Under the pieces are notes generated by a model that searched no databases, was not told the DNA's origin, and saw only the letters and a list, made by a program, of their open reading frames with translations. Of a DNA stretch of 40,014 nt, positions 1 through 40,014 are shown piece by piece. The DNA is from a virus: the IMG/VR virus record IMGVR_UViG_3300034073_003959, positions 1 to 40,014 of that record. One strand, written 5' to 3'. Positions within the stretch are counted from its first letter, which is position 1. Every line of letters begins with the position of its first letter. The translations under genes and the position numbers were made by a program.

Positions 1-264
1 CCGACCTGCCGAGAGAATCTCCTCGCCGAGGTCGCCGACGTCGAGCGCCGTTTGCTCTCGGCCCGCTCGTACGAGTGCAGCCCCCCCGAGGCCGGCGGCG
101 GCGCTTCCGTCTCCGAGCGGACCGCCTTTGGCGCGACTCGTTGGGAGCTCGTCAGCGGCGACGACCTCGACGAGCTCGAGGCCAAGCTCCTGGCCGCGCT
201 CCAATCCGTCCGCGACGCGCGCGCAACGGGCGCCGCGACCGCGGTCGATTACGTCCCCTCCTGA
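1..264 (+). CDS. Small hypothetical protein, 5' end outside the window
   Basis: The frame is open from base 1 to TGA at 262-264, giving 87 visible residues. The only in-frame start inside is a TTG at 52, which would discard a good-looking helical stretch (residues CRENLLAEVADVERRLL), so the true start probably lies upstream of the window. The C-terminal half has an acidic helix (DDLDELEAKLLAALQSVRD). I do not recognise a family. It leads a row of tiny same-strand genes; the next start codon (GTG 279) follows after 14 nt. Codon use is GC-rich at third positions, like its neighbours. Confidence 0.6.
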   Translation, partial: PTCRENLLAEVADVERRLLSARSYECSPPEAGGGASVSERTAFGATRWELVSGDDLDELEAKLLAALQSVRDARATGAATAVDYVPS

Positions 265-278
265 TCCGAGTCCCGACC

Positions 279-545
279 GTGACCCTAGAAACCGCCGTCT
301 ACTCCCTCCCCGCCCACTGGGCGCCGGCTCTGTTCAACGACGACCGCACCGGCCTGGACGACGCCGAGGAGCGTCAGCTCGACGCGTTCGTGGAGGCGGA
401 GGGACTCCTCGCTCCGCTCGACTGCTCGAGCGAATCCTTCTTCTGCGTCCACCACGACGCGCGGTCGAGCGGCGTCCTCGCCTGCGACTGCCTCGAGTAC
501 ACGTTCCCCCTCCGCTCCGGATCGAGTCCGGACTCCGACCGATGA
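279..545 (+). CDS. Small phage protein of the DUF6926-like kind
   Basis: GTG start, 88 residues. The N-terminal segment YSLPAHWAPALFNDDRTGL, followed by an acidic D-x-E-E stretch, resembles a small family of phage and plasmid proteins that I recall as DUF6926 (pattern LPxHWAxALxNxDxxGLxDxE). The C-terminal half is Cys-rich (DCSS, FFCVHH, ACDCLEY), as if it could bind metal. The function of the family is unknown to me. Its stop codon overlaps the next start (ATGA at 542-545), which suggests translational coupling. The longer open frame upstream (from 75) is Arg-rich, lies antisense-like over the previous gene, and was not used. Confidence 0.65.
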   Translation: MTLETAVYSLPAHWAPALFNDDRTGLDDAEERQLDAFVEAEGLLAPLDCSSESFFCVHHDARSSGVLACDCLEYTFPLRSGSSPDSDR

Positions 546-826
546 CCGTCGCCTCTCGTCGTCCTCCCGTCCGCGCTCGCGCGGTCTACCAGGCCGTCGA
601 TCCCTCGATGACCTCGCAGTGGATCGCCGACGGCCGCGGCGACCTCCTCCACCCGACCGTCCTCTGGCGGCGCCTGCCGGACCTCTCCTGGCGGCGCCTG
701 ACCGGCGTCGTCGAGGCCTCCGTCGCTCGTCGGTGGTATCGGGCCTGGCACTCCGCCGACGGCCTTTTCCTCGCGATCACGCCCGTCGCGCGCCTCTCCC
801 GTCCCGTCAACCTGCCCTGCTTCTAA
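542..826 (+). CDS. Hypothetical protein, basic and Trp-rich
   Basis: ATG start overlapping the preceding TGA; 94 residues. The protein is basic and rich in Trp and Arg (for example LLHPTVLWRRLPDLSWRRL, then SVARRWYRAWH). No signal peptide, membrane segment or known motif is visible. Its TAA stop overlaps the next start (TAATG at 824-828). The tight coupling on both sides is the main evidence that this frame is used; the frame also has the C/G-biased third positions of the region. Function unknown. Confidence 0.6.
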   Translation: MTVASRRPPVRARAVYQAVDPSMTSQWIADGRGDLLHPTVLWRRLPDLSWRRLTGVVEASVARRWYRAWHSADGLFLAITPVARLSRPVNLPCF

Positions 827-1143
827 TGGACTTCGCGACTCACGAAGCCTCCGAGCTCTACTTCTACGCGACGTCGACCTCGGAGGTTTACCACCGACAC
901 CTCCTCCCCGCGTATCGACTCTTCGAGCGCAAATGGCGCGCGGGGGACTTCGACCGTTTGCGGGCGATGCAGTTCTTGACCGCGCAAGCGTTGCGCGAGG
1001 CCGGGAGGTCTTACGGCCGCGATCACCTCTCGGGTCCGGGCGAGTGGCAATCCGTTTTCCCGCCCGACGTCCGTCAGGAGGTCGCCTCGCATTTGGTCGA
1101 CGAGCTCGTCAACGAGCTCGAGATCGGCAACTCGTATCAGTGA
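826..1143 (+). CDS. Hypothetical small phage/host protein (ELYFY...FERKWRxGxFD type)
   Basis: 105 residues, start ATG overlapping the preceding TAA. The architecture (ELYFYATSTSEVYHRHLLP, then FERKWRAGDFDRLRAMQFL, then YGRDH and a C-terminal RQEVASHLVDELVNELE) resembles a widespread small family in phages and mobile elements with a tyrosine-rich start, an RKxxxGxYD core and an amphipathic C-terminal helix. I know no established function for it. It sits in the middle of the leftmost operon and is followed after 5 nt by the next ATG. Confidence 0.7.
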   Translation: MDFATHEASELYFYATSTSEVYHRHLLPAYRLFERKWRAGDFDRLRAMQFLTAQALREAGRSYGRDHLSGPGEWQSVFPPDVRQEVASHLVDELVNELEIGNSYQ

Positions 1144-1148
1144 GGCCG

Positions 1149-1328
1149 ATGGAGCGCACCTACTACGTCAACCTCGCGACTCCGCGCGGCCTGGAGACGA
1201 TCGACGAGTACACCGGCGACGAGGCCGGAGCCGAGCACCTGATCGGCGAGTACCGGCTCGTCTACTGGCGATCCGACTCGAGGGTGTTCCTCTCTCGCCG
1301 CTGCTCGAGGGACTGGAGGGATCGCTGA
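1149..1328 (+). CDS. Small protein, DEYT...EYRLVY...LSRRxxRDW type
   Basis: 59 residues from ATG at 1149, with TGA 1326-1328 overlapping the next ATG. The pattern YYVNLATPRGLETIDEYT, an alanine/glutamate helix, EYRLVYW, and a final LSRRCSRDW resembles a family of roughly 60-residue phage proteins, probably a small alpha/beta fold of unknown function. It is too short for many gene finders; the stop/start coupling downstream and the protein-like pattern support it. Confidence 0.65.
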   Translation: MERTYYVNLATPRGLETIDEYTGDEAGAEHLIGEYRLVYWRSDSRVFLSRRCSRDWRDR

Positions 1329-1504
1329 TGGCCCGGTTCCTGATCCTCCTCCTGCTCGCGCCGATCGGACTCCTCCTGGCTCCGCCTCTCGCGGTCGGCC
1401 TGGCGTTCTTGTTCCTCGGTCGCCTCGTGATCGAGATCGAGAACGAGCGACGTCGACGTCACCTCGAGCGTTGTTACTCCCGCGAGCAGGAGGCGCGCCG
1501 CTGA
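1328..1504 (+). CDS. Small single-pass membrane protein
   Basis: 58 residues. ATG at 1328 overlaps the preceding TGA (ATGA), and its own TGA overlaps the ATG at 1504. Residues 4-31 are strongly hydrophobic (FLILLLLAPIGLLLAPP, then LAVGLAFLFLG), enough for one long or two short membrane passes. A charged C-terminal tail follows (ENERRRRHLERCYSREQEARR region) and should stay in the cytoplasm. Position in the leftmost operon suggests an early host-interaction or superinfection role, but no function can be assigned. Confidence 0.6.
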   Translation: MARFLILLLLAPIGLLLAPPLAVGLAFLFLGRLVIEIENERRRRHLERCYSREQEARR

Positions 1505-1758
1505 TGCCTCGATGGGATCGCCGCGACATCTGCCGCGCCTATTGGACGTTCGCGTTCTCCTGGCACGGCGGCCAGGGGAGCGAGACCTACGCCTTCTTTG
1601 GACGCCTCGAGCGGATCGGATTCCGTCCGTCGCCGTCGTGGACCGGCCGACCGGATCAGCTCGACGAGAACGCGCGCGCGATCTACCAGCGGCTCGTCGA
1701 GCGGCTTTGCGGTCGGTGGTCGACCGTCTCCAACCCCAAACCCGATCGCCAACGATGA
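1504..1758 (+). CDS. Hypothetical protein, WHGGQGSETYAFFGRL type
   Basis: 84 residues, ATG overlapping the previous stop. The core YWTFAFSWHGGQGSETYAFF, followed by GRLERIGFRPSP and a helical ENARAIYQRLVERL, resembles a small family I have seen in phages and mobile elements (pattern FxxxxHGGQxSxxYAxxxRLxxIGFxPSP). No enzymatic motif is visible. The next gene starts inside its stop codon (ATG 1755-1757, TGA 1756-1758). Function unknown. Confidence 0.65.
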   Translation: MPRWDRRDICRAYWTFAFSWHGGQGSETYAFFGRLERIGFRPSPSWTGRPDQLDENARAIYQRLVERLCGRWSTVSNPKPDRQR

Positions 1759-1907
1759 AGGACTCGATCGCCGACGAGCTGGCCGCGGCCCTCGAGATCG
1801 CGATGGACGCGCTCGGGGAGCATCACCGCTACGACGAGCTCGAGGACTACGCCTGGTTCCGTTACGGCAGCGAGGCCCTCCGCCGCCACCGGGAGGGGAC
1901 GCGGTGA
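1755..1907 (+). CDS. Small acidic helical protein
   Basis: 50 residues, ATG overlapping the preceding TGA. The protein is mostly helical and acidic at the start (MKDSIADELAAALEIAMDAL), then Tyr/Trp-containing (YDELEDYAWFRYGSEALRRH). No family recognised. The GTG of the next gene overlaps its stop (GTGA at 1904-1907). Support comes from this coupling on both sides and from consistent codon bias. Confidence 0.5.
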   Translation: MKDSIADELAAALEIAMDALGEHHRYDELEDYAWFRYGSEALRRHREGTR

Positions 1908-2119
1908 ACTGGACCGAGATCCTCGCCCGCGCCGGAATCCCCGAGCCGCCGGGACGAGAGGAGGCGATCGCCGCCGCGAGGGAGGCGACGGCCGCCAGGT
2001 ACGCCAAGGACGGCGGGCCGAAGCGCGCGCGCGGATCCGCGACGAGAACCGTCTCCAAGTGGTCCCGCGCGGCGAAACGCGAGGCCGAACGGAAAGAGAA
2101 GCTGAGGAAGGGTCGATGA
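1904..2119 (+). CDS. Small basic hypothetical protein
   Basis: 71 residues from GTG at 1904 (GTGA overlap with the previous gene) to TGA 2117-2119. The N-terminal part (NWTEILARAGIPEPPGREEA) is of a type seen in short phage proteins, and the C-terminal third is a highly charged basic helix (KWSRAAKREAERKEKLRKG) that could bind nucleic acid or form a coiled coil. No family assignment. The next ATG (2116) overlaps its stop. Confidence 0.55.
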   Translation: MNWTEILARAGIPEPPGREEAIAAAREATAARYAKDGGPKRARGSATRTVSKWSRAAKREAERKEKLRKGR

Positions 2120-2262
2120 GCGAGCGGATCCCCCAGGCCGGAGACAACGGCCCGGAGCTCCTGTTGGCGATGCTGGAGCTCAGGCGTCCGGATCCCGATC
2201 GCCAATCGGCGCCGACATCCGAAACTCCGGAGTCACCCAGCAGTAGAAGCCCTCGCCCTTGA
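2116..2262 (+). CDS. Possible short protein ending the leftmost operon
   Basis: 48 residues from an ATG overlapping the preceding TGA. The first 30 residues (ISxQAGDNGPELLLAML-like, i.e. MSERIPQAGDNGPELLLAML) look protein-like. The rest is Pro/Ser-rich and lies antisense to the better-supported minus-strand gene 2180-2356. Either the two genes overlap tail to tail or this frame is not used to its end. Kept because of the stop/start coupling. Confidence 0.35.
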   Translation: MSERIPQAGDNGPELLLAMLELRRPDPDRQSAPTSETPESPSSRSPRP

Positions 2263-2356
2263 GTTGGTCGAGCATCTCGTCGACGAGCGCGGTCGGGACA
2301 ACGACGGTGTGCGCTCCGCCGTTCCACCACCAGACGCGACGCCAGAGGGTCTCCAT
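2180..2356 (-). CDS. Small Trp-rich hypothetical protein
   Basis: 58 residues. ATG at 2356 lies two bases after the stop of the upstream minus-strand gene, so the two are probably co-translated. The sequence has a Trp-rich start (METLWRRVWWWNGGAHTVVV), a short helix (VDEMLDQLKGEGFYCW) and a C-terminal strand. It looks like a compact folded protein, but I do not recognise the family. The pair 2180-2544 is the only minus-strand island inside the early region, and it converges with the leftmost operon. Confidence 0.55.
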   Translation of the reverse strand: METLWRRVWWWNGGAHTVVVPTALVDEMLDQLKGEGFYCWVTPEFRMSAPIGDRDPDA

Positions 2357-2358
2357 CG

Positions 2359-2544
2359 TCAGAAGGGGGGCTGCTCGTTCAATCCCGTGTATAGGCCGTT
2401 CGTCCGGCGGGAGAGCTCGTAGAGGATCTCGATCCGCCGCTGCCGAGCGTCCATCGCGGCGACGTCCTCGGCGCCGGGACGGGTCGGTTCGATCGAGGAC
2501 AAGGCTTTGAGCTCGCGGAGGAGCTCGGCGGGACCGGCGGACAC
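2359..2544 (-). CDS. Small helical protein, start uncertain
   Basis: The frame runs from possible starts at 2643 (TTG), 2544 (GTG) or 2454 (ATG) to TGA at 2359-2361. I prefer GTG 2544 (61 residues): starting at 2643 would overlap the divergent cyAbrB start at 2635 and add an unconvincing basic tail. Visible features are a leucine-rich helix (PAELLRELKALSSIEP), then a charged helix (MDARQRRIEILYELSRR). No known family. Its stop is two bases before the start of the next minus-strand gene. Confidence 0.45.
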   Translation of the reverse strand: MSAGPAELLRELKALSSIEPTRPGAEDVAAMDARQRRIEILYELSRRTNGLYTGLNEQPPF

Positions 2545-2634
2545 GAGGCGGAGGGAGTCTGGGTTCGGCCTCAGTCTGACGGGGTTCTTGTCCTGATCGC
2601 GACTACGCTGCGTGCGCCGTTTCGCGATCCGAAA

Positions 2635-2976
2635 GTGAACCAACCTCGACGACTGACCGGGGACGAACTCATCCGGAAGGTGAAGGGGATGAGCTCGGCG
2701 AGCAAGACCGAGAAGGCGCGAGCCTGCGGGTATTACTCGGTGGCGGCGGACGGGAGCGAGCGGGTCTGCTTCACGGCCTTTTACGAGGCTGTGGCGGAGG
2801 CGACCGGCGTCGAGCTCGCGCCGGAGAGGAAGCCGCGACTGCCGTACGAGGCGTCGGTGCTGACGACGGGAGCGATCTTGATCGGAGCGCGATACGCCGA
2901 GCAGCTCGGGCTGACGCCTGGCGATCGAGTCCGGCTCGAGATTAAGGAGACTGGGATCTTAGTCCGACCCGTCTGA
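2635..2976 (+). CDS. cyAbrB-like DNA-binding regulator
   Basis: 113 residues from GTG 2635. Seen: LTGDELIRKVKGMS at 7-20, KTEKARACGYYSV at 24-36, an FTAFYEAVAEATGVEL helix at 46-61, and a C-terminal half with TGAILIGARYAEQLGLTPGD (78-97) and a final strand. This order (LTGxxLLxKVKELS, KREKAKxCGYYxV, then NGxxxIGxxYxxxMGLxPGDEFEI) is the signature of the cyanobacterial AbrB family, global regulators of nitrogen and carbon metabolism in cyanobacteria. It differs from canonical members in having Val/Cys where the family has polar residues after the GYY motif. It is divergent from the small minus genes and precedes the putative regulator. I infer that it modulates host or phage transcription during infection. 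Confidence 0.85.
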   Translation: MNQPRRLTGDELIRKVKGMSSASKTEKARACGYYSVAADGSERVCFTAFYEAVAEATGVELAPERKPRLPYEASVLTTGAILIGARYAEQLGLTPGDRVRLEIKETGILVRPV

Positions 2977-3030
2977 TCCGAGGCTAGGGTTAAGAGGCCT
3001 GACACGAATCCTGCTGATAGGTTGTTCGCC

Positions 3031-3801
3031 GTGAACGCTCTCGAACGTCTGTCGAAAGGCAGAGCGGCTTTCGCTCGAGTCCTCAAGGCTCTGCTAATCC
3101 GCAATCGCCTCACTCACGCCACGCTCAAGGAGTTCCACGACTGGGCGGAGCCCGAGCAGCGAACCTGGCTCTCGACCTCGCAGATCAGCGGCCTGCGGAC
3201 GTCCAAGCTCTCCGCTCCCGGCCCGCGCGCCTTCGACTCGGTCGGCCGGATCAATCTCCGCTTCGCTCAGCTCGCCGGTTACGACTGCCCGAGCGTCCGC
3301 GCGCTCGAGCCCCTGCCGCCCGGTCTCCCCCCGAACGTCAAGCACCTGGCGGACGAGGTCTGGTTCGCGCGGCGGCCCGACAACGACCTCCCGATGACGG
3401 CCGGGGACCTCTTCGAGGTCTGGATCGGACGGCTCGACCCGGAGCTCGCGGACTCGGGATACTCCGACCGTCAAGCGCGCGCGATCTGCGAGCGGATCGG
3501 ACTCCTGGCCCAGTCTTGGCTCGCGGACCGCGACCTCCTGCCGACGCAAGGGAGACCCGAGATCGAGGCTCGTTACCCGGTCGAGAGCCGCGCGCGGCGC
3601 GATCGACTCTGGACCGCCTTGATGGGCGGCACGTCGCTGAAAGGCGATCAGCTCCTCGAGGAGGAGGAGGCGTTACGCGAGTTGGTCGGCCAACTCTCCG
3701 GTGCCGACGCGCCGCTCTCGGTCGACGAGTGGAGTCGATGGACCCAAACCGGCCTCATGGGCCGAGAGGACGTCCGACGCCGAGCTCGAGCCCGCGGCTG
3801 A
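3031..3801 (+). CDS. Putative cyanobacterial-type regulator (repressor-like position)
   Basis: 256 residues from GTG 3031; a TTG at 3022 is also in frame, but GTG has ATAGG about 9 nt upstream. N-terminal features are LSKGRAAFARVLKALLIRN, a HATLKEFHDW segment, TWLSTSQISGLRTSKLSAPG (an HTH-like stretch), and later GDLFEVWIGRLDPE. From memory this resembles a conserved hypothetical family of cyanobacteria and their prophages (LSKGRAAFARVxKALM...WLHSSQIxxLRxxxLxSPGPRxF). The HTH-like segment, its size and its place between cyAbrB and the recombination operon suggest a phage transcription regulator, but this is inference. The C-terminal 129 nt overlap a convergent minus-strand frame. Confidence 0.6.
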   Translation: MNALERLSKGRAAFARVLKALLIRNRLTHATLKEFHDWAEPEQRTWLSTSQISGLRTSKLSAPGPRAFDSVGRINLRFAQLAGYDCPSVRALEPLPPGLPPNVKHLADEVWFARRPDNDLPMTAGDLFEVWIGRLDPELADSGYSDRQARAICERIGLLAQSWLADRDLLPTQGRPEIEARYPVESRARRDRLWTALMGGTSLKGDQLLEEEEALRELVGQLSGADAPLSVDEWSRWTQTGLMGREDVRRRARARG

Positions 3802-3915
3802 TCGCGCCTCGACCTCGACCCGGAGCGCCGCTCGCGGGCCGAGGAGGTCGCGTATCGCGGGCAACAGATGGACGTAAGCGTCGGCCTCGTCCGAGTCGTC
3901 GAATCTCAGTCGCAT
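3673..3915 (-). CDS. Small protein convergent with the regulator gene
   Basis: 80 residues from ATG at 3915. The first 42 residues look like a real folded domain (MRLRFDDSDEADAYVHLLP, then AIRDLLGPRAALRVEVEAR). The second half is low in character and lies opposite the end of the gene 3031-3801, with 129 nt of overlap. It fills most of what would otherwise be a 217-nt gap. No family recognised. A dyad symmetry (3926-3944) lies just upstream of its start and could be its operator or part of its promoter. Confidence 0.45.
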   Translation of the reverse strand: MRLRFDDSDEADAYVHLLPAIRDLLGPRAALRVEVEARSAAGSSSASDVLSAHEAGLGPSTPLVDRERRVGTGELADQLA

Positions 3916-3925
3916 CAGATCGGAG

Positions 3926-3944
3926 TCCCGACAATAGTCCGGGA
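3926..3944. promoter_or_regulatory. Dyad symmetry in the divergent gap
   Basis: The sequence TCCCGACAATAGTCCGGGA forms two arms, TCCC-GAC and GTC-(C)-GGGA, around AATA, with one bulged base. It lies 10 nt upstream of the minus-strand start at 3915 and upstream of the RecT operon, in a gap between divergent transcripts. No T-run follows on either strand in the right place, so it is not a convincing terminator. An operator or a coincidental hairpin are both possible. Confidence 0.25.
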
Positions 3945-3960
3945 AAACTTAGCCGACCCA

Positions 3961-3988
3961 TAGACGATCCGTCGATCCGGATTAAGAT
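3961..3988 (+). promoter_or_regulatory. Candidate sigma70-type promoter of the RecT operon
   Basis: TAGACG (3961-3966) and TAAGAT (3983-3988) are separated by 16 nt. Each matches four of six bases of the TTGACA and TATAAT consensus. The pair lies about 30 nt before the GTG at 4019, in one of the few AT-containing patches of the region. The tandem CGATCCG copies between the two boxes may be chance. Only a pattern match. Confidence 0.3.
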
Positions 3989-4018
3989 CGGCGCGCCTCT
4001 CGTCCGTCTCCAGACCTC

Positions 4019-5059
4019 GTGTCACAGCTCGCCACGGCCGCTCCGCGCGGTCGCCTCGCTCCGAACGACGCCCCGTCCGAAACGGTCCACGCTCTCCTCG
4101 CCCGCGCCGACGTCCGCGACCAGATCAAGCTCGCGCTCCCCCGTCACATGACGCCGGAGCGTCTCCTCCGCATCGCCCTCACCGAGGTCCGTCGTCAGCC
4201 GAAACTCGCTGAGTGCAGCCAGGCCTCGCTCCTGTCGGCCGTGTTCTCTTGCGCCCAGCTCGGCCTCGAGCCCGGCGGTTCCCTCGGCCACGCCTACCTC
4301 GTCCCCTACGGCCGGGAGGTCCAGTTCATCCTCGGATACCGGGGGATGATCGACCTGGCCCGACGTTCCGGGTTGATCGACTCGATCTCCGCTCACGCCG
4401 TCTTCGAGGGGGATCGGTTCGAGTGCGAATACGGACTGGCGGAGAACCTCGTCCACGTCCCCGATTGGGACAATCCGAATCGCACGGATCCGACCAAGCT
4501 CCGTTTCGTCTACTCCGTCGCGAAGCTCTCCGGCGGCGGCACCCAGTTCGAGGTGATGAGCCGCCAGGAAGTCGACGCCGTCAAGCGTCGGAGCAAAGGC
4601 GGGAACAACGGCCCGTGGTCGAGCGACTACGTCGCGATGGCCCTCAAGACGGTCGTCCGCCGTCTCTTCAAGTGGTTGCCGGTCTCGATCGAGCTCGCCC
4701 GCGCCGTCGGCCTCGACGAGGCCGCGGAGCTCGGACGTTCTCAGGAGTCAGAGCTGGAGCTGGCCGCCTCGCCGACCGTGAGGACCGAGGTGACGGTCAT
4801 CGACTCCTCCCCCTCCCCCGATCCGATCGCGCCCCTGTCCGAGGAGCAACTCGGCAAGCTCGCGAACGCGGCGTCGCGCAGGCTCACGCAATCCGGGCAA
4901 CAAGCCCTCCTCGATCGCTTCGAGATCGAGGACTTCTCCGGCCTCCCGGCCGAGCGTTTCGACGAGGTCATGCGGATGCTGGCCGACAAGTCGACCGTAG
5001 ACGCGCTCAACGCCCAACCGGCCGCGCTCGAGCCGGAGGAGGACCCTGGCCTGCCGTGA
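4019..5059 (+). CDS. recT: RecT-family single-strand annealing protein
   Basis: 346 residues from GTG 4019. It has the RecT landmarks in order: VHALLARADVRDQIKLALP near 21-39, a helix with CSQASLLSAVFSCAQLGLEP, GHAYLVPYGREVQFILGYRG (about 98-117), IDLARRSG, the VFEGDRFECEYG strand, VYSVAKLSGGGTQFEVM, and KSxxWxxDYxAMALKTVVRRLFKWLPVS-like residues at about 200-225. RecT proteins anneal complementary single strands, working with an exonuclease that makes 3' overhangs; the exonuclease here is the gene at 6695. The C-terminal 110 residues are a variable tail with an acidic PEEDPGLP end. The next gene starts within its stop codon. Confidence 0.93.
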   Translation: MSQLATAAPRGRLAPNDAPSETVHALLARADVRDQIKLALPRHMTPERLLRIALTEVRRQPKLAECSQASLLSAVFSCAQLGLEPGGSLGHAYLVPYGREVQFILGYRGMIDLARRSGLIDSISAHAVFEGDRFECEYGLAENLVHVPDWDNPNRTDPTKLRFVYSVAKLSGGGTQFEVMSRQEVDAVKRRSKGGNNGPWSSDYVAMALKTVVRRLFKWLPVSIELARAVGLDEAAELGRSQESELELAASPTVRTEVTVIDSSPSPDPIAPLSEEQLGKLANAASRRLTQSGQQALLDRFEIEDFSGLPAERFDEVMRMLADKSTVDALNAQPAALEPEEDPGLP

Positions 5060-5292
5060 CCAAGCTCCTCCCCTGGTTCTTGAGCGCGTCGAAGCGCGAG
5101 TGGAGACTCCACCTCCCGCTCTCTCCGACGCAGAAAGGGCCCCGCGCCGCGGTCGTCTCCAAGCGAGTCGACGACGGTCGGTGGGTGGCTCGGATCGACC
5201 CGATCCTCGATCGGCCCGCCGCGATCTCGGATCCCTTCGACGCGGTCGAGGAGGCCGTCCGCTGGGCGGAGGAGCGGATCCGATGGGATTGA
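5056..5292 (+). CDS. Small hypothetical protein in the recombination operon
   Basis: 78 residues, GTG overlapping the RecT TGA (GTGA). Seen: a Trp/Leu start (TKLLPWFLSASKREWRLHL), a strand-rich middle (VSKRVDDGRWVARIDPIL) and a C-terminal helix (FDAVEEAVRWAEERIRWD). The next ATG (5283) overlaps the last codons. It may be a small accessory protein of the RecT system, but I recognise no family. Confidence 0.55.
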   Translation: MTKLLPWFLSASKREWRLHLPLSPTQKGPRAAVVSKRVDDGRWVARIDPILDRPAAISDPFDAVEEAVRWAEERIRWD

Positions 5293-5963
5293 CCGGCCGT
5301 CGCTACTCCCCCGAGGAGATCGACTACCTCGAGTCGCTCGTCGGGGAGGTCCCGCTCGGCGTCCTCGTTCGCCGTCACGCCGCTTGGGCCAAGGCTCGCG
5401 GCGCGCCCGTCCGGAGCGAACGCGCGATCCATCAGTTCCTCAAGTCTCGAGGCCACCACGTCGAGCCCATCGGCGAGTTCGTCCGGACCTCGGCGATCCT
5501 CGAGGCCCTCGAGTGCTCCCAAAGCATGATCGAGGGATGGGTGGCGCGCGGGTGGATCCGACCGACGCTCGTCCCGAGCAAGCCCGCCCGCAACGCGCCG
5601 CGGCGGCCGTCCGTCCGTCGCAAGGTCCGTCGCGCCTTCCGTCGCTCGGACCTCCGGGCAATGGCGCGCGAGCGCCCGGAGGCCTTCGCCGGCGCGCGCC
5701 GCGGCCCGCTGTTCGTCCTCCTCGAGGACGAGGAGCTCGCCGACCGGATCGCTCGGGACTACCCGGTCCGACCGTCCTGCCTCTTGCCGGTGCGTCCCGT
5801 GATGAACCTCGAAACGCGAGAGCGATACCCGTCGATCCGAGCCGCGGCCCGCGCCACCGGCTTGCACGCGACGTTGATCCGCGCCTCGATCGAGAAGGGA
5901 CATCGGGCCAAAGGGACCCGATGGGCGGACGCCACCACTCTCCTCCCGCTGAACCGCCGATGA
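5283..5963 (+). CDS. DNA-binding protein with N-terminal SANT/HTH-like and C-terminal NUMOD1-like segments
   Basis: 226 residues from ATG 5283. The N-terminus (RRYSPEEIDYLESLVGEVPL, then RSERAIHQFLKSRG) looks like a Myb/SANT-type or HTH recognition unit that scans DNA. A second HTH-like part follows (SAILEALECSQSMIEGWVA). The C-terminal 45 residues (YPSIRAAARATGLHATLIRA, then GTRWA) match the pattern of NUMOD1 helices, a DNA-binding module often attached to homing endonucleases. No nuclease motif is present, so a DNA-binding or regulatory role is more likely. It is coupled on both sides by overlapping codons. Confidence 0.6.
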   Translation: MGLTGRRYSPEEIDYLESLVGEVPLGVLVRRHAAWAKARGAPVRSERAIHQFLKSRGHHVEPIGEFVRTSAILEALECSQSMIEGWVARGWIRPTLVPSKPARNAPRRPSVRRKVRRAFRRSDLRAMARERPEAFAGARRGPLFVLLEDEELADRIARDYPVRPSCLLPVRPVMNLETRERYPSIRAAARATGLHATLIRASIEKGHRAKGTRWADATTLLPLNRR

Positions 5964-6247
5964 ACTCGATCCCCTCCGCCCCCGAGGTACTCGACCTCTG
6001 GCGACGCTGCGCTCCGCCGGACTCCTCCGAACGGGACCGCGTCCTCGCCTTCTACGCCGCGCTCGTCCGCGGCGGCGCGAGCCTCGACGAGCTCCCCCTG
6101 CCCGTCGAGATCCTGAACCCGCTCCGGCGGAACGGCGTCGTCTCCGCCGAGGAGCTCCGCGCTATGTCGTGGGGGAGTTTGATCTCCTTGAAGGGGATCG
6201 GCCCGACCCGCGCCCGAGAGATCCGTCGCGTCCTCGGAGTCCAATGA
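5960..6247 (+). CDS. Small helix-hairpin-helix protein
   Basis: 95 residues, ATG overlapping the preceding TGA. The C-terminal 45 residues (LNPLRRNGVVSAEELRAMSW, then ISLKGIGPTRAREIRRVLG) form an HhH module, with GIG as the non-specific DNA backbone-binding hairpin. The layout L-RxxGV-xxLxxMS-L--LKGIGxxRAxEI also resembles the alpha-CTD of RNA polymerase. The N-terminal half is helical with no motif. A DNA-binding partner of the recombination proteins, or an alpha-CTD mimic acting in transcription, are both possible. Confidence 0.65.
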   Translation: MNSIPSAPEVLDLWRRCAPPDSSERDRVLAFYAALVRGGASLDELPLPVEILNPLRRNGVVSAEELRAMSWGSLISLKGIGPTRAREIRRVLGVQ

Positions 6248-6444
6248 ACCTCTCTCGTCTCGACGGCCCGGTCGCGCTGCTCGCCCGCGCGCAACTCCTC
6301 GCCAACGACCAGCGGCGGACTTGGTTCCTCGTCCGTTCGACCGACGCCGTCTACGCGACGGCCGACGTCGACGACGTGCCTACCGGCGCGGTCGTCGCGA
6401 AGCTGATTCCCGGCGCCCCTGCTCCCACCTTGATCCGTGTCTGA
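6244..6444 (+). CDS. Small hypothetical protein
   Basis: 66 residues, ATG overlapping the HhH gene's stop (ATGA). The pattern is an N-terminal helix (LDGPVALLARAQLLANDQ) followed by strands (TWFLVRSTDAVYATADVDDV) and a Pro/Ala-rich end. It could be a compact alpha/beta domain. No family recognised. The next possible start (GTG 6437) overlaps its stop. Confidence 0.5.
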   Translation: MNLSRLDGPVALLARAQLLANDQRRTWFLVRSTDAVYATADVDDVPTGAVVAKLIPGAPAPTLIRV

Positions 6445-6628
6445 ATCCGAATCGCCTCGCCCTATCTCCTGTGGATCCCTCGACTTTTACGTCCATCGCG
6501 GCGTCCGCCTCTGGCGCCAAGAACCTCCGGCCGACGTCCTCCCGGACCTCCTCCCCGGCCGACCGCCTCTTGACGGTGACGGTCGCGGCTCTCGTCGGTC
6601 TCGCGCTCGCCCTGGCCGGACCGTCTGA
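6437..6628 (+). CDS. Possible small protein overlapping the next frame
   Basis: 63 residues from GTG 6437, which overlaps the preceding stop by 8 nt. The first 45 residues (SCGSLDFYVHRGVRLWRQEP and following) have good codon bias and a protein-like pattern. The last 18 residues are Arg/Gly-rich and lie over the well-supported membrane frame 6471-6695. Both frames may be translated, or a frameshift may join them; the sequence alone does not decide. Confidence 0.35.
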   Translation: MSESESPRPISCGSLDFYVHRGVRLWRQEPPADVLPDLLPGRPPLDGDGRGSRRSRARPGRTV

Positions 6629-6695
6629 GACCTCGATCGACGAGCTCTGCTCTCGGTCGCAACCGAACCCGTCCCTCACCTGCCGGAGGTTTTGA
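6471..6695 (+). CDS. Small membrane protein, start uncertain
   Basis: Up to 74 residues from GTG 6471, or shorter from TTG 6570 or GTG 6576. The key feature is a hydrophobic helix (LLTVTVAALVGLALALAG), followed by a polar tail with two Cys. The first 33 codons overlap frame 6437-6628 and have a less convincing composition, so a start near 6570 is plausible. Its TGA overlaps the exonuclease ATG (TGATG), with GGAGG just upstream, which supports translation through this frame. Confidence 0.45.
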   Translation: MDPSTFTSIAASASGAKNLRPTSSRTSSPADRLLTVTVAALVGLALALAGPSETSIDELCSRSQPNPSLTCRRF

Positions 6696-7579
6696 TGAGC
6701 TACGCCGCTCCCCGACTCACGCGCGAGCAGTACGAGGCGTTCGGAGGCTGGAACGCCAGCCTCTTGAAGGTCGCCCTCGCGCGGACTCCCGCTCACGCCT
6801 ATCGGCAGTATCTGGCCCCCGATCGAGAGCCGACCGTCGAGACGGCGGCGATGAGGATCGGGACTCTCGTCCACCTCGCTCTCCTCGAGCCTCCCGTCTT
6901 CGACGCGCTCCTCGTCACCGACAAGGGGACGACGACCAAGGCGTATCAGCTCGAGCTCGCTCAGGCCGAGGCCGACGGTCGACGCCTCGTCCAATCCAAG
7001 GAGCGAGACCTGGCGGCAGCGATGGCCGACGCGATCCGCCGCCATCCGAACGTCGGCGCCCACTTCCCGGTCGGAGGTCACGAGCTCAACGAGCTCTCCC
7101 TCTGCTGGACGAACGCCGACAACGTCAAGTGTCGAGCTCGCCTCGACGCGCTCCGCTGGACCGGCTCGAGCGTTTGGATCGGCGACCTCAAGTCGTCCGC
7201 CGACGCGAGTCCCGAGGAGTTCGGCCGCTCCGCGGTCAACTTCAACTACCTCCTCCAAGCCGCGTTCTACGTCGACGGAGTCCGGGCCTGCGGGGAGTCC
7301 CTCGATCAACTCCTCGATCTACCGGCGGGGACCGTCGCGTCGTGCCCGCTCGCGTTCGAGTTCGTCGTCGTCGAGAAGGAGCGGCCCCATAGCGTCGCCC
7401 GTTACGTCCTCACCGACGATCAGCTCGCCCTCGGCCGGCGCATGTGCGACCGCGCGCTGGCCCTCGTCGAGGCGGCGAGCGCGACGGATTACTGGCCGGG
7501 ATACGACTACTCGGCGAGACCTCTCGAGCTGCCCCCTTGGGGCGAACGGTCGATCGCTCGTCTGACGGAGGGAACGTGA
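6695..7579 (+). CDS. PD-(D/E)XK exonuclease (RecE / exodeoxyribonuclease VIII type)
   Basis: 294 residues from ATG 6695, preceded by GGAGG five bases upstream. Seen: WNASLLKVALARTPAHAY near the start, MRIGTLVHLALLEP (about 50-63), NVKCRARLDALRW, then WIGDLKSSADAS with the D-x-K of the active site, and FNYLLQAAFYVDG near 185-197, a typical helix of these nucleases. This matches the PDDEXK_1-like family of phage exonucleases that produce 3' overhangs for RecT. The D/E residue before the D-x-K is most likely in the RLD segment. The gene lies 1.6 kb after recT in the same operon, with small genes between them. Its stop overlaps the next GTG. Confidence 0.85.
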   Translation: MSYAAPRLTREQYEAFGGWNASLLKVALARTPAHAYRQYLAPDREPTVETAAMRIGTLVHLALLEPPVFDALLVTDKGTTTKAYQLELAQAEADGRRLVQSKERDLAAAMADAIRRHPNVGAHFPVGGHELNELSLCWTNADNVKCRARLDALRWTGSSVWIGDLKSSADASPEEFGRSAVNFNYLLQAAFYVDGVRACGESLDQLLDLPAGTVASCPLAFEFVVVEKERPHSVARYVLTDDQLALGRRMCDRALALVEAASATDYWPGYDYSARPLELPPWGERSIARLTEGT

Positions 7580-7833
7580 GCCTCCCGCGCGGATACCTCC
7601 TAAGACTCGTCCACCGTCACGTCCTCGAGAACGACGGCGACTCGCTCAACCAGAGCCGCGCGGCTTTGGCGGCGATCGGATACCTGTTCGTCGCGGCCGT
7701 CAGCGGCTCGGTCGAGGAGCTCAAGGATCTCCCCCCGATCGAGGACTCGACCGCGGAGCTGATCCAAGGCCTCGGCGAGGGACTCCTCCTCGAAGCGACA
7801 GCCGACCTTCCGCCGGAGAGGGACGAGCCGTGA
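7576..7833 (+). CDS. Small acidic helical protein between exonuclease and sigma factor
   Basis: 85 residues from GTG 7576, overlapping the exonuclease TGA (GTGA). Predominantly helical and acidic: SRAALAAIGYLFVAAVSGSV could be a buried helix, then EELKDLPPIEDSTAELIQGL. It has no recognised family. Its TGA overlaps the sigma factor GTG, so its translation is coupled to both enzymes. It could modulate one of them, but no evidence says which. Confidence 0.55.
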   Translation: MSLPRGYLLRLVHRHVLENDGDSLNQSRAALAAIGYLFVAAVSGSVEELKDLPPIEDSTAELIQGLGEGLLLEATADLPPERDEP

Positions 7834-8870
7834 ATCGGGCCGGGATCGGATGGTGGCTCGATCAGGTCGGCCGAGTGCCTCTCCTGACGCCGACGCAGGA
7901 GATCGAGCTCGGCGGTCGGGTCCAGGCCTGGCTCTGCCATCCGGACGGCCCGCAAGCGGCTCCGCCAAAGGTGCGACGGAGCGGCGCGAAGGCTCGCGAG
8001 CAGTTCGTCGCCGCGAACCTCCGCCTGGCCGTCTCGTACGTCACGAAACACTGCGGTCGACTCGTCCGCCTCGGGTATCAGGACGACCTCGTCCAGGCCG
8101 CGAACCTCGGGGTGATCCGAGCCGTCGAGAAGTTCGACCCGACCCGCGGGTATCGGTTCTCGACCTACGCGTATTGGTGGATCCGCCAAAGCGTGAACCG
8201 TTGGATCGACCAGCACACGCGCATGGTCTCGATGCCCGGTTCCCACGCGCAAATCCTCTCGCGCGTCGAGACGTCTCGGCGTCGACTCCTCGCGCAGCTC
8301 GCCAGGGAGCCGACGCGGGAGGAGCTCGCGGCCGAGGTCGGGATCTCGGTCCCGTTCCTCGACGACCTGCTCGCCCGCGCTCGCTCCCACCTGAGCCTCG
8401 ACCAGTCGGCCGACGAGGACGGCGGAGACCTCGGCCTGTTCGTCGGCCGGGACGATCCCGATCCGGCGGATCTCGAGGAGCGCGCCGCGACCTCGACCCG
8501 CGTCGAGGAGCTCCTCGGCGGCCTCACTCCTCAACAAAGGCGCGTCGTGCGGATGCGACACGGGCTGGACGGTCCGCCGCTGAGCGCGGCCGAGGTGGCG
8601 CGGTCGGAGCGGATCTCCTCGCGAGCGGTGGAGCGGATCCTCCGCGAGGCCTTGACGGCGATGGGACGTTCGGCGAAAGCTCCTCGGTCGACCGCGCCGC
8701 CGCCCGATCCGGAGCGGACCGAGGCGATCGGTCAACTCACTCTCTTCCCAGGTCCCGGAGGATCCCTCGAGCCGCTTGGAGGTGGCGCTCGTCGACGTCG
8801 TCGATCAACGCCGCGCGGCACTCCAGCTCCGCGACGCGCCGGACGTACTGGCCCAGCAGATGCTGCTTGA
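7830..8870 (+). CDS. Phage-encoded sigma-70 family RNA polymerase sigma factor
   Basis: 346 residues from GTG 7830. Region 1.2-like residues GWWLDQVGRVPLLTPTQEIE at 7-25; region 2 at about 55-132 with ANLRLAVSYV, DDLVQAANLGVIRAVEKFDP, GYRFSTYAYWWIRQSVNRW (the -10 recognition and melting helix); region 3 with REPTREELAAEVGIS near 159-173; region 4 near 230-280 with LTPQQRRVVRMRHGLDG and an HTH (LSAAEVARSERISSRAVERI). The order and wording match cyanobacterial RpoD-type group 2/3 sigma factors. It has no anti-sigma partner nearby. The last 60 residues are Pro/Arg-rich; the final 134 nt overlap the convergent minus-strand gene. It is a good candidate to direct late transcription of the minus strand. 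Confidence 0.9.
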   Translation: MNRAGIGWWLDQVGRVPLLTPTQEIELGGRVQAWLCHPDGPQAAPPKVRRSGAKAREQFVAANLRLAVSYVTKHCGRLVRLGYQDDLVQAANLGVIRAVEKFDPTRGYRFSTYAYWWIRQSVNRWIDQHTRMVSMPGSHAQILSRVETSRRRLLAQLAREPTREELAAEVGISVPFLDDLLARARSHLSLDQSADEDGGDLGLFVGRDDPDPADLEERAATSTRVEELLGGLTPQQRRVVRMRHGLDGPPLSAAEVARSERISSRAVERILREALTAMGRSAKAPRSTAPPPDPERTEAIGQLTLFPGPGGSLEPLGGGARRRRRSTPRGTPAPRRAGRTGPADAA

Positions 8871-9024
8871 GGTGATAGTCGCGGACGATCGCGTCGGCCG
8901 CCTCTCGTAGCTCGGAGAGGCTCATTTCGCGGAGGATCGCCCTGTGGGACTCGCGGACGAACTCCGCCTCCACACTGAGGTCGAAGCTGAGCCAGAACCT
9001 CGTGAGAGAGGACGCGTCGCGCAC
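8737..9024 (-). CDS. Small helical protein at the end of the late cluster, possibly NblA-like
   Basis: 95 residues from GTG 9024; GTG 8973 or ATG 8925 are alternatives. Seen: LSVEAEFVRESHRAILREMS, then ELREAADAIVRDYHLKQHLL and GQYVRRVAELECRAAL, a two-helix pattern. Aligned without gaps, the spacing of LS-E--F-----------MS and the following hydrophobic helix resembles NblA, the roughly 60-residue cyanobacterial protein that triggers phycobilisome breakdown and is carried by some cyanophages. Several NblA hallmark residues are not obvious, so this is a weak call. It is convergent with the sigma gene (134-nt overlap). The 140 nt between it and the lysin gene hold nothing I recognise. Confidence 0.4.
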   Translation of the reverse strand: MRDASSLTRFWLSFDLSVEAEFVRESHRAILREMSLSELREAADAIVRDYHLKQHLLGQYVRRVAELECRAALIDDVDERHLQAARGILRDLGRE

Positions 9025-9164
9025 CGCGCCGTTCGTTTGCGTCGGAGTCGACGATCGAGGAGCGGTCTGCTGGGTCGTCGTGGGACTGGGTCTCGAGGTC
9101 CGATGCGCGAGCGGACACCGAGCCCTCGAGATCCTCGACCAAATGAACCGCAGCGCGGGGAACC

Positions 9165-10331
9165 TCACGAGACCTTGAAGCGGTGGACCCACATTCCGGT
9201 CCGCTTGAGGTCGAGCTCCCGCCGCTGGTAGATCGCCCGAGCGTCGGCGAGCGATTGACCGGCGACGCACGTCGCGTAGATCAGGCCGGCCGAGTAGTAA
9301 CCGTCGAAGAACCGGGAGCCGAGGGTGTAGCCCCAGGCCGCCGCGTTGAACTCGGACCAGGGGTCCTTGACGTCGAGCATCCAGTCTCCGCTCGGACGTT
9401 TCATCGCTCCGTCGAGGACGATGACGTGACCGGATCGGGTGAACCATCCGTGAGTGACGAGGAGCTCGCCGGCCTTGAGCCAGGCGACGACCTGCGAGAG
9501 GGAGGCGTTGCCCTCGTACGCGTAATCCGTCCGGGGGTAGCTCTCCCGGATCATGGCGGCCATGACGTTCGGATCGCCGGCGGTCCCCTTGCGCCGGAGC
9601 TTCTGACGGATCCCGGCGACGTCTCGATCGCCGACCGCCATACCGATACAGGCGGCCTGACACGTCGACGCGTCCGGCTGGGAGAGATTCAGCGCGGCGA
9701 TCTTGGTCCGCCAGACCTCGACCTCCGCCTTGACGACCGCTTGGGTCGGTTGCGGTCGCGGATCCTGTTCCCGCATCAGGTCGATCAGTTTGGCCGCGTA
9801 GCTCGGGTCGGTCGCGTATCCCTGCTTGACGAGCTCCTCCGCGGCCGACTCTCTGTCCGGCGCTCGGTTGACGCCCTGGTACGTCTTGCCCGCGTGCGCG
9901 AAGTCCTTGTACCAACGATCGACGAGGAACTGGACGCCGGCCCGGATCGAGGGGAAATCCTGGAACTCCGCGACGACCTCGACGAGCCGACCGTCGACGA
10001 CCTCCTTTGTGACCCTCTTGGTCCCCTTCCCCTTGAGGCCCCAGTGGTTGTTCCTCCCCGACGGCGCCTTGCCCCACGCGCTCTCGAGCGCCCACTGAGC
10101 GGCGCAGAGCTCGGGGTAGCGACTCCCGGCGTCGAGCGCGGCCTGCGCGACGCCCTGCCAGGTGTTCGAGACGTCCCCAGCCTTCGAGGGGACGGCGGCC
10201 CGGAAGATGGAGAGGAACTCCGCTCGCTCCTCGACCGTCAGACAGTCCCAGGCGTAGGCCCAAGCCGCGTCCTGATGAGGGAGGTGCTCGTCCTTGTCGG
10301 TGTGACGAGCGGCCTGGAGGAAGTTCGTCAT
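9165..10331 (-). CDS. Two-domain lysin: glucosaminidase plus C39-like cysteine peptidase
   Basis: 388 residues from ATG 10331. The N-terminal domain (about 55-190) has AAQWALESAWG with Glu83 as likely catalytic acid, NNHWGLKG and FQDFPSIRAGVQFLVDRWY, the pattern of GH73/FlgJ-type N-acetylglucosaminidases that cut the glycan. The C-terminal domain (about 210-350) has SQPDASTCQAACIGMAVG (Cys224), TRSGHVIVLDG (His302) and MLDVKDPW (Asp323), the Cys-His-Asp order of C39-like peptidases. No signal peptide is present, so export would rely on the holin. The gene follows the small membrane genes, as expected for a lysis cassette, and its start overlaps the upstream stop. Confidence 0.85.
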   Translation of the reverse strand: MTNFLQAARHTDKDEHLPHQDAAWAYAWDCLTVEERAEFLSIFRAAVPSKAGDVSNTWQGVAQAALDAGSRYPELCAAQWALESAWGKAPSGRNNHWGLKGKGTKRVTKEVVDGRLVEVVAEFQDFPSIRAGVQFLVDRWYKDFAHAGKTYQGVNRAPDRESAAEELVKQGYATDPSYAAKLIDLMREQDPRPQPTQAVVKAEVEVWRTKIAALNLSQPDASTCQAACIGMAVGDRDVAGIRQKLRRKGTAGDPNVMAAMIRESYPRTDYAYEGNASLSQVVAWLKAGELLVTHGWFTRSGHVIVLDGAMKRPSGDWMLDVKDPWSEFNAAAWGYTLGSRFFDGYYSAGLIYATCVAGQSLADARAIYQRRELDLKRTGMWVHRFKVS

Positions 10332-10597
10332 CAGCCGAGGAAGCGCGTCGGGTCGAAGAGAGTCGCGACCGCCCGCAAGTCCTCAGGCGTCGCGACGGCG
10401 CCCGTCACCTCGAAAATCGACTGGCGGAGGATCCCGTTCGCGGACAGTCCGGTCGACTCCTGCCGACAGGCGTGTCGGAGCTTCGCGTCAACGACCGCGA
10501 ACACCGCCGGGAGACTCGACCGGAGGCTCGAGCTCGTCGTCGCTCTTGCGAGCGCGACCGCCAGACGGAGCAGCAGACGACGGATTGCTGGGGGCAT
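10331..10597 (-). CDS. Small protein in the lysis region
   Basis: 88 residues from ATG 10597, or 57 from GTG 10504. The N-terminal 40 residues from ATG are basic and Ser/Arg-rich (IRRLLLRLAVALARATTSSS), and this stretch lies over the end of the gene 10488-10802. The C-terminal half (DAKLRHACRQESTGLSANGI, then IFEVTGAVATPEDLRAVATL) looks like a real small domain known from other phages, function unknown. I suspect the GTG start near the previous stop. The TGA overlaps the lysin ATG. Confidence 0.45.
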   Translation of the reverse strand: MPPAIRRLLLRLAVALARATTSSSLRSSLPAVFAVVDAKLRHACRQESTGLSANGILRQSIFEVTGAVATPEDLRAVATLFDPTRFLG

Positions 10598-10802
10598 CGT
10601 TCTCGATCGGAGAGGACTTGACGAGGAGCGCGAGGAGCGCGGTGGGACCCGCGTAAATCGCCCCCTCGAGACGGCCGCGAGAGGAGTCGCAGGATCCGGG
10701 CCGGCGCGCCTCGCACGCCGCCAGATCCGCCGCGAATGTCCCGACTCCGACCGCGTAGAAGGTCACGATGCAGCGGATCAAGAGGCCCCGTTCGCCGCTC
10801 AT
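10488..10802 (-). CDS. Candidate holin or other small membrane lysis protein
   Basis: 104 residues from ATG 10802, overlapping the preceding stop (ATGA). Hydrophobic stretch 1 is LLIRCIVTFYAVGVGTFAAD (about 7-26), and stretch 2 is AIYAGPTALLALLV (about 48-61). The short loop between carries two Cys (ACEARRPGSC). A polar, Pro/Ser-rich C-terminal tail follows. Two short membrane segments, a charged tail and location directly before the lysin fit a holin, but no specific family is recognised. Confidence 0.5.
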   Translation of the reverse strand: MSGERGLLIRCIVTFYAVGVGTFAADLAACEARRPGSCDSSRGRLEGAIYAGPTALLALLVKSSPIENDAPSNPSSAAPSGGRARKSDDELEPPVESPGGVRGR

Positions 10803-11065
10803 CGCTCGAGATCCTCGATACGGCGATCGTGATCGGTCACCTTCAGTTCGACCCGGTCGATCCGAGGCTCGAGCGCCCCGACGAGTCGCACGAGTTCGGA
10901 GGCGCTCCGCTCGAGGTGAGTAAGACGCGTGGGCAAGGAGACGACCAGCCAGAACACGCCGCCCGCGGAAGAGACGATTGCCGAAGCCAGGACGGCCGCG
11001 GCGGTCGCCTCGGCGATCTGGAGACGCGAATAAGGCTTGCCGCGGTCAGGTTCCGAGGAGGACAC
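10799..11065 (-). CDS. Membrane plus coiled-coil protein, lysis or tail-associated
   Basis: 88 residues from GTG 11065. A hydrophobic segment (ATAAAVLASAIVSSAGGVFW, continuing LVVSL) is followed by a heptad-like coiled coil (LTHLERSASELVRLVGALEP, then RIDRVELKVTDHDRRIEDLE). The layout of a membrane segment and charged coil is typical of XhlA-like or spanin-like phage proteins, which act with the holin. The repeated late element lies 20 nt upstream, so it may start its own transcript, leading the lysis cassette. Confidence 0.5.
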   Translation of the reverse strand: MSSSEPDRGKPYSRLQIAEATAAAVLASAIVSSAGGVFWLVVSLPTRLTHLERSASELVRLVGALEPRIDRVELKVTDHDRRIEDLER

Positions 11066-11085
11066 GGCCGGACGGTTGATCTGCC

Positions 11086-11100
11086 GTCAACGTACCGACG
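11086..11100 (-). promoter_or_regulatory. Repeated late intergenic element, copy F
   Basis: In the direction of transcription the sequence is CGTCGGTACGTTGAC. It lies 20 nt before the GTG at 11065 in a 41-nt gap. It shares T3, C4, G6, A8, T12, G13 with the strongest copies and is most like copy E. Interpreted as a candidate late promoter element on position and repetition alone. Confidence 0.5.
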
Positions 11101-11106
11101 GCGCCC

Positions 11107-12147
11107 TTAGAGCATCCGCGCGCAAAACGCCATGCTCGCGATGTCGGGGGGAGTCGTGGTGCTGTTTTTGAGAGTGACGACTTCCCATTCCTCGACGCCC
11201 GCCTCGACGACGAGTCCGTCGCCGTTCGACATCGTGTTCGACTGGACTCCGACGAGGCCGAAGTCGCTCGGCAGCCCCTCGAGGACGTAAGCGTTGTACG
11301 CGAGTCCGGCGTAGATCGGAGAGAACCTCGAGGCGTAAGCGGGGTTGGACGCCGTGTCGTGCCCCGGCAACGTGATGACCGACCTCGAGATCGTGTTGTT
11401 GTTCGAGGCGGCGTTGCCGATGTTGGAGGGGAACTCTTGCCAGAAGTTGCCGCTGTTGTTACTAGCGGATCCCCAGCACGCGTACTTGTAGTGGCAGTTG
11501 TATTGATAGCGCAACCAAGTCGAACCCGTTAGGCCTTTGAGCGCGTAACCGATGTCGATGTCTCGGCGCAGCCCGTAGTTCTGGCAAAATCCTCCCCAAG
11601 AGAATCGCTGGTTGACGTAAAAGTTGGGGAACCAAACGTTGTGCATCGACCTCTTTGAGAGGTCGGCCCAGGATTGAGGCGTCGCGTTAGTCGACGTATA
11701 GAACCAGCAAAGCTGGGTCGATCCTTGCTTGAGGACGAAGGCCGTGAATTTGTCGTCGACTCCGCTCGTGTAACGACGGACAATCAAGGAGCTCGACGTG
11801 CTCAAGGTCCCAACGGAGACCAAGAAGTTCGTCGAGTTACCGGCGGTCGATCCGAAGTCGAGATACTGCGTCCCGAGCGGAACGTGGGTCGCGACGTTCC
11901 AACCGGCAACCGCTCGAGAGTAATGGAGAGTCCCAGAGACAAAAGTCCACCAGACGTAGTCGGATCCGTAGGCGTCCGCGGTCAGTTGGACGCTATGGAC
12001 GAGGTGATCGTACGAGCCGTTTGTCCACCGATCGACGCAGCCGCCGACCGCCAATCCGGCGTCGACGTGAGCCTGCTCGAGAGCCACCATTAGCTGAGCG
12101 CCCGTCCACCCTGCGGCGAGGTTGATGTCCGCTCGAGTGCAAACCAT
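11107..12147 (-). CDS. Candidate receptor-binding tail protein
   Basis: 346 residues from ATG 12147. Seen: a short N-terminal helix with DINLAAGWTGAQLMVALEQA, then a long Ser/Thr/Asn/Trp/Tyr-rich beta-type region, including WGGFCQNYGLRRDIDIGYAL and NNSGNFWQEFPSNIG. Low charge, many aromatic and Asn residues and several Cys are usual for host-recognition tips. The DNA is visibly less GC-rich than its neighbours, suggesting replaceable, recently acquired sequence. It is the last tail gene before the lysis cassette, the usual place of a receptor-binding protein. No specific family recognised. Confidence 0.55.
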   Translation of the reverse strand: MVCTRADINLAAGWTGAQLMVALEQAHVDAGLAVGGCVDRWTNGSYDHLVHSVQLTADAYGSDYVWWTFVSGTLHYSRAVAGWNVATHVPLGTQYLDFGSTAGNSTNFLVSVGTLSTSSSLIVRRYTSGVDDKFTAFVLKQGSTQLCWFYTSTNATPQSWADLSKRSMHNVWFPNFYVNQRFSWGGFCQNYGLRRDIDIGYALKGLTGSTWLRYQYNCHYKYACWGSASNNSGNFWQEFPSNIGNAASNNNTISRSVITLPGHDTASNPAYASRFSPIYAGLAYNAYVLEGLPSDFGLVGVQSNTMSNGDGLVVEAGVEEWEVVTLKNSTTTPPDIASMAFCARML

Positions 12148-12176
12148 ACCCAGTCCGCCGGATCTACGACTCCGCG

Positions 12177-12191
12177 ATCAGGCTACGGAGT
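12177..12191 (-). promoter_or_regulatory. Repeated late intergenic element, copy C
   Basis: Transcription-direction sequence ACTCCGTAGCCTGAT, lying 29 nt before the ATG at 12147. It differs from copies A and B at only three bases and continues CGCGG exactly as copy A does. It overlaps the stop codon of the upstream gene, which shows that the element is conserved as DNA or RNA rather than as protein. Confidence 0.65.
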
Positions 12192-13157
12192 GAGATCGAC
12201 GAAGGCCGGCGTGGAAGCACTCTCGACGACCGTCAACGAGGACGCGAAAGAGGACGTTTGCCCCTCGACCAAATGGATCACCAACTCGGGGACTCCCTCG
12301 ACCCAAGTCGGCTCGGAAGGTCCCTCGAGGAAAGCGAACGACGACGACGCGTCGACGGTCGCGCCGTCGACCAAGTGCGTCATCGCCGGCTGATCGACGA
12401 GCGCGTACGCGGGAGTGACGCCTCCCTCGAGCGGCGCCCTCTCCAAGTCGAAGAAGACGCTGCCGGGGAGATTCTGGTCGTATAGGAGGGAGTAGCCCGC
12501 TTGCCCCGGCAAAGTCAGCTCGCCAACCGGCGCGAGGAGCTCGACGATCGCGGCGTCGCCGCTTAGCTCGGGGAAGCGTCCGAATCCGGCGTCGACGCGG
12601 ACCTCGACGATCCCCCCAGAGAACGGGAACGCCCGCGCCGTGACGGCGAGCCGACCGTCGGAGCCGACCTCGAGCTCGGGGACGTAGCCGCGGAAGAACG
12701 TCCCGAACGGATCGGCCGGCGGCGCCGGCGGCGTCTCCGCCTCGATCGCGACCGTCGCGCCGGCCTCCACCGGGGAGAGCGCCCGCGGCGGCAGCGTCGA
12801 CGTCACCGAGATCAGGACGACCTTTACGGAGAATCGCCCGTACGAGAGGTCGGCGACCTGAGGAGGCTCGAGGAATCGCCAAGTCCCCGGCGCGTCGAAA
12901 TCGGTCCCGCACCACGTCGTCGGGCGGAGAGAGAAGGGCAGGAACGACGATTGCGCCAGCCGATAGTGATCGAGGATCTGGCGGACCTCGGCCTCCGATC
13001 CGAGGGAGAAATCGAGCTCGAGGCGGTGCGCGGCGGCGATCCTCGAGCGGAGGAAGCGGACAGCGGCGCCGCTGAGATCGTTCCGGCGGTCCGCCTTGTA
13101 TTGGCCGGAGGTGTACGTCCGCTCCTCGGGTACGAGCGCCGGGAACTCGAACGTCAC
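12183..13157 (-). CDS. Tail protein, paralogue domain shared with the 13645-16128 gene
   Basis: 324 residues from GTG 13157. The N-terminal 85 residues run FPALVPEERTYTSGQY, then LELDFSLGSEAEVRQILDHY, then SFLPFSLRPTTWCG. The same layout (FP---P--RTY--G-Y, L-L----L-E-----L-HY, F--F-LRP-T) occurs inside the neighbouring large tail protein. The remainder is strand-rich with repeated Val-Asp-type motifs, ending with SSSFAFLEGPSEPTWVEG and similar. A tail-tip or fibre-assembly role is likely from its position. From memory, domains of this type occur in cyanophage tails. Confidence 0.6.
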   Translation of the reverse strand: MTFEFPALVPEERTYTSGQYKADRRNDLSGAAVRFLRSRIAAAHRLELDFSLGSEAEVRQILDHYRLAQSSFLPFSLRPTTWCGTDFDAPGTWRFLEPPQVADLSYGRFSVKVVLISVTSTLPPRALSPVEAGATVAIEAETPPAPPADPFGTFFRGYVPELEVGSDGRLAVTARAFPFSGGIVEVRVDAGFGRFPELSGDAAIVELLAPVGELTLPGQAGYSLLYDQNLPGSVFFDLERAPLEGGVTPAYALVDQPAMTHLVDGATVDASSSFAFLEGPSEPTWVEGVPELVIHLVEGQTSSFASSLTVVESASTPAFVDLTP

Positions 13158-13164
13158 GGCGACC

Positions 13165-13596
13165 TCAGATCAGTTTCAGAAGGCCGCCGCCGGAGGTGAC
13201 GTTGAGGGTCAGCGTCTCGTCCGCCGCGATCAAAGTGATCTCCGTCGGGTACGACCAAAACCCGATCAGGTCGTCGCTCGCCGCCGAGTCGTTGAAGAGG
13301 ACCGCGTACCGCAACGGCCCGAACCCGGCGCCGGTGCCGGTCCAAACGATCGGCCCGGTCGGAGTGATGACGTATTCGTTGGAGTTGATCTCCCGCGAGG
13401 TGGTGGTGATCTCGACCGGGCCGGGGTAGCCCCCGCCGGTGGCGATCTCCGCGACGTCGGCCTTGATCGCGTCCGTCGTCACGTCCGGCGCGACGTTCGT
13501 CAGGTAGACCTTGAAAACGCAGTTGGTGAGGTCGTGGACGCCGTTCGGCCCCGACGCGACTTGCTCGAGGAACGCGTCGAACTTGGTGAAGGTCAC
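13165..13596 (-). CDS. Small tail protein
   Basis: 143 residues from GTG 13596. Seen: TFTKFDAFLEQVASGPNGVH, then NCVFKVYLTNVAPDVTTDAI, an isoleucine/threonine-rich beta region and a final glycine-rich strand. The N-terminal pattern FxxFxExxxxGxHxL--xxFKVxLTNxAP is one I know from phage tail-region proteins of unknown precise role. It sits between two large tail-tip genes, and the repeated late element lies 26 nt before its start. Confidence 0.6.
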   Translation of the reverse strand: MTFTKFDAFLEQVASGPNGVHDLTNCVFKVYLTNVAPDVTTDAIKADVAEIATGGGYPGPVEITTTSREINSNEYVITPTGPIVWTGTGAGFGPLRYAVLFNDSAASDDLIGFWSYPTEITLIAADETLTLNVTSGGGLLKLI

Positions 13597-13622
13597 GGGT
13601 CCAACGACCGCCGAGGATCGGG

Positions 13623-13637
13623 GTCAGCGTACAGAGC
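13623..13637 (-). promoter_or_regulatory. Repeated late intergenic element, copy D
   Basis: Transcription-direction sequence GCTCTGTACGCTGAC, 26 nt before the GTG at 13596. It matches copies A and B at 13 of 15 bases, in a 48-nt gap between two tail genes. Confidence 0.65.
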
Positions 13638-13644
13638 GCGACCT

Positions 13645-16128
13645 TTACGCCGGCGGCACAAAGTCGGCGGCGCCGAAGGGGCTCGAGCCGAACTTGACGA
13701 TCAGTCGATCGACCCATCCGAGATACGAGTAATCCCCGTCCCCCTCCCAATCTCCGACGAGGAACCGGAGCGACTCCGCGCTCCCGTCGAAGTCGAACGC
13801 GTACGTCACGCCCGAGGACACGAATCCGTCGACCGCTAAGTAGAAGACTCCGTCGACCCTATAGGCGGCGACGTGATGCCAGACGTCGGCGGCGGCGGGC
13901 AACGCGGCGCCGCCCACGGCCCCCGGCAAGTAGAGCCGGAACTCCGGGACCGATCCGTCGAAGTCGATCGAGAACTCGGATCCGAACATGATCGGCGTGA
14001 CGTAGCCTTCCGCCGCGAAGAGCGACGCCGGTATCCGTAGCCGCGCCTGGACGCAGAAGTCGGCGAGACCGTAAGCCTGGGGGAGCTCGTACTCCAAGAA
14101 CTCGGCGGTCGGCACGTTGTAATCCCCGTCCGTGTAGAGAGACGAGATCCCGGCGTACTTAATCGCGACGTCGAAAGTCGGCTCGCCGACGATCTGGGTC
14201 GGACCGTAAGAGGAGCCCTCGTAGACGTAATTCAACGATCCGTCGAAGTCCCAAACCGCGGTCAACGCCGACGACTCGTAAACGAGCTCGGAGTCGGTCG
14301 ACACCTCGACCGTCGCCGGTTCTCCGTCGAAGTAGACGGTCATCAGGATCGACGGATTGCTGAACTCGACGGTCGCGGTCCCGCTCATCGCGCGGTCGAC
14401 CCGGAGCGTCGCGTCGCTGACGACCGAGACTGCGGGATCCCCGAAGAAGGCTCGGTAAAGCAAGTCGTAGTCGGTGTCGATCGAGACGACCGCCTCGCTG
14501 TCTCCGAGGGATCTGTCGACCGACAAACCCATCTGCGACGCGAGGCTCCAAACGCCCTCGATCGCCTCGATCTCGATCTGGAACGGCTCGGCCAGCAACT
14601 CGAGCTCGATCGAGAGCTCGTTGACGTCGCGAAGCTGGTTGCGGACAACCGGCTCGGACGCGTACGCCCAACCGGCCCCGCGCGGCGCGTACTCCCCCCT
14701 CGATCGCGCGCGGTTGAGATGGCGAGCGACGACTCCGAGATTGACCAGCGTCTCCGGCCGGAGGCCGAAGGTCTTGAAGCCTCCGAGAGTCGACCCGTAG
14801 TGAGAGAGGAAACGGGCGACGTCGGCCTCGGAGAGCCCGGAGTAACTCAAGGAGAGCCGGTCTCCCGCCAGAGGCGCTCGGCTGTGACGGACGCGCTGCT
14901 CGACGCCGCCGACCGAGGCGAAGGAGGAGTTGGCGTAGGCGCCGGGGACGTACGTCCTCGAGGACGGCCGGACGCCGGGGAAGGCCCAAGGGAGCTGCGC
15001 GTCCTCGCCGGGGATCTCGGGCAGGGAGGCGTAAGGCTGGCCGACCAGTAGCTCCTCGAGGCCCCATCGGCGGCACAGCCAAGCGCGCGTCCTGGCGGCC
15101 TCGTCGTCCGAGAGCGCGCGGCGGCACAGGACGACCTCGGCGACGTTCCCGCTGGCCTTGGAGGCGCGGATGTCGTTCCATTGGCCCTCCCCTTGAGGCT
15201 CGCCAAAAAGACTGAAATCGAAAGCCAGGTCGTAATCGGGACTCTCGCCGGGACCTCGGACGGAGCTCGGACAGATCACCTTGCTGGCCTGTCGACCGTT
15301 GAGATACAGGTAGCAAAAGCGATAGGGAGTCCCGTTGACGACCTCGCTCGTCGTCTTCCACTCAAAGAGGGTCCATTTCCCGAAACGATCGAACGGGACT
15401 TCGTAGTCGACGATCTCGTACTCCGGCAAAGGGGACGGATAGTTGTACGGCTCGACCGCGGCGACGGCGTCGCCGTGAAAGGCGAGCGTCCCGGCAGATA
15501 GCGGCGAGGCGGAGTCCCACAACCAAATCCGCAGCCCCGGATAGGAGGACGCGTCGTTGTAAACGCGCGGCGACCAGATCACGGGACGCCGCGGAGCGGG
15601 GAGGACGTTCTCGTATCGGTAGCCGGTCGGCTCCTCCAGCCAAGAAGCGTCGCTCGAGGGGATCGAGGGAGGGAACACTCTCGCGAGGACGAACCCGTGG
15701 TTCTCGTCAGGGGGGAGAGCTTTGTTGAGGTATCGGTAGTTGGTCCCTTGATTCCAATACCAGTAGGTCTGCTCTCGCGGGACGCCGCCGAACGGCGAGA
15801 AGAAGCTCCAAGGAGTGTCCGGTTCGGGAGTGCCCCAGTTGCCGGTCCATCCTCGCGTCGCCCCCTTGAGATACGAACCGACGGGGAAGGCGATCGTCGC
15901 TCGACCGTTGAGCGCGTTCCCCGCCTCGCCCGTCAGCCTCGGCGCGCTCGCGAACTCAACGGACAAGTCCTCTTGGTGGTCGAATCCGGCGAGCGGATAA
16001 TCGCGCGTGGGACCGCGATCGAACCACGTGCGGACTCGATCGGATCCGGGGAAGGTCTCTACACGGGACGCCTCGGCCGTGAACCAGATCGTCGCGTCGA
16101 CGTCGAGCGGAGAGAAGCGCAACGCCAT
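13645..16128 (-). CDS. Large tail protein with lectin/LamG-like domains
   Basis: 827 residues from ATG 16128. The N-terminal third (DATIWFTAEASRVETFPGSD, later VAEVVLCRRALSDDEAARTR) looks like a concanavalin/LamG-type jelly roll. The middle holds the FPGVRPSSRTYVPGAY...FKTFGLRPET segment shared with the next gene. The C-terminal 200 residues (DFCVQARLRIPASL, WHHVAAYRVDGVFYLAVDG, YLGWVDRLIVKFG) form a second LamG-like domain. Such domains bind glycans, so the protein is a good candidate for host surface recognition at the tail tip. The late element lies 21 nt upstream. Confidence 0.7.
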   Translation of the reverse strand: MALRFSPLDVDATIWFTAEASRVETFPGSDRVRTWFDRGPTRDYPLAGFDHQEDLSVEFASAPRLTGEAGNALNGRATIAFPVGSYLKGATRGWTGNWGTPEPDTPWSFFSPFGGVPREQTYWYWNQGTNYRYLNKALPPDENHGFVLARVFPPSIPSSDASWLEEPTGYRYENVLPAPRRPVIWSPRVYNDASSYPGLRIWLWDSASPLSAGTLAFHGDAVAAVEPYNYPSPLPEYEIVDYEVPFDRFGKWTLFEWKTTSEVVNGTPYRFCYLYLNGRQASKVICPSSVRGPGESPDYDLAFDFSLFGEPQGEGQWNDIRASKASGNVAEVVLCRRALSDDEAARTRAWLCRRWGLEELLVGQPYASLPEIPGEDAQLPWAFPGVRPSSRTYVPGAYANSSFASVGGVEQRVRHSRAPLAGDRLSLSYSGLSEADVARFLSHYGSTLGGFKTFGLRPETLVNLGVVARHLNRARSRGEYAPRGAGWAYASEPVVRNQLRDVNELSIELELLAEPFQIEIEAIEGVWSLASQMGLSVDRSLGDSEAVVSIDTDYDLLYRAFFGDPAVSVVSDATLRVDRAMSGTATVEFSNPSILMTVYFDGEPATVEVSTDSELVYESSALTAVWDFDGSLNYVYEGSSYGPTQIVGEPTFDVAIKYAGISSLYTDGDYNVPTAEFLEYELPQAYGLADFCVQARLRIPASLFAAEGYVTPIMFGSEFSIDFDGSVPEFRLYLPGAVGGAALPAAADVWHHVAAYRVDGVFYLAVDGFVSSGVTYAFDFDGSAESLRFLVGDWEGDGDYSYLGWVDRLIVKFGSSPFGAADFVPPA

Positions 16129-16149
16129 CGGTCGGTCGGGGTCTGCTCG

Positions 16150-16164
16150 GTCAGTGTGCCGACG
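16150..16164 (-). promoter_or_regulatory. Repeated late intergenic element, copy E
   Basis: Transcription-direction sequence CGTCGGCACACTGAC, 21 nt before the ATG at 16128. It keeps the invariant positions T3, C4, G6, A8, T12, G13 and shares 12 of 15 bases with copy F. This is one of the weaker copies. Confidence 0.5.
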
Positions 16165-16170
16165 ACGTCC

Positions 16171-19100
16171 TCACGGCGGCGCGGGCCAAGACAGGCCGAC
16201 CGAATCGTTCGCGCCGTCGTCGGGTCCCCAGGTCGTCTCCTGTATCGAGCCGTTGAGCCAGCCGTAGATGACGTGGCCGAAGTTGCCGTTGTTGTTTTGG
16301 CCGATGTTTTGGAAGGTCAAGGTCCCGCTCGAGCCTCCGGAGGGGAGGGATTGAGTGACGTTGAAACTCCCGCGATAGACGAAAGCTCGGCCCCAATAAG
16401 AGTTGACCGCCTGCTGGATCTGCGCGTTGATCGCCGAACTCCCGCCCCAGGCGAATAGGTACGCGGTGTATTCGTCGTCGGTGCTGAAGTTGCACGTCCC
16501 GATCCTTTGACCGCCGTAGAACATCGCGAAGTTGTCGTCCTTCGCCGCGTTCGAGTTGGCGACGACGATGAAGGCCGTCCCTCCCGCGCCGAGCGGCCCG
16601 AAGTGCGCGACGGCCGTGTTGAGATAGTTGACCTGGCAAAATCCGCCGGAGTGCGACTGGAAGGCGATCGGCATCGTGTAGACGATCTGAGGATCCGCCG
16701 TCTCCGGGAACGCGTCGTCAGGGAACTGGATCTGGAACTCGCCTTGGATGATCGAGTTGTTGACCGGATCGCTCGAGGGAAACGCGATCGGCGCGGTGAA
16801 ACCGGCCAAGGTGGGTAGGCCGGAGGGTTGCGGGCTGACCGCCGGCCCTCCGACTCCGACGGTCGCCACCGTCGGCGCCGATTGACCGATCGTCGCCGCC
16901 AGCGGTCCAAGGTTGCTTTGGGGGAAGATGTTGGGCGACAAGCGCATCTTCACGATCAACGTCGTCCCGGAGAACTCGACCGAGTAGAAGAACAAGCCGA
17001 CTGTCGGTCCCACGCAACCGTTCTCGTCGATCAGCTCCTCCTCGAACTCGTCGAGATCGAAGTTGAAATTGAGGTCCCCGACGTCCAGCGCCCCGAGCTC
17101 CGGCGCGTCCGGCGCGCCGAGATCGTCGCCCGTGAGATCGTCCCCGAAGTCTCCCGCGCCGTCCGCGCCGTCGCCCTCGATCACCACCTCGTAGCCGTCC
17201 GGCGCGTCGATCTCCCCGACGGTGATCTCGTCGAAGTCGATCTCGTCGAGGTCGAGGAAGACGCCGTCGAGGTTCAGGTCGGCGACGAGATCCCCGTCCA
17301 GCCCGGTGAGCCCGTCGATCTCCAGATCGTCGAGGTCGATCGCCAGGTCGTCGAGGCCGAGGTCGTTCAAGAGATCCTCGAGCTCGTCGACCGTGAGGTC
17401 CCCGAGGTCTCCGAGATCGAGGCCGAGGAGCGCCTGGATCAATTCGCCGGCGGTCAAGGCGCCGATCTCCGCCGAGGTGAGGTCGAGCAGCGCCGGCAGA
17501 TCGAGTTGATCGGCGAGGTCGAGATACGTCGCCGCGTCCTCCGCCGTGAAGCCGTCCGGGCCGCCGGCGAGCAGTTGGTCGATCGTCAAGCCCGCCGACG
17601 CGCCGTCGTCGTAATCGGCGAGCAGGCCGATCAACTGCATCAGCAAGTCGCCTTGGACTCCGTCGAAGTCGCCGAGATCAAGGTCGAAGTCGAACGTCCC
17701 GTCAAGGCCCGTCAGATCGCCGAGGACGTCGATGAGGTCTTGGAGATCGAGGTCGCCGATCGTGAGGTCGCCGTCGAGGCCGCCGAGCGTGTCGAGGAGG
17801 TCGTCGAGATCGGGGATGACGAGGTCGTCGAAATCGAGATCGTCCAGATCCGTCAGGTCGTCGATCAGGTCGCCGTCGATCGGCACGTCGACGCATCCGA
17901 CGGTCTCGCCCTCCTCGATCGTGAGCCGGACTCCGATCGGCTGGAGCGTCAAAACGAGGTCGCCGTTGGCGATCGGATTCGACGACTCGACGCAGATCCG
18001 CAAGAACCCGTCGATCTGCTGGGCGGGGAGGAAACGGAGCGTCGTGAAGTAGTTGTCGACGAACTGCTCCGAGAACAAGGGATCGCCCGGATCGACGGGC
18101 TGCGGGAGTCCGATCGGATCCGCGGACACGGAGCCGGGGTCGACGTTGGCGACGTCCAGCGCGACGAGACTCGCGCCGCTCTCGTCCACCGGCCAGTGGG
18201 TCAACTCGAGACCGACGTTCCCCTGGCGATCCGTCGCGACGGAGTTGACTTGATAGAGATACCGATGGTCTCTCGGCTGAGCGAGCTGCCCTTGGCGTTG
18301 GACGGCGATCCGTCGCTCGAACGAGGACTCCCGGCTCAGCGCCACCTCCACGACGTCGCCGGGGACGAGCGAGCCGGCGTACGAGCCGGGGATCGTCGTC
18401 AACGAGAGGGTGTGGGTGACGTGTCGCCGGCGCGCCAGGACGACCGCGGCGACCTTGACCGCGTGGACGTGATCGGTGCAGAACTCCGAGAGGTCGTACT
18501 GCTCGACCGGCGCGTCCTCCGGGGTGTCGACGTAAGCGACCCGCGTCGCGCGGATCAAACCGACGTTCCCGTCGGGTTGTTGACGCCAGAGCACCTCGAC
18601 GACGAAAGGCTGACGCTGCGCGACCGGGACGTAATCCATCCGGAAGGAGCCCTCGACGATCGTCCGCTCGTCGAACAAGCAACGCGGCAGGGACGGCCCG
18701 ACGTAGATCTCCCCGTCGCTGTTGACCGGGACCGCCGGCCGGAGACCGATCGCCCCCTCCCGCTGGACGACCGTCAGTAGATGTAGCGGCGCGAGGCGGT
18801 TGAGGAAGTCGCGGACGTTGGTCGGCGTCGCCAGGACGCCGTTGAACCTGAGGCTCTGTCGATCGCAGAACCGCGCCGACTCCTCGAGGAGCTCGTAGTC
18901 GATCAACGCCGACGGTCCGAGTCTCGCCTCGAGCAGATACAGCGCGAGGTCGGGGAACAGATCGCTGTGGTCGACGGCGTAATTGTCGAGCAACCGCTGG
19001 ACCCGGAGTCCCTCCCGGACGAAGACGTGGATCTGACGCTTGTGGAATCCCTCCTCCGATTCCTGGCGAGAGAAGGTCTCCGCGTAGGAGATCGAGGAGA

Positions 19101-19857
19101 GCCCCTCGAACGTCGCCGTCCCGTCCCCGCAATAGGCGAACCCGGCCGGCAACGGCATCGGCGGACGGTCGATCTCCTCGACCTCTTGGAGGAAGTATTG
19201 GGTCAGGCCGCCGGCCGCCTTGCCCGCCAGGTCGCCCGTCTCGAGGAACGACGGCTCGAAGGAGATCGACTGGAGGCTGACGACCGACGTCGCCAGGTAG
19301 TCCGGCAGTTGCGTCAGGCCGACGCCGGGGGAGACGTTGGAGTGTTGGACGGAGAATCGGGTGACGTTGTTCCCTCGGCTCCGGACCGAGATGTCGAGCT
19401 GCTGCTCCGGCCCGGACTGGATCTCCCTCGTCTCGTTGTAAAGGAACGTGTCCCACCGCTGCTGGAGGAAGCTCCCCGGCTCCCAAGTCCCCGCTCGCCC
19501 GTCGTAGGCGAACTCGACCGAACCGCGCCGCTGATCTCCCTGGAAGACGTCGACCGAAGCGACCGGCCCGATCTCCCCGTCGGAGAGGACGAGGCGATAC
19601 CAGACGGAGACCTCGTTCGCGAGGTCGTTCTCGACGCGCGCCTCGACGGCCGGCGGATCCAACCACACGCCGCCGAGGTCCCCGACGCGCTTGCAGAAGA
19701 CGATCGGTATCGACGCCCCGATCTCGATCGCCGATTGATCCCTCGTCAGGTCGGACCGCGGCTGGGAGAGATCCCCGGTCGACGTGTCGATCCTCTGCGA
19801 GGTGCTGTTGGCGGAGGACGCGGCTTGCGGTTGAGCGTTGCCGAGAGGTTCGATCAC
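16171..19857 (-). CDS. Tail tip / hub protein (phage J-like) with Asp-rich domain
   Basis: 1228 residues from GTG 19857. The first 600 residues resemble the tail tip attachment protein of lambda-like phages (gpJ-type hub): IGASIPIVFCKRVGDLGGVW, IQSGPEQQLDISVRSRGNN, AVKVAAVVLARRRHVTHTLS, TIPGSYAGSLVPGDVVEVAL. Residues about 656-943 are an unusual Asp/Leu/Ile-rich repetitive stretch. The C-terminal 280 residues are Ser/Asn/Gly-rich and beta-like (QQAVNSYWGRAFVYRGSFNV) and may contact the host receptor. The DNA of the C-terminal part is less GC-rich. The start overlaps the upstream stop, so it is coupled to the gene 19854-20414. Confidence 0.75.
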   Translation of the reverse strand: MIEPLGNAQPQAASSANSTSQRIDTSTGDLSQPRSDLTRDQSAIEIGASIPIVFCKRVGDLGGVWLDPPAVEARVENDLANEVSVWYRLVLSDGEIGPVASVDVFQGDQRRGSVEFAYDGRAGTWEPGSFLQQRWDTFLYNETREIQSGPEQQLDISVRSRGNNVTRFSVQHSNVSPGVGLTQLPDYLATSVVSLQSISFEPSFLETGDLAGKAAGGLTQYFLQEVEEIDRPPMPLPAGFAYCGDGTATFEGLSSISYAETFSRQESEEGFHKRQIHVFVREGLRVQRLLDNYAVDHSDLFPDLALYLLEARLGPSALIDYELLEESARFCDRQSLRFNGVLATPTNVRDFLNRLAPLHLLTVVQREGAIGLRPAVPVNSDGEIYVGPSLPRCLFDERTIVEGSFRMDYVPVAQRQPFVVEVLWRQQPDGNVGLIRATRVAYVDTPEDAPVEQYDLSEFCTDHVHAVKVAAVVLARRRHVTHTLSLTTIPGSYAGSLVPGDVVEVALSRESSFERRIAVQRQGQLAQPRDHRYLYQVNSVATDRQGNVGLELTHWPVDESGASLVALDVANVDPGSVSADPIGLPQPVDPGDPLFSEQFVDNYFTTLRFLPAQQIDGFLRICVESSNPIANGDLVLTLQPIGVRLTIEEGETVGCVDVPIDGDLIDDLTDLDDLDFDDLVIPDLDDLLDTLGGLDGDLTIGDLDLQDLIDVLGDLTGLDGTFDFDLDLGDFDGVQGDLLMQLIGLLADYDDGASAGLTIDQLLAGGPDGFTAEDAATYLDLADQLDLPALLDLTSAEIGALTAGELIQALLGLDLGDLGDLTVDELEDLLNDLGLDDLAIDLDDLEIDGLTGLDGDLVADLNLDGVFLDLDEIDFDEITVGEIDAPDGYEVVIEGDGADGAGDFGDDLTGDDLGAPDAPELGALDVGDLNFNFDLDEFEEELIDENGCVGPTVGLFFYSVEFSGTTLIVKMRLSPNIFPQSNLGPLAATIGQSAPTVATVGVGGPAVSPQPSGLPTLAGFTAPIAFPSSDPVNNSIIQGEFQIQFPDDAFPETADPQIVYTMPIAFQSHSGGFCQVNYLNTAVAHFGPLGAGGTAFIVVANSNAAKDDNFAMFYGGQRIGTCNFSTDDEYTAYLFAWGGSSAINAQIQQAVNSYWGRAFVYRGSFNVTQSLPSGGSSGTLTFQNIGQNNNGNFGHVIYGWLNGSIQETTWGPDDGANDSVGLSWPAPP
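17027..17893 (-). repeat. Asp-rich low-complexity protein repeats inside the tail tip gene
   Basis: Codes for about 288 residues made of irregular repeats of the type GDLT--DL-DLL--LG-LDG. By my count 22 of the first 60 residues are Asp. The DNA shows repeated GTCGAGATC/GTCGTCGAGG-type words on the plus strand. It could be a divalent-metal-binding or highly charged spacer between the tail hub and the receptor-binding end. The reading frame is intact. Confidence 0.8.
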
Positions 19858-20414
19858 AGCCGCAGGGGAGCGCCGATCAGGCTCGAGTGGAACTTGCGCG
19901 GCGGCACCTGGCTGCCGGTCGGGTTCAGGCTAGGTCCGAGCTCCAACGACAACGACACGCCGTCGCTCGAGGCGCTGACGACCTCGCCGTAGAAGCGCGC
20001 CACGACCTCGAAGGACGCGTCAGGCCCCGACAGATCCCCGGCGTCGTAAATCCGGCGGTCGTCGTCGACCGTGTACGGGAGCTCGGGGAGCGTCTGCTTG
20101 GAGAGCGCCTCGAACTGGACGATGGTGACGCCCCAGACCAGCCCGAGGCTGATGGAGTCCTCGACGAGCCGGTGCATCTCGTCGGTCGCCGGGACCTCGA
20201 CGCTGAGGGACTGCGCGTCGCCGGTCGAGGAGTTGACGATCACGCCCGTGTCGAAGGTCCGGAACTCCGCGATCTGGACGAACGGACCAAAGCGGACCTT
20301 TTGGTCGACCCAGTAGCTCTGCGCTCGGAAGAAAAGGAAATCGGTGTCGGCCTCGGAGACCTCGATCCGCGAGCCGGGAGTCACCTCGAAGAATTGCGCT
20401 TGCGCGAGAGCCAT
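19854..20414 (-). CDS. Tail assembly protein before the tail tip gene
   Basis: 186 residues from ATG 20414. Seen: FFEVTPGSRIEVSEADTDFL, SYWVDQKVRFGPFVQIAEFR, HRLVEDSISLGLVWGVTIVQ, then a strand-rich C-terminal half with FEVVARFYGEVVSASSDGVS. I do not recognise a named family, but it occupies the place of lambda L/K/I-type tail tip assembly genes, directly between tape measure and tail tip. Start and stop overlap with both neighbours, so all three are translationally coupled. Confidence 0.55.
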   Translation of the reverse strand: MALAQAQFFEVTPGSRIEVSEADTDFLFFRAQSYWVDQKVRFGPFVQIAEFRTFDTGVIVNSSTGDAQSLSVEVPATDEMHRLVEDSISLGLVWGVTIVQFEALSKQTLPELPYTVDDDRRIYDAGDLSGPDASFEVVARFYGEVVSASSDGVSLSLELGPSLNPTGSQVPPRKFHSSLIGAPLRL

Positions 20415-23400
20415 CAGGCCATCCCCAAACGTTGCCTGGTTCCGGGTTGCGAGAGCTCGCGCAGGAGGCTCTCTCGCGTCTGCCGGGAGGCGGCGACGAC
20501 GGCCTTCTGGAGATCCTCGAGCGTCACCAGCCGCTCGCCGCCGACCTGCTGGACCGGCCCGGTGGTGATCGAGACGGAGGTGTCGCCTCCGCCGATCCGG
20601 AAGGTCGGCGCGGCGACGTTGACGGTCGGCGCGGTCGAGGCGACCAGGGGAGCGGCGCCGCCCACCTCAACGCGCGGCCGAGCCTCGAGCACGCTCTCTC
20701 CCCGTCGACCGTCGAGGTAGTTCTGAGCCGCTGCGGCCATCTTCGAGGCCGGGATGATGTACTCGTCCTCGTTGCCCTCCCCGACGACCGCCAGAGTCGC
20801 CTGCCGGACGACGCCGCCCTCGGCGAACGACGGGATGTTGACGAGGGGGATCTCGCTGAACGAGGAGAGACCGACGGCCGAGCGCACCTTGTTGACGGCG
20901 CGGATGAGCTGATTGAGCGCCCCGATGATCGAGTTGATGACGTTGCCGACGGTGCCGACGATCCCCCGGAAGGCGCCGGTGATGGCGCCGGCGATCGCCT
21001 GATACGCGCTCTGGACGGACTTGACCGCCCGGTCCAGCGCCCCGCCGATCACGCCGACGACGGCCTCCCAAGCCGCCGAGATCGGCCCGGAGACGTAGGT
21101 GGAGAAGGCGGTCCCGATCGCCTCGAACGCCGAGCGGAGGGTGCTCGAGATCGTGTCCCAAACTCCCGTCAAGGTCGAGGTGACGCTCGCCATAACCTCG
21201 CCGAGGGTGCGGACCATCCCTCCCCAAGCCGCGACGATCGGCTGGACGACGACGTTGTTGAAAGCCGTCGCGATCGCGCTCATCGCGCTCGAGACCGCCG
21301 CGACGCCGGCGGAGAACCATTGCGCCAGGTTGCTCGTGAAGGTCTGCCAGGCGCTCGAGATCGGGTTGACGACGTTCTGGACGAACGCGTTGGCGACGCC
21401 GGACCAGGCGCGTTGGACCGCGTCGACGAACGACTGCCAGAGGGAGGCGAGAGCGGTCGTGACGGCGCTCCACGCCTCGCGGATGGCCTCGAACGTCGCG
21501 ATCAAGAGATCGGCGACGGCCGACCAGACGACCGAGAAAAGCTCCCCGAGCTTCGACAGCGCGAGCTGGATTGGCTCGATGAACGCCTTGTAAAAGAACT
21601 CCGCCCACCAGCCGAACCAGCCGCGGAGGAAGTCGGCGACGCCGGCGAACGCGTCCGCAAAGAACTTCGCGAAACCGCGGAGTCCGGCCGCGATCGGCTC
21701 AACGAGGTAGGTCGACACGGCCTCGACCCAGAAGGAGAAGAAGCCGGAGACCGCGTGCCCGACCGCCTCGAACGTCGAGGAGAACCGTTGGACGATCCCC
21801 TCGAGCGCCGCGACGAACGGGGGGAGCGCGTAAGTCTTGACGAAATTGACCCACGCCGAGAAGAAGGCGGAGACGTCGTTCGTGATCGACGTCCAAATCT
21901 CGACGGCGGCGTCGACGAGCGCGCGGCCCGCGACGATCCAAGGCTCGACGAACGCCTTGTAGAGGAACTCGCCCCACCAAGCGAACCAGGCGACGACGAA
22001 CTCGCGGACGCCCTCGAACATCGACGAGAAGAACTCCCCGACGGCGCGGAGCGCGGCGCCGATCGGCTCGACGAGGTAGGTCGCCAACGCTCCCCCGATC
22101 CACGAGAAGAACGTCGACACCGCGGTCGTGACGCCGGACCAAGTCGCAACGGCGGCGTCGACGAGGAGACCTCCGACTTGGAGCCAAGGCTCGACGTAGT
22201 AGGTCCGGACGAAACCGCCGAACCACTCGAAGAATCCGGAGACGACGCCCTGGATCGCGGTCCAAACCTGATTCGCGGCGGACAGCAGGGCGCCCGTGAC
22301 CGCGAGCCAAGGCTCGACGACGAGCGCGCGCACGGCGGCCGACCACCACTCGAACCAGGCGGAGGCCGCGGCTTTGAGCCCTTCCCAGAGACCGGCGAAG
22401 AACCCGGCGACCGCTTGGACGGCGACCGATAGGGGCTGCGCGAGGTAGGTGTTCCAAACCTGCCCGAGCCACCCGAAGAACGCGCCCGACAACTCGACGA
22501 TCCCCGCCCAGAGATTGATCCAGAACTGCCGGATCGGCTCGCCGAGCTCCCAAAGGCTTTGGATCCAACCCCAAAGGGTCTGCCCGACCCATGCGACGAA
22601 CTGACCGATCGGCTCCCGGAAAGCGATCAGCGCAACCACCGCCCCGGCGATCAGGGCGATCCAACCGACCGGCCCCGTGAAGACGCCGGCCACGACGGCC
22701 AACATCGCCTTGAAGAACCCGCCGACGCCGGCGAGGATCGGTCCGATGGCTCCGGCCCAACCGGCGATCGTGGCGGCGGCGCCCGACAAGACGGGGACGA
22801 CCGCGCCGAGAGCGCCGGCGATCGTCGCCGGGAGTCCGACGAACCACGCCCCGATCGCGGCGATCGTCGGTCCGATCGCCCCGGCCCATCCGGCGACGGT
22901 CGCTCCCAAGCCGAGGCCGGCGATCCCTTGGGCGATCGTGAGGAAGGAGGCGATGAACGGCGCGAGCGCGACGAGCGCGACGAACGCCGCCGTGACGGCC
23001 GCCAGGACCGGGCCGAGGAAGGGGACGTTCTGGATCAGCCAGGAGAAGCCCTCGAAGAGGGGAGCGAAGACGTTGATCAGCGCCTGGATCGCCGGGAGGA
23101 AGCTCTCGCCGAAGACGATCGCGAGCTCCGTGACCCGGTTCTTGAGAAGCTGGAGCTTGGCCTCCGTGGTCTGGATCCGCGCGGCGAACTCCTTGGCGGT
23201 CGATCCGGCGTACTTGCTCTTGTCGCCGACGAGTCCGAGCGCCGTGTCGAGGAGCTGCGAGTTGTTGATCAACGGGAGGAGCGCGCGCGCCTCGTCTCCA
23301 AAGAGGTCGGAGATCACGCTCATTTGCATCTCGGCCGGCAGCGCCTTGATGCGAGCGAAGACGTCGCGGATCGTCCCGACCGCGTCTTGCTGGAGCATCT

Positions 23401-24754
23401 TCGCCATCTTGGGACCGAGCTCTCCGACCATCGCCTTGGCGGTGGCTTTGGCGTCCTCGATCGCGAGCTTCTTGCGCGCCTCCTCGATCTTCTTGAGCTC
23501 CTCGTACTTGGCTTGAACGGCCTCGACCTCCATCTGCCGTTGATCGTCGAGCTGATCCTTGACGTCCTGCTGAAAGTCGCGCTGAGCGCGTTGGTATTCG
23601 ACGCGCTCGTCCTCGAATCCGCGACGGACGGCTTTCATCCGCTCGTCGTACTTGTCTTCGATCGCTTGTATCTCCGATCGGTTGTCGGCGCCGGAGGCCT
23701 TGGCGCGCTCGTTGGACGCGTCGATCTCCGCCTGCCGCTCGCGTTGGATCCGCTTGAGGATCGCGTCCATCCGATCGTCCTGATTGCGGCTCCACTCGCG
23801 CTCCTCGTCGTCCCAGTTGTCCTGCTGGATCTGCGCGATGTCCCGGTAACGGCGGTTGATCTCGCTCACCATTTGCCGGCTCTCGGTCTCGATCGCCCGG
23901 AGGCGCTCGGCGCTCTCCTGCTCGACGGCCGCAGTCATCCGCCGTTCCATGTCCTCGACGCCCTGGCCGGCGTATCCGAGCCGGACCAACGCGCCCACTT
24001 GGCGTTCGGTCATCGACCCGCCGCGGGAGAGCGCCTTGATCATGTTGTTGAACGAGGTGCTCGCGACCTCGGCCGCGGCGCCGCTGGCGATCATCGCCGA
24101 GCCAAACGCCGCGGTCTGCTCGGCGGTCAATCCCGCCGCCTGGCCGGCGGAACCGGAGCGGAGCATGAACTCGACGATCTCGCGAGCCGTGCTCGCCATG
24201 TTGTTGCTGAGGAAGTTCGCCGCGTCGGCGAGGCTCATCAGCTCCTCTTGCGTCAATCCGAGATTGGTGCGGAGCTTCGCCATCGCGGTCCCCGCCTCGC
24301 CGGCCGTCATGTCGAAGGCGACGGCCACCATCGAGACGTCTTGAGCAAAGGCGCGGAGCTCCTCCCGCGGGATACCGGCTTGACCGGCCGCGGCGTACAT
24401 GTCGGCGAATCCCTGAGCGGTGATCGGGATCTCCCGGCTCAGCTCAAAAATCTCCTGCCGGATCGCCCTCATCCCTTCCGGCGTGTCGAGGCCGTTGACG
24501 ACCTTGCGGACCTCGGCCATCGAGGACTCGAACGCAATCGCCTCTCGAGTGCTGAGAGCGATCGCCGTCCCGACGGCCGCCGCGGCGACGGCCGCCGCCT
24601 GGAAGGCGGAGGAGTCGACGACATTCTTAAACGCGTTTTTGGCGTCCCCGGCCGCGGTCTCGACTCCCTTCAACGCGGTGCCGAGCGCCTTGACGTTCTC
24701 CTCGCCGACGACCTGCGCCGCGATCCGGAGGATGGCCTCGAGGTTCATCGCCAT
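20414..24754 (-). CDS. Tail tape measure protein
   Basis: 1446 residues from ATG 24754. The N-terminal 460 residues carry the TP901-type tape measure core: AIAFESSMAEVRKVVNGL (73-90), ITAQGFADMYAAAGQAGIPR (111-130), the STSFNNMIKALSRGGSMT segment (232-249). The core is interrupted by a charged coiled coil (about 270-450), then resumes with LQQDAVGTIRDVF and AKLQLLKNRVTELAIVFGES. Residues 759-1086 are eight tandem 41-residue Trp/Phe-rich repeats. The C-terminus has a GG-rich helix and an acidic end. Tape measures set tail length and help DNA ejection; at about 1450 residues the tail should be long and flexible, in the siphovirus range. It lies two bases after the tail chaperone stop. Confidence 0.9.
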   Translation of the reverse strand: MAMNLEAILRIAAQVVGEENVKALGTALKGVETAAGDAKNAFKNVVDSSAFQAAAVAAAAVGTAIALSTREAIAFESSMAEVRKVVNGLDTPEGMRAIRQEIFELSREIPITAQGFADMYAAAGQAGIPREELRAFAQDVSMVAVAFDMTAGEAGTAMAKLRTNLGLTQEELMSLADAANFLSNNMASTAREIVEFMLRSGSAGQAAGLTAEQTAAFGSAMIASGAAAEVASTSFNNMIKALSRGGSMTERQVGALVRLGYAGQGVEDMERRMTAAVEQESAERLRAIETESRQMVSEINRRYRDIAQIQQDNWDDEEREWSRNQDDRMDAILKRIQRERQAEIDASNERAKASGADNRSEIQAIEDKYDERMKAVRRGFEDERVEYQRAQRDFQQDVKDQLDDQRQMEVEAVQAKYEELKKIEEARKKLAIEDAKATAKAMVGELGPKMAKMLQQDAVGTIRDVFARIKALPAEMQMSVISDLFGDEARALLPLINNSQLLDTALGLVGDKSKYAGSTAKEFAARIQTTEAKLQLLKNRVTELAIVFGESFLPAIQALINVFAPLFEGFSWLIQNVPFLGPVLAAVTAAFVALVALAPFIASFLTIAQGIAGLGLGATVAGWAGAIGPTIAAIGAWFVGLPATIAGALGAVVPVLSGAAATIAGWAGAIGPILAGVGGFFKAMLAVVAGVFTGPVGWIALIAGAVVALIAFREPIGQFVAWVGQTLWGWIQSLWELGEPIRQFWINLWAGIVELSGAFFGWLGQVWNTYLAQPLSVAVQAVAGFFAGLWEGLKAAASAWFEWWSAAVRALVVEPWLAVTGALLSAANQVWTAIQGVVSGFFEWFGGFVRTYYVEPWLQVGGLLVDAAVATWSGVTTAVSTFFSWIGGALATYLVEPIGAALRAVGEFFSSMFEGVREFVVAWFAWWGEFLYKAFVEPWIVAGRALVDAAVEIWTSITNDVSAFFSAWVNFVKTYALPPFVAALEGIVQRFSSTFEAVGHAVSGFFSFWVEAVSTYLVEPIAAGLRGFAKFFADAFAGVADFLRGWFGWWAEFFYKAFIEPIQLALSKLGELFSVVWSAVADLLIATFEAIREAWSAVTTALASLWQSFVDAVQRAWSGVANAFVQNVVNPISSAWQTFTSNLAQWFSAGVAAVSSAMSAIATAFNNVVVQPIVAAWGGMVRTLGEVMASVTSTLTGVWDTISSTLRSAFEAIGTAFSTYVSGPISAAWEAVVGVIGGALDRAVKSVQSAYQAIAGAITGAFRGIVGTVGNVINSIIGALNQLIRAVNKVRSAVGLSSFSEIPLVNIPSFAEGGVVRQATLAVVGEGNEDEYIIPASKMAAAAQNYLDGRRGESVLEARPRVEVGGAAPLVASTAPTVNVAAPTFRIGGGDTSVSITTGPVQQVGGERLVTLEDLQKAVVAASRQTRESLLRELSQPGTRQRLGMA
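21497..22480 (-). repeat. Eight tandem 41-residue repeats in the tape measure protein
   Basis: Residues 759-1086 divide into eight units of exactly 41 residues with no gaps. Each starts with an aromatic block (FFGWLG, WFEWWS, FFEWFG, FFSWIG, WFAWWG, FFSAWV, FFSFWV, WFGWWA), has a -T/K-Y/A-L/F-V-E-P- motif near position 11-16, and a Val/Ala helix to the end. A further spacing of 41 occurs later between two NPI/QPI motifs. The DNA is not identical between units, so the repeats are old or strongly diverged. Confidence 0.85.
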
Positions 24755-24756
24755 CG

Positions 24757-25511
24757 TCAGCGCCTCCGGGAGCGAGCTTTACGGTCGGCCTCCTTGGCGC
24801 GCTTGGCGGCCGACTCGTTGATGAGCTCCACCGCTCTCGACTCCATGACGCGTATGTCCTCGACGAGTTGCGCCGGCTCGGGGACAGCGTAAAGAGGGAG
24901 CAAACCAAGGACGACGTTGTAATCGAGGCCGATCACGCCGCCCTGGCCGGACGTTCGCCATTGCGTCTGGACGCGGACGAACATCAGGACAGAGTCCCAG
25001 TTCTCCGGCCAGACCTCGTAGTCCGGGACCGCGAGAGGTTCCTCGACCTCGAGCCCGTAGAAGGCGGCGTCCTCGAGGAACTCGTCATTGTTGACGTCGC
25101 CGCGGAACCAATGCTCGACGGCCCCGATCAGTTTTTTCTCTTGCCGTCCTTGTTCGAGTCGAACCACGCGAAGACGATCTGCGACGCGACGGTCGGGATC
25201 TCGAGGAGCTGATCCCGGACGGACTCGGAGTAGGGGATCTGCTTGCCGTCGTCGTCGACGACGCCGGTCCAACCGGCCATCACTTCGCGCGCGACGTCCG
25301 TGTCTTGGACGAGCGCCTCCTCGTCGGTGCGACGGCCGCGCTCCTGATCGCGGACGAGCTGGATGATCTCGTTGACGCGGGTCTGCGGGAGCCGGCGGAA
25401 CTCCGCGTCGAACGTGTGGACCTCGCGCTTGCCGACCGCGTCGCCGCCGGCGGGGAGCGTGATCCGAACCGGCCACTTATAGGTGGCCGACTGCGAGAGA
25501 GTGAGAGCCAT
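24757..25511 (-). CDS. Tail assembly chaperone, long form by -1 frameshift (gpGT-like)
   Basis: The short frame (25128-25511) continues in the -1 frame after the slippery heptamer AAAAAAC at 25137-25131, adding 124 residues to give about 251. The added part starts LIGAVEHWFRGDVNNDEFLE and has a typical chaperone-extension look with VRVQTQWRTSGQGGVIGLDY and a basic Lys/Arg-rich end. In siphophages this fused product loads the tape measure protein during tail assembly. The gene lies directly between the tail tube and tape measure, the canonical place, and its stop is two bases before the tape measure start. Confidence 0.82.
25128..25511 (-). CDS. Tail assembly chaperone, short form (gpG-like)
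   Basis: 127 residues from ATG 25511. Seen: SATYKWPVRITLPAGGDAVG, VHTFDAEFRRLPQTRVNEII and an acidic QDTDVAREVMAGWTGVVDDD, a pattern common in short tail chaperones that contact the tape measure. It ends DSNKDGKRKN followed by TGA directly after the slippery AAAAAAC. Most ribosomes should stop here and a minority shift to make the long form. Confidence 0.82.
   Translation of the reverse strand: MALTLSQSATYKWPVRITLPAGGDAVGKREVHTFDAEFRRLPQTRVNEIIQLVRDQERGRRTDEEALVQDTDVAREVMAGWTGVVDDDGKQIPYSESVRDQLLEIPTVASQIVFAWFDSNKDGKRKN
25131..25137 (-). other. Programmed -1 ribosomal frameshift site
   Basis: The minus-strand sequence reads A AAA AAC in the zero frame, exactly the canonical X XXY YYZ heptamer, and the zero-frame TGA (25128-25130) follows immediately. 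The -1 frame is open for 124 further codons to 24757. No clear downstream pseudoknot was worked out; the GC-rich sequence after the site could provide one. Confidence 0.85.
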
Positions 25512-25542
25512 CGGGGAGGAGAGCGGGAAAGGACTCCTCGGT

Positions 25543-26469
25543 TCAGGTGAACTCGAGGGTGAACTCGTCGTTGCCGTTGATCGGGTTGGGCATGAACGGG
25601 AGATCGAGGAGGATCACGCCGTCGCTGTCGCCGTACGCGGGCGAGCCGAGGTTGCAGCTCGGAGCGGAGAAAGTGGCGATGTTGCCGGCGGTCGTCCCGT
25701 GGACGAAGGAGATCGCGCCGAGCGCCTGCGAGGAGACGGCGGCGAAATAGTCCTTGGAGGCGATCGAGGGAGCCTCGATCGACACGGAGCCCTCCGGCTT
25801 GCGGTCGGTGAGGATCACCTGGCGCGAGCAACCGGCGAGCTGCCGGTAGACGACCTCGTTCGCGACGTCGAGGGAGAGGCTCTGGAGACAGCCGGCGTAT
25901 CCGTGGACGAGGACGTCGAGGGTGTTCTCGGCGTTGATCACCAGGGGATCCGCCTGATCGGCGAACGAGACCGCGGGGAGCGCCGCGTCGGTCGGATCGT
26001 TGTAGAGCCCCATCATCTCGAACTGGAGTTTGGGGATCGCGCCGGTTTCCGCCTCGATCGAGAGGGTCCCCCGCGCGCCGGTGACGATGTGACGGACGCC
26101 GTCGGCCCGGAAGTCCATCGAAACCGACTCGAAGCCGCTGGAGACTGGCGTGTAAGTGACGGAGGTCCCCGCGACGATCGCCTCGCTGAATCCGCAGGCG
26201 CGGAGGATCCGACCGAAGGCGGGCGGGGTGCCGGCGGCCCCGGAGCCGGCCAGCTCGACCGCGAACGAGACGGAGACCATCCGCTGCGAGACGACCTTCT
26301 GGGTGTTGCCGAAATAGGGGGTGATGAGCTCGCGATCGACGAGGTCGACCTCGAGGGGCGACACGTCGATCTCGCTGATCTTGAGAGCGTCGCCGCCGGC
26401 CGGGTTGCTGTTCGTCCCGTAGGTCGCCTCCAGCTTTGCGAGGAGGACCCTGTTACGCGTCAGTGCCAT
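25543..26469 (-). CDS. Major tail tube protein
   Basis: 308 residues from ATG 26469. N-terminal ALTRNRVLLAKLEATYGTNS, then ISEIDVSPLEVDLVDRELIT and GNTQKVVSQRMVSVSFAVEL, follow the pattern of siphophage tail tube proteins. The later part is beta-rich (TLSIEAETGAIPKLQFEMMG) and the C-terminus has DGVILLDLPFMPNPINGNDE with a short strand end. It precedes the tail chaperone, the standard order. A degenerate stretch resembling the late element overlaps its stop codon near 25541-25555 but is not convincing. Confidence 0.8.
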   Translation of the reverse strand: MALTRNRVLLAKLEATYGTNSNPAGGDALKISEIDVSPLEVDLVDRELITPYFGNTQKVVSQRMVSVSFAVELAGSGAAGTPPAFGRILRACGFSEAIVAGTSVTYTPVSSGFESVSMDFRADGVRHIVTGARGTLSIEAETGAIPKLQFEMMGLYNDPTDAALPAVSFADQADPLVINAENTLDVLVHGYAGCLQSLSLDVANEVVYRQLAGCSRQVILTDRKPEGSVSIEAPSIASKDYFAAVSSQALGAISFVHGTTAGNIATFSAPSCNLGSPAYGDSDGVILLDLPFMPNPINGNDEFTLEFT

Positions 26470-26632
26470 CGGTGGGGGTCTCGGTTGCGGTGATCGGTTC
26501 GGGCTGGAGTTCGGACTCGAGCGTCGGCTCGGTCGACGCTGGTTCCCACGCGCCGGTGGACGGGTTGAGGACGAAGGAACCGCCGACCGTCGGACGCGGC
26601 TGCGGCTCGGGAGCTCTTGCCTTGCTCGACAT
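26453..26632 (-). CDS. Small protein before the tail tube gene
   Basis: 59 residues from ATG 26632. Pro/Glu/Thr-rich with a central TVGGSFVLNPSTGAWEP, a segment that looks like the short tail-region proteins found next to tail tube genes in other phages. It overlaps the tail tube start by 17 nt. The repeated late element lies 25 nt upstream of its ATG, which suggests that this small gene leads a transcript with the tail tube gene. Confidence 0.55.
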   Translation of the reverse strand: MSSKARAPEPQPRPTVGGSFVLNPSTGAWEPASTEPTLESELQPEPITATETPTDGTDA

Positions 26633-26657
26633 TCGGAGGTCGATCCTCGGGATGCCC

Positions 26658-26672
26658 ACAGGGTAGTGAGCG
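26658..26672 (-). promoter_or_regulatory. Repeated late intergenic element, copy I
   Basis: Transcription-direction sequence GCTCACTACCCTGTG, 25 nt before the ATG at 26632. It matches copies A and B at 11 of 15 bases, including GCTC and TACCCTG, in a 56-nt gap. Confidence 0.6.
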
Positions 26673-26688
26673 CGATCCGAGTTCCAAC

Positions 26689-27117
26689 TCAGATCGAGAG
26701 ATCGGAGGGGGAGGTGCGGTAGCGGACCTTGTAGGTCAACACCGTCCACAACGCGGGCCGATCCGCCTTCTCGAAAGTCGGCTCGACGGCGATCGGCCAG
26801 ACGTCCATCGCGACGCCGCCGAGGGAGCGATCGGCCATCAACTTCGCGTGGACGTCCCGAACGATCGGATCCGCCAGTTGCTCTGGGACGTGACCGCGCG
26901 TGACCACAGCGACGACGAGGGTCAGATTCCAGTCGATCCAACAGTTGCTCGCGGACGGCGCCGACGCCTCGTCGACTCCCGGCTCGACGACGATCGCCGG
27001 CGCCTCGGCCCGCTGGAAGGCCTCGATGCGGGACCGGAAGATACGAGTCCCGACGTCCGCGGTGCCGGCCAGGACGGCGTGCGCGGCGGCGAGGATCTGC
27101 TCTCGTTTGCTCGTCAT
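26689..27117 (-). CDS. Tail terminator-like protein
   Basis: 142 residues from ATG 27117. Seen: TSKREQILAAAHAVLAGTAD, VGTRIFRSRIEAFQRAEAPA, then IVVEPGVDEA and a beta strand LTLVVAVVTRG, followed by VRDVHAKLMADRSLGGVAMD and a C-terminal strand. This is the usual pattern of small tail terminator (gpU-like) proteins that cap the tube and join it to the head. It lies just upstream of the tail tube, as expected. Confidence 0.65.
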   Translation of the reverse strand: MTSKREQILAAAHAVLAGTADVGTRIFRSRIEAFQRAEAPAIVVEPGVDEASAPSASNCWIDWNLTLVVAVVTRGHVPEQLADPIVRDVHAKLMADRSLGGVAMDVWPIAVEPTFEKADRPALWTVLTYKVRYRTSPSDLSI

Positions 27118-27127
27118 CGGGAGTCCC

Positions 27128-28705
27128 TCAGATCTGGATGGCTTGCGACCGCCAGCGCTCGCTGACGTCGTCGTAAATCAGCAGGATCCCCTCGTCGCGC
27201 TGGAGCGTCTTGTTGCCGCCGATGAGGAAGCGATTGCCGGGGAGACTCGCGGTGCTCTCGTTCGGGATCGTGATGTTGGAGGTCCCGACGTTGCAAAGGA
27301 ACAAGGCCTGGTTGCGGACCGGATTTGGTTCGACCAGCCCGGTGATCGAGACGTTCGTCGAGGACGTGAGGCGGATGAAATTGCACGTCTCGAGCCCGGT
27401 CGGGTTGTAGTCGTCGACCGAGGCGGTCAGGGTCGGAGGCGTGATGGAGGAGCTGAACGAGAAGTCCTGGCCGAAAGAAACCGGGCCGAACGTGCCGCGG
27501 AGCGGACTGATCTCGCGCCAGTCGCCGGCGTAGCCGTTCGACGGGAGGCCGAGCGACTGATCGCCGGGGAACGTCGTCCCGCTGCTCGTGTGGTTCGTGA
27601 GCGCCTTGAAGGCGCGGAGCTCGTCCTCGTACGTCGCGAGGATGAAGTCGCCGATCGCGTACGAGACGCCGCTCGTCCACTCGGCGAAGCTCGAGCGACT
27701 GATCGCCGTGTTGTCGACGGTTCCGCCGGAGATCGCGACGCCGCTGATCGCCCCCCCGGTGATCGAGACGTTGTCCGCGTTCTGCGTCGCGATCGTCCCG
27801 AGCTCGAGGGTTGCGCGTGCCGCCGCCGCCGTCAGGTCGTCGAGGATCGACCGCGCGAAGGAGGAGAGAGCCGACGTCGCGAAAGCGTCGGAGCCGGTCG
27901 CGTAGATCAGTTGATCGGCCGCCGTGGCGAGGTTCGCGAGCGCGGTGAGCGTCGCGTCGAGAGGTTGAGCGTCGACGATCCCGTATCCGCCGAGCGTCGT
28001 CGGATTGGCGCCGGAGGTGACTCTCCCGTACGCGTCGGTCGTGACCTGCCGATACGTCCCCGCCGTCCCCGCCGTCGCCAGATCGACGTCGTTCGCGTTG
28101 ACGACGATCCGACCGGCGTTCCCGACGACGTCGAGGATCAGGCCGGTCTGGGTCAAGCCGGCGCCGGCCCGATCCGGGGTGCTCCCGCTGGTCGCTCTGC
28201 CGTAGGCGTCCACCGTCAAGGAGTCGTACGTCCCCGGCGTCACGCCGGACGTCGCGAGGTCGACGTCGTTCGCGTTGACCTGGATCCTCGAGTTGGACGC
28301 GCTGTTGACGTTGAGAGTGGTCCCGGAGAACGAGAGCCCCTGGCCGGCGACGATGGTCCCGCCTGTCGCCTCGGCCGGCGCGACCTCCTCCCACTCGACG
28401 CCGACCGACTGGCCGCCTGGGAACGTCGTTCCGGTCGAGGAGAAGTCGGAGGCCGCTCGGTAGAGCTTCCACTTGGAGTCGACCGCGACCAGCGCGACGT
28501 CGCCGGCCTTGTAGCTGTAGCCGGTCCGCCATCCGCGGATCGTCCCGGAGTCAAGCCGGACGATCGAGGAGGTCGATCCGTCGGTCTCTGCCGTGTAGAG
28601 CTTCCCGTCGCGGACGTTGATCGCCAGCATCCCGGCGTCGACGTCGGAGGTCGTGGGGATCTTGCCGGCCACGGCGGACCGGATGTGCCGAATCGGCGTC
28701 GCCAT
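27128..28705 (-). CDS. Fibre-type structural protein with internal repeats
   Basis: 525 residues from ATG 28705. The N-terminus (HIRSAVAGKIPTTSDVDAGM, then LAINVRDGKLYT) is a common fibre attachment pattern. Two units of GYSYKAGDVALV...TTFPGGQS and GVSYAIGDFILA...TTFPGDQS flank a core with two copies of VNANDVDLAT-G--GTY--LT-DAYGR-TSG. Such Ser/Thr/Gly-rich repeats are typical of trimeric fibres and occur in cyanophages. It lies in the head-tail junction region rather than after the tape measure, which is unusual for a host-binding fibre, so a head or neck fibre is possible. Confidence 0.65.
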   Translation of the reverse strand: MATPIRHIRSAVAGKIPTTSDVDAGMLAINVRDGKLYTAETDGSTSSIVRLDSGTIRGWRTGYSYKAGDVALVAVDSKWKLYRAASDFSSTGTTFPGGQSVGVEWEEVAPAEATGGTIVAGQGLSFSGTTLNVNSASNSRIQVNANDVDLATSGVTPGTYDSLTVDAYGRATSGSTPDRAGAGLTQTGLILDVVGNAGRIVVNANDVDLATAGTAGTYRQVTTDAYGRVTSGANPTTLGGYGIVDAQPLDATLTALANLATAADQLIYATGSDAFATSALSSFARSILDDLTAAAARATLELGTIATQNADNVSITGGAISGVAISGGTVDNTAISRSSFAEWTSGVSYAIGDFILATYEDELRAFKALTNHTSSGTTFPGDQSLGLPSNGYAGDWREISPLRGTFGPVSFGQDFSFSSSITPPTLTASVDDYNPTGLETCNFIRLTSSTNVSITGLVEPNPVRNQALFLCNVGTSNITIPNESTASLPGNRFLIGGNKTLQRDEGILLIYDDVSERWRSQAIQI

Positions 28706-28729
28706 GAGGAGTCCTATGTAGGAGCGAGT

Positions 28730-28751
28730 CGGGCCTCGAGGACGAGGCCCG
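28730..28751. other. GC-rich hairpin between two fibre genes
   Basis: Perfect 9-bp arms CGGGCCTCG and CGAGGCCCG (28730-28738 and 28743-28751) around AGGA, 14 nt after the stop of the upstream gene. A second small dyad TCCTA/TAGGA (28712-28723) follows. No T-run is present, so a Rho-independent terminator is not established; an RNA stability hairpin or attenuator is possible. The gap also lacks a full copy of the late element, unlike most neighbours. Confidence 0.4.
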
Positions 28752-28764
28752 CGAGGTCAGCGGC

Positions 28765-30063
28765 TCAGAAGGTGCCGCCGTCGATGTCGAAACCGCTCGT
28801 CGCGCCGTCCTCGAGGAACGTCACGAGATCGCTCAGGGCGACTTGGACCATCGTCCCATTGTCGTTGAGGACGAAGCGATCGGGGAGCGCGAGCGTGGTC
28901 GCGGTCGCCGCGGTCGAGCCGTCGACGATGTTGAGCTCGGCGGTCGTGACCGTCGCTCCGTCGAGGATCTCGATCTCCTGCTGAGAGAGGAGAGCGAGAG
29001 CGGCGGACGCGCCGACCTGCATCCCGGCGAGATTGTCGAGGTCGGCGTCCCAGGCCTGGACGTCGACGCCGATCTGGACGCCGAGGTTGATCCGAGCGTT
29101 TGCCGCGTCGACCGCCCCCGTGCCGCCGTCGGCGACCGCCAGGGTGCCGGTGATCGAGGCCGCGCCGAGATCGACGGCGAGCTCGCCGGACTCGAAGACG
29201 ACGCCGCCGTTCGCCTTGAGGTCGGCGCTGATGACGCCGGCGTTGATGTCGATACCGTCGCCGGCGGTCTGCTGATCCTGCGCCGAGATCGTGATCGTCC
29301 CGTCGCCGTTGGTGATCGTGACGCCGGTCCCCTCGACGAGGGTCGCGCGAGCCAGCGAGCCGTCCGCCTTCCCGATCAGGAGCTGGCCGGAGGAGTAGCC
29401 GCCGGCGAATCCGGTGCCGCCGTAGGCGACGCCGATCGTCGTGCCCTGCCAGGTGCCGGAGGTCAGGGTGCCGACGCTCGTCAGGCTCGAGCCGGTCACG
29501 CCGGAGCCGAGAGAGGACCCGCTGAGGACTTGGACGCCGTTGATGTGGAACGACTCGCCGAGCGCCAGGTCGACGCCGTCGCTGAACGTCCAGAGGCCGG
29601 TGCCGAGCAACCAGCGGATCGTCTTGTCGGTCGCGCCCTTGAGGGTGATGCCGCCGCCGTCGGCGGTCGAATCGGTCGGAGTCTCGACGGAACCGAGCTC
29701 GAGGTTCTTGTCCGCGACCGTCACCGTGACGGAGTCGACGGTGGTCGTGGTCCCCTGGACCGTCAGGTCTCCGGTGACGGTGAGCGCGCCGGCGACCGTG
29801 TGCCCGGAGACCGTCGCGCCGCTGAGGTCGACGGAGCCGGTGAAGGTCTTGGCGCCGGAGACGGTCTGGGAGGTCCCGAGGGTGACGAACGCGCCGGAGC
29901 CCGCGATGGCGGGGATGGTGACGGCGTCGCCGGCGCCGTCCGCGCCGCGACCGTAGTAGAGGACGTCGTCGACCTCGTTGTAAGCGAGCTCGGCGTTCTT
30001 GAGGCTCGAGGGAGCGCCGGCGAGGCCGCTGCTCCGGCGTTTAATCCGAACGATGTTTGCCAC
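28765..30063 (-). CDS. Fibre-like structural protein of cyanophage type
   Basis: 432 residues from GTG 30063. The N-terminal NIVRIKRRSSGLAGAPSSLK, then NAELAYNEVDDVLYYGRG, is a signature I associate with cyanophage structural proteins. It is followed by TLGTSQTVSGAKTFTGSVDL and TSVGTLTSGTWQGTTIGVAY, repeat types of trimeric phage fibres, and a C-terminal TLALPDRFVLNDNGTMVQVA part. No enzymatic domain. The late element (copy B) lies 24 nt upstream. Likely part of a neck or head fibre in view of its position just after the capsid genes. Confidence 0.65.
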   Translation of the reverse strand: MANIVRIKRRSSGLAGAPSSLKNAELAYNEVDDVLYYGRGADGAGDAVTIPAIAGSGAFVTLGTSQTVSGAKTFTGSVDLSGATVSGHTVAGALTVTGDLTVQGTTTTVDSVTVTVADKNLELGSVETPTDSTADGGGITLKGATDKTIRWLLGTGLWTFSDGVDLALGESFHINGVQVLSGSSLGSGVTGSSLTSVGTLTSGTWQGTTIGVAYGGTGFAGGYSSGQLLIGKADGSLARATLVEGTGVTITNGDGTITISAQDQQTAGDGIDINAGVISADLKANGGVVFESGELAVDLGAASITGTLAVADGGTGAVDAANARINLGVQIGVDVQAWDADLDNLAGMQVGASAALALLSQQEIEILDGATVTTAELNIVDGSTAATATTLALPDRFVLNDNGTMVQVALSDLVTFLEDGATSGFDIDGGTF

Positions 30064-30087
30064 GACGAGGCCGCGAGATCCGTTTCC

Positions 30088-30102
30088 GTCAGGGTACGGA
30101 GC
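30088..30102 (-). promoter_or_regulatory. Repeated late intergenic element, copy B
   Basis: Transcription-direction sequence GCTCCGTACCCTGAC, identical over all 15 bases to copy A 3.5 kb away, 24 nt before the GTG at 30063 in a 42-nt gap. Identical copies in unrelated gaps are not expected by chance. Confidence 0.75.
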
Positions 30103-30105
30103 GCG

Positions 30106-30432
30106 TCAGAAGTTCCCGCCGTTGACGATCTCGAGCACCGTGACGTTCGGTCCGCCGATCCACTGCCCAGTCGTCCCGTCGTAGACGAGCAGGGATCCGT
30201 CGACCCGAGCCGAGGCCGCGACGTCCGCCAGGCTCTCGAGGGTGCCGTCGAAGCCCAGGAAGTTGCCGCTGACGTATCCGAGGCCGGACCAGGGGGTCGA
30301 ACCGTCGCCGGCCTTGAGGCGGTTCGTGTCTTGCTCAAGGCCGAGCTCTCCGTCCAGAAGGATCGGGTTGCTGGCGATCCAGTCGGCGGCGACGGCTCGA
30401 CGGACGCGGATGTGTTGCCGAGGGATGCCCAC
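30106..30432 (-). CDS. Small fibre-attachment type protein
   Basis: 108 residues from GTG 30432. Core pattern IASNPILLDGELGLEQDTNR, then LKAGDGSTPWSGLGYVSGNF, is the short domain (NPxLxxGExGxExDT--xKxGDGxTxWxxLxY) found at the N-terminus of many phage fibre and tail spike proteins. Here it stands alone with a C-terminal strand. It could be a small adaptor in a fibre or neck complex. It follows a 146-residue head-region gene with one base between stop and start. Confidence 0.65.
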   Translation of the reverse strand: MGIPRQHIRVRRAVAADWIASNPILLDGELGLEQDTNRLKAGDGSTPWSGLGYVSGNFLGFDGTLESLADVAASARVDGSLLVYDGTTGQWIGGPNVTVLEIVNGGNF

Positions 30433-30433
30433 C

Positions 30434-30874
30434 TCAGGGTCCTCCGCCGTCGACCTCGTTGACGTTGACCCAGTTGGTCCCGTTGTTGACGAGGAGGTCC
30501 CCGACGTCGGGATCGCTGAGATCGACGTCGGCGAGATCCGCCAAGCCGAAGGAGTTGGTCGGATGACGACCGGGGGCCGCGGTGTCCGGCGCCAGCTTCT
30601 CGAGACTGATCTCGCAGAGGACGCCGTCGACGAGGATCCTCGCCTCGCGGACGAGGAAGTTGATCCCGTCAGCGGTCAAAGCGTCGCCGTAGAGGAGCCC
30701 TCCGAACTGATCGGCTCGAGCGAGGAGGGTCCACTCGGTCGTGATGACGTATCCGTCTTGGATCAGCCGCTGCGGCTGCTCGAGGAGCCCTTTGCCGGAG
30801 ACGACGCCGCTCGACACGAGGACTCCGGTGTCCTCGAGCATGAAGTCGACGTCAGTCGGCGGCGGCAGGGGCAT
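30434..30874 (-). CDS. Head-tail junction protein with fibre-like tail
   Basis: 146 residues from ATG 30874. The first 100 residues (FMLEDTGVLVSSGVVSGKGL, TTEWTLLARADQFGGLLYGD, then LTADGINFLVREARILVDG) resemble small head completion proteins of lambda gpFII type, which join head and tail. The C-terminal LADVDLSDPDVGDLLVNNGT resembles short fibre motifs. If correct, one gene joins a head completion domain to a fibre-like end. It overlaps the next upstream gene by 23 nt. Confidence 0.55.
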   Translation of the reverse strand: MPLPPPTDVDFMLEDTGVLVSSGVVSGKGLLEQPQRLIQDGYVITTEWTLLARADQFGGLLYGDALTADGINFLVREARILVDGVLCEISLEKLAPDTAAPGRHPTNSFGLADLADVDLSDPDVGDLLVNNGTNWVNVNEVDGGGP

Positions 30875-31148
30875 CGGAGCTCGGCTCCTCTACGGCGACG
30901 GTGGGAAGGACGGCCGAGGGAGCGTCGGCTCCCTCGGGCTTGGGCTTGCGACGCGACCGCTTGGCCGAGGCCTTGGGCGAGGAGGTCTCGACCTCCTCGA
31001 TCACGACGGGCAAAGGCGCGTCGACGACCTCGGCTCGACGGAGACCCAGCAGTAGCCGAGCCTCGGAGTCGTTGAGCTCGAGTCGCTCTCCGGGCTTTGC
31101 CCGCCGCCCTTGCGCGACGCAAGGGCGGATGATCTCGACGAACGGCAT
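30852..31148 (-). CDS. Small head-region protein
   Basis: 98 residues from ATG 31148 (a GTG at 31151 is also in frame). Residues 1-40 (MPFVEIIRPCVAQGRRAKPG, ERLELNDSEARLLLGL) have a pattern known from small phage proteins between capsid and head completion genes. The second half is low-complexity with Lys/Pro/Ala/Val (AVEEPSSDAPAAAD). Probably a head accessory protein; function not known. It overlaps the next gene. Confidence 0.55.
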   Translation of the reverse strand: MPFVEIIRPCVAQGRRAKPGERLELNDSEARLLLGLRRAEVVDAPLPVVIEEVETSSPKASAKRSRRKPKPEGADAPSAVLPTVAVEEPSSDAPAAAD

Positions 31149-31165
31149 CACTCAGGCGTCAAGGG

Positions 31166-33586
31166 TCAGGGAGTCGCTTCTTGCGCGTAGCTGAAGCTGG
31201 CGGGCTGCTTGACCGCGAAGTCGACCGACTGGAGCGCGATCACCCGCACGGTCCCGGAGGTGGAGCCGGCGTAGGGATCCACCATCAGATCGAGACCGCC
31301 CCAGAGCGCCATGATCATGGAGCTCCAGTTGCCGAAGAACACGTCCTTGGCGGCGACTTGGTTCGAGACGGTGGTCCGATAGCCGTTCACCTCGCCGTCC
31401 TCGAACACGAAGATGGGGTCGGTGCCGGACTTGGGAGTGGTCTTGAGAGCGCCGCGAGTCGCCGCGTTCATCAAGTAGCCGAGGTTGCCGACGGCCGCGT
31501 TGGCGGTCGCCACCTCGGTCTCCATCAGCACGAACTCCTCGAAGGTGCCGTAGCCGGTGAGATCGACGGAGGCGATGCCGGCCTGCCCGCTCAGGCCGAG
31601 AGGCTGGTTGGAGGAGCCGCTGCCGTAAAGGCCGGCGCGGTCGATCTCCAGACCGAGCACCTCGACGAGGTCGTTCCGGATCATCGACTCGACGTCGATC
31701 GAGCTTTGCATCATCAGCTTCCGGCTGTAGTCGACGTAGGCGCCCAGAGTCTTGGGCGACATGTTGACTTGGTCGACGGTCTGCTGAGATTCGGTGGGCG
31801 ATCCGCCCTCGCCGACCCAGTACGCGGTGCTGGGACCGACTTGCCGGGGGATCGAAATGTCGCCCTGGAGTCCGCTCAGGATCGTCACGCCGAGGCCGGC
31901 GAGAGCGAGCTGGTTACGGAGGAGCTCGATGAAGTCCCCAGGACGGAGCACGTCGTCCACGAGGAACCCGCCGTCGCCCGGAGTCCCGGTGTTCAGGTCG
32001 GCGCGATACGGCGTCCGCAGGACGTCGTAAGGGACCTGGATCCCGGCGGAGGGACGGCCGGTCTTGGCCTGGGAGGCGCGACTCACCTCGAACTCGAAAG
32101 CCGCGGCCTCTTGGAGAGCGCGATCGGTCGGGTTGGCGAGAGCGAGGTAGGCGCGCTGGAAGCTGAAACGCTTGGCCTCGGCCTTGCTCATGCCGATCTC
32201 GGCCGCGCCCTCGCTGGCGAGAGCGACGTCCTGGGCCGGCTTGCGAGCGGTGACGCGCTCGAGCACGATCTCGCGAGCTTGATCCACAGTGGCTCCGTCG
32301 TCGATAAGTTGTTCGGCCAGGACCTCGCCCACCTCGGAGCGAGCGCACATGGCGCGGATGGTTTTCACGCGAGCGCGCTCATCTTCACGAGCGGCAATGC
32401 TCGCGGCCTCGATTGCCGCTTGGTCGGACATGGTCGTTTCGCCTGCTGGTGGGCATGGCGGCAGCGTATCGAGATCGTCTCCCGTTTCAGTCTCGGTCGG
32501 AACAACGATCTCCTCCGCCGAGAGGTCCGGCTCGAGGATCTCGAGGAGAGAGTCCCCCGCGGCCTCGTCGTCGTCGTCGTTGTGGCCCTCTAGGCAGACC
32601 GACGCCTCGACCAGAGCGGCCGGTATCCGCGCGAAACGGCCCTCGGGGATCGGACGCCGGACGGCGGCCTTGATCTCTCGAGGCTCGGAGACCTCGGTGA
32701 CGAATCCCGCCATCAAAGCCTCGTCGCCGGTCATCCACGTCTCGTCTCTCATCATCACGGCGACCTCCTCCTCGCTGACGCCGGTCGCGCCGGCGTAGGT
32801 CTTGCGATAGGCGGCCGAGATCCGCTCGAGGACGTCGGCCTGCGCGCGCATGTCGGCCGCGTCGCCCATAACTCCGCCCCAGGCCTCGTGGATCATCAGG
32901 AAGGCGTTGGTGGGCATGATGCGGACGTCGGCCGCCAGCGGGAAGAGCGAGGCCGCGCTCGCGGCGACGCCCTCGACGACGGCGCGCTTCTTGCCGGGAT
33001 ACCTCGCGAGGAGGTTGTGGATGGCGATGCCTTGGAGCGCGTCCCCGCCGTAAGAGTCGACCGAGATCGTGATCGGCCGGCCGTCGGCCTCCTTCAACGC
33101 CCGCGTCACGCCGGCGACGGTGATGTCCCAACCGACCTCGCCGTACAGACCGAGGCGCAGCGCGCCGTCGGTCTCGGAGAGGAGCTGGACGGCGGCCCGC
33201 GGCGCGGTGGTCGCCGCGGACGAGGCGGCGGCCGACGATTGCTCGCGGAGCTCCTCGATCCGAGCCGCTTTCGCGTCGGCCCAAGTTTTGCCGGGGTCTC
33301 CTCCCCAAGCCGCCCAGGCGACGCGACCGGGCGACGGGTAGCCGTCCTCGCCGGGGTCGAATCCTTCCGCTTGTTTGTCGACCTCGTGTCGAGCGAACCA
33401 GGCCCGCATCGTTATGACGGTGTCCGGGCCGATCTCGTCGCCGGAGAGGATCTGTCCCGCGCGAGTGGCCGCGGCCTCCTGGCCTCCTTCGCGGCCCTCA
33501 GCCTTCCACGCCCGATACCTCTCCGCCTCCTCTCTCATCCCCTCGGTGGGGGTGAGGTCGATCTCGGTTCCGTTGATGTTCGCCAT
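31166..33586 (-). CDS. Fused ClpP-type prohead protease and HK97-fold major capsid protein
   Basis: 806 residues from ATG 33586. Residues about 1-115 form a phage-associated domain with an RAWFARHEVDK helix (61-71) and RVAWAAWGGDPGKTW (88-102). Residues about 140-310 are a ClpP/S14-like protease with Ser210 (VEGVAASAASLF), His233 (MIHEAW) and an acidic RDETW near 280-284. Residues 340-520 are an acidic, charged scaffold-like stretch. Residues about 525-806 are an HK97-fold capsid protein (GDGGFLVDDVLRPGDFIELL, GDISIPRQ, YWVGEGGSP). An internal ATG at residue 386 (genome 32431) could give capsid alone. The late element lies 27 nt upstream. Confidence 0.88.
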   Translation of the reverse strand: MANINGTEIDLTPTEGMREEAERYRAWKAEGREGGQEAAATRAGQILSGDEIGPDTVITMRAWFARHEVDKQAEGFDPGEDGYPSPGRVAWAAWGGDPGKTWADAKAARIEELREQSSAAASSAATTAPRAAVQLLSETDGALRLGLYGEVGWDITVAGVTRALKEADGRPITISVDSYGGDALQGIAIHNLLARYPGKKRAVVEGVAASAASLFPLAADVRIMPTNAFLMIHEAWGGVMGDAADMRAQADVLERISAAYRKTYAGATGVSEEEVAVMMRDETWMTGDEALMAGFVTEVSEPREIKAAVRRPIPEGRFARIPAALVEASVCLEGHNDDDDEAAGDSLLEILEPDLSAEEIVVPTETETGDDLDTLPPCPPAGETTMSDQAAIEAASIAAREDERARVKTIRAMCARSEVGEVLAEQLIDDGATVDQAREIVLERVTARKPAQDVALASEGAAEIGMSKAEAKRFSFQRAYLALANPTDRALQEAAAFEFEVSRASQAKTGRPSAGIQVPYDVLRTPYRADLNTGTPGDGGFLVDDVLRPGDFIELLRNQLALAGLGVTILSGLQGDISIPRQVGPSTAYWVGEGGSPTESQQTVDQVNMSPKTLGAYVDYSRKLMMQSSIDVESMIRNDLVEVLGLEIDRAGLYGSGSSNQPLGLSGQAGIASVDLTGYGTFEEFVLMETEVATANAAVGNLGYLMNAATRGALKTTPKSGTDPIFVFEDGEVNGYRTTVSNQVAAKDVFFGNWSSMIMALWGGLDLMVDPYAGSTSGTVRVIALQSVDFAVKQPASFSYAQEATP

Positions 33587-33613
33587 CGTGCGCGGCGCCC
33601 TCGCGATGCCGCG

Positions 33614-33628
33614 GTCAGGGTACGGAGC
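33614..33628 (-). promoter_or_regulatory. Repeated late intergenic element, copy A
   Basis: Transcription-direction sequence GCTCCGTACCCTGAC, 27 nt before the protease-capsid ATG (33586), in a 45-nt gap. It is identical to copy B and close to copy C, with which it also shares the following CGCGG. Confidence 0.75.
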
Positions 33629-33631
33629 CCG

Positions 33632-35233
33632 TTACGCGTCGTCGGGTCCGTCCCTCGGCGGCGGTTCCTCGGCGAGCTCGCCGGTTGCGGTCCGGTTGGG
33701 GACTTGCCCCGGCGCGAGCGTCGCGAAGTCGATCCCGAGCTCCTCGGCGAGTTGCTTCTCGTAGGCGATCTGCGCCCAGGTCGCCTCGAGGTCGTGGCCG
33801 TAAATCTCCGCGATTTGCTCGCCGGCGGACTGGAGTCCGAGGTTCCGAGCGATCGCGTAAGCGTTCATCTCCTTCGCCGGGTCGATGAACGACCAAGAGC
33901 GGGGGATCCAACGCGGGTGGAGGTAACGATGAGGATCAGCGTAGTAGTCGCCAAACAACTCGATCGGCAAAGCGCCAGAGATCATCGCCGCGTCGAGCCA
34001 CTCCTCGTAGACGCGTTGATGGAAGATGGCGACGATCTGCCGCTGGAGAGTCCGCCAACCGTCGCGGTCTTGGAGCTCGCTCATCCTCGAGCTCGAGTAG
34101 TTGGTGTCGCTGAAATCCTTGGTGAGCCCCGCGTAACTCATCCCGACGCCGGAGGCCATCCGTCGCAGCATCGTCTTGAGGACTTGCGGGTACATCTGAT
34201 CGTCCGGCCCGAAGGACGGCGGCACCGGGACCTCTCCGGGCAGGAGCTCGATCCACTGGCCGGGAGCGGAGCGGCTGATGATCTCCCCGGTCGACGGATC
34301 GGTCTCCGACGCAAGGCTCGAGGAGGAGTCGATCGTCCCCGGCGCGTCCGGTTCCGGCTTTTGGATGAAGCCGAGGGTGTTGTTGACGACCTTCTTGCGC
34401 GTCCAATGCGCTTGCTCGTAGTCGTAGATGTGCTGGATCGTCGTCAACACCGGCAGTAGCCAGGGACGCTCCCTCGTCTGCCCGATCTCCTCCGGGATGA
34501 AGACGTGGATGAGATCGCGAGCGTCGACGAAGCGGTGCTTCTCGAGATCGGGTCGAGACGTCTCGAACTCGAGGTCGCCGGGGTGTCGCTGGAGGATCGC
34601 GTAGCGAGTCCGGCGCCCGGTCCGGTCCTCGTACTCGACGCCCATTCGCCAATGGCGGCCGGGGACGTTGCTCCGCTGGGTGTATTGCTCGTCGAGCTGC
34701 TCGACCGAGATCAGCTCGAAGCAGATCGGGATCCGACTGCGGCCGGCCGCCTCTCGCACGATCCGGACCAGGCAGCCGCCGTAGGCGGCGAACGAGGCAG
34801 CGATCGCGAGCTCGAACTGATGGAAGGACCGGAGGCCGGCGACGTCGAAGGAATCCGGGGAGCAGAACCGCGACCACTCGAGCTCGAGGATCCGGTTGCG
34901 CTCGGGATCGAGCGCGGTCTCTCGCTCGCCCTCGGCCGCCTCCGCCGGGACGGCGCCGCGTAGCGCGATGCCCTGAGGTCCGACGAGGTTGATCTCGAGA
35001 GCGCGTTGGATCTGCCGCGCGTAGGGGTTGGAGAGGACTTGCGCCCTCGCCTTGGCGCGCCACTCGCGGATCCCGCCTCGGAGGTAGGAGTCCGGCGAGG
35101 CGTAAAGGGATCGCGACTCGCTGAGGAGACGACTGCGGAGGAGATTGGCGCCGGAGTAGCCGCCGGACGCCCGAGGCGGACCAAAGCCGAGGACGCGGCG
35201 GATGCCGCCGATTACGCGCGTGCGGAGTCCCAT
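33632..35233 (-). CDS. Portal protein (lambda gpB / Phage_portal_2 type)
   Basis: 533 residues from ATG 35233; an upstream TTG at 35242 would overlap the previous gene. The N-terminus has RSRLLSESRSLYASPDSYLR, then SNPYARQIQRALEINLVGPQ, and SIEQLDEQYT-like residues of the family. The middle has YEQAHWTRKKVVNNTLGFIQ, then NYSSSRMSELQDRDGWRTLQ. The C-terminal Pro/Glu tail is variable. Portals form the dodecameric DNA channel between head and tail. It sits between the head-tail gene and the protease-capsid fusion, the standard order. Confidence 0.88.
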   Translation of the reverse strand: MGLRTRVIGGIRRVLGFGPPRASGGYSGANLLRSRLLSESRSLYASPDSYLRGGIREWRAKARAQVLSNPYARQIQRALEINLVGPQGIALRGAVPAEAAEGERETALDPERNRILELEWSRFCSPDSFDVAGLRSFHQFELAIAASFAAYGGCLVRIVREAAGRSRIPICFELISVEQLDEQYTQRSNVPGRHWRMGVEYEDRTGRRTRYAILQRHPGDLEFETSRPDLEKHRFVDARDLIHVFIPEEIGQTRERPWLLPVLTTIQHIYDYEQAHWTRKKVVNNTLGFIQKPEPDAPGTIDSSSSLASETDPSTGEIISRSAPGQWIELLPGEVPVPPSFGPDDQMYPQVLKTMLRRMASGVGMSYAGLTKDFSDTNYSSSRMSELQDRDGWRTLQRQIVAIFHQRVYEEWLDAAMISGALPIELFGDYYADPHRYLHPRWIPRSWSFIDPAKEMNAYAIARNLGLQSAGEQIAEIYGHDLEATWAQIAYEKQLAEELGIDFATLAPGQVPNRTATGELAEEPPPRDGPDDA

Positions 35234-35234
35234 C

Positions 35235-35777
35235 TCACTCAAACCTCACGAGGATGCGACGGCTCTGTCGCGCTGTGCCGTCGGCTCGACGCTCGGCGGC
35301 GACCTTGCTCAGGAGCCGATCGCGCCAGGCGATGAGCTGGGAGAGCATCGGCCGAGTGAAGGTGCGACCGCCGGCCGCGGTGCCGATCGTGTAGGACTGC
35401 GCGCCGGTCGACAGCGCGCGGATCGCTTGCTCGACCGCCTCGAGGTCGATCTCCGCCTGGGAGCGAGAGTCGACGGCGGCCGGCGTCCCGGAGAACGCGA
35501 GGGAGGCGAGCACCTCCACGCGACCGGCGTCCGTCGTCGCGGAGCCGGCCGGCGTCGTCGCGACCGATTGGTATTGCCAGATCCCGGCGGCCATGCCGGA
35601 GGTCGTCGCGGAGGGGATCGCGACCGACCAGACGTCGTCAGCAAAGGCCCCGGAGACGGAGAACCCGGCGCCGGCGACGTTCGTCCGGAACCAGACCGTC
35701 AGCCCCGTGGCGTCCGGGGGGACTCGTTCGTCGATCCACTCGACCGCGTCGCCCGCGTAGAACGTTCGAGGGACCAT
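35235..35777 (-). CDS. Head-tail joining protein, C-terminal gpW-like part
   Basis: 180 residues from ATG 35777. The first 100 residues are Thr/Ala-rich and beta-like (LTVWFRTNVAGAGFSVSGAF). The C-terminal 75 residues (AEIDLEAVEQAIRALSTGAQ, SYTIGTAAGGRTFTRPMLSQ, LIAWRDRLLSKVAAE) resemble small head-tail joining proteins of gpW type (helix, short hairpin, helix). The role of the N-terminal part is unclear; a head decoration function is possible. It lies between TerL and portal, and the late element (copy H) lies 21 nt upstream. Confidence 0.6.
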   Translation of the reverse strand: MVPRTFYAGDAVEWIDERVPPDATGLTVWFRTNVAGAGFSVSGAFADDVWSVAIPSATTSGMAAGIWQYQSVATTPAGSATTDAGRVEVLASLAFSGTPAAVDSRSQAEIDLEAVEQAIRALSTGAQSYTIGTAAGGRTFTRPMLSQLIAWRDRLLSKVAAERRADGTARQSRRILVRFE

Positions 35778-35798
35778 CGACTCGAGCAGGCCGTCGAG

Positions 35799-35813
35799 CG
35801 CAGCGTATCGACG
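35799..35813 (-). promoter_or_regulatory. Repeated late intergenic element, copy H (weak)
   Basis: Transcription-direction sequence CGTCGATACGCTGCG, 21 nt before the ATG at 35777. It keeps T3, C4, A8, T12, G13 but has A at position 6 and a different end. It resembles copies D and F most. The constant spacing from the start is the main support. Confidence 0.4.
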
Positions 35814-35814
35814 C

Positions 35815-37728
35815 TCAACTCAGCATCCCGAAGGATCGACGTCGCGCCGCTGAGGGTCGCGCCGCCGGCGGAGAGACGTCCTTGCCTCTCTGACGCTCGA
35901 GGTGCTCGGCGAGTTGCTGCCACATCGTCGCCCGGTTGAACCGCCGGTAAGCGAGGTGCAGCATCGCCAGGGAGTAGACGAGGAGGTCGAGCGGTTCGTT
36001 GCGCGCGCCGGAAGGCTTGATCCACTCGCGGACGGGGAATCCTTTGACGTGGCGGATCGCCAAACGTTCGGAGGTGAGTCCCTTGAGGAACTCCTCCGTC
36101 CCGAGCTCGCCGAAGTGGATGTAGCCCGGACCCGGATCGCTGAACCGCAGCCGCGCGTAGATGGTCGACTTCAACGCGTCGGTCCCGACCATGTAGAGGG
36201 TCAGCCCGCGGCGGACCGTCTTGCCCTTGTAGTTGACGTCGATCTTGTTGCCGCGGCCGAGCGGCGGCGCGTTGCGGGTCGAGCTCCCCTTGATCGGCAC
36301 GACGCCGCTCCCGCGGGTCCGGCAGTAGTGGTAGACCTCGGAGGTGAAGTGGCCGCCGGAGTCGACCGCGAGGTAGGTGAGCCCGAGCGTGCCGCCGCCG
36401 GCCGCCGGCCATCGAGTCGTCCGGATCGTGTCGAGCTGTCGCCAGACGTCGTCCTGCGCCGGATCGCCCTCGATCTTCTGGTGCCAAACGAGCCAGAGCT
36501 CCTCGCCGAGACCGGCGGCGTAGACCGAGACCTCGAGCCAGGTGTCTTGGACGTCGACCGCGCCAACGAGCAGGACGCCGCCGTCGGGCACGACGCCGGC
36601 TTTGTAGGGGTCCGCCATCGAGCGCGCGAGGAGGCCCTCGGCCGAGAGCTTGGCGGCGTATTCGTCCTCGAACGGCTCGCCGAGCGTCGTGTTGACGAAG
36701 ACCTTGAGCGTCGTCGGGTCGCGCTTGGCCCGGAGGAAGTCCTCGACGATCTCGCGCCAGGACCGCCAACCGAGAGGCGAGTAGAGGGAGGAGAGCTGGA
36801 AGCCGGCGGTCTTGCCGTCGCCTTCCGCCGTCGCCACCCAGCGGCCGGCCGGGAGGAACGTCGCTTTGCTCTGCTCCGGCCAACGAGCGCCGCAGGCCTC
36901 GCACTCGTATCCGACCGTCTCGGGTCGATCGTCCTCCCATTTCATCTGCTGCCAACGGAGGTGTTGGTAGTGGCCGCACTCCGGGCAGGGGACCTCGTAA
37001 CGACGCTGATCGGATCGGAGGTATTCCCGCTCGATCCGAGAGAAGTCCTTGATCGTCGGCGTCGACGTCATGAGGATCTTGCGGCGCGCGAAGGTGTTGG
37101 TCCGCCGCTCGGCGAGGGTGAGCGGATCGCCCTCTCCCTCGACGTCGAGCGGCCAGGCGTCGAGCTCGTCCGCGAAGACGTACCGACAAGGCATCGAGCG
37201 GAGAGCCGTTGCGGAGTTGGCGCCGGTGAGGACGAGGATCCCGCCGGGGAAGTCCTTGGAGAAAAGGGTGTTGCCGGAGTCGCGGGAGCGCGCCGGCGCG
37301 ATGCGTTCCGCGAGGACCGGCGTCTCGGTCAGCATCGTCTCGAGGCGCTGCCGGCTGAGGCGCTTCGCCATTTCGACCGTCGGTTGGACGGCGAGCAGGG
37401 GTCCCGGCGCGTGGTGGATGCAGTAGCCGAGCCAGTTCGACCCGCACTCGGTCTTCCCGAGCTGGGCGCCGAACATCAAGACGACGCGCTGGATCGGACT
37501 CGTCGTCGAGAGCTCGTTCATCGGCTCTCGGAGGTAAGGGGTCCGGTCGGTCCGCCAGGGACCCGGCTCGGCCGAGGCCTTGCTGCTGAGCTGCCGGTAG
37601 CGATCGGCCCACTCGGAGACGGTGAGCGTCGGTTCGGGTCGGAGGCCGTCGAACCAGTGATCGCGGAACAAGGCCGCGCCCTCGCGGAGCGGAGCGGCGG
37701 CGACGGGTCGGAGGACGGAGGAGGTCAT
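35815..37728 (-). CDS. terL: Terminase large subunit (lambda gpA-like)
   Basis: 637 residues from ATG 37728. Walker A-like MFGAQLGKTECGSNW (about 84-98), then VQPTVEMAKRLSRQRLETML and YVFADELDAWPLDVEGEGDP as Walker B. A zinc-binding pair CPECGHYQH and CEACGARW (about 226-262) and a nuclease domain with VGAVDVQDTWLEVSVYAAG near 390 complete the GpA_ATPase-type terminase layout. It cuts and pumps phage DNA with TerS. Its start overlaps the TerS stop. A cos-type packaging strategy is usual for this family, but no cos site was located. Confidence 0.92.
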   Translation of the reverse strand: MTSSVLRPVAAAPLREGAALFRDHWFDGLRPEPTLTVSEWADRYRQLSSKASAEPGPWRTDRTPYLREPMNELSTTSPIQRVVLMFGAQLGKTECGSNWLGYCIHHAPGPLLAVQPTVEMAKRLSRQRLETMLTETPVLAERIAPARSRDSGNTLFSKDFPGGILVLTGANSATALRSMPCRYVFADELDAWPLDVEGEGDPLTLAERRTNTFARRKILMTSTPTIKDFSRIEREYLRSDQRRYEVPCPECGHYQHLRWQQMKWEDDRPETVGYECEACGARWPEQSKATFLPAGRWVATAEGDGKTAGFQLSSLYSPLGWRSWREIVEDFLRAKRDPTTLKVFVNTTLGEPFEDEYAAKLSAEGLLARSMADPYKAGVVPDGGVLLVGAVDVQDTWLEVSVYAAGLGEELWLVWHQKIEGDPAQDDVWRQLDTIRTTRWPAAGGGTLGLTYLAVDSGGHFTSEVYHYCRTRGSGVVPIKGSSTRNAPPLGRGNKIDVNYKGKTVRRGLTLYMVGTDALKSTIYARLRFSDPGPGYIHFGELGTEEFLKGLTSERLAIRHVKGFPVREWIKPSGARNEPLDLLVYSLAMLHLAYRRFNRATMWQQLAEHLERQRGKDVSPPAARPSAARRRSFGMLS

Positions 37729-38276
37729 TGCTCGAGGAACGTGTCGAGCGCGTCGCGGAGCGCGTTGGAGAGGGAGAGGTGGACGAGCGCCGGCTCGGCG
37801 AGCGCCGCGAGCTCGTTGGAGATCCGATCGGGGATGTTCATCAGCGCGTCGCGGAGCCGACGGCCTTGCTCGAAGGCCTCCTTCCGGACGTCGTCAGCGA
37901 GGACGCGCGCGCCGGTCTCGCGCTCGAACTCGACGCGAGCGAGGCGAGCCATGTAGGCCTCGCGAATCGCGCGGGAGACGTTTCGGGAGGGGACGTTGGC
38001 GAGGCCCGGATCGCTCGAGGCCTCCTCCTCGGCGCGAGGGGGGGGCGACTGGACTCGACCCGGACCGTTGCCGCCGCGGGTCGAGTCGGTTGCGCCGGCC
38101 CATTCGAGGTCCGCGATCGCGGGGTCGATGTACCACCGATCGCCGACCTTGCGGGCGGACCTCTCGGTGAGTCGTCCGGTGTTGATCGCCTTGAGGACCG
38201 AGGCGTGGGTCTGACCGCGTAGCCCCTGCGACTTCCGGTGATCGGCGTAACCCTGGAGGCTCAGTCCTTCCGCCAT
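37725..38276 (-). CDS. terS: Terminase small subunit (Nu1-like)
   Basis: 183 residues from ATG 38276. N-terminal GYADHRKSQGLRGQTHASVL, then KAINTGRLTERSARKVGDRW, form an HTH that recognises packaging DNA in Nu1-type subunits. The middle is Pro/Gly-rich. The C-terminal helices (IREAYMARLARVEFERETG, later ALMNIPDRISNELAAL) match the oligomerisation and TerL-binding part. Overlap with the TerL start (ATGA) is as expected. Confidence 0.85.
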   Translation of the reverse strand: MAEGLSLQGYADHRKSQGLRGQTHASVLKAINTGRLTERSARKVGDRWYIDPAIADLEWAGATDSTRGGNGPGRVQSPPPRAEEEASSDPGLANVPSRNVSRAIREAYMARLARVEFERETGARVLADDVRKEAFEQGRRLRDALMNIPDRISNELAALAEPALVHLSLSNALRDALDTFLEQ

Positions 38277-38286
38277 CCGCTCGCCG

Positions 38287-39123
38287 TCATTTGCGGCCTC
38301 GATGGCCGGGTTGGATCTCGCCGGGGTGCTCCTCCCGCTGGGTGCGACGTCGCGCCGCCTCGATCTGTTCGATCGCCGCGGAGTAGCAGTCCTTCATGCC
38401 GCGGATCGCGTAGTGGACGACGCTGTAGCGATACGCGGAGTCGTCCACCGGCCGCATCGGCGTGACGCCGTGGACGAGCTCGTTGCCGGGGAAAAAGACG
38501 ACCCATCCGTCCCGACAGGGGAGAGTCACGTCGTACTCCGGGAGGTGGAGTCGACCGCCGCGCATCCCGCGCCGGAGCACCGGCATCCCCGTCCACGTCG
38601 GGAAGTTGGCCCGGTCCCGGTGATACGGCAAGGCGGAGGAGAGGTTGATGTTGCCCGACGTCCACAGAGATCCGGGGACCATCCGCCAGTCCTCGTGGAC
38701 GCGAGAGACGGTCTCGCGGTCCCGCTCCCAAACGGTCGGCGCGACCTCCTTCATAAAGTCGCCGAGGACCGCGGCGACGCGGAGGAGGACGGCGCACTCG
38801 TCGGGTTGGTCGACGTGGAGCGACGCGGGCTTGCAGCCCTCGCGGCGAAGGATGACGCTCCGGCCCGCCATGCCGAAGGTCCGGGAGGTGTTGCGCGTCC
38901 CCGAGCCCCGAAGGATGGTCGAGAACTTGATCGCGCGGACGGCGGCCCGGTAGACCGCCAGGTCGAAGGGGAGACGGCAGTAGCAGAGGACCGGCTCGCT
39001 GGTCTCGCCGTCGAGGAACAAGGTCTCGCCGTCGTGCGTCGGCTCGAGGTCCGGGACCTCCTGGCCGATGTAGACGTCGGCCTCAGTCCGAGAGAGGACG
39101 CGGGGTAGCTCGAGGGTCTCCAT
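38287..39123 (-). CDS. TET/JBP-like 2-oxoglutarate/Fe(II) dioxygenase
   Basis: 278 residues from ATG 39123. N-terminal SRTFGMAGRS (80-89) is a segment typical of phage TET/JBP enzymes. The Fe ligands are His168 and Asp170 in PYHRDRANF and His218 in NELVHGVTPM. The 2OG-binding Arg is likely Arg232 in YRYSVVHYA, and Cys246 in GMKDC matches the family end. The connecting strands are MRGGRLHLPEYDV and DGWVVFFPG. Phage members oxidise 5-methylcytosine in DNA to hydroxymethylcytosine, which other enzymes then modify further. It lies between a ParB-like gene and TerS. No cytosine methyltransferase is seen in this window, so the substrate is unproven. Confidence 0.85.
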   Translation of the reverse strand: METLELPRVLSRTEADVYIGQEVPDLEPTHDGETLFLDGETSEPVLCYCRLPFDLAVYRAAVRAIKFSTILRGSGTRNTSRTFGMAGRSVILRREGCKPASLHVDQPDECAVLLRVAAVLGDFMKEVAPTVWERDRETVSRVHEDWRMVPGSLWTSGNINLSSALPYHRDRANFPTWTGMPVLRRGMRGGRLHLPEYDVTLPCRDGWVVFFPGNELVHGVTPMRPVDDSAYRYSVVHYAIRGMKDCYSAAIEQIEAARRRTQREEHPGEIQPGHRGRK

Positions 39124-39839
39124 CAGATCGCCTCCCGGATCAGCTTGGCGACGATCTCGGCGTTGCTCGAGACCTCGTTGCGTTCGCGGAGCTCGCGGAG
39201 GATCTCGACCAGCTCGGCGAACTCGTCGAGCGGATACTCGAGCATCAGCGCCTTGGTCGCCTTGTTGCGGTAGCCCTCAAGGAACTCGTTGAAGCTCTGA
39301 TCCTGACGGACCTCGCCGTCCGTCTCCGGCTCGTTCGCCCCGGCGCCGGCGCCGCGGATCTGAGCGGCGCCGGCCTCCGCCGCCGCGGCCAACGTCTCGA
39401 CGGGGATGGCCTCCTCCAGCGCGGCCTTGAGGTCGTCGAGCTCCTCGGCGGACCAACCGAGACCGTCGAAGTCCATTCGGAACTCGGCCTCGAGGCGCGC
39501 GATCTCGTCCGCCAGGAGTCCGTCGTCCCATCGGGCCATCTCGGCCGTCCGGTTGTCGACGAGGACGTACGCCCGACGCTGCGCCTCGGAGAGGTGATCG
39601 AGGGGGATGACCGGGACCTGCGTCATCCCGATCTGGATCGCGGCCTTGAGCCGTCCGTGTCCCGCCAGGATCCCGCTGTCGCCGTCGACGAGGATCGGAT
39701 TGTTGAAGCCGAGCTCGCGGATCGAGCGCGCGATCGCGTCGATCTGGGACTGGGGATGGAGGCGCGCGTTACGCGCGTAGGGGATCAGCTTGTCGACCGG
39801 CCAGAGCTGGATCCGCTCCGCCATTTGCTGCGCGCCCAT
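39123..39839 (-). CDS. ParB/Srx-like DNA-binding protein
   Basis: 238 residues from ATG 39839. Residues 9-100 form a ParB/Srx-like domain: IQLWPVDKLIPYARNARLHP, IDAIARSIRELGFNNPILVD, GILAGHGRLKAAIQIGMTQV (the ParB GHGRL box) and YVLVDNRTAEMARWDDG. The C-terminal half has a Glu-rich helix (LEEAIPVETLAAAAEAGAAQ) and a final charged helix. In many phages this domain is attached to, or lies next to, DNA methyltransferases. Here it stands alone beside the TET-like enzyme, with overlapping codons between the two genes, so they probably act together. Copy G of the late element lies 33 nt upstream. Confidence 0.82.
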   Translation of the reverse strand: MGAQQMAERIQLWPVDKLIPYARNARLHPQSQIDAIARSIRELGFNNPILVDGDSGILAGHGRLKAAIQIGMTQVPVIPLDHLSEAQRRAYVLVDNRTAEMARWDDGLLADEIARLEAEFRMDFDGLGWSAEELDDLKAALEEAIPVETLAAAAEAGAAQIRGAGAGANEPETDGEVRQDQSFNEFLEGYRNKATKALMLEYPLDEFAELVEILRELRERNEVSSNAEIVAKLIREAI

Positions 39840-39872
39840 CTGAGTCCGGACTGGAACCTGATACCGCGAGGC

Positions 39873-39887
39873 TACAGGCTCCGGAGA
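39873..39887 (-). promoter_or_regulatory. Repeated late intergenic element, copy G (weak)
   Basis: Transcription-direction sequence TCTCCGGAGCCTGTA, 33 nt before the ParB-like ATG (39839). It shares CTCCG-AGCCTG with copy C. If real, it would mark the first promoter of the whole late cluster. Confidence 0.4.
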
Positions 39888-39987
39888 AAAGTGTCGGGAT
39901 CGGCGGCGCGCCCGTTACGGCAGCGGATCGCGCCCGTCGAGATCCTTTGCGGCGCAATAGCTCAAACCATCGCCGGAGCTCGACGCT

Positions 39988-40004
39988 AGGCAAAAAAAGT
40001 GCCT
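39988..40004. other. Small hairpin with A-rich loop near the right end
   Basis: AGGCA and TGCCT arms of five bases around a seven-base loop (A6, G). It lies in the 175-nt region upstream of the ParB-like gene, where the only other item noted is late-element copy G (39873-39887). No T-run follows on either strand, so it is not a normal terminator. Shown because it is the most AT-rich patch in the region; function not known. Confidence 0.2.
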
Positions 40005-40014
40005 GGAGGCGACC

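What the first reader, a model, noticed from the sequence alone, without database searches (positions are those of the whole stretch)
11065..39887. Repeated 15-bp element in nine late intergenic gaps at a fixed distance from start codons
Seen in the sequence: in transcription direction, GCTCCGTACCCTGAC occurs identically at 33614-33628 and 30088-30102. Related copies are at 12177-12191, 13623-13637, 16150-16164, 11086-11100, 26658-26672 and, weaker, 35799-35813 and 39873-39887. All lie on the minus strand, all in the short gaps of the late cluster, each 20-33 nt before a start codon (ParB-like, head-tail, capsid fusion, fibre, small pre-tube gene, three tail genes, lysis leader). Nine of about eleven late gaps of 30 nt or more carry one. 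I find none upstream of the early plus-strand genes and no conserved -35 partner. A TACNCT core could be -10-like. Inference: a late-promoter family, possibly for the phage sigma factor at 7830-8870.
Basis: partly seen in the sequence, partly recalled or inferred. Interest (0 to 1): 0.88.

Follow-up and report, generated by a model that had tools for sequence, protein, structure and literature searches.

The report
Single-element late promoters matching phage sigma
A cyanobacterial virus and many of its uncultured relatives mark their late genes with a short DNA switch, TCCRTASCCTGA, that appears to be read by a sigma factor the virus itself encodes and that seems to have lost the parts normally used to read a second (-35) signal.

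Summary
Leave-one-out scans recover most copies near the top of 80,000 positions, and the 12 best hits of the window matrix are all on the late (minus) strand. A matrix built only from other phages ranks window sites 1-4, 6-8 and 10-12.

The window is a relative of cyanosiphoviruses S-LBS1 and S-CBS1/3. The refined element is T(-16)C(-15)CR-TA(G/C)CCT(-7)-GA: the -10 anchors TAnnnT with GA after and TC before, and no -35 in 52 sites. In relatives whose sigma factor shares a 'PGSH.Q' region 3.0 it lies on the strand opposite sigma, 39 vs 1, against 11 vs 12 around other phage sigmas; TAGCCTGA is the most strand-biased of 21,674 8-mers. These sigmas form one clade and have lost the region 4.2 residues that contact -35 DNA. 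Predicted starts give leaderless or 12-26-nt leaders.

Best explanation: single-element late promoters for the phage's own sigma, a new variant of a known kind. No RNA data exist, so start sites and sigma dependence are inferred. An intragenic promoter before the capsid domain is suggested, not proven.

The parts
7830..8870 (+). phage sigma factor (regions 1.2, 2, 3, 4; 'PGSH.Q' region 3.0; -35-contact residues of region 4.2 lost)
   Evidence: Pfam r1.2/r2/r3/r4; 50% identical to the S-LBS1 sigma; region 2.4/3.0/4.2 alignment; AF2 model and PDB matches to SigA/SigB; clade support 0.995
33615..33626 (-). late promoter element TCCGTACCCTGA, before the protease-capsid fusion gene (start codon at predicted +25)
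   Evidence: rank 2 with relatives-only matrix
30089..30100 (-). late promoter element TCCGTACCCTGA, before the fibre-like gene 28765-30063 (start at predicted +22)
   Evidence: rank 3
12178..12189 (-). late promoter element TCCGTAGCCTGA, before gene 11107-12147 (start at predicted +27); overlaps the stop codon of the upstream gene
   Evidence: rank 1 with relatives-only matrix
13624..13635 (-). late promoter element TCTGTACGCTGA, before ORF 13165-13596 (start at predicted +24)
   Evidence: rank 4
26658..26669 (-). late promoter element TCACTACCCTGT, upstream of the tail protein gene 25543-26469
   Evidence: rank 6
39874..39885 (-). late promoter element (weak) TCCGGAGCCTGT, before the ParB-like gene 39123-39839
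   Evidence: rank 7; leave-one-out rank 141 with the window matrix
35800..35811 (-). late promoter element TCGATACGCTGC between the terminase and head-tail joining (35235-35777) genes; S-LBS1 has TCCATAGCCTGA in the same gap
   Evidence: rank 10; leave-one-out rank 45; S-LBS1 2505
32461..32472 (-). candidate intragenic promoter TCGATACGCTGC inside the protease-capsid ORF, with an in-frame ATG at predicted +26 that opens the 421-aa capsid domain
   Evidence: rank 11; same place in L013 group, G040, G049, G051; a peptide-level rival is not excluded
31166..32431 (-). possible separately expressed major capsid protein from the internal ATG (421 aa)
   Evidence: phrog_617 major head protein match begins at residue 376 of the fusion
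11087..11098 (-). late promoter element TCGGTACGTTGA, before the small gene 10799-11065 that leads the lysis genes; S-LBS1 and S-CBS3 have elements in the corresponding gap
   Evidence: leave-one-out rank 4, rank 35 with relatives-only matrix
16151..16162 (-). late promoter element (divergent) TCGGCACACTGA, before tail gene 13645-16128
   Evidence: leave-one-out rank 8; rank 87 with relatives-only matrix
24884..24895 (-). candidate additional element TCTTTACGCTGT upstream of the tape-measure gene
   Evidence: rank 8 with relatives-only matrix; not further tested
19925..19936 (-). candidate additional element GACCTAGCCTGA upstream of tail gene 16171-19857
   Evidence: rank 5 with relatives-only matrix; not further tested

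Best explanation
The repeats are late promoters of the single-element type. Host core RNA polymerase carrying the phage-encoded sigma factor (7830-8870) binds T-16 C-15 n n T-12 A-11 S C C T-7 G-6 A-5 through sigma regions 2 and 3.0, with no -35 contact, and starts transcription about 7 nt after the -10 element, usually at A. Early plus-strand genes, sigma among them, would be read first by the host sigma; once sigma is made it would switch on the minus-strand morphogenesis and lysis genes from several dispersed promoters. Shown here: the element, its strand and gap placement, the lack of a -35, the co-occurrence with one sigma clade, and the loss of the -35-contact residues in that clade. Inferred: recognition by this sigma, the start sites, and late timing.
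For: Window: top 12 matrix hits all on the late strand; a matrix from other phages only recovers them. S-LBS1: four TC..TA..CTG copies, all on the late strand in gaps, none on the other. Around 47 dereplicated relatives with PGSH-type sigma (747 kb, window excluded): 39 copies opposite sigma vs 1 on the same strand; around 36 other phage sigmas 11 vs 12. TAGCCTGA is first of 21,674 8-mers in strand bias. A matrix from window + S-LBS1 only, applied to 15 full relatives: 63 late vs 3 on the sigma strand at score >=13. 26 of 35 PGSH contigs gave no match to this capsid protein, and the 8 of these read in full carry the element too. No -35 information in 52 sites. A at predicted +1 in 33 of 56 sites; start codon at -1..+1 (13 sites) or 12-26 nt after it (33 sites), none between. 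Sigma: R451, H455, E458 and R584/E585/Q589 equivalents changed in the PGSH clade; the region 4.2 residues are kept in cyanobacterial sigmas and in S-CBS1/3 and KBS2A; clade support 0.995. TCCATAGCCTGA about 0.33 per genome in 151 genomes of the family of a Synechococcaceae MAG.
Against: No RNA 5'-end or in vitro transcription data. Correlation across phages does not prove that this sigma reads the element; an unseen co-inherited activator could. Two window copies (11086, 16150) and the ParB-side copy are weak. Contigs G006 and G008 carry the element without a detected sigma, though they are collinear fragments of G049- and G040-like phages and end several kb short of the sigma position. A few PGSH contigs have only one or two strong copies. 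KBS2A, with a non-PGSH sigma, has one hit on each strand, and G001/G002 have two each with no sigma found. The mapping to E. coli residue numbers rests on alignment.
Confidence: 0.85

Rival explanations
1. The elements are promoters read by the host housekeeping or a group-2 sigma factor, not by the phage sigma.
For: TAnnnT is also the minimum of ordinary -10 elements; the phage sigma belongs to the RpoD-like family. The 12-mer is commoner in host genomes than its reversed control (50 vs 8 copies).
Against: Still only about 0.33 copies of TCCATAGCCTGA per genome in 151 genomes of the family of a Synechococcaceae MAG, no sign of a regulon. Tied to one phage-sigma clade and not enriched around other phage sigmas. 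No -35 and no TGn extended -10.
Confidence: 0.07
2. The elements act in RNA, for example as a translation enhancer or processing site at the 5' ends of late cistrons.
For: In the window the spacing to start codons is narrow (23-31 nt after the core) and only one strand is used.
Against: In relatives the element is either directly at the start codon or 12-26 nt before it, which fits a transcription start better than a ribosome signal. -10 anchors at the right spacing and an A favoured at predicted +1.
Confidence: 0.04
3. The elements are operators of a phage activator or repressor protein inherited together with the sigma gene.
For: Several regularly placed copies per genome, as in a regulon.
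Against: Asymmetric sequence with -10 anchors and no palindrome; the change in sigma residues coincides with the change in element.
Confidence: 0.04

Closest known systems
phiEco32 late/middle promoters (tAATGTAtA) and sigma phi32_gp36
   Same: Phage sigma that redirects the host core enzyme; single-element promoters without -35, starts 6-8 nt downstream, in front of late genes (PMC8948821).
   Different: phi32_gp36 has no region 4 homology; here region 4 is kept as a fold but has lost its -35-contact residues. The element sequence is unrelated and the phages are cyanosiphoviruses.
Phage 7-11 late promoters (GTAAtg-16-aCTA) and sigma gp47
   Same: Phage sigma with region 4 homology and a set of late promoters (PMC8948821).
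   Different: Two-element promoters; here one element only.
T4 late promoters TATAAATA and gp55 (from general knowledge)
   Same: Single -10-like element without -35, read by a phage sigma.
   Different: Different sequence; gp55 lacks a region 4 DNA reader and works with gp33 and gp45, for which no counterpart was sought here.
S-LBS1 / S-CBS1 / S-CBS3 RpoD-like sigma factors
   Same: Same gene, same position convergent to the lysis genes; S-LBS1 has the same element.
   Different: The S-LBS1 paper's promoter passages describe no such late promoter (PMC6157547). S-CBS1/3 sigmas keep the canonical contacts and their genomes have no strong copies.

Membership tests
Sigma-70 family (group 1/2-like) | Regions 1.2, 2, 3 and 4 present | tested here: met
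   Pfam matches to all four; model matches SigA/SigB in initiation complexes
Sigma-70 family (group 1/2-like) | -35-contact residues of region 4.2 (R584, E585, Q589) | tested here: not met
   Replaced in the window sigma and in the PGSH sigmas whose region 4.2 is held
Extended -10 (TGn) promoters | T-15 G-14 before the -10 hexamer | tested here: not met
   T-16 C-15 C-14 instead
Sigma-70 -35/-10 promoters | TTGACA-like -35 at 15-19 bp spacing | tested here: not met
   No enrichment over control positions; no conserved column upstream
Single-element phage late promoters (phiEco32 type) | One conserved -10-proximal element before late genes, no -35 | tested here: met
Single-element phage late promoters (phiEco32 type) | Sigma without region 4 | tested here: not met
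   Region 4 Pfam match and predicted helix-turn-helix present
Single-element phage late promoters (phiEco32 type) | Transcription by the phage sigma holoenzyme starting at the element | not testable with these tools
   Needs RNA or in vitro data

The most novel reading that the evidence does not exclude
A sigma clade of cyanophages has turned region 4 into a domain that no longer reads DNA at -35 and reads a compact 12-bp promoter through regions 2 and 3.0 alone. This lets promoters sit at stop codons, directly at start codons (leaderless late mRNAs) and inside genes, including one that makes the capsid protein separately from a protease-capsid fusion gene.
Probability: 0.35. Interest if true: 0.75.

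Novelty: new variant of a known kind. Interest (0 to 1): 0.62.

Why it matters
Cyanosiphoviruses are known to carry sigma factors, but I found no paper in the open-access library that names their targets. This pairs a sigma clade with its likely promoter in dozens of uncultured phages, gives a natural set of matched sigma and promoter variants, and predicts which residues matter. It would make late-gene starts in such genomes readable from sequence.

Tried and rejected
A plain mismatch search was not significant. A first gene-gap count with leftmost start codons was uninformative. Many TC..TA[CG].CTG hits of the form gaTCCTTACGCTGg in capsid relatives, and the hits in L011/L025-L027/L045, look like conserved coding sequence and were not counted as support. 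The sigma as single query found no relatives in viral contigs; an alignment did. The hit list counts some sites twice because two patterns overlap; searches use unique sites. The matrix was trained on opposite-strand sites from some of the same contigs; one search repeats the strand test with a matrix from the window and S-LBS1 only.

Full report
What the window is. The 40,014-base record is a viral contig of 67% G+C. Its capsid, portal, terminase and tail genes lie on the minus strand; the capsid protein matches best to Synechococcus phages S-CBS3 and S-CBS1, with S-LBS1 close behind. A sigma factor with regions 1.2, 2, 3 and 4 lies at 7830-8870 on the plus strand, convergent to the lysis gene at 9165-10331, as in S-LBS1, whose sigma is 50% identical.

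The observation. All nine copies are present. By simple mismatch counting they are not remarkable, but as a weighted motif they are: held-out copies rank 1, 1, 1, 4, 5, 8, 12, 45 and 141 among 80,000 positions, and the top 12 hits of the full matrix are all on the minus strand. The last lies in the fibre gene and is probably coding coincidence. No column upstream is conserved at a -35 position.

The same element in relatives. S-LBS1 has four copies of TC..TA..CTG, all on its late strand, in the gaps after the terminase and before the lysis leader among others, and none on the other strand. S-CBS3 has TACCCTGA and TATCCTGA in the corresponding two gaps. Using alignments of the sigma factors (A1, A2) I fetched relatives from IMG/VR. 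They fall into two sets by sigma region 3.0: 'PGSH.Q'-type (two with PAIH.Q), like the window and S-LBS1, and others. In 47 dereplicated PGSH loci without the window the pattern occurs 39 times opposite sigma and once on the same strand; in 36 other loci 11 and 12 times. Of 21,674 8-mers, TAGCCTGA is the most strand-biased. In 15 full contigs a matrix made from the window and S-LBS1 alone finds 63 late-strand and 3 sigma-strand sites at score 13 or more. 26 of 35 PGSH contigs gave no match to the window's capsid protein; 8 of these are among the 15 contigs read in full, and they carry the element too, so the link is with sigma rather than with one set of structural genes. A matrix built without the window then recovers the window sites at ranks 1-4, 6-8 and 10-12.

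Anatomy. In 52 non-redundant sites the element reads T-16 C-15 C-14 R-13 T-12 A-11 S-10 C-9 C-8 T-7 G-6 A-5; flanks carry almost no information and TTGACA-like matches at 15-19 bp spacing are no commoner than at control positions. The sites were selected by the core, so its invariance is partly by construction; the flanks are not. Copies lie just after the stop codon of the upstream gene far more often than random positions (with some double counting). With the start site placed 7 nt after T-7, A is at +1 in 33 of 56 sites, and start codons lie either at -1 to +1 (13 sites) or 12-26 nt downstream (33 sites), with none between. Shine-Dalgarno-like 4-mers precede only 5 of 29 leadered starts.

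The sigma factor. The PGSH sigmas form a clade with support 0.995. Against E. coli RpoD they change R451, H455 and E458 in regions 2.4/3.0 and R584, E585 and Q589 in region 4.2, whereas S-CBS1, S-CBS3, KBS2A and cyanobacterial sigmas keep the region 4.2 arginine, glutamate and glutamine. The predicted fold keeps region 4 helices and matches SigA and SigB of initiation complexes. A sigma with region 4 but without its -35 contacts fits promoters without a -35.

Alternatives. The host sigma is unlikely as reader: TCCATAGCCTGA occurs 50 times in 151 genomes of the family of a Synechococcaceae MAG that holds a PGSH-like sigma, about 0.33 per genome. That is more than the reversed control (8) but shows no regulon; some copies may lie in prophages, which I did not check. 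Contigs with the element but no detected sigma (G006, G008) are collinear with G049 and G040 and stop several kb before the sigma position. An RNA-level element does not fit the bimodal distance to start codons.

Capsid site. Inside the protease-capsid fusion ORF the window has TCGATACGCTGC with an in-frame ATG at predicted +26 that opens the 421-aa capsid domain; G040, G049, G051 and the L013 group have TCCATAGCCT-type copies at the same place, with the ATG at +32 to +41 in the G contigs. All are read in the same frame (HSL or DTL), so a conserved peptide such as a cleavage site is a fair rival.

Verdict. The kind is known from phiEco32, where single-element promoters go with loss of region 4 (PMC8948821); the variant, the element and the sigma clade appear undescribed in the papers I could search.

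Noticed in passing
window 38287-39123 (-): A protein with a Pfam Tet_JBP oxygenase match, whose best PHROG is labelled queuine tRNA-ribosyltransferase; it follows the ParB-like gene in the late cluster and could act on modified bases.
   Followed up: no
window 13165-13596 (-): The gene after the 13623 element is best read from GTG at 13596, not from the longer leftmost-start ORF 13154-13750.
   Followed up: partly
L116, L131, L272, L274, L126, L129; S-LBS1 (L084) 2505: The element ends 3-5 nt before an ATG, which would give leaderless late mRNAs.
   Followed up: partly
L164, L166-L168 (sigma loci): Another phage sigma group also lacks the region 4.2 -35 contacts and may have its own single-element promoters.
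   Followed up: no
G169:C120:1912-1951: A cyanobacterial genome with three tandem TCCATAGCCTGA copies 14 bases apart; not examined.
   Followed up: no

Follow-up and report, generated by a model that had tools for sequence, protein, structure and literature searches.

ParB-like proteins are already known from the neighbourhood of DNA-modification enzymes. In the Rhodococcus phage Tonitrus, a ParB gene and a TET gene lie at the genome end, and thymidine hypermodification has been proposed for its ParB, TET, aGPT-Pplase2 and 5-hmU-kinase genes (PMC11955845). The mycobacteriophages Nigel and Prince and the Gordonia phage CaiB also carry a ParB–TET pair at the genome end before the terminase, and the cyanophage MED4-184 has a ParB gene, an FkbM methyltransferase gene and a TET gene. 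ParB-like genes occur with other chemistries as well. DpdB, which accompanies DpdA, is ParB-like (PMC6392294) and precedes DpdA at the same genome end in the mycobacteriophages CRB2 and Godines, and the CmoX carboxymethylcytosine genes are often found near a ParB-domain gene whose role was called unknown by the authors (PMC12783734).

The window analysed here is an entire IMG/VR virus contig of 40,014 bases, in which a ParB-like gene and a TET-like gene are followed directly by the genes for the small (TerS) and large (TerL) terminase subunits:

39840..40014, no strand: probable cos-type genome end, with a CCTAGCG element at 39984-39990; the distance to parB and the element are common to relatives
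39123..39839, minus strand: ParB-like protein of 238 amino acids, partner of the oxygenase (phrog_620, 8.5e-49)
39405..39839, minus strand: ParB N-domain, amino acids ~1-145, the constant part of the slot (identity to other ParBs)
39126..39272, minus strand: ParB C-terminal tail of TET type, amino acids 190-238 (Smith-Waterman match to the L289 tail)
38287..39123, minus strand: TET/JBP-family 2-oxoglutarate/Fe(II) dioxygenase of 278 amino acids (PF12851, phrog_6059, catalytic residues)
37725..38276, minus strand: terminase small subunit (terS), downstream border of the slot (phrog_57, 2.5e-13)
35815..37728, minus strand: terminase large subunit of GpA type (GpA_ATPase/GpA_nuclease; PF05876 and PF20454)

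The window resembles Tonitrus in its ParB and TET genes at the genome end, in a TET that is 49% identical and in a ParB tail of the same type. In Tonitrus, however, an ADDT/aGPT-Pplase2-type transferase and a 5-hmU kinase accompany the TET, which stands alone in the window; the backbone of the window is of GpA type, and the N-domain of its ParB belongs to a different lineage. Nigel, Prince and CaiB share the tail family with the window, but they carry a Ploopntkinase3 gene before the terminase (together with an ADDT gene in Prince and CaiB), whereas the window lacks a kinase and its TerS is genuine. MED4-184 has the same kind of cassette, but its TET is only 24% identical to that of the window and matches Tet_JBP below the cut-off (26.8 bits, against 45 bits, above it, for its relative L055), its ParB tail is of another type and its methyltransferase gene lies between parB and the TET gene. 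The CmoX systems differ in their chemistry and in a zinc-ribbon-like ParB tail, and the DpdA/DpdB systems in inserting preQ0-type bases by transglycosylation and in a different ParB tail. As a separate observation on annotation, Nigel gp3 (L003:1786-2382), recorded as 'terminase small subunit', matches Ploopntkinase3 at 242.6 bits, and the corresponding AlanGrant gene bears both names.

The explanation that we prefer, and regard as probable when taken as a whole, is that the ParB–TET pair forms a minimal cassette for DNA base modification. In phage DNA, the TET/JBP enzyme would hydroxylate thymine at its methyl group to give 5-hydroxymethyluracil, a change that would shield the phage genome against nucleases of the host. 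The ParB-like protein would be the common helper of the cassette slot and not a partition protein: its N-domain, of the ParB/sulfiredoxin type, would belong to the phage, and its C-terminal tail would be matched to the enzyme, either docking it or supplying the DNA site of the pair. Within the stretch from the parB N-domain to terS, recombination would replace the ParB tail together with the enzyme genes and would so change the base chemistry.

Membership of the oxygenase in the TET/JBP family, which the first-pass annotation had proposed from its motifs, was confirmed by profile search, with a match to PF12851 (Tet_JBP) of 38.2 bits, above the curated cut-off of 34.9 (Pfam), and to phrog_6059 of 242 bits (PHROGs). 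The Fe(II) ligand set HxD...H and the 2-oxoglutarate-binding arginine, given in that annotation as HxD...H...R, are present, and an alignment of 42 relatives revealed that H168 and D170 (HRD), H218 (HGVTP) and R232 (YR) are invariant; the SRTFG motif was located at residues 80-84, of which S80, F83 and G84 are invariant. When the family profile was compared with solved structures, NgTet1 was matched at E 0.003-0.004 and TET2 less well, at E 0.11. The top-ranked structure, a designed TIM barrel, was rejected as a spurious partial match. The closest TETs, 42-52% identical, come from actinophages and IMG/VR contigs. It is scarcely credible that the protein belongs to another 2-oxoglutarate-dependent family or is a queuine tRNA-ribosyltransferase, the label attached to phrog_6059 and to many GenBank records, given the Tet_JBP match, the invariant HxD/H/R set and the lack of any TGT family match in Pfam. 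True DpdA/TGT genes fall in phrog_887 and phrog_7068, not in phrog_6059, and we consider the label an annotation error. The open reading frames lie beside the terminase genes as first described, the oxygenase and ParB-like frames having one base in common in a TGATG stop/start overlap, and the third-position GC of both is high, like that of the remaining phage genes.

The right contig edge, 175 bases upstream of parB, is probably a cos-type genome end. The corresponding base is also where about a dozen other contigs terminate. In the isolated Rhodobacter phages RcBaka and RcDormio, parB lies 164 bases from the genome start and the CCTAGCG element is shared, and in most such contigs and phages a CCTAGCG-like element is found ~20-30 bases from the end. 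The left edge lacks the gene found ahead of cos in relatives, so the left end of the genome is probably incomplete and some early genes are probably missing. The earlier suggestion that further modification genes might lie outside the window is therefore unlikely for the DNA upstream of parB, where no genes would be missing if the right edge is the genome end, and may apply to the left end, where a kinase or transferase could be out of view. The best annotated matches of TerL are those of the Synechococcus phages S-CBS3 and S-CBS1 (56-57% identity), which makes the previous designation as a cyanophage a fair, not a proven, description of the backbone. Elsewhere in the backbone, a single 806-amino-acid open reading frame (31166-33586, minus strand) combines a ClpP-like head maturation protease with a major capsid domain.

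Assignment of the adjoining gene to a ParB-like family was likewise borne out (phrog_620), although the ParB_N match over residues 29-96 stayed below threshold (22.5 bits versus a cut-off of 26.3; Pfam) and ParB/Noc structures matched weakly over residues 4-122. Partition ParBs combine ParB_N, HTH and dimerisation domains; here the sub-threshold ParB_N region is followed by a tail of another type, a Pfam scan found no HTH domain, and no ParA was detected among the window genes scanned (Pfam, PHROGs). Because the protein retrieved no relatives as a single-protein scan query, alignments were used for comparison with other ParBs. Its N-domain is 55-59% identical to those of ParBs with radical SAM, ABC-GNAT, C5-methyltransferase or DpdA cassettes. 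Its tail matches that of the TET-associated ParB L289 with a Smith-Waterman score of 155 (shuffles 24.8, sd 4.5), the N-domains of the two being 32% identical. Against TET-associated ParBs from unrelated phages, with N-domains 30-33% identical, the tail reaches scores of 138-155, and its nearest neighbours as a whole are TET-type ParBs with N-domain identities of 28-34%; against the tails of its nearest N-domain relatives, which accompany other enzymes, it remains at background. By these comparisons the window ParB is a chimera, with an N-domain like those of ParBs with other chemistries and a tail like those of TET partners elsewhere.

By eye, several ParB tails resemble either a strand followed by two helices, as in a ribbon-helix-helix, or a zinc ribbon of CxxC type, and the window tail looks like the former. 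Comparison of the tail profile with PDB sequences gave marginal or short partial matches and no convincing fold (nickel regulator, E 1.4); a ribbon-helix-helix fold is thus suggested by inspection. Tails of this appearance might have DNA, and not the enzyme, as their binding partner.

Phages whose large terminases are related carry quite different genes in the interval that begins in parB and ends at the conserved terS start:

FkbM methyltransferase and TET: L055, L084
C5-methyltransferase: L022
C5-methyltransferase, asparagine-synthase-like ligase and SAM methyltransferase: L023
Mom: L030, L036
radical SAM: L015, L042, L043
TET-associated glycosyltransferase and UDP-galactopyranose-mutase-like gene (the mutase by eye): L054
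ABC-ATPase/GNAT fusion: L029
DpdA, QueC and other preQ0-type genes: L083
no enzyme: L066-L074

The set in L023, with its C5-methyltransferase, AsnB-like and SAM-methyltransferase genes, is CmoX-like. The window has the same organization, being bordered by the ParB N-domain and terS and having a tail matched to its enzyme; the first-pass annotation had noted neither the exchangeable slot nor the match of tail and enzyme.

Comparison of close phages indicated how such differences arise. Between L055 (FkbM methyltransferase and TET) and L083 (DpdA and Que genes), 294 bases in the N-part of parB align at 94.2% identity and 1,821 bases starting at terS at 94.5%, and nothing can be aligned between these flanks. 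The same pattern was found for L139 (C5-methyltransferase) and L366 (TET and FkbM), with 89.9% on the parB N-part and 88.4% on the terS side, for L360 (Mom) and L366 (86.3/88.6%) and for L030 (Mom) and L049 (TAGT; 83.8/88.3%), so that flanks are 84-94% identical while the DNA between them has nothing in common. One near-isogenic group holds L139, L360, L364 (ABC-GNAT) and L366, L364 being placed there by its ParB N-part, which is 85% identical to a reference also used for L139 and L366. Isolated phages repeat the pattern: within the genus Sourvirus, CaiB has a TET, Sour has DpdA/Que and NHagos has ABC-GNAT, and the Bclasvirinae isolates Nigel, Quesadilla and AlanGrant also differ in cassette. 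In pairs of isolated phages the flanks are ~72-83% identical, and similarity is absent from parB codon ~120-140 to the next conserved gene. Alignment of these genomes shows the slot between the ParB N-domain and terS to be the site of modification-cassette exchange, and because the junctions fall inside parB, in the conserved N-domain, the C-terminal tail moves with the enzyme.

The correspondence between tail and enzyme was quantified on standalone ParBs that were collected, dereplicated at 80% identity and labelled by downstream enzyme class, using 60 dereplicated ParBs of the lineage that includes the window and the identical sequence set for tails and N-domains; as the ParBs were gathered partly with class-specific queries, class frequencies in this set are not representative. 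The nearest tail belonged to the same enzyme class in 58/60 cases and the nearest N-domain in 29/60, compared with a mean of 21% and a maximum of 37% for shuffled labels, which serve as a yardstick and not as an exact probability because the sequences are related by descent. With partners restricted to less than 60% N-domain identity, the tail was right in 55/60 and the N-domain in 15/60. Pairs with different enzymes had tail scores at background (median 20-23) even where their N-domains were 70-90% identical. The two mispredictions by tail were L083 (DpdA) and L360, a Mom-associated ParB with a CxxC tail, so Mom has two tail types. Prediction across lineages (N-domain identity below 45%) is uninformative for classes confined to one lineage. 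The ABC-GNAT tail spans two N-lineages, with a score of 130 between NHagos and L029 (shuffles 30, sd 5.5); DpdA tails gave no match between N-lineages.

Because the tail adjoins the cassette, its match to the enzyme could be due to nothing more than linkage: recombination in the N-domain would drag along the rest of parB and the next genes, and ParB would be functionally unlinked to them. The position of the junctions in the conserved N-domain fits this account, as does the existence of ParBs without an enzyme. In L066-L074 (tail score 84), as in L335-L337, a TET-like tail sits on a ParB directly before terS, with no TET found in a searched 48 kb contig, and the ParB of RcBaka has no recognizable enzyme, so ParB may have another role; these ParBs weigh against a functional tail, as do the two Mom tails and the lineage dependence of DpdA tails. 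On the other hand, tail families keep their enzyme across N-lineages that are ~30% identical (the window; NHagos/L029). In MED4-184-type systems the tail tracks a TET that mostly lies 0.5-2.2 kb downstream behind other, differing genes, and accessory genes vary whereas the tail stays constant and follows the base-acting enzyme. Because tails behave in these ways we favour function, and mere linkage appears to us fairly unlikely. Packaging or genome segregation as the task of ParB, with the TET as an independent passenger, would suit a gene that adjoins cos, terS and terL and again the enzyme-free ParBs of RcBaka and L066-L074, but is difficult to reconcile with a tail that changes with the enzyme, with the missing HTH domain or with ParB-like genes accompanying modification cassettes in unrelated backbones too; we hold this role to be very doubtful.

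A role of the ParB–TET pair in DNA base modification, as the first-pass annotation had envisaged, is supported by the gene context, which points to a different base from the 5-methylcytosine named there. TET cassettes of relatives hold amino acid:DNA transferases (ADDT), P-loop kinase 3 (Ploopntkinase3) and glycosyltransferase-like genes, and PLP and FAD enzymes are likewise found in the cassettes of the nearest TETs. Animal TETs and some phage TETs act on 5-methylcytosine, and 4 of 24 long IMG/VR contigs with related TETs (TET1) contain a C5-methyltransferase, as expected if the enzyme oxidized host- or phage-made 5-methylcytosine to 5-hydroxymethylcytosine. That reading seems unlikely to us: the other 20/24 contigs and all ten complete named phage genomes with such TETs lack the methyltransferase, a PF00145 search of the window's 40 kb, whose left end may be incomplete, agreed with the earlier statement that none is present, and the ADDT and Ploopntkinase3 partners are thymidine hypermodification genes. 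From these partners, the mostly absent C5-methyltransferases and the Tonitrus proposal, we infer that thymine is the more likely substrate. In thymidine hypermodification a kinase and an amino-acid transferase stand beside the TET; many relatives have such genes, but in the window TerS follows the TET directly, with neither between them. L270 and the clade L266/L269/L275/L278 likewise have TET-only cassettes. With no kinase or transferase adjacent and the left end out of view, the simplest product would be unadorned 5-hydroxymethyluracil. Pairs of an FkbM-type methyltransferase and a TET were also observed in L055, L084, L004 and L366 (L366 by eye), in either gene order, and there the methyltransferase might O-methylate the hydroxymethyl base.

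As the swapped-in enzymes each come with a matching ParB tail, ParB probably serves them as a shared adaptor whose tail is specific to the enzyme. We lean, with some reserve, towards extending this to phage ParB-like proteins in general, as universal adaptors in which a common N-domain would handle DNA or nucleotides and an enzyme-specific tail would recruit or target the enzyme, tail and enzyme being swapped together beside cos and the terminase; TET, Mom, C5-methyltransferase/CmoX, DpdA, radical SAM and ABC-GNAT enzymes would all be covered. The enzyme-specific tail appears to be the observation added here; a literature search of partial coverage turned up no account of this tail or of the swapping of cassettes, and we make no claim of priority. 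Tail–enzyme matching offers a hypothesis for the part played by ParB in modification systems, left open in the 2025 CmoX paper (PMC12783734), and lets the enzyme class be predicted from ParB alone. The cassette works like a plug-in modification module. Near-identical phages can differ completely in their DNA-modification genes, a point of relevance to restriction and counter-defence.

The radical SAM and ABC-GNAT/formyltransferase cassettes, each with its own conserved tail, also offer a route to new base modifications. Radical SAM stands alone in the slot with its own ParB tail type in L015 (782-2041), L042 and L043, a candidate for a base modification not yet described. ABC-ATPase/GNAT genes occupy the slot in L029 (1396-2553), L364, L534 and NHagos (L555:630-2473), with a ParB tail conserved across unrelated phages, and are candidates for a modification of a new kind; NHagos and, by eye, L364 have a formyltransferase as well. 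In MED4-184, CPAG_00033 (L004:15790-16431) is named 'DNA methylase', yet a ParB-like domain is all it holds, the name probably deriving from ParB–methyltransferase fusions. In Phlyer (L552:1069-2717), a PAPS-reductase (IbrA) and a second ParB-like gene (IbrB) lie before the terminase, near the gene-1 ParB, and are possibly another cassette.
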